From Acidobacteriota bacterium (GTDB lineage: Bacteria; Acidobacteriota; Vicinamibacteria; Vicinamibacterales; CAVVIG01), in NCBI GenBank assembly GCA_025358945.1, contig JANYHS010000099.1, positions 1 through 34,341 of the forward strand: a DNA stretch of 34,341 bases, given 5' to 3'. The notes beneath the pieces were generated by a model, which saw nothing but the letters and a program-made list of their open reading frames with translations, had not been told where the DNA came from and did not search any database. Numbering within the stretch: position 1 is the first letter of the stretch; each line of letters starts with the position of its first letter. Below are positions 1-34,341 of this stretch, one piece after another. Position numbers and translations under genes: made by a program.

Positions 1-7097
<7,097 letters not shown>

Positions 7098-7231
7098 TCT
7101 GTAGACCTCGAGAAAAGACAGAGCGCTCAAATAGGACTGGGGGCTGGGGACTCGAGGCTGGAAAACATCCGCCCCAAGTCCCTAGCCCCAAGCCCCCGAT
7201 CCGTCGGGTAGCGTGGCGCGTGAGCGCCGAG

Positions 7232-7615
7232 CTACTTGATCTCGACCTTCGCGCCGACGTCCTCGAACTTCTTCTTGATCGCCGCGGCCTCGTCCTTGTT
7301 CACGCCTTCCTTGATCGGCTTGGGCGCGCCCTCGACGAGATCCTTGGCTTCCTTCAGGCCGAGCGCGGTGATTTCGCGAACCACCTTGATGACGTTGATC
7401 TTGTTGCTGCCGACTTCGGTCAGCGTGACGGTGAACTCGGTCTTCTCTTCGACGGCCGCGGCCGCAGCCGCGCCGCCGCCTCCGCCGCCCATCATCATCG
7501 GGGCCGCGGCGGACACGCCGAGCTCCGTTTCGAGCGTCTTCACGAGCTGCGAGAGCTCGAGCACGCTGATGCCCTTGATGTATTCAACCACCTGTGTCTG
7601 CGTCACGTCTGCCAT
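7232..7615 (-). CDS. rplL: 50S ribosomal protein L7/L12
   Basis: [53 protein letters not shown]; position in rplJL-rpoBC. Confidence 0.97.
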
Positions 7616-7657
7616 TGTTGTTCTCTCCTGAAAGTGCGAAAAAACCGGATTAATTTT

Positions 7658-8185
7658 TTAGGATTCCGAGCGCTTCTTTTCGGCGGCCGCCAGCACGTTC
7701 ATCAGGTCGCGCGGGACGGCGCTCAGCACCGTCACCAGCTGCACCATCGGCGCGTTCATAGTGCCGAGCAGTTTCGCGTACAGCTCTGGCTTGCCCGGCA
7801 ACGCGGCCAGCGCCGCCACATCAGCCGGCTTGACCGCGTGCCCCTGGACGACTGCCGCCTTGATCAGTAGCGTCGGCGTCGTCTTGCCGAACGCGGTCAG
7901 CGTCTTGGCGAGCGCGACCGGGTCGGCGCTGGTGTAGGCCACGGCCGTCGCGCCCTCGAAGAACTTCTCGAGAACCTCGAACGACGTGCCCTTGAGCGCG
8001 CGCCTGGCGATCGTGTTCTTCACGACCTTGTAGCCCGCCTTCGCCGTCCGCAGCTGACGCCGCAACTCGGTGACCTGCGGGACGTTCATGCCCTTGTAGT
8101 CGACCAGGATCGCGCTGTCGGATCCCTTGAAGGCCGCCTCGAGCTGCTGCAGCTCGATGGCTTTGTCCGCTTTCGTGACCGCCAT
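7658..8185 (-). CDS. rplJ: 50S ribosomal protein L10
   Basis: ORF product and synteny; AILVDYKGMNVPQVTELRRQLR. Confidence 0.96.
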   Translation of the reverse strand: MAVTKADKAIELQQLEAAFKGSDSAILVDYKGMNVPQVTELRRQLRTAKAGYKVVKNTIARRALKGTSFEVLEKFFEGATAVAYTSADPVALAKTLTAFGKTTPTLLIKAAVVQGHAVKPADVAALAALPGKPELYAKLLGTMNAPMVQLVTVLSAVPRDLMNVLAAAEKKRSES

Positions 8186-8892
8186 TAGTGTTTCACCACC
8201 ACGTCAATGTTCGTCGTGTCGATGCGGACGCCAGGTCCCATCGTCGACGACAGCGTGACGCTCTTGAGATACTTGCCCTTGGCCGCGGCCGGCTTCGCCT
8301 TCACGATGCTCTCGACCAGCGCGAGGGCGTTGGCCACCAGCGCATCGGCCGCAAACGACAACTTGCCGACCGGCGCGTGGATGATGCCCGTCTTGTCGAC
8401 GCGGAACTCCACCTTGCCGGCTTTGATTTCGCGAACCGCTTTTGCGATATCGACGGTGACGGTGCCGGTCTTCGGGTTCGGCATCAGGCCGCGCGGGCCG
8501 AGCACCTTGCCGAGCTTGCCGACCGCGCGCATCATGTCGGGCGTCGCGACGACCGCGTCGAAATCCATGAAGCCGCCCTGGATCTTGTCGACCAGTTCCT
8601 CGCCGCCGACCACGTCAGCGCCCGCCTCGGTGGCTTCCTTCTGCTTCTCGCCGCCCGCGATCACCAGTACGCGCTTGCTCCTGCCCAGCCCGTGCGGCAG
8701 GACGACGGTGCCGCGCACCATCTGGTCGGCGTGCTTCGGATCGACACCGAGCCGCAGCGACAGGTCAACCGTCTCGTCGAACTTCGCGTATTTCACCTTC
8801 TGCACGAGCGGGATCGCTTCTTCGATCGTGTAGACACGATCGACCTTGATCTGCGCGCTGGCAGCGGCGAATTTCTTGCCGTGCTTTTTCAT
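8185..8892 (-). CDS. rplA: 50S ribosomal protein L1
   Basis: [34 protein letters not shown]...[15 protein letters not shown]; stop overlaps rplJ start (TAATG). Confidence 0.97.
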
Positions 8893-8939
8893 GAATGCTC
8901 CTGTGGTGCTAACGCGTTCCGCAGAACGCTCCCACGCTT

Positions 8940-8965
8940 TGTAAATTCACAATTGTGAATTTACA
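8940..8965. repeat. 26-bp perfect AT-rich palindrome TGTAAATTCACAATTGTGAATTTACA in the rplK-rplA spacer
   Basis: Read directly; the two 13-nt halves are exact reverse complements. Confidence 0.95.
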
Positions 8966-8979
8966 GGTTACAAGCGGCG

Positions 8980-9405
8980 CTACCCGACGACGTCCAGCCC
9001 CATGGAACGCGCCGTTCCAGCGACTGTCTTGATGGCCGACGCCAGAGAGTCCGTGTTGAGGTCGGGCATCTTCAGCTTGGCGATCTCTTCGACCTGCTTG
9101 GCCGTGACCGTGCCGACCTTGTTCTTGTTCGGTTCCGCCGAGCCCTTCGCGATGTTCGCCGCGCGCTTCAGCAGAATCGGCGCCGGCGGTGTCTTCGTAA
9201 TGAACGTGTAGGACCGATCCGCATAGATGGTGACGACGACGGGAATGATGAGCCCTTCGTCCTTCGCCGTCTTCGCGTTGAAGTTCTTGCAGAAGTCCAT
9301 GATGTTCACGCCCTGCGGGCCGAGCGCCGTGCCCACGGGCGGAGCCGGCGTCGCCTTGCCGGCCGCAATCTGGAGCTTCACCATCGCCTGAACTTTTTTC
9401 GCCAT
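8980..9405 (-). CDS. rplK: 50S ribosomal protein L11
   Basis: [39 protein letters not shown]. Confidence 0.97.
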
Positions 9406-9407
9406 GA

Positions 9408-9950
9408 CTAAATCTTTTCAACCTGCAGAAAATCGAGTTCCACGGGCGTGGAGCGGCCAAAAATCGTGACCATCACCTTCAACGTGTTCTTATCGAGGTT
9501 GACCTCGTCGACCACGCCGTTGAAGCTGGTGAACGGCCCTTCGTTGATCCGCACCTGCTCGCCCTTCTCGAACATGTACTTCGGCTTCGGTTTTTCCGCC
9601 GCCGTCTTCACCTGGGTCAGAATCTGTTCGACTTCGTCCTTGCTGAGCGGCGTCGGCTTGGCGCCGGCGCCGACGAAACCGGTGACCTTCGGCGTGTTCT
9701 TCACCACGTGCCACGCGTTGTCGGACATGTTCATCTCGACAAGGATGTAGCCCGGGAAAAACCGCTTCGAGGTCACGACTTTCTTGCCGCCGCGCATCTC
9801 GACCACGTCCTCGGTCGGAATCAGGACTTCGCCGATATCACTCTGCAGCCCGTACGCGACGACGCGTTCGGTCAGTGATTCGGCCACCTTCTTCTCGAAG
9901 CCCGAGTAGGTGTGGACGATGTACCAGTTCTTCGTCGCGACGTCCGTCAT
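9408..9950 (-). CDS. nusG: Transcription termination/antitermination protein NusG
   Basis: [30 protein letters not shown]...[12 protein letters not shown] motif [24 protein letters not shown]; start shortened from the 10250 ORF because of ATGA overlap with secE. Confidence 0.95.
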
Positions 9951-10204
9951 GCCGCACCAAACTTGCGCAGGATCCACTGGAACAACGCCAGCAGCACCGA
10001 ATCGAGCGCGAACAAATACAGCCCGAAGAACACCGACGTCGCAATGACGACGACCGTGGTGGCGTAGACTTCCTTCTGCGACGGCCACGTGACGCGCTTC
10101 AGCTCGTTGCGCACTTCGCTGAGAAACAGGCGCGCGCGCTCGAACCGGCCCCCGGCCGCGTCTTTCACGTTGTCGAGCGTCGTCGGCGACGTATTCACTG
10201 CCAT
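9947..10204 (-). CDS. secE: Preprotein translocase subunit SecE
   Basis: [45 protein letters not shown]; upstream of nusG. Confidence 0.95.
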
Positions 10205-10220
10205 AGATACCCCGAAGGAC

Positions 10221-10296
10221 TGGCAGGCCAGGAGGGAATCGAACCCCCAACCCCCGGTTTTGGAGACCGGTGCTCTGCCAATTGAGCTACTGGCCT
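10221..10296 (-). tRNA. tRNA-Trp (anticodon CCA), 3' CCA encoded
   Basis: AGGCCAGTAGCTCAATTGGCAGAGCACCGGTCTCCAAAACCGGGGGTTGGGGGTTCGATTCCCTCCTGGCCTGCCA folds as a cloverleaf. Confidence 0.95.
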
Positions 10297-10316
10297 AAAG
10301 ACTGCGATCTCCAGAA

Positions 10317-10466
10317 CTACTTCGACTCTTTGTGAGACGTGTGCTTCCGGCAGAACCGGCAGAACTTGCTCATCTCGAGCCGCTCGGTCGTCTTCTTCTT
10401 GTTCTTCGTCGTGCTGTAATTGCGCCGCTTACATTCGATGCACGCGAGCGCGATGATGTCTCTCAT
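10317..10466 (-). CDS. rpmG: 50S ribosomal protein L33 (four-Cys, zinc-type)
   Basis: Minus-frame translation [49 protein letters not shown]; below the ORF-track size cutoff. Confidence 0.93.
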
Positions 10467-10478
10467 GACTGCCTTCTT

Positions 10479-10553
10479 GGAATTGGTAATCTGGTAATTG
10501 GGTAATCTGGTAATTCGATTACCCGGTTACCCAATTTCCCCGTTACCAGATTC

Positions 10554-10554
<1 letters not shown>
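10479..10554. repeat. About 76-bp imperfect palindrome of iterated GGTAATCTGGTAATT words between tuf and rpmG
   Basis: GGAATTGGTAATCTGGTAATTGGGTAATCTGGTAAT-TCG-ATTACCCGGTTACCCAATTTCCCCGTTACCAGATTCC; arms largely complementary. Confidence 0.9.
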
Positions 10555-11753
<1,199 letters not shown>

Positions 11754-11779
11754 GTCCGTGATCCTCGCGCTGCGTGTGA

Positions 11780-11855
11780 TGGAGCCGATGTCCAGAATCG
11801 AACTGGAGACCTCGTCCTTACCAAGGACGCGCTCTGCCAACTGAGCTACATCGGC
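11780..11855 (-). tRNA. tRNA-Thr (anticodon GGT), CCA encoded
   Basis: GCCGATGTAGCTCAGTTGGCAGAGCGCGTCCTTGGTAAGGACGAGGTCTCCAGTTCGATTCTGGACATCGGCTCCA. Confidence 0.95.
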
Positions 11856-11931
11856 GATCTCGGTCCTGCGTGCTCAGTGCCTGATTCTCAGTCGGTGGTG
11901 CCTGATCCCGTGATTCTGCGTCCCTGATTTC

Positions 11932-12006
11932 TGGAGCGGGAGACGGGGATCGAACCCGCGACCAACAGCTTGGAAGGCTGTGACTCTACCACTGAGTTAC
12001 TCCCGC
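11932..12006 (-). tRNA. tRNA-Gly (anticodon TCC), CCA encoded
   Basis: GCGGGAGTAACTCAGTGGTAGAGTCACAGCCTTCCAAGCTGTTGGTCGCGGGTTCGATCCCCGTCTCCCGCTCCA. Confidence 0.95.
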
Positions 12007-12045
12007 CTCGTCTCGCGTCCCGTGAGTCCTTTTTCTTCTTCATAA

Positions 12046-12132
12046 TGGTGGCGAGGGAAGGACTCGAACCTTCGAAGCCGCTAGGGCGACAGATTTACAG
12101 TCTGCTGCGTTTGACCGCTTCGCTACCTCGCC
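12046..12132 (-). tRNA. tRNA-Tyr (anticodon GTA), long variable arm, CCA encoded
   Basis: GGCGAGGTAGCGAAGCGGTCAAACGCAGCAGACTGTAAATCTGTCGCCCTAGCGGCTTCGAAGGTTCGAGTCCTTCCCTCGCCACCA. Confidence 0.94.
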
Positions 12133-12196
12133 AGCTAGCTGTGTGTTGGAAAACGAATGTTTCGGCTCGTCCCTGCGACCGGGGCTTCGTCGACGG

Positions 12197-12270
12197 AGCT
12201 GGCGAAGGGATTCGAACCCCCGACCTGCTGATTACAAATCAGCTGCTCTACCAGACTGAGCTACGCCAGC
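12197..12270 (-). tRNA. tRNA-Thr (anticodon TGT), CCA not encoded (reads CCG)
   Basis: GCTGGCGTAGCTCAGTCTGGTAGAGCAGCTGATTTGTAATCAGCAGGTCGGGGGTTCGAATCCCTTCGCCAGCT then CCG. Confidence 0.94.
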
Positions 12271-12285
12271 CAAGACAAAAGGTGA

Positions 12286-12314
12286 ACTTTAGCACGTCCC
12301 GTGCCACCCTGCAA
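12286..12314 (-). promoter_or_regulatory. Sigma70-like promoter for the tRNA/tuf cluster: TTGCAG-17 nt-TAAAGT
   Basis: Minus strand CTTGCAGGGTGGCACGGGACGTGCTAAAGTTCACC; optimal 17-nt spacing, about 15 nt upstream of the first tRNA. Confidence 0.7.
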
Positions 12315-12391
12315 GCGCCTGCCGGGTCGATCGAGGGACGGTCGTTGGACCCCATGGCCCCCCTGAGGGATGCGACAACCTCCCATTGTAC

Positions 12392-13114
12392 TCATTTCTT
12401 GTTCCGCTGCCGTACGGCCTCGAACAGGGCGATCCCAGTGGCCACCGACACGTTCAAACTTTGAACGTGGCCGCCCATCGGGATGGACACCAGCCAGTCG
12501 CACCGCTCCCGCACCAGCCGCCGCAACCCCGTCCCCTCCGCCCCGACGATAATCGCCGTCGGCAGCGTCATGTCCACTTCGTCGTACCGCTTCGGCGCAT
12601 CCCCGTCCAGGCCGACCGTCCAGACGCCCGAATCCTTCAGGATGTCGATCGCGCGCGCGATGTTCACCACCTCGGCGATCTTCACGTGCGCCACCGCGCC
12701 CGCCGACGCCTTTGCCGCCGCACCGTCGAGCCGCGCCGCATGACGCGACTGCCGCACAACGCCGTCGCCGCCCGCCGCGTCCACCGTCCGCAGGATCGCC
12801 CCGACGTTGTGCGGATCCTCGATGCTGTCGAGCACCACGAGGAGCGGCGCCGCCTTCGCCCCGATCACCAGGTCCTCGACGCTGTACGATCCCGCCTCTT
12901 CGACGTTGCCAATGACGCCCTGATGCTTGTGCCGCGCGCCACCGGCGAGACGGTCGAGCTCGTCGACGCTCACGCGATGCACCGGCACACCCTGCGCCTC
13001 CGCCAGCTGCACCACCTTCGTCAAACGATCGTCGGCGCGCGGCGAGACGCGAATCGACGTCGCGCGCTTCGCGCGAATCGCTTCGAGGACGGGGTTAATG
13101 CCGTAGATCAACAT
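12392..13114 (-). CDS. rlmB: 23S rRNA (guanosine-2'-O-)-methyltransferase RlmB / SpoU-TrmH family
   Basis: LIYGINPVLEAIRA...LDSIEDPHNVGAILRTVDAAG...IIVGAEGTGLRRLVRERCDWLVSIPMGGHVQSLNVSVATGIALFE. Confidence 0.93.
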   Translation of the reverse strand: MLIYGINPVLEAIRAKRATSIRVSPRADDRLTKVVQLAEAQGVPVHRVSVDELDRLAGGARHKHQGVIGNVEEAGSYSVEDLVIGAKAAPLLVVLDSIEDPHNVGAILRTVDAAGGDGVVRQSRHAARLDGAAAKASAGAVAHVKIAEVVNIARAIDILKDSGVWTVGLDGDAPKRYDEVDMTLPTAIIVGAEGTGLRRLVRERCDWLVSIPMGGHVQSLNVSVATGIALFEAVRQRNKK

Positions 13115-13131
13115 GGTTCGTGAAAGGCAAC

Positions 13132-13200
13132 CACGAAGACACGAAGGTCACGAAAGACGCACGCTTCTTCGCGCGTCTTCGTGGATTTCGTGACTTCGTG
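13132..13200. repeat. Iterated-word inverted repeat (CACGAAGACACGAAGGTCACGAA...) between gltX and rlmB
   Basis: CACGAAGACACGAAGGTCACGAAAGACGCACGC-TTCTTC-GCGCGTCTTCGTGGATTTCGTGACTTCGTG. Confidence 0.88.
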
Positions 13201-13201
13201 A

Positions 13202-14707
13202 TTAGGGCAGCCTTTCCTCCAGAGCGCGCGCGAATGCGGCCGCGCGCTCGCGGTTGCCGATAATCTTCGGGATGCCGGCCGACGCCGGCAGCTCCGCGCC
13301 GAGATCGATCGCCGGCACGGCTAGGTCGAGCTCCGGTCCTTCAGCGCGGCCGGTCAGCACGACTCGGATCGGATGAAAAAGGGCCTTCCCTTTTTGACTC
13401 GTGCGGGCCTTCACACGGTTCGCGACGTCGCGGAATTTTTCGCGATCGAGCCGCGGCGCCGACGCCAATTCCTCGGCCAGCGCGACGACCACCGACCGCG
13501 CCTCACCGCCGCGCATCTCGCTGAGGAGCCGCGCGTCGGCCAGCGCCGCGTCCGCGTCGTAGTCGAAGAGCAGCGCCAGCCGCGCCGGCACCTGACTGAG
13601 CCGGTCCACGGACGCACCCATGGCCATCGCCGTCGCCAGAAAACCAAGCCCGCGATCGTCAGGCGCCATCCGCACGCCGGCGTCATTGAAGTACGGCAGC
13701 GACAGCTCCGCGAGCCGCGCCGGGTCCGCGATCTTCAGGTAGTGCCGATTCGCCCACGCCAGCTTCTCTTCGTCGAACACGCCCGCGCTGTGCCCGACCT
13801 TCTCGAGCGAGAAACGGTGCGCGAGCTCCTCGACCGGCAGCAGCTCGTCTCCGCCACCCGGCGACCAGCCGATCAGCGCCAGATAGTTCACCAGCGCCTC
13901 CGGCAGATATCCCTTCGACCGGAACTCCGCCACGGACGTCGCGCCATGTCGCTTCGACAACGGGCTGTGATCCGGTCCCATCACCAGCGAGAGATGCGCA
14001 AACGTGGGCGGCGCGAAACCGAGCGCCTCGTACAACAGAATCTGCCGCGGGGTGTTCGAGATGTGATCCTCGCCGCGCACCACATGCGTCACTGCCATCA
14101 ACGCATCATCGACGACCACCGCGAAGTTGTACGCGGGCGTGCCGTCGGCACGAACGATGATCGGATCGCCGATGACATCGGTGTGAAAACGGACATCCCC
14201 ACGCACCGCGTCGGTGAACACCACGTCGCGCTGTTCAGGAATGCGAAAACGGATCGCCGGGCGCTCGCCGGCCGTGATGCGCTCTGAGGCCTGCTCGCGC
14301 GAGAGCCGGCGGCAGGTGCCGGCGTACCGCGCCGGGCGTCCGGCAGCCAGCGCCTCCTGACGGTCGACGTCGAGCTGCGCCATCGAACAGAAACAGTAGT
14401 ACGCCGCGTCGGCGCCGAGCAATTCCGCGGCGTACGACTGATACAGGTGAAGCCGCTCGGACTGGCGATACGGACCGTGCGCGCCGCCGATATCCGGCCC
14501 CTCGTCCCAGTCGAGGCCCAGCCATCGCAGATCGCGGACGATCGCGGCTTCAGACTCCTTCGTCGATCGCTCGACATCGGTGTCCTCGATGCGGAGAATC
14601 AACGTGCCGCCTGAGCCGCGCGCCAGCAGCCAGTTGAACAACGCAGTGCGCGCGTTGCCGACGTGCAGCTGCCCGGTGGGGCTTGGCGCAAATCTGACTC
14701 GCATCAT
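13202..14707 (-). CDS. gltX: Glutamyl-tRNA synthetase
   Basis: VRFAPSPTGQLHVGNARTALFNWLLAR...PLSKRHGATSVAEFRSKGYLPEALVNYLALIGWSPG. Confidence 0.97.
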   Translation of the reverse strand: MMRVRFAPSPTGQLHVGNARTALFNWLLARGSGGTLILRIEDTDVERSTKESEAAIVRDLRWLGLDWDEGPDIGGAHGPYRQSERLHLYQSYAAELLGADAAYYCFCSMAQLDVDRQEALAAGRPARYAGTCRRLSREQASERITAGERPAIRFRIPEQRDVVFTDAVRGDVRFHTDVIGDPIIVRADGTPAYNFAVVVDDALMAVTHVVRGEDHISNTPRQILLYEALGFAPPTFAHLSLVMGPDHSPLSKRHGATSVAEFRSKGYLPEALVNYLALIGWSPGGGDELLPVEELAHRFSLEKVGHSAGVFDEEKLAWANRHYLKIADPARLAELSLPYFNDAGVRMAPDDRGLGFLATAMAMGASVDRLSQVPARLALLFDYDADAALADARLLSEMRGGEARSVVVALAEELASAPRLDREKFRDVANRVKARTSQKGKALFHPIRVVLTGRAEGPELDLAVPAIDLGAELPASAGIPKIIGNRERAAAFARALEERLP

Positions 14708-16005
14708 GGGGCTGGGAGCCTGGGGCTCAGGGCCTGCGAGCGCAGGAGCGCGATCGCGTGCGCGGCGATCGCTTCGCCGCGGCCGACGGCGTCAACGCCT
14801 TCATTGGTCTTGCCTTTGATGCTGACGCGCTCCACGTCGATGCCCATCGCCGCGGCGACCGAGGCGCGCATCGCGTCAACGTGATCCTTGATCTTCGGCG
14901 ACTCGAGAATCACCGTGACGTCGACGTTCCCGACCATGAATCCTCGCTCGGCCACGAGCTGCACGACGCGCCGCAGCAGATCGAGACTGTTCGCATCCTT
15001 CCAGATTGGATCTGAATCCGGAAAATGCCGGCCGATATCGCCGAGGCTTGCGGCGCCGAGGATCGCATCGGTCAGCGCGTGACAGACGACGTCCGCATCG
15101 GAATGACCGAGCGCGCCCAGCCGGGACGGAATCGTGACGCCGCCCAGCACGAGGGGACGCCCTTCGACGAGACGATGAAGGTCGTAACCCGTCCCGGCGC
15201 GGCCGGTGCGGGCGGGCCCTGACATTGCGGATTGTGGATGGCGGATTGCGGATTGCGCGGCCGCGATCGCCTCCGCCATCGTCAGATCCTCGGGCGTCGT
15301 GATCTTGATATTCGTCGCGTCGCCGTCGACGAGCCGCACCGGCAGTCCCGCGCGCTCGACCAATGCGGCCTCATCGGTCGCGTGGAACGGATCGCGCGCT
15401 CCGAGTTCGAGAGCGCGCTTCAGCACATCGCGCCTGAACGCCTGCGGCGTCTGCGCCAGATAGATCGTCTCGCGCGGCAGCGTGGATTTCACCAGACGCC
15501 CGTCCCGCCCCTGCTGCCCATCCCGCCTGTCCTGCCCGAGACACTCCTTGACCGTGTCGCGCGACTGCACAGCTGCGACTGCCGCGCCAGACTCGACCGC
15601 TGCTGCGATCGTGCGCGCGATCAGGTCCGCGCTGGCGAACGGCCGCGCCGCATCGTGAATCACGATGATGTCGCTCGACGCGTCCGTGGCCGCGAACGCG
15701 TTCGCCACGGAATCCTGACGCCGGTCGCCGCCCGCCACGATCCGGAACGGCTTGCCGGCCCCCCGTAGCGCGAAGGCTTCGCCTCGTGGCGCGAAGGCTT
15801 CAGCCGAGCGTAGATACGCCGGCGGATCGTCCACGAGCGACTGCGGAAGCGCCACGATCACATCGGTCACGTCGGGATGCGAGGCAAACGCGATCACGCT
15901 GCGCTCGAGGATCGGCCGTCCGCCGACCGAGAGCAACTGCTTGGGTTGTGCGCTGCCGAACCGCTGGCCAACTCCGCCGGCGGCAATGATCGCTGTGACG
16001 TGCAT
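14704..16005 (-). CDS. ispDF: Fused IspD-IspF (MEP cytidylyltransferase / MECDP synthase)
   Basis: IspD: AIIAAGGVGQRFGSAQPKQLL...GGDRRQDSVANAF...IHDAARPF...LAQTPQAFRRD; IspF: GTGYDLHRLVEGRPLVLGGVTIPSRLGALGHSDADVVCHALTDAILGAASLGDIGRHFPDSDP. Confidence 0.95.
   Translation of the reverse strand: MHVTAIIAAGGVGQRFGSAQPKQLLSVGGRPILERSVIAFASHPDVTDVIVALPQSLVDDPPAYLRSAEAFAPRGEAFALRGAGKPFRIVAGGDRRQDSVANAFAATDASSDIIVIHDAARPFASADLIARTIAAAVESGAAVAAVQSRDTVKECLGQDRRDGQQGRDGRLVKSTLPRETIYLAQTPQAFRRDVLKRALELGARDPFHATDEAALVERAGLPVRLVDGDATNIKITTPEDLTMAEAIAAAQSAIRHPQSAMSGPARTGRAGTGYDLHRLVEGRPLVLGGVTIPSRLGALGHSDADVVCHALTDAILGAASLGDIGRHFPDSDPIWKDANSLDLLRRVVQLVAERGFMVGNVDVTVILESPKIKDHVDAMRASVAAAMGIDVERVSIKGKTNEGVDAVGRGEAIAAHAIALLRSQALSPRLPAP
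15763..15815. repeat. Dispersed word element, two tandem degenerate copies of CGTAGCGCGAAGGCTTC(AGCCGAGCG), inside ispD
   Basis: CGTAGCGCGAAGGCTTCGCCTCGTGGCGCGAAGGCTTCAGCCGAGCGTAG; shares 22 nt (GCGCGAAGGCTTCAGCCGAGCG) with 21033-21071 on the opposite strand. Confidence 0.85.
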
Positions 16006-16012
16006 CTCTCAG

Positions 16013-16064
16013 GTCTCAACTCTCAGGTCTCAGGTCTTCAACTCTCAGCTCCCGGCCTCCAGCT
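16013..16064. repeat. Tandem degenerate CTCAGGTCT/CTCAACT repeats between plsC and ispDF
   Basis: CTCTCAGGTCTCAACTCTCAGGTCTCAGGTCTTCAACTCTCAGCTCCCGG. Confidence 0.85.
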
Positions 16065-16084
16065 GAAACGCTATCCGTCTTATG

Positions 16085-16837
16085 TTATCCGACCGTGTGG
16101 AATTGCCGCTGCTCGACGGCTGCGCTGACGATCGCGTGGACGCGTTCGGCGAGCGCCTTGGCATCGCGTGGCGTCGGCGTATCAATCACCGGCGGCTGGA
16201 TCGGGTCGTGGATGATCAGCGTGACGTCGGCAGGCCGGGTCTCGAGACGCCCTTTCGGCATCGAATCCCGGGTGCCGATCACCGCGATCGGCACAATTGG
16301 CAGCCCCGCCTGGATCGCGAGCAGGAAGCTCCCGGCCTTGAATCGCGCGACATGCCCGGCTGGGCTGCGTGTGCCCTCCGCGTAAATCAGCAGCGACAGC
16401 CCTTCCGACACGAGCGCGCGCCAACGGCGGAGGATGCCGGTCGGATCGGGATGGCGGCGATCAACGAACAGATGACCGCCGCGTCGCAGATGCCACCCGA
16501 GCACCGGAAACTGCGCGAGCGACGCCTTCGCAATGATCCGCAGCTGGTACGGCAGCGACGCAAAGATCACCGGCGTGTCGTAGATGCTCTGGTGGTTGGA
16601 AACGAAGACGTAGGTCGTGCCCGGCGTGATCCGTTCGAGGCCTTCAATGGTGACGCGGACGCCGGTCGTTTTCAGGATCAGCCACGACCACGTCCGCGCG
16701 CAGGCGTGCGCGAAGTAGCCGCGGCGATCGAACAGGCTCGACACCAACGACGGCACGCCGGTGATGATCGTGTAGACGGTAATGGCCGGGATGAGAAAGA
16801 AGACCGTCCGCCACCAGTGATACGGGGGGATGCGCAC
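16085..16837 (-). CDS. 1-acyl-sn-glycerol-3-phosphate acyltransferase (PlsC family)
   Basis: FVSNHQSIYDTPVIFASLP (NHxxxxD) and IYAEGTRSPAGHVARFKAGSFLLAIQAGLPIVPIAVIGTRDSMPKG. Confidence 0.93.
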   Translation of the reverse strand: MRIPPYHWWRTVFFLIPAITVYTIITGVPSLVSSLFDRRGYFAHACARTWSWLILKTTGVRVTIEGLERITPGTTYVFVSNHQSIYDTPVIFASLPYQLRIIAKASLAQFPVLGWHLRRGGHLFVDRRHPDPTGILRRWRALVSEGLSLLIYAEGTRSPAGHVARFKAGSFLLAIQAGLPIVPIAVIGTRDSMPKGRLETRPADVTLIIHDPIQPPVIDTPTPRDAKALAERVHAIVSAAVEQRQFHTVG

Positions 16838-16894
16838 TGTCCGCTCATTGTAGATGAGCGACCGCTCTTCTGGGGGGAGCAGAATGCGCCACTC

Positions 16895-18844
16895 TCAGCG
16901 ACGAGGTTCGACCACGGGGAACGCGGCGTCGAAGGCGTCGAGAAACGAGAAGAGTTTAGTGAGTTGGCTGGCGTCGCCACTCACCGTGACCGCCCCGGAT
17001 TGCATGGCGTTGGCCAGGGTGCGCTGGCCCAGCACAATGGCCTCCAGCGCGGGACGAGTCAGTATGACAGTCGCGTTGGCGTCGGGCTTGCTGCGGTCGA
17101 GCGTCGTGGTCAGCGCACCGTGACCGAGATTGGATACCAGCGACTCCTGTGTATCCGCAAAGCGCCAGTTGATGACGATGCGCGCGGCTCCGGCGCGGGG
17201 GCCGTTGACGCGGGTCCCGAGGTATTCGAACACCAGACTGAGCGGCATGGCGTGCAGCATGTCAGGGCCGACGCCAGGGGACGGACGAGGCGCGGGCGCG
17301 GTGGTGTTCCGCAATTCCTGCGCGCCCAGCAGGTAGGCATTGCGCCACGTGGCCGATTCGGCCTGATAGCCGAGTTGTTCAAAGGCGTCAGCGGCGAGAG
17401 TGCGTGCTTCGGTGTTGGCGGGGTCGGCGAACACCACTTGATCCATCACCTGAGCGACCCAGCGGAAGTTGCCGGCGTTGAAGTCTTCACGGGCGCGTTT
17501 GACGACCGCCGCTGCCCCGCCCATGTATTCGATGTACTTCTTCGCGCCGTCAGCCGGGGGCAGTACGTTCAGCGTGGCCGGATTGCCGTCGTACCAGCCG
17601 AGATACTTCTGGTAGACGGCCTTCGCGTCGTGCGACAGCGTGCCGTAGTAACCGCGGGCTGACCATTCGTTTTCCATCCCAGGCGGCATCGTCATCGCCT
17701 CGGCGATCTCGGCCGGACCAAACCCCTGATTCATCATGCGTACGGACTGGTCGTGCACGTACTTGTACAGGTCCCTGTGCACCTGCAGGCGTTCGACGAC
17801 GCGGCTGTTGTCCCAGACCGGCCAGTGGTGCTGGGCGATCAGCACCTGCACGTCGGCGCCGAAGCGTGTGAGCGCGTCGTTGATGTAGTGCGACCAGCCG
17901 TTGGCGTCGCGCACTTCGGTACCGCGCAGCGGCAGGAGGTTGTGCAGATTGTGCGTCACGTTCTCGGCCATGTCGAGCACGTGAGATTGCGGCAGATACA
18001 GATGCATTTCGGCCGGCGCTTCGGACTTCGGCGCCAACTGGAAGACGATGGTGACGCCATCGATGACGCGGGTTTCGATGGGCTGCTCGATCGTATCGGT
18101 CGGGGCGAAGAGCCCTCCGCCGCCACGGCCGCCCATGTCCATCTTGCCGAGACCGGCGTCGATGTTGCCGCGATCGTTGCGCGGAAGGGGTATACCGAAC
18201 TGATACTGCGCACGGCGCGCCATCGCGTTGCCGCCGGTGACTGATTCCGAAACCACCGCCTCCATGAAACCGGCGGGGGCGATTACCCTGGTCGCCCCAG
18301 AGGCCACATCTTCTTCACGGACCACGCCCCGGGCTCCGCCGTAATGATCGGCGTGGCTGTGGGTATAGATGATGGCCTTGACCGGCTTGCGCGGACGCTG
18401 CGCGAAATACAGCTCCAGGGCGTCACGGGCCACGTCGGCGCTGTAGAGCGTGTCGATGACGATGAGGCCGGTGGCGCCTTCGACGATCGTCATGTTGGCG
18501 AGCGAGAGACCGCGCAACTGATAGATGCCGTCGGTGACCTTGAACAGACCGTGGATGGCGTTGAGCTGGGCCTGCCGCCAGAGGCTCGGGTTGACCGTGG
18601 GCGGAGCATCCTGCTTCAGGAAACCGTACAGAGCAAGGTCCGCGGCGTTGTTTCTGGTGGCGATGAAACCGCGGGTGGCGTCCTCAAAATCCTGACGGTC
18701 GGCGAAGGGGAGCTGCGAGAGGACGGCGCGATTGGCGGCGGCGACGGACGGCTCAGCGGGTTTGGGAGTCGGACCCTGGGCGTCGAGGGCGCGGACATTG
18801 AACAGCAGCAGAAACGGGAGCAGTAATCTTGAGACAGTACGCAT
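16895..18844 (-). CDS. Alkyl/aryl-sulfatase-like metallo-beta-lactamase-fold hydrolase (SdsA1/BDS1 type) with SCP2-like C-terminus
   Basis: N-terminal signal sequence; IYTHSHADHYGGARGVV; HNLLPLRGTEVRDANGWSHYINDALTRFGADVQVLIAQHHWPVWD. Confidence 0.88.
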   Translation of the reverse strand: MRTVSRLLLPFLLLFNVRALDAQGPTPKPAEPSVAAANRAVLSQLPFADRQDFEDATRGFIATRNNAADLALYGFLKQDAPPTVNPSLWRQAQLNAIHGLFKVTDGIYQLRGLSLANMTIVEGATGLIVIDTLYSADVARDALELYFAQRPRKPVKAIIYTHSHADHYGGARGVVREEDVASGATRVIAPAGFMEAVVSESVTGGNAMARRAQYQFGIPLPRNDRGNIDAGLGKMDMGGRGGGGLFAPTDTIEQPIETRVIDGVTIVFQLAPKSEAPAEMHLYLPQSHVLDMAENVTHNLHNLLPLRGTEVRDANGWSHYINDALTRFGADVQVLIAQHHWPVWDNSRVVERLQVHRDLYKYVHDQSVRMMNQGFGPAEIAEAMTMPPGMENEWSARGYYGTLSHDAKAVYQKYLGWYDGNPATLNVLPPADGAKKYIEYMGGAAAVVKRAREDFNAGNFRWVAQVMDQVVFADPANTEARTLAADAFEQLGYQAESATWRNAYLLGAQELRNTTAPAPRPSPGVGPDMLHAMPLSLVFEYLGTRVNGPRAGAARIVINWRFADTQESLVSNLGHGALTTTLDRSKPDANATVILTRPALEAIVLGQRTLANAMQSGAVTVSGDASQLTKLFSFLDAFDAAFPVVEPRR

Positions 18845-18852
18845 TCGAACCC

Positions 18853-19197
18853 TCAGCCCGCAAGATGCGCACGGCGCGCGGCGAGGGCGAAATGGTCGAA
18901 GTACTTCTGCAGCGACGGACCGGTTGAGCCGTACTCGTTCGACCCCGCGAAAAAGTCGACCACCACTTCGCGCGCGCGCGCGATTTCCCGCAGACGCGCG
19001 ACCGACCCTCGGTGCTGCGGGTCGTCCAGCATCAGGTCAAACAACTCGAGCCCCCGGTACAGCGCGGCTTGGGCCGTCTCAGGATTCTTCGTTGACCACG
19101 TGATCGCCCGGCTGATTTCACTGCCGATGTTGCCGAGCTGCTCCGCGAGCGACAGAGCCCGCCATCGACCGATGTCGCAATGCTGCCGCTCCGTCAT
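18853..19197 (-). CDS. Small helical hypothetical protein, overlaps and follows the DUF5674-like gene
   Basis: RWRALSLAEQLGNIGSEISRAITW...ALYRGLELFDLMLDDP...LREIARAREVVVDFFAGSNEYGSTGPSLQKYFDHFALAAR; ATGA overlap with 19194-19541. Confidence 0.75.
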   Translation of the reverse strand: MTERQHCDIGRWRALSLAEQLGNIGSEISRAITWSTKNPETAQAALYRGLELFDLMLDDPQHRGSVARLREIARAREVVVDFFAGSNEYGSTGPSLQKYFDHFALAARRAHLAG

Positions 19198-19541
19198 CGA
19201 CGCACGACCCTGGCGATCAGGCTGGCGATCGCGGCGCGGGTCGCTGGATCATCGACACCGCGCGACCGGTTTCCGAACGACGGCCGGAGATTAATCATGG
19301 AATCGAATTCCAGCCAGTCCTCTCCTACGACATCCGGGTAGAGATTGATGCCCCAGAGACTCGGCTGCATCGACCCGTCAGCCAGCAGGCTGGCTTCCTG
19401 ATCGGCGTGCAGGTCGGCATCGATCAGCAGAATACCGCGCTCGAGGTCGACGACGCCCTTGATCATGTCGCCAAACCGCGCCTGGGCGAGCACACGGATT
19501 TCGTCCAGCGAGATCGTGTCCGGCGCGACCACTCGTCTCAT
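19194..19541 (-). CDS. DUF5674-like protein
   Basis: ARFGDMIKGVVDLERGILLIDADLHADQEASLLADGSMQPSLWGINLYPDVVGEDWLEFDSMINLRPSFGNRSRGVDD; family assigned from memory. Confidence 0.7.
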   Translation of the reverse strand: MRRVVAPDTISLDEIRVLAQARFGDMIKGVVDLERGILLIDADLHADQEASLLADGSMQPSLWGINLYPDVVGEDWLEFDSMINLRPSFGNRSRGVDDPATRAAIASLIARVVRR

Positions 19542-19569
19542 CGTCTGCGTGATTATACGGGCGAGACTG

Positions 19570-20886
19570 CTAGTGGTGCGAAATCCGGATGCCGAGGTCG
19601 TTGGCCGGTGTTGGCGCGCCTGGCGTCTGCTGCGGGAACGCCGACCTCACCGGCAGTTGCCCGCCATCGTCTCGCAGATTCCGGCCGAAGCTGTAGACCA
19701 CGTATCCCCGCTCCTCCACCACGAAGCGCAGCGGTTTGCCCGAGAACGGATCGATCGGCACCGCATCCAGATACGACGGCGCCACATCGTCGACTCGTGA
19801 CGGCAGCGCATCGCGGTGGGCCAGGCGGTACTGCTCGACAGCCACGACGACGCGCGCGCATCGGATCAGCGCGAGGTCGGTTGCCACGCCGGCCATCACG
19901 TTGGCATCGATCAGGCGGGAACTCCCCCATGTCGGCGAGTCCGAGACGTACGCAGATCGCGGCGGGTTCATACGTTCGGGCCACGGTCGGGCGGCGTTGT
20001 CGATCAGCGCGCTGAGTGTGTCGACGCGTTCGTTCAGCCTCGCCATCATCCATGGCCGCATCAGGGCCGCCGATCCGGCCATCGATTGAACCCGGCCCGC
20101 ATTCAGGAGTTCGAAGCCCTGGTAATTGCCCGTATCCATGATCGAGGCGCGCGATCGCAGTAAGTGCGTCTTGATGCGGTCGTCGCGATCCATCTCGCGC
20201 AGACCCGAGGCGATCTTGGACAGCGCCTCCGCAGCTGGATGCGACCGGTTCACGATCAGCCTGAGTGTGTCCGCAACGCCCGACACGCTGAGTCCGTTGA
20301 TGCCGCTCTGGCTGAAGTCCAGTACCCGCTGAAGACGAAGTTCGGCGAACAAGGAGTTGGATGCCGCGTTGCCCCGACCGTCGAGGGCCTGCAGACGCGT
20401 CCGCAGCGGCGCGACGCGCATCAACGTCATCATGTCCCCGAGTCCGAATCGCGCGAAGAAGCCGGACCCGAAGCCTTCGAACGCGAGCGGCGCGGCCCGA
20501 TCCATCAGACCGAGCGCTTCCTGCTCGCGCCCGACGCGGGCTCGCAAGTCCGCCACGAGATCGTCAGGCCATGTGTCGCTCCACATCGCGTCGGTCACGC
20601 GGGCGCGGAGCCGCGAGCGCTGCTCTTCATCCCACTCCACACCCACCAGCGTCGCCGCCGCACGGTAGTACCGCGCCGCATCAGCGGACTCGCCATGCAG
20701 GATCACGAAGGGTTGGAGGTCTTGCGTGATAACGGGTTCGTGGCGCTCGCGCATCTTCGCGATTGACGCCGCGAGGCGGCGCGTCTGCCTGTAGTCCCAG
20801 GCCTCGAGACACACGAGCGGCAGCAGCAAGACGAATGCGACCACGGACCATTTGAGGAAACGCGGTCGCACGAGCGGTGTCGTCAC
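19570..20886 (-). CDS. Membrane-anchored hypothetical protein (third gene of the ECF-sigma operon)
   Basis: N-terminal TM FLKWSVVAFVLLLPLVCLEAW; C-terminal VDDVAPSYLDAVPIDPFSGKPLRFVVEERGYVVYSFGRN; ATGA overlap with the upstream gene. Confidence 0.8.
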   Translation of the reverse strand: MTTPLVRPRFLKWSVVAFVLLLPLVCLEAWDYRQTRRLAASIAKMRERHEPVITQDLQPFVILHGESADAARYYRAAATLVGVEWDEEQRSRLRARVTDAMWSDTWPDDLVADLRARVGREQEALGLMDRAAPLAFEGFGSGFFARFGLGDMMTLMRVAPLRTRLQALDGRGNAASNSLFAELRLQRVLDFSQSGINGLSVSGVADTLRLIVNRSHPAAEALSKIASGLREMDRDDRIKTHLLRSRASIMDTGNYQGFELLNAGRVQSMAGSAALMRPWMMARLNERVDTLSALIDNAARPWPERMNPPRSAYVSDSPTWGSSRLIDANVMAGVATDLALIRCARVVVAVEQYRLAHRDALPSRVDDVAPSYLDAVPIDPFSGKPLRFVVEERGYVVYSFGRNLRDDGGQLPVRSAFPQQTPGAPTPANDLGIRISHH

Positions 20887-21179
20887 GGCTGGTTCTCCAG
20901 GTGCAAGTCGATGGTTTCTTCAGAGTCGGTGACCGGAAACTGCGCGAACAACCGCGCGCGATCGTTCGCGGCGAGCCAGTAGAAGATCGTCGCGAGGAGC
21001 AGCGCGGCCACGGCGGGAAGCCACGCGAGGGAGGATCCGCCGCTCGGCTGAAGCCTTCGCGCTACGGATCCTGCGTCGGCGACACGTCCTGCATCGACGA
21101 CACGCGCGCGGAGCGCATCCGGTGGACTCACCGGTCGATACGCGCGCAGACGGGTCTCGAGATCCTGGTCGTCCATCAC
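20883..21179 (-). CDS. Small single-TM protein, candidate anti-sigma factor
   Basis: DDQDLETRLRAYRPVSPPDALRARVV ... TM LAWLPAVAALLLATIFYWLA; starts immediately after the ECF sigma stop. Confidence 0.7.
   Translation of the reverse strand: MMDDQDLETRLRAYRPVSPPDALRARVVDAGRVADAGSVARRLQPSGGSSLAWLPAVAALLLATIFYWLAANDRARLFAQFPVTDSEETIDLHLENQP
21033..21071. repeat. 39-bp word element with 7-bp inverted ends (GGATCCG...CGGATCC) inside the anti-sigma-like gene
   Basis: Minus strand GGATCCGTAGCGCGAAGGCTTCAGCCGAGCGGCGGATCC, encoding GSVARRLQPSGGS; core matches 15763-15815. Confidence 0.88.
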
Positions 21180-21180
21180 A

Positions 21181-21681
21181 TCAGCCCAACTGCTCGCGCA
21201 TTTTGTCTATGGCGTATCGATACCGGCTGGCCACGGTGTTGATCGACTCGCCGCTGACGTTCGCGATCTCCTGAAACGTCCACCCTTCGAACACCTTCAA
21301 GTGGATCACCTCTCGCTGCTCAGCCGGTAGCGCGCGCATTGCCTGCTCGATTGCGATCCGCTCGTCCGACCGATCCGGCCGGTCCCGATCGGCCACCGCT
21401 TCGAGCAACGGCGCATCGCTGGCGCTCAACACATTCGGCCGCCTCTGCCGGAGCGTGCTGTAACACGCATTGCGAACCGCGCCCCGCAGATACCGCTCCT
21501 CATCGTCCATCGCGCTGCCGGCTCCACCGAGCAGCGCGACAAACACCTGTTGCACCGCATCCGCCGCGCCGGCAGGATCCGCGAGGATCATCAGGGCGTA
21601 GCGATACAAGACGCCGGAAAACCGGTCGTAGAGGCGGCCGATTCGCTCGGCCGCCGCGGCGTCTGCCGGCCGGCGTCTCAT
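21181..21681 (-). CDS. ECF (sigma-70 family) RNA polymerase sigma factor
   Basis: LYDRFSGVLYRYALMILADPAGAADAVQQVFVALL...LPAEQREVIHLKVFEGWTFQEIANVSGESINTVASRYRYAIDKMRE. Confidence 0.93.
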   Translation of the reverse strand: MRRRPADAAAAERIGRLYDRFSGVLYRYALMILADPAGAADAVQQVFVALLGGAGSAMDDEERYLRGAVRNACYSTLRQRRPNVLSASDAPLLEAVADRDRPDRSDERIAIEQAMRALPAEQREVIHLKVFEGWTFQEIANVSGESINTVASRYRYAIDKMREQLG

Positions 21682-21764
21682 CGCGTCATTCTAAAGACGC
21701 GCCAGCACGATACTTTTGTCTAAACGAGGTGGGAACAACTCGCCACCGCGGTGGAGAGCTTCCT

Positions 21765-22838
21765 TTACGTTTGCTGCGGCAGGATCGGCGCCGCTGGTGC
21801 GGCCACCCTCGCGCGTTCAGGCGCGGGCGCGGCCGGTGAGGTCGCGTGCGTCCCGGTGCTGGCTTCGATGTAGCGGCCGAAGATCATCTTCCCCGCCGTC
21901 GTCTGCAGCACGCTGGTAACGACGATGTCGATGGTCTTGCTGATCATCTTGCGGGCGTTGTCGACCACCACCATCGTGCCGTCGTCGAGGTACGCGACAC
22001 CCTGGTTGTATTCCTTGCCTTCTTTCAGGATGAAGACCTTCATGACTTCGCCGGGCAGCACCACCGGCTTGAGCGAGTTCGCGAGCTCGTTGACGTTCAG
22101 CACGTCGACGCCGCGCAGCTGCGCGACCTTGTTCAGGTTGAAGTCGTTGGTGACGATCTTTCCCTGCAGCAATCGCGCGAGTTCGATCAGCTTCAGATCG
22201 ACTTCCTTCACCTCGGGGAAATCGGTGTCTGAGATGACGACTTCGATGCCCGACATCTTCTGGATCTTCTGCAGGATGTCGAGGCCTCGGCGGCCGCGGT
22301 TCCGCTTCATCGAGTCGGCGGAATCGGCGACGAGCTGGAGTTCTTTGAGCACGAACTGCGGAATCACCAGCGTGCCATCAACGAAGCCGGTCTCGCAGAC
22401 GTCACAGATGCGGCCGTCGATGATGACGCTGGTGTCGAGGATCTTGTAGCGGCGCTGCGGCCCGGCCGCGCGGAACAGGCTGACCAGCCGCGCCGGCTCC
22501 AGCCATTCACCCTGCTTGCCGCCCAGCACGAGGCCGAGATAGGGCAGCACGATCAGGACGAAACTGTGCAGGAATTCCACGCGCCTATCGCCGTTGTCCG
22601 CCCAGAAGAGGCCGGTGGTGATCAGGTGCGCGATGCCGAGACCGATGGCGCAGCCGATGAGCGCGCCGAAAATCTTGGTGACCTCGGTTTCACGCAGGCG
22701 GGCTTCGAGCAGGACGACGAGCGCGGCCAGGGCGAGCCCGAACACAATGTTGGCGGGCAGGCCAACGGAAAGCGGCTGAAGAAGCGCGGCGGCGTACGCC
22801 ACCACCCCGACGAACATCACACGTGCGAGCACAGCCAT
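21765..22838 (-). CDS. PIN/TRAM domain membrane protein (YacL family)
   Basis: N-terminal TM helices; ILDTSVIIDGRICDVCETGFVDGTLVIPQFVLKELQ...; TRAM-like VAYLDDGTMVVVDNARKMISKTIDIVVTSVLQTTAGKMIFG. Confidence 0.92.
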   Translation of the reverse strand: MAVLARVMFVGVVAYAAALLQPLSVGLPANIVFGLALAALVVLLEARLRETEVTKIFGALIGCAIGLGIAHLITTGLFWADNGDRRVEFLHSFVLIVLPYLGLVLGGKQGEWLEPARLVSLFRAAGPQRRYKILDTSVIIDGRICDVCETGFVDGTLVIPQFVLKELQLVADSADSMKRNRGRRGLDILQKIQKMSGIEVVISDTDFPEVKEVDLKLIELARLLQGKIVTNDFNLNKVAQLRGVDVLNVNELANSLKPVVLPGEVMKVFILKEGKEYNQGVAYLDDGTMVVVDNARKMISKTIDIVVTSVLQTTAGKMIFGRYIEASTGTHATSPAAPAPERARVAAPAAPILPQQT

Positions 22839-22877
22839 TGGGGCAACCCCCGGTTTTATGAATAGGCCGCTGCTAGT

Positions 22878-22910
22878 AAGAATAAAGAAAGGGGCTGCGG
22901 CAAGAGCCCC
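22878..22910 (-). terminator. Rho-independent terminator downstream of radA
   Basis: Minus strand GGGGCT-CTTGCCGC-AGCCCC-TTTCTTTATTCTT. Confidence 0.7.
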
Positions 22911-22976
22911 GCCGGAAACATATCACCAATTGTCACGATGCGCGCAGCCCGCGTCGCCAGGGCTTCGGCGCGCAAG

Positions 22977-24368
22977 TCACGCGTTCAGCAGCGCGTCGAG
23001 GGCTTCCCCCACCGTCCGCACACCGACCAGCTCGCATTCCCCCGCCAGCTGACCGCGGTCGGCCGGATCGATATTCGCCGCAGGCATGATGCAGCGACGG
23101 AATCCCATCTGCGCCGCTTCACGAATGCGAAGCGGAGCCTGAGAAATGCCGCGCACTTCGCCGGCAAGACCGACTTCGCCGAACATCGCTGTCGTGGGAG
23201 GGATCACGCGATTGCGAACGCTGGACGCGATCGCCGCGAGCACGGCGAGATCGGATGCGGGCTCGTCCACCGTCATCCCTCCCGCGATATTCACGAACAC
23301 ATCGTCGCCAATCAGATTGAGGCCGGCGCGTTTCTCGAGCACGGCCAGCAGCAGCGTGAGGCGTTGCTGATCGATCCCGCTCGCCATGCGCCGCGCGTTG
23401 CCGTAGGTGCTGGAGCTGACCAGCGCCTGCACCTCGACCAGAATCGGCCGCGACCCTTCAACCGAGCACAGCACCGCGGATCCCGGCGCGTTCGTCGGCC
23501 GCTCGGCAAGAAACATCTTCGACGGGTTCGGCACCGGACGCAGGCCTGTGGACGTCATCTCGAACACGCCCAGTTCGCTCGCCGCGCCGAACCGATTCTT
23601 CACCGCGCGGACGACGCGATGGGAATGATGCCGCTCGCCTTCGAAATACAGCACCGTATCGACGACGTGCTCGAGCGCTTTCGGGCCGGCGAGGCTGCCG
23701 TCTTTCGTGATGTGGCCGACGAGGAACGTCGGGATGTTGTGTCCCTTCGCCGTGAACAACAGCTGGGTCGCCGCCTCGCGCACCTGACCGATGCTGCCGG
23801 GCGCCGACTGAAACTTCAGCGAGAACACCGTCTGCACGGAATCGACGATGACCAGCGCAGGTTTGATGCGCGCGATCTCTTCGAGAATCCGCTCGAGACA
23901 GGTTTCCGCCAGCAGGTAGAGCGGCGCCTTGCCGACATTCAGCCGCTCGCCGCGCGATTTGATCTGGTGCTCCGATTCCTCACCCGAGCTGTAGAGCACC
24001 GGGCCGATCGTCCGCGCCATATTCGCCGCGGCCTGGAGCAGCAGCGTTGACTTGCCGATGCCCGGCTCGCCGCCGAGCAGGATCAACGATCCGGGCACGA
24101 CGCCGCCACCGAGCACGCGATCGAACTCGTCGATGCCGGTCGTGAGGCGCGCGTAGTTTTCAATCGCGATGTCCGCGTACAGTTGCGCGGCCCCGTTCGC
24201 GCCAGTCAGCGCGTATCGGTGCGGTCCCGCCGCGCCGCCGGCGACTTCCACCTGCGGACGTTCTTCGACAAGCGAGTTCCACGCGCCGCAATCCGCGCAG
24301 CGGCCCAGCCATTTCGGCGACTGCGAGCCGCACTCCTGACAGACGAAGACGGTCTTAGGTGCCTTCAT
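22977..24368 (-). CDS. radA: DNA repair protein RadA
   Basis: FVCQECGSQSPKWLGRCADCGAWNSLVEE; Walker A LLGGEPGIGKSTLLLQAA; C-terminal Lon-like domain. Confidence 0.97.
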   Translation of the reverse strand: MKAPKTVFVCQECGSQSPKWLGRCADCGAWNSLVEERPQVEVAGGAAGPHRYALTGANGAAQLYADIAIENYARLTTGIDEFDRVLGGGVVPGSLILLGGEPGIGKSTLLLQAAANMARTIGPVLYSSGEESEHQIKSRGERLNVGKAPLYLLAETCLERILEEIARIKPALVIVDSVQTVFSLKFQSAPGSIGQVREAATQLLFTAKGHNIPTFLVGHITKDGSLAGPKALEHVVDTVLYFEGERHHSHRVVRAVKNRFGAASELGVFEMTSTGLRPVPNPSKMFLAERPTNAPGSAVLCSVEGSRPILVEVQALVSSSTYGNARRMASGIDQQRLTLLLAVLEKRAGLNLIGDDVFVNIAGGMTVDEPASDLAVLAAIASSVRNRVIPPTTAMFGEVGLAGEVRGISQAPLRIREAAQMGFRRCIMPAANIDPADRGQLAGECELVGVRTVGEALDALLNA

Positions 24369-24370
24369 AA

Positions 24371-24446
24371 GGTCGCGTGGGTCGCGTGGGTCGCGTGGGT
24401 CGCGTGGGTCACCGACTTGACCTACCAGACCTACTGGACCTACGTG
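24371..24446. repeat. Tandem 9-mer GGTCGCGTG (4 copies) plus inverted GACCTAC words between radA and alr
   Basis: GGTCGCGTGGGTCGCGTGGGTCGCGTGGGTCGCGTGGGTCACCGACTTGACCTACCAGACCTACTGGACCTACGTGG. Confidence 0.92.
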
Positions 24447-25639
24447 GCCGTTTCGTAGACTCTCTCGATCCTACTGCCGATCCGGCACAGGATCTCGTAC
24501 GGGATCGTGCCGATCTGCGCGGCCATTTCGCGGACGTCGATGCGATCGGCGCCTTGCGATCCGATGATCACCACCTCGTCGCCTGGCGACACGTCGAGTC
24601 CTGTGACGTCGGCCATCAACATGTCCATGCAGACCGATCCGACGATTGGGGCGCGGCGTCCGCGAATCAGCACGGAGCCGCGGCCCGCGAGGCGCAGATC
24701 CAGGCCGTCCGCGTACCCGGCCGGCACGATCGCGATCGTCGCCGGCTGCTCCGCCGTAAATCTCACGCCATAGCCGACGCCTTCATCCGCGCGCACGCCC
24801 TTTACCGCGACGATGCGACTGCCGAGGGTCATGATCGGGGTCAGCGGCAGCGTGGACGCCAGAGGCGGCGGAACGATGCCGTACAGCAGAAGGCCCGGGC
24901 GCACGCGGTCGTACCAGACGCGCGAATCGCGCAACAGCGCGGCGCTGTTCGCCGCGTGGACGTACGGCGACGACAAAGAAGAAACCGCCGAGTCCGCCGA
25001 GACCGCAGATCGATTGTTTTCTCGGCGATCTCCGCCTGCTCCGCGGGACAGGTCACTAATCTCGCTCTGCGCCGTTTCGAAGCGCAGGCGCTGCTCGTTG
25101 AACAGCGGCGACTCGGGTTCATCGGCGGTCGCAAAGTGTGTGTAGATCGCCTCGAGATCCAGGTTGGGGCTCGCCAGTAACTCGGGCAGCGTCCGCCGCA
25201 GGTTGTCGAAACGGAAGCCGAGCCGATTCATGCCGGTATCGATTTTGAGGTGATAGCGGATGCGCTGCTTGTACTTCTCGGCGGCCGCCTGCACGGCGTG
25301 TGCAGCGCCCGGCGTGGAAATCGTCGGCGTCAGCCGGCAGTCGAACAGGCCATCGAGATCGCTGACGCTGAGCGCGCCGAACACCAGAATGTCCGCGCGC
25401 ACGCCGGCCGCGCGCAGCGCTGCGCCCTCCTCGATGTCGGCGCACGCCAGCAGGTCGGCGCCCGCGTCTTCCAGCGCGAGCGCCACCTGCGCGGCGCCGT
25501 GGCCGTAGGCGTTCGCCTTCACCACCGCGATCACACCAGGCGTGCGCACCGCGGCGTCCTCAGCGAGAGCGTCGACGATCAACCGGTAGTTGGATTTCAG
25601 CGCGTCGAGATCAATCCGCGCGACGGTTGGGCGAATCAT
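24440..25639 (-). CDS. alr: Alanine racemase
   Basis: ARIDLDALKSNYRLI...VVKANAYGHGA...YHLKIDTGMNRLGFR...VCMDMLMADVTGLDVSPGDEVVIIG. Confidence 0.96.
   Translation of the reverse strand: MIRPTVARIDLDALKSNYRLIVDALAEDAAVRTPGVIAVVKANAYGHGAAQVALALEDAGADLLACADIEEGAALRAAGVRADILVFGALSVSDLDGLFDCRLTPTISTPGAAHAVQAAAEKYKQRIRYHLKIDTGMNRLGFRFDNLRRTLPELLASPNLDLEAIYTHFATADEPESPLFNEQRLRFETAQSEISDLSRGAGGDRRENNRSAVSADSAVSSLSSPYVHAANSAALLRDSRVWYDRVRPGLLLYGIVPPPLASTLPLTPIMTLGSRIVAVKGVRADEGVGYGVRFTAEQPATIAIVPAGYADGLDLRLAGRGSVLIRGRRAPIVGSVCMDMLMADVTGLDVSPGDEVVIIGSQGADRIDVREMAAQIGTIPYEILCRIGSRIERVYETAT
24973..25050. repeat. Iterated-word inverted repeat (ACCGCCGAGTCCGCCGAGACCGCAGA...) inside alr
   Basis: ACCGCCGAGTCCGCCGAGACCGCAGATCGATTGTTTTCTCGGCGATCTCCGCCTGCTCCGCGGG; encodes RGAGGDRRENNRSAVSADSAVSSLSS. 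Confidence 0.75.
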
Positions 25640-25664
25640 CGGTTTTCAGTTTATTCTGTCGCGC

Positions 25665-26357
25665 ATGGCTGAAACCGTCGAATTCCGCAGCAACGGCAAC
25701 ACTGCATCGGGATACCTCGTCACGCCGGCGTCCGGATCGGGTCCGGGCATCCTCGTGATCCAGGAATGGTGGGGTCTGGATTCAGGCATCAAGGAAATGA
25801 CCGATCGCCTTGGCGCCGCCGGCTTCGTCGCCCTCGCGCCGGATCTCTATCACGGCGAACTCGCCGCTCACGACGAAATGGACAAGGCCGCGCACCTGAT
25901 GAATGCCCTGCCGGCCGATCGTGCAGCGCGCGACACGAGCGGCGCCATCGACTACCTGGCGAGCCTGCCCTCCGTCACGCACCACGGCATCGGCGTGGTC
26001 GGGTTCTGCATGGGCGGGATGCTGTCGTTCCTCATCGCCGCCAATCGCGGCGACAAGGTGAAGGCGCTGGTTCCCTTCTACGGATTTCCGCAGGGCGCGA
26101 TGGAGCCGGACTGGTCGAAGCTGACCGCGTCGATCAGCGGTCACATGGCGGAGACCGACCAGTTCTTTCCACCGGAAGCCGCCAAGGCGCTCGAGACGAA
26201 ACTGCGCGCGATGGGCAAGACGGTGACGCTGACCGTTCACGCCGGCACAGGGCACGCGTTCATGGGCCCGCACAACGCGCTGGGCACGTTCAACGCGGCA
26301 GTCGCCGCGAAGATCTGGCCGGAGGCCGTGGCGTTTCTGAAAAAGACGCTGAGCTGA
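25665..26357 (+). CDS. Dienelactone hydrolase family protein
   Basis: MAETVEFRSNGNTASGYLVTPASGSGPGILVIQEWWGL...VVGFCMGGMLSFLIAA...HAGTGHAFMGPHN; start trimmed from the 25590 ORF. Confidence 0.93.
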   Translation: MAETVEFRSNGNTASGYLVTPASGSGPGILVIQEWWGLDSGIKEMTDRLGAAGFVALAPDLYHGELAAHDEMDKAAHLMNALPADRAARDTSGAIDYLASLPSVTHHGIGVVGFCMGGMLSFLIAANRGDKVKALVPFYGFPQGAMEPDWSKLTASISGHMAETDQFFPPEAAKALETKLRAMGKTVTLTVHAGTGHAFMGPHNALGTFNAAVAAKIWPEAVAFLKKTLS

Positions 26358-26368
26358 CCAGTTCTCGG

Positions 26369-26692
26369 TCAGCCACCAACTCGGACAAGTTGGCCGGCCG
26401 TGACGCTCGACAACGCTTGGAGGATCTGAGGAACGAACGGGCGCAGATCCTTCAGGCGATTGGTTCGCGCGATGACAACCACCAGACCAACGCCGGCGGA
26501 TTGCAGATTCTGTTGGAACTCGATGTTCTGATCGACAGTCAGCAGCACCTCGAACCGCTCTGCCAGCATCAGCTCGAGCAGTTCACCGTTGCGCTTCGAC
26601 GACCAGCCCATGTCGACGACGTGTTGCACGTCGTGGCCCACAAGATCGGGCTTCAGCGTGCGCGGGACGCACTCATCGAGCAACAGCCGCAT
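26369..26692 (-). CDS. DUF5615-family PIN-like toxin
   Basis: MRLLLDECVPRTLKPDLVGHDVQHVVDMGW...LLTVDQNIEFQQNL. Confidence 0.88.
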   Translation of the reverse strand: MRLLLDECVPRTLKPDLVGHDVQHVVDMGWSSKRNGELLELMLAERFEVLLTVDQNIEFQQNLQSAGVGLVVVIARTNRLKDLRPFVPQILQALSSVTAGQLVRVGG

Positions 26693-26903
26693 GGGACTCG
26701 GTCATCTCGCGCGCGAGTTCGAGTGCCGCGACCGCCTGCTCGCGGGTGACGGAGGGGAAGTCGTTCAGAAAGTCGTCGAGGGGGTCGCCGGCTTCGAGAT
26801 AATCGAAGAGGGTCTTGGCTGGCACTCGGGTTCCGACAAACACGGGAGTGCCGCCGAGAATCTCGGGGTCGACGTGCACGACAGCGGGCTTGGCCATGGT
26901 CAA
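26673..26903 (-). CDS. DUF433-family antitoxin
   Basis: VHVDPEILGGTPVFVGTRVPAKTLFDYLEAGDPLDDFLNDFPSVTREQAVAALELARE; overlaps the toxin gene by 20 nt. Confidence 0.9.
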   Translation of the reverse strand: MTMAKPAVVHVDPEILGGTPVFVGTRVPAKTLFDYLEAGDPLDDFLNDFPSVTREQAVAALELAREMTESHAAVAR

Positions 26904-27085
26904 TTCTGTCTGTTTGCGAGTATACCGCCGAGACAGACTCCTGACGGCGCACCGCCAAGATCCTTGCGGTGTATTGCGTGCAATCGAACGACGTCAGAGC
27001 GAAGCTGCGCTCAGTCGTCGCGGAGTACGACAAACGCGATTTGAGCGACCAACCAGCTCAACACAGCCATCCCAGCTTCCGCCGC

Positions 27086-28435
27086 CTATCCGCCGCCCGA
27101 GAGATTCTCGAATCTCGTGAACTCGCGGATGAACGCCAGCTTCACGACACCGGTGGGGCCGTTGCGCTGCTTCGCGATGATTAATTCCGCCACGCCCTGC
27201 GAGTCGGCCGGCGGCTGCCCCTTGTCGAGGTACATCTCCTCGCGATAGATGAACGCGACGACGTCGGCGTCCTGCTCGAGTGCGCCGGACTCTCGGAGAT
27301 CGGAGAGCTGCGGACGATGGTCGGCTCGCGCTTCAGGGGCGCGGCTCAACTGCGAGAGCAGCACGATCGGGACGCGGAGTTCCTTCGCGAGTCCTTTCAA
27401 CGACCGCGAGATCGCGCCCAATTCCAGCGTGCGATTCTCGAACTTGCCGCGTCCCTGCATCAACTGCACGTAGTCGATGATCACCATGTGCAGGCCGTGC
27501 TCGGAGGCGAGCCGGCGGCACTTCGCGCGCATCTCGAGCACGCCGATCGACGGCGTGTCGTCGATGAAAATCTTTGCCTCGCTCAGCGTGCCGATCGCCT
27601 GCGACAGCCGGCCCCAGTCCTTCTCGCCAAGGAAGCCGCCGCGCAGGCGGTGCGCGTCGATGCGCGCCTCGCCGGTCAGCATGCGGAGAAACAGCTGTTC
27701 CTTCGACATTTCGAGGCTGAACACGCCAACCGTCATGTCCGTCTTGGTGCCGACGTGCTGCGCGATGTTCAGCACCAGACTGGTCTTCCCCATCGAGGGG
27801 CGCGCGGCGATGATCACGAGGTCCGACGGCTGCAGCCCCGACGTCATCTCGTCGAGATCGGTAAAGCCGGTCGGCACGCCGGTGACCAGCTCCTTGCGCG
27901 AATGCAGCTTCTCGATCGTATCGAGGCTGCCCTGCGCGAGGTCGCGCAGCGACACGAAGCCGTCGCGGATCTTGTCGTCGGCGATTGCGAAAATCGCGTG
28001 TTCGGCCTGATCGAGGATCAGGTCGGCTTCGTCTTCGCCCGCGTACGCCGTGGCGAGAATCTTGTTGGCGGAAAAAATGAGATGACGGAGTGTCGCCTTC
28101 TCCTTGATGATCTTGGCGTAGTGCTCGACGTTGGTGTGGCGTGGCACGCCGTCGATGAGGGCGGAGATGTAGGCCGGGCCGCCGACCTCGTCGAGGTCGC
28201 CCGAGCGCCCGAGTTCTTCCTTCAGCGTGACCAGATCGATCGCGTCGTTGCGCTCCGCCAGCTTGACCATCTTGTCGAAGATGCGCCGGTGCGCGTCGCG
28301 AAAGAAGTCGTTGGCGTCGATGACTTCGGCCGCCAGGTTGAACGCGTCGTTGTGGAGGAGAATCGCGCCCAGCACCGAGCGCTCGGCCTCGAGGTTGTGA
28401 GGAAGTGTGCGTTCGGCGACCGCAGTATCAGCCAT
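27086..28435 (-). CDS. dnaB: Replicative DNA helicase DnaB
   Basis: LPHNLEAERSVLGAILL...IIAARPSMGKTSLVLNIAQHV...VIIDYVQLMQG...LSQLSRAPEARADHRPQLSDLRESGALEQDADVV. Confidence 0.97.
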   Translation of the reverse strand: MADTAVAERTLPHNLEAERSVLGAILLHNDAFNLAAEVIDANDFFRDAHRRIFDKMVKLAERNDAIDLVTLKEELGRSGDLDEVGGPAYISALIDGVPRHTNVEHYAKIIKEKATLRHLIFSANKILATAYAGEDEADLILDQAEHAIFAIADDKIRDGFVSLRDLAQGSLDTIEKLHSRKELVTGVPTGFTDLDEMTSGLQPSDLVIIAARPSMGKTSLVLNIAQHVGTKTDMTVGVFSLEMSKEQLFLRMLTGEARIDAHRLRGGFLGEKDWGRLSQAIGTLSEAKIFIDDTPSIGVLEMRAKCRRLASEHGLHMVIIDYVQLMQGRGKFENRTLELGAISRSLKGLAKELRVPIVLLSQLSRAPEARADHRPQLSDLRESGALEQDADVVAFIYREEMYLDKGQPPADSQGVAELIIAKQRNGPTGVVKLAFIREFTRFENLSGGG

Positions 28436-28446
28436 TGGAACTTCGA

Positions 28447-28577
28447 AGTGAGAACACTGAGAACTCAGAACTGGGAAGTAGAACTATAAGCGTAAACAGG
28501 CGACCCCAAAAAGAAAACCCGGAACCAGGATTTCTCCCGGCTCCGAGTTCTGAGTTCTAACTTCTCAGTTCTAAGTT
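28447..28577. repeat. Inverted AGAACTCAGAACT word repeats flanking the rplI terminator
   Basis: Left GAGAACACTGAGAACTCAGAACTGGGAAGTAGAACT; right GAGTTCTGAGTTCTAACTTCTCAGTTCTAAGTTG. Confidence 0.85.
28506..28544 (-). terminator. Rho-independent terminator after rplI with GAAA tetraloop
   Basis: Minus strand GGAGCCGGGA-GAAA-TCCTGGTTCC-GGGTTTTCTTTTT; 10-bp stem with two G-U pairs. Confidence 0.75.
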
Positions 28578-28578
28578 G

Positions 28579-29031
28579 TTACGCCTTGGCCTCTGCCGTC
28601 ACCTTCACCTTCAACGTCACGGTGACGTCGCGGTGGAGCTTCACCGGTACTTCGAACTCGCCGAGCCGCTTGATCGGATCGTGGAGCTGGATGGTCCGGC
28701 GATCGATGTCGAAGCCCTTGGCGGCCAGCACTTCGGCGATGTCGGCGTTGGTGACCGAGCCGAACAGCGCGTCGGTCTCGCCGACCTTGCGCGAGATCTC
28801 GACCTCGACCACGGCCAGCCGATCGGCCACGGCCTGCGCGGCCTTCTGCTCCTCCGCTTCGTTCGCGTCGAACTTCACTTTCTCGCGCTCGATGACTTTC
28901 TTGTTGCCCTCTGTCGCCAGCAGGGCCATCTTGCGCGGCAGCAGATAGTTGCGCGCGTAACCGTCGGCGACTTTCACGAGGTCGCCGCGGCGTCCGAGGT
29001 TGTCGACGTGTTCTCGAAGAATAACTTCCAT
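28579..29031 (-). CDS. rplI: 50S ribosomal protein L9
   Basis: MEVILREHVDNLGRRGDLVKVADGYARNYLLPRKMALLAT. Confidence 0.97.
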   Translation of the reverse strand: MEVILREHVDNLGRRGDLVKVADGYARNYLLPRKMALLATEGNKKVIEREKVKFDANEAEEQKAAQAVADRLAVVEVEISRKVGETDALFGSVTNADIAEVLAAKGFDIDRRTIQLHDPIKRLGEFEVPVKLHRDVTVTLKVKVTAEAKA

Positions 29032-29040
29032 GGCGTGCCT

Positions 29041-29355
29041 CTACTCCGTGACGTAAGGAATCAGCGCGATCTGCCGGGCGCGCTTGATCGCCGTCTGCAG
29101 TTTGCGCTGGTGCTTCGCGCACGTGCCGGAAATGCGCCGCGGCAGAATCTTGCCGCGCTCGGGTACGAACGGCCCGATCAGCTTCACATCCTTGTAGTTG
29201 ATGTCGTCGATCTTGTCCGCGCAGAACTTGCAGACCTTGCGACGACGAAACAGCGTGCGGCGCTGTCCCTTTTCCTTGTCGCCGGCTTTCTTGTCGCCGG
29301 CGCGGCCGCGGCCGCCGCCACCGCCGCCCGATCGTCCCTGTCCAAATGGTGGCAT
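29041..29355 (-). CDS. rpsR: 30S ribosomal protein S18 with Gly/Lys-rich N-terminal extension
   Basis: [65 protein letters not shown]. Confidence 0.96.
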
Positions 29356-29358
29356 GGC

Positions 29359-29811
29359 TTAAACCTCTCCTACTTCAAATCGATCGTCGTCCTGATCGTC
29401 CGGCTCGCCGGCCGGACGGCCTTCACCCGGTTGCCGCTGCGGTGGGAGGCCACGCTTCACGCGCCGGCGCTCCGAGTTGGTCCGCCGCCGCGTCTGCACG
29501 GTGTCGACGACTTTCTTCGCTTCGTCCACGCGGACGATCATCTGCCGGATGACGATGTCCATCACCTTCAGCCGGCGATCCAGTTCCTTCATCAACTCGC
29601 CGCTGCCGTTGATCGTCTGGAGGACGTAGTAGCCCTCCTTGTGGCGGGCGATCTCATAGGCGAGACGCTTGCGTCCCCAGTTGTCGGTGCTGGCGATCGT
29701 CCCGCTCAACCGGGTGACCACTTCTTCGACCTTCGCCTGGAGTTCGGCGACCTGTTGTTCGGTCGTGTCCGGGGGGAGGATGTAGACGAGTTCGTACTGT
29801 CGATCTGACAT
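29359..29811 (-). CDS. rpsF: 30S ribosomal protein S6
   Basis: MSDRQYELVYILPPDTTEQQVAELQAKVEEVVTRLSG...NWGRKRLAYEIARHKEGYYVL; start trimmed from 29856. Confidence 0.95.
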   Translation of the reverse strand: MSDRQYELVYILPPDTTEQQVAELQAKVEEVVTRLSGTIASTDNWGRKRLAYEIARHKEGYYVLQTINGSGELMKELDRRLKVMDIVIRQMIVRVDEAKKVVDTVQTRRRTNSERRRVKRGLPPQRQPGEGRPAGEPDDQDDDRFEVGEV

Positions 29812-29907
29812 TGCTGCTCCTAAGGACGCTTCGCACCGCGAAGCGGCCACCAGCATGGTGGCAAGGGTGCCCTTCGACTTGCCGCGGATACTGCGGCTCG
29901 CTCAGAG

Positions 29908-30486
29908 CTATTCGGTTGTCGCCGGATCGCCGCCGTTGAATGCGTTCATCACCGCCTCGATCCCCGACGCGATGAACATCTCCGCCGCATCAGCCGCGCG
30001 CGCCGTCATGCGCGCGACCTCCGCACCTTCATCTTTCTCGAACCGCGAGAGCACGTGATCCGCAAGATTGCGCTGATCCCCGCCCCGCCCGACGCCGACC
30101 CGCACCCGCGAAAACTCGTCGCCGAGGTGCGCGATGATCGACTTCAACCCGTTGTGGCCGCCGGCCGATCCGCGGGTCCGCGCCCGCAGCCTGCCGAGCG
30201 GCAAATGAACTTCGTCGACCACGATCAGCAGGTCGGCGACGTCGATCTTGAAATATCGCGAGAGCTCGCCCACCGCCTGGCCGCTGAGGTTCATGAACGT
30301 CAGCGGCTTCACCAGCAGAACGGCTTCGTCCGCCCGCCGCCATTTCGCGACCAGCGCCTCCGCCGGCGCCGACTCGAAGCTCACTGACGCGCGGCGCGCC
30401 AGCTCGTCGACGACATCGAAGCCGACGTTGTGCCGTGTGCCCTTGTACTGCGGGCCCGGGTTGCCGAGCCCGACAATGGCCTTCAC
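29908..30486 (-). CDS. pth: Peptidyl-tRNA hydrolase
   Basis: MKAIVGLGNPGPQYKGTRHNVGFDVVDELARRA...KPLTFMNLSGQAVGE...DLLIVVDEVHLPLGRLRARTRGSAGGHNGLKSIIAHLG. Confidence 0.97.
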   Translation of the reverse strand: MKAIVGLGNPGPQYKGTRHNVGFDVVDELARRASVSFESAPAEALVAKWRRADEAVLLVKPLTFMNLSGQAVGELSRYFKIDVADLLIVVDEVHLPLGRLRARTRGSAGGHNGLKSIIAHLGDEFSRVRVGVGRGGDQRNLADHVLSRFEKDEGAEVARMTARAADAAEMFIASGIEAVMNAFNGGDPATTE

Positions 30487-30494
30487 CTCGCCCG

Positions 30495-31196
30495 TTACTT
30501 CTTCTTGTCGTCTTTCTTCTTGTCGTCCTTCTTGTCGCTGTCTTCCTCGTCCTTCTTGCCCTTCTTCAACACTTCGGGCTCGGCGGGCGTGGCGGTGGCA
30601 GCGGCAGCCGCGTCAGCCGGCGCCGCGACTTCCACGGCCTTCGGCATGATCACGTGAACGAGCATGAGGTCGAGATCGCTGACCGGCTTCCACTTCGCGT
30701 TGGTCGCGATGTCGCGCACGCGGATGCCCTGGTGCAGCATCAGTTCGGTCACGTCGACGTCGATGTGCTCGGGGATGTCGGCCGGCAGCACTTCGATGAC
30801 CACTTCGCGGCGGATGAACTCGAGGATGCCGCCCTGCTGCTTCACGCCCTTCGGCTCGCCGTGGACGATGACCGGGATCGTCACCTGGAGGAGCTTGTCC
30901 ATCGCGATGCGCAGGAAGTCGACGTGGAGAACCTCGTGGGTGATCGGGTCGAGCAGGAAATCCTTCACGAGAACGCGGTTGTCGCCGGCGCCCGCGAGCT
31001 TCAACGAGATCAGCGTGTTCTGCCCCGACTCCGAGTGCAGGATCTTCAGCAGATCTTTCGGCTTGACCGCGATCGCCGTCGCTTCCGTGCCGCCGCCGCC
31101 GTACAGCACGCCGGGGACGTGGCCGCCGCGGCGCGTACGCCGGGCTTCATTTTTTCCGAACGTGTCACGCGCCTGCGCTTCGAGTATCGCTTCCAT
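30495..31196 (-). CDS. rplY: 50S ribosomal protein L25/general stress protein Ctc with low-complexity Lys/Asp tail
   Basis: ILEAQARDTFGKNEARRTRRGGHVPGVLYGGG...VLHVDFLRIAMDKLLQVTIPVIVHGEPKGVKQQGGILEF; tail EEDSDKKDDKKKDDKKK. Confidence 0.94.
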   Translation of the reverse strand: MEAILEAQARDTFGKNEARRTRRGGHVPGVLYGGGGTEATAIAVKPKDLLKILHSESGQNTLISLKLAGAGDNRVLVKDFLLDPITHEVLHVDFLRIAMDKLLQVTIPVIVHGEPKGVKQQGGILEFIRREVVIEVLPADIPEHIDVDVTELMLHQGIRVRDIATNAKWKPVSDLDLMLVHVIMPKAVEVAAPADAAAAATATPAEPEVLKKGKKDEEDSDKKDDKKKDDKKK

Positions 31197-31211
31197 AAAT
31201 TCCTCTAATTC

Positions 31212-32177
31212 CTACACAAACAACGAGGACACCGATGTCTCCTCGTGAATCGACTTAATCGCTTGTCCGAGCAGCCGCGCCACCGACAGCACGACGACCT
31301 TGCTGCACGCCGCACCCGCCGCCGACAGCGGAATCGTGTTGGTCACGATCAACTTGTCGATCGGCGACTTCTCGATCCGCTCGATGGCCGGCCCCGACAA
31401 CACGCCATGCACCGCGCAGGCGATGATTCGCGCCGCGCCGTTGGCCTTGAGCGCCGCAGCGCCCTTGGTGATCGTCCCCGCGGTGTCGATGATGTCGTCC
31501 TGCAGGATGCAGGTCCGCCCCTCGACATCGCCGATCACGTTCATCACTTCCGCCGTCCCGTCGTCGCTGCGCCGCTTGTCGATGACGGCGAGCTCGGCGT
31601 CCAGCCGCTTCGCGTAGGCGCGCGCGCGTTCGGCGCCGCCCGCGTCCGGCGAGACCATCGTCAGCTTCGGATAATCGAGACGCGCGAGGTAGTCGATGAT
31701 CACCGGCGCGGCGAACAGATGGTCGACCGGAATGTCAAAGAACCCCTGGATCTGCGCCTTGTGCAGGTCCATCGTCAGCACGCGGTTGGTGCCCGCGGCG
31801 CTGAGCACGTTGGCCACCAGCTTGGCCGAAATCGGCACCCGCGGCTTATCCTTGCGATCCTGACGTGCGTAACCGTAATACGGCAGCACTGCGGTGATGC
31901 GCGACGCCGACGAGCGGCGGAACGCATCGATCATGATCATCAACTCCATCAGGTGCTCGTCGACCGGATTGCTGGTCGGCTGCACGATGAAGACGTCGGT
32001 CCCACGGATGTTCTCGTCGATCTGGAACGAGACCTCCGAGTCCGGAAACCGGCGCAAACGCGCCTGCCCAAGCCCCACGCCGAGAAACGCCGCAATTTCA
32101 CGCGACAGTTCCTGGTGCGCGCTGCCCGAGAACACTTTCAGTTCGCCAAACCCGGTCGCCATGAAGGGATCACCCAT
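31212..32177 (-). CDS. prs: Ribose-phosphate pyrophosphokinase (start could be ATG at 32162)
   Basis: LKVFSGSAHQELSREIAAFLGV...GYARQDRKDKPRVPISAKLVANVL...DLHKAQIQGFFDIPVDHL...VSPDAGGAERARAYAKRL. Confidence 0.97.
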   Translation of the reverse strand: MGDPFMATGFGELKVFSGSAHQELSREIAAFLGVGLGQARLRRFPDSEVSFQIDENIRGTDVFIVQPTSNPVDEHLMELMIMIDAFRRSSASRITAVLPYYGYARQDRKDKPRVPISAKLVANVLSAAGTNRVLTMDLHKAQIQGFFDIPVDHLFAAPVIIDYLARLDYPKLTMVSPDAGGAERARAYAKRLDAELAVIDKRRSDDGTAEVMNVIGDVEGRTCILQDDIIDTAGTITKGAAALKANGAARIIACAVHGVLSGPAIERIEKSPIDKLIVTNTIPLSAAGAACSKVVVLSVARLLGQAIKSIHEETSVSSLFV

Positions 32178-32201
32178 CGGACTACAACAGCCCCCGCGAG
32201 G

Positions 32202-32276
32202 TGGCTGGGGCGGAAGGATTCGAACCTTCGAATACGGGATCCAAAGACCCGCGCCTTACCACTTGGCGACGCCCCA
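32202..32276 (-). tRNA. tRNA-Gln (anticodon TTG), CCA encoded
   Basis: TGGGGCGTCGCCAAGTGGTAAGGCGCGGGTCTTTGGATCCCGTATTCGAAGGTTCGAATCCTTCCGCCCCAGCCA. Confidence 0.95.
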
Positions 32277-32370
32277 ATAAAAAGTTCCCGCGCCTGTCTC
32301 TGAATGAAAGTGCTGACTTCAGGAGTGGCCTAACGCACGCGGCGCAAAAGGGTAAGTTTATCCGATGGAC

Positions 32371-33237
32371 TCAGGTTGCGGCAAGGGTCTGATAGCGTCG
32401 GCGGTTAAGTGTCCTGGTGAGCAGTGTCCTTCGGGAAGCCGACCCCAGACCGTTTGCGGCTCGCGCCGCGGCTAGACTCTGCGAAAACAGGCCGAAAACA
32501 GCTGACCCGCTGCCAGACATCGCCGCCTGAGACGCCCCGTTCCGCCGGAGTGCAGAAATGATACGACCCACGGCCGGGTGCTGTTTCACGACCGGCGCCT
32601 CCAGATCGTTAACCAGTTCACCGCGGGGGACGATCCCTGGGTCGGCGCGACGTGGCGCGGCCCGCTCAGGACTGCTGTCAAACCATCCGAATGCGTCCTT
32701 CGTACTGACCCCGAAATCCGGGAGGACCAGGACGACCCATGCCGCCGGCCCATCGATCAACGGGAACAGCAGGTCCCCGCGATCGAGGCCGAGCACCGTT
32801 CCGCCTTCGAGGAAGTACGGGACGTCGGCGCCGAGCGCCTTCGCAGATTCGCGCACGCGCGCGTCACTGACGCGCCACCGACGGGCGAGCGCGCGCAGCG
32901 TCGCCGCCGCATCGCTGCTGCCGCCGCCCAGCCCTGCCTGCATCGGAATCCGTTTCCGCAAATCGATGGCCACGTCACGCGGCGCGCCGCGGCGCCCGGC
33001 CGCGCGCCACATCCGCGCCGCCGCCAGCGCAATCAGATTCGTCCCGTCGACAGGGCACGCCGGATCGTCACATGTCAGCCGGAACGGACCGCGGATCGAG
33101 CGAATTGTCAGCGTGTCGTGCAGCGCGATCGACTGAAAGATCGTGCGCAGTTGGTGATATCCGTCGGCGCGCGTGCTCAGCACACGCAGCGACAGGTTAA
33201 TTTTTGCGAACGCCTGGACGCGCATGGCGAAGCTCAT
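32371..33237 (-). CDS. ispE: 4-diphosphocytidyl-2-C-methyl-D-erythritol kinase
   Basis: MRVQAFAKINLSLRVLSTRADGYHQLRTIFQSIALHDTL...KRIPMQAGLGGGSSDAAATLRAL; start at 33237 or 33225 rather than 33327. Confidence 0.94.
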   Translation of the reverse strand: MSFAMRVQAFAKINLSLRVLSTRADGYHQLRTIFQSIALHDTLTIRSIRGPFRLTCDDPACPVDGTNLIALAAARMWRAAGRRGAPRDVAIDLRKRIPMQAGLGGGSSDAAATLRALARRWRVSDARVRESAKALGADVPYFLEGGTVLGLDRGDLLFPLIDGPAAWVVLVLPDFGVSTKDAFGWFDSSPERAAPRRADPGIVPRGELVNDLEAPVVKQHPAVGRIISALRRNGASQAAMSGSGSAVFGLFSQSLAAARAANGLGSASRRTLLTRTLNRRRYQTLAAT

Positions 33238-34012
33238 CGAGGGTGATGGATTGGGCCGTCCGCGGCACCTGCACGCGGAAGACCTCGGCGTCGAGCGCAA
33301 TGTTGGTCTCGACCTGTGTGAGCGCAAGCGTCAGATCGAACGACGCGCTGCCGTCGCGCGGCACACTCGTGATCCGCAGCGTCCGCGGCAGCCCGTTCAG
33401 TTGATCGCGATAGTCCACGCGCCACGCGCGGTGGACGATGGCCGCCAGCTGCCACGCGGCGGCGTCTCGCCGCAGGTAGATCGCGTCGCCGTCCGCGTCT
33501 GTGATCGTCCGCCAGTCAGCGCCGAGCGCGCGCCCCTCCGGCTGGGACACGGCCGGCGTACAGCCGGTGAGCACCGCATGGAGATCGCTCGCGCTCAACG
33601 GCACGCCGGCCACCGCGTCGAGTACGTCAGCGGGACGGCCGTGCTCGAGGACGCGCTCGTCTCGCGGCAGGAACAGCGTGGCATCGTCGTTAGTGGCCAC
33701 AAAGATGAAAAAGGGCGCGCCGAACGGTGCGACCGCCTCGAGCCGAGCCGACGCCGGAGCTTCGACGCCCGCGGACAGACGCACGCGAAAACGCTGCCCC
33801 CCGACGTTGCCGCTGGCCGCAACCTCCGCCGTCAGCGTGCGAATGCCGCGGCAGACGCTCGTCGCCTGCGCAAACGCGTCCGCGGCATCTGTGGCTGGCG
33901 CGCCGGGGCCGGCCGGCAACTTCATCAGCGGGGCGCCGCAGGACGTGACCGCCAATGCGAGTAAGACCTCGCCACCACAGAGGGCACGGAGGACACAGGG
34001 GAAGAATCCCAT
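33197..34012 (-). CDS. Putative outer-membrane lipoprotein (LolB/DUF4292-like)
   Basis: MGFFPCVLRALCGGEVLLALAVTSCGAP (lipobox LAVTSC); SARLEAVAPFGAPFFIFVATNDDATLFLPRDERVLEHG; located next to ispE-prs; start trimmed from 34162. Confidence 0.75.
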   Translation of the reverse strand: MGFFPCVLRALCGGEVLLALAVTSCGAPLMKLPAGPGAPATDAADAFAQATSVCRGIRTLTAEVAASGNVGGQRFRVRLSAGVEAPASARLEAVAPFGAPFFIFVATNDDATLFLPRDERVLEHGRPADVLDAVAGVPLSASDLHAVLTGCTPAVSQPEGRALGADWRTITDADGDAIYLRRDAAAWQLAAIVHRAWRVDYRDQLNGLPRTLRITSVPRDGSASFDLTLALTQVETNIALDAEVFRVQVPRTAQSITLDELRHARPGVRKN

Positions 34013-34060
34013 ACCAAAAGGATTTGATCTCCGCGTCCTCGCTGTCTCCCGTGGTGGAGA
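33972..34060. repeat. Iterated-word inverted repeat (CACCACAGAGGGCACGGAGGACACAGG...) at the TPR/lipoprotein junction
   Basis: CACCACAGAGGGCACGGAGGACACAGGGGAAGAATCC ... GGATTTGATCTCCGCGTCCTCGCTGTCTCCCGTGGTGGAG. Confidence 0.85.
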
Positions 34061-34062
34061 AC

Positions 34063-34341
34063 TCACTTCTTCGTATTGAGCTTTTGCTTCGCGGCCTTGA
34101 TCTTCTTGTCGACGTCCGCCCTGTCGATCGAATCGCCGTCGCCGGCCAGCGCGCGCGTCCACGCCGTAATCGCTTCGTCCAAGCGCCCGAGCTTGAACAG
34201 CACCTGGCCGTAGTGCTCCTGAATCACCGAGTTCGTCTTCAGCTGATCGGCGGCGCTCCGCAGATTGGCCTCCGCGAGATCGAGCTTGTCTGCCTTGAAG
34301 TACGCCCAGCCGAGGCTGTCGAGGAACGACGCGTTTTCCGG
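34063..34341 (-). CDS. TPR-repeat protein (partial, N-terminus off the window)
   Basis: Minus-frame ENASFLDSLGWAYFKADKLDLAEANLRSAADQLKTNSVIQEHYGQVLFKLGRLDEAITAWTRALAG...KKIKAAKQKLNTKK*. Confidence 0.88.
   Translation of the reverse strand, partial: PENASFLDSLGWAYFKADKLDLAEANLRSAADQLKTNSVIQEHYGQVLFKLGRLDEAITAWTRALAGDGDSIDRADVDKKIKAAKQKLNTKK

What the first reader, a model, noticed from the sequence alone, without database searches (positions are those of the whole stretch)
7136..34060. Window-wide series of iterated-word palindromic elements with about 10 unrelated vocabularies
Spacers between essential genes repeatedly contain short elements (about 25-130 bp). Each is built by iterating one 7-12 nt word with slight variation, often followed by its inverted copy, so that it forms a long imperfect hairpin. 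Each site uses a different word: GGGGCTGGGGACT (7136-7199), AATTGTGAATT (8940-8965), GGTAATCTGGTAATT (10479-10554), GTGCCTGATTC (11862-11931), CACGAAGACACGAAGGT (13132-13200), CTCAGGTCTCAACT (16013-16064), GGTCGCGTG/GTAGGTC (24371-24446), AGAACTCAGAACT (28447-28577), CACAGAGGGCACGGAGGACACAGG (33972-34060). One vocabulary per locus with the same architecture argues for a shared generating process, such as RNA/DNA hairpin-templated synthesis, strand-switching replication or a RAYT/reverse-transcriptase-like agent. Classical REP/ERIC families instead repeat one consensus. The mechanism is inference; the repeats are read directly.
Basis: partly seen in the sequence, partly recalled or inferred. 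Interest (0 to 1): 0.82.

Follow-up and report, generated by a model that had tools for sequence, protein, structure and literature searches.

The report
Drifting repeat-word hairpins between genes
Many gaps between genes in this Acidobacteriota genome and its relatives are filled with short DNA hairpins built by repeating one 7-9 letter word, and relatives keep the hairpin in the same gap while the word itself drifts or is replaced, which offers a way to ask what creates and maintains such repeats.

Summary
The elements are real: eight of nine beat dinucleotide shuffles on repetition or palindromy (13132 only marginally); 11862-11931 does not. They are a corner of a genome-wide feature. Iterated 7-, 8- or 9-nt words, usually purine-rich 5' arm / pyrimidine-rich 3' arm, occupy 60/292 sampled spacers here and 17-36% in two relatives, against about 1/200 in shuffled spacers. 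'One vocabulary per locus' fails genome-wide: most window words recur at several loci. Across about 20 genomes of the family, orthologous spacers keep the element (83/156 spacers of at least 25 bp) while the word changes: vocabulary is shared in 64% of same-genus pairs, 13% of different-genus pairs at one site, 1% at different sites. Period and word at a site stay closer than chance, so much of the change is drift of an inherited array, with some replacement and nesting. Reverse transcriptase (RVT_1) and Y1/RAYT transposase are each undetected in near-complete carriers. No G-U excess over A-C mismatches and no T-tracts argue against mRNA hairpins and terminators. Most likely: STRR/heptamer-type DNA repeats homogenised by slippage and template switching, sometimes copied between loci. 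The kind is known (Nostoc, Xanthomonas, Geobacter); the word turnover at conserved sites seems undescribed.

The parts
7136..7199 (.). rplL-rpoB spacer: 7-nt word GGGGCTN/GGGACTN, hairpin
   Evidence: p 0.003 direct, 0.001 inverted; other weak copies in the genome; same site carries period-7 or 8 elements in 9 of 11 family spacers of at least 25 bp, with other words
8940..8965 (.). rplA-rplK spacer: TGTAAATTCACAA palindrome, readable as four 7-nt units (TGTAAAT TCACAAT TGTGAAT TTACA)
   Evidence: perfect 13+13 inverted repeat; the same site in G013 holds an AATTTAC 7-mer hairpin
10479..10554 (.). spacer downstream of tuf: 8-nt word GGTAATYN, hairpin
   Evidence: p 0.001/0.001; arms of 31 nt, 81% complementary; word at about five other places
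   Evidence: p 0.22 direct, 0.99 inverted
13132..13200 (.). spacer next to gltX: CACGAAGN 8-9-nt word, hairpin
   Evidence: marginal alone (p 0.054/0.03); same word at the orthologous site in G018, G019, G015 and G016
16013..16064 (.). spacer next to ispDF: 7-nt word TCTCAGG/TCTCAAC, direct repeats only
   Evidence: p 0.002 direct, 0.063 inverted
24371..24446 (.). alr-radA spacer: 9-nt word GGTCNNGTN, hairpin
   Evidence: p 0.001/0.001; about a dozen loci in the genome sample; orthologous site holds other 8-9-nt words in other genera
28447..28577 (.). dnaB-rplI spacer: 7-nt word AGAACTN, two arms bracketing a GC-rich CTCGGA...TCCGAG core
   Evidence: p 0.001 direct, 17-nt arms 94% complementary; same word in same-genus G001, related words in other genera
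33972..34060 (.). CACAGAGGN/CACGGAGGN 9-nt word hairpin, three units per arm, ends CCACCAC...GTGGTGG
   Evidence: p 0.009/0.002; same architecture at several G021 loci

Best explanation
These are intergenic iterated-word hairpins: DNA-level, self-homogenising repeats of the short-tandem (STRR/heptamer) kind. Shown: they fill spacers, are inherited at a site, keep their period, and drift in word across the units and both arms; vocabularies also recur between loci of one genome; RVT_1 and Y1_Tnp proteins are undetected in some carriers; there is no sign of selection on RNA pairing. Inferred: replication slippage within an arm and template switching between the inverted arms (quasipalindrome conversion) homogenise the word. 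Also inferred: arrays are occasionally copied into other spacers, through shared words, by an unidentified recombination or template-switch route, and they persist where they are tolerated rather than because of a dedicated function.
For: Occupancy far above shuffles; period-7 arrays 6-31 per 100 kb in the family versus 0.15 in 1.3 Mb of mostly Bacilli. Same-site words are closer than under within-genome site permutation (3.41 vs 3.87, p 0.001), and the period is conserved at sites (0.60 vs 0.45, p 0.0005). Word sharing: same genus 0.64, other genera 0.13, unrelated sites 0.01, other sites of the same genome 0.06. Words recur within genomes (0.10-0.15 of locus pairs vs 0.02-0.03 null); unit order is shared between loci in G021 and G008 (mean rank 0.65). 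Both arms carry the same word but are not unit-by-unit copies. G-U and A-C mismatches are equal, 94 vs 97; no T-tract after the 3' arm, 0/43. Template switching between imperfect inverted repeats homogenises arms in yeast and is a known E. coli process (PMC8604942, PMC7202029).
Against: Slippage and template switching do not by themselves explain why the 5' arm is purine-rich in 85 of 98 hairpins, nor how a word reaches many loci. Unit-order sharing is weak in the window's own genome (mean rank 0.53). Unrelated words at one site in the same genus (alr-radA, G000 vs G001) require replacement rather than drift. No event was observed directly; all comparisons are between species.
Confidence: 0.5

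Rival explanations
1. Non-autonomous mobile elements: each vocabulary is a small family of hairpins moved by an unidentified transposase (REPIN/MITE-like) that inserts into spacers and nests in older copies.
For: Words at many loci of one genome and absent in others; nested elements in G018; shared unit order in G021/G008; constant CACGGAGGN three-units-per-arm architecture.
Against: Loops differ between copies and whole-element identity is mostly 72-85%, whereas the RAYT-type GTAG REPs of the same genome match at 88-95% with the loop; no constant ends across vocabularies; a site keeps its period and a related word across genera; Y1_Tnp undetected in carrier G013.
Confidence: 0.22
2. Selected RNA hairpins at gene ends (processing sites, mRNA stabilisers or attenuators), kept by selection on structure while sequence drifts.
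For: Site-specific retention across genera; avoidance of divergent spacers in G000 and G021; location between co-oriented genes, close to the stop codon.
Against: No excess of G-U over A-C mismatches in 93 sense-oriented elements; no T-tracts; same polarity in convergent and divergent spacers; one-armed arrays are common; no avoidance of divergent spacers in G008.
Confidence: 0.15
3. Selected DNA features: binding arrays for an abundant DNA- or RNA-binding protein, or G-quadruplex formers.
For: IHF/HU binding was proposed for heptamer families in Geobacter metallireducens (PMC2700814) and G-quadruplexes for GGGNATC repeats (PMC4692102).
Against: Many words have no G-runs (ATTTCAG, AATTAGG, AGAACTN, GGTAATYN); one genome holds many unrelated words and each site changes word, which a single binding specificity would not allow.
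Confidence: 0.08
4. Templated synthesis by a reverse transcriptase or RAYT.
For: The window's own genome has one RVT_1 protein and three Y1_Tnp proteins.
Against: RVT_1 undetected in element-bearing G021, G023, G009, G019; Y1_Tnp undetected in G013 and G002, which carry elements.
Confidence: 0.04

Closest known systems
Heptameric G-rich repeats GGGAATC (Xanthomonas) and GGGGA(C/T)T (Nostoc), PMC4692102
   Same: 7-nt units, single or inverted pairs, intergenic, same strand rule (G-rich on sense after a stop, on antisense before a start), positions mostly kept between related species, function unknown.
   Different: One word per lineage there; here many words of period 7, 8 and 9 per genome, many without G-runs, and the word at a site changes between genera.
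STRR heptanucleotides of Calothrix/cyanobacteria (cited in PMC4692102) and TAACTGA repeats of Beggiatoaceae (PMC4679880)
   Same: Intergenic tandem 7-mers at many loci; patchy distribution; mechanism unknown.
   Different: TAACTGA sets are almost all direct repeats just upstream of starts; here hairpins with a polarity rule and site-wise word drift.
Multicopy heptanucleotide families of Geobacter metallireducens, PMC2700814
   Same: Several different heptamer families in one genome (GGACCGG; MTYCTGA drawn as two facing halves).
   Different: Families described in one genome only; no orthologous-site comparison; proposed as regulator-binding sites.
REP/REPIN with RAYT (PMC3116915; GTAG-tagged REPs PMC3733652)
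   Same: Intergenic hairpins, dispersed families.
   Different: REPs keep one consensus including the loop and are tied to a RAYT; here the word varies, loops differ and a RAYT is not required. Real GTAG REPs coexist in these genomes.

Membership tests
STRR / heptameric tandem-repeat class | tandem units of about 7 nt, dispersed, mainly intergenic | tested here: met
   Period 7 dominates intergenic arrays: 31/61, 40/62 and 19/35; periods 8 and 9 also occur, wider than the class
STRR / heptameric tandem-repeat class | strand and position rule of Rehm et al. (G-rich sense after stop, antisense before start) | tested here: met
   42:14 near stop vs 3:27 near start, p 4e-9 (rule from PMC4692102)
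REP/REPIN | a RAYT (Y1_Tnp) in the genome | tested here: not met
   undetected in G013 and G002, which carry elements; 18 of 27 genomes have one
REP/REPIN | one conserved consensus per family, including the loop | tested here: not met
   loops unrelated, 72-85% identity confined mostly to arms, vs 88-95% for REPs in the same genome
MITE | constant terminal inverted repeats and target-site duplication | tested here: inconclusive
   no constant ends across vocabularies; no strain-level empty sites available
Diversity-generating or other retroelement | reverse transcriptase present | tested here: not met
   RVT_1 undetected in G021, G023, G009, G019
Intrinsic transcription terminators | T-tract directly after the hairpin | tested here: not met
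   0 of 43 with TTTT within 10 nt
Known structured RNA (Rfam) | match to a curated family | tested here: not met
   only six tRNAs hit in the window

The most novel reading that the evidence does not exclude
A dedicated, unidentified enzyme writes purine-rich 7-9-nt arrays at 3' ends and folds back to make the second arm (telomerase-like, with changeable word templates), rewriting the same spacers with new vocabularies as lineages diverge. The constant purine-first polarity and the shared dictionaries within a genome are compatible with it.
Probability: 0.06. Interest if true: 0.88.

Novelty: new variant of a known kind. Interest (0 to 1): 0.57.

Why it matters
Heptamer-type repeats have been reported in distant bacteria for decades without a mechanism or function. 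This bacterial family gives some 20 genomes with the same gene order, where the same gaps carry the same kind of hairpin in successive stages of word change. That turns an anecdotal curiosity into a system in which inheritance, homogenisation, copying and replacement can be separated by comparison. It also shows that short-repeat vocabularies are poor markers of common origin and that such spacers should not be read as regulators by default.

Tried and rejected
RT and RAYT as generator: undetected in some carriers. RNA-level hairpin selection and intrinsic terminators: no signature. Arms as direct copies of each other: own arms no closer than arms of other loci with the same word in the tight families. 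A universal 'core plus N' unit: significant in G000, marginal in G008, absent in G021. Unit-order test, first version, was inflated by arrays spanning both arms; replaced by the filtered version. The genome-contig scan with GltX returned mostly distant taxa; it placed the genome in Acidobacteriota and gave outgroups only. The gene caller failed on most outgroup loci, so the outgroup control uses array density instead. Strict three-unit patterns across the phylum are lower bounds; the GGGGACTN pattern has an 8-nt step, gives 0 in the window's genome and hits only one other Acidobacteriota family. A literature search for the literal words found no relevant paper.

Full report
What was checked. 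The nine sequences are in the window as described. Scored against dinucleotide shuffles, seven are clearly non-random in repetition, palindromy or both, 13132-13200 is marginal on its own and 11862-11931 is not supported. Among the strongest inverted repeats of the window are the listed elements at 10479, 28447 and 8940. No Rfam family other than tRNA matches the window.

Genome context. The window is one whole contig of a 3.9-Mb, 372-contig, 97%-complete genome. It holds rpoB-rplL-rplJ-rplA-rplK, tRNAs and tuf, gltX-ispDF, radA-alr and dnaB-rplI (the ribosomal and tuf names rest on gene order and general knowledge). The closest named records are Acidobacteriota MAGs, at 64% GltX identity.

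A genome-wide feature. I sampled 738 kb of this genome and 360 and 420 kb of two family members (G021, G008). Spacers with significant periodicity or inverted repeat number 60/292, 59/166 and 28/165; of 200 shuffled spacers, 0 passed for periodicity and 1 for palindromy. Period 7 dominates, then 9 and 8. Period-7 arrays occur at 6-31 per 100 kb in this family and at 0.15 per 100 kb in 1.3 Mb of mostly Bacilli.

Vocabularies are dispersed families. In each genome a word recurs at several loci: GGTCNNGTN, AGAACTN, GGGGCTN and GGTAATYN in G000; GTGGCTG, ATTTCAG, ATTGCGG and GAGGATNT in G021; ATTGCTG in G008. The fraction of locus pairs sharing a 7-mer with at most one mismatch is 0.10, 0.15 and 0.10, against 0.02-0.03 for composition-shuffled words, and 0.04-0.05 between genomes. 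So 'one vocabulary per locus' is an effect of seeing only one contig.

Orthologous spacers. I fetched the syntenic block from the other family genomes and extracted spacers between the same genes. Of 156 spacers of at least 25 bp (sites with enough genomes), 83 are occupied, with real differences between sites (chi-square p 0.002; for example 9/11 at rplL-rpoB but 2/15 at 22839-22976). At rplL-rpoB the words are GGGGCTN/GGGACTN, GTGGCTG, ATTGCGG, GGGATTCG and others. At alr-radA they are GGTCNNGTR, GGTAATCN, GGTCATCT, AATTGGTG, GGGGTGATG and others. Word sharing above threshold is 0.64 for the same site in the same genus, 0.13 for the same site in different genera, 0.06 for different sites of one genome and 0.01 for different sites in different genera. 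Period is more concordant at a site than by chance (0.60 vs 0.45, p 0.0005). Words at a site are closer than when sites are permuted within genomes (p 0.001). Inheritance with drift of the array is therefore supported statistically. Replacement also happens: G000 and G001 differ completely at alr-radA, and G017 and G018 differ at several sites, with nested elements in G018.

Architecture. The 5' arm is purine-rich in 85 of 98 periodic hairpins and G>C in 86 of 97, in tandem, convergent and divergent spacers alike (39:9, 6:1, 4:1). Non-periodic hairpins show only a weak bias (27:14, p 0.06). Single arrays obey the same rule: nearer a stop they are G-rich on the sense strand (42 vs 14), nearer a start C-rich (27 vs 3), p 4e-9. 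The same strand rule was reported for GGGAATC/GGGGAYT repeats in Xanthomonas and Nostoc (PMC4692102). The two arms of a hairpin share the word but are no closer in unit detail than arms of other loci in tight families. Unit order is shared between loci in G021 and G008, weakly in G000, which points to some copying of arrays.

What it is not. RVT_1 is undetected in G021, G023, G009 and G019 (91-100% complete), and Y1_Tnp is undetected in G013 (96%) and G002 (97%), all of which carry elements. Absence rests on HMM searches of draft genomes. Classical GTAG REPs exist in the same genomes and behave differently, matching at 88-95% including the loop. There is no T-tract after the 3' arm in 43 cases. 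In 93 sense-oriented hairpins G-U and A-C mismatches are equally common (94 vs 97), so there is no trace of selection on RNA pairing; a modest effect is not excluded.

Mechanism. The best account is DNA-level homogenisation. Slippage changes unit number; template switching between inverted arms spreads variants from arm to arm (known for yeast inverted repeats and E. coli quasipalindromes: PMC8604942, PMC7202029, abstracts); occasional copying seeds other spacers. The first two steps are inferred from pattern; the copying agent is unknown; the purine-first polarity is unexplained. Elements avoid divergent spacers in two of three genomes, consistent with tolerance rather than targeting, or with function.

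Novelty. Tandem-heptamer elements, inverted pairs, the strand rule and several families per genome are each on record (PMC4692102, PMC2700814, PMC4679880). New to my knowledge are the density and vocabulary diversity in this Acidobacteriota family, and the demonstration that a site keeps its hairpin and period while its word drifts or is swapped between genera.

Limits. The gene caller was home-made, all genomes are drafts, there is one genome per species, and the pairs used in several tests are not independent. Word calls by consensus are noisy for short arrays.

Noticed in passing
L067:1269-1308, L045:8553-8595 (own genome); L215, L218, L221 (G021): GTAG-tagged REP-type palindromes coexist with the iterated-word hairpins and match at 88-95% between loci in G021. 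In L045 a REP-like arm (GTAGCGCACGACTT) is itself iterated three times.
   Followed up: partly
spacers of L192 (G017), L196 (G003), L202 (G015), L204 (G014) and L197/L230-L249 (G008): A different dispersed element with GGGGGTGGGGCCCC in a hairpin and, upstream, AGTCGTCGCAAGCAATGCCGAGCGGCG-like sequence, repeatedly placed just before start codons.
   Followed up: no
L206 (G018), rplI-rpsR and dnaB-rplI spacers: Nested elements: outer ATTTCAG arms around a CGCAGAG hairpin that same-genus G017 has alone; CACGGAGG hairpin inside AGAAGTCTG-like arms.
   Followed up: partly
L079 (G000 C247:7016-7639): The only RVT_1 protein of the window's genome has an in-frame TAG in its 779-aa frame.
   Followed up: no
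genomes G028, G044, G084, G134, G160 (family f11): Another Acidobacteriota family carries GGGGACTN arrays of period 8, 50 strict pattern hits in G028.
   Followed up: no
L330-L347: Eighteen contigs of the viral collection carry an exact CACGGAGGN x3 array; not checked whether they are truly viral.
   Followed up: no
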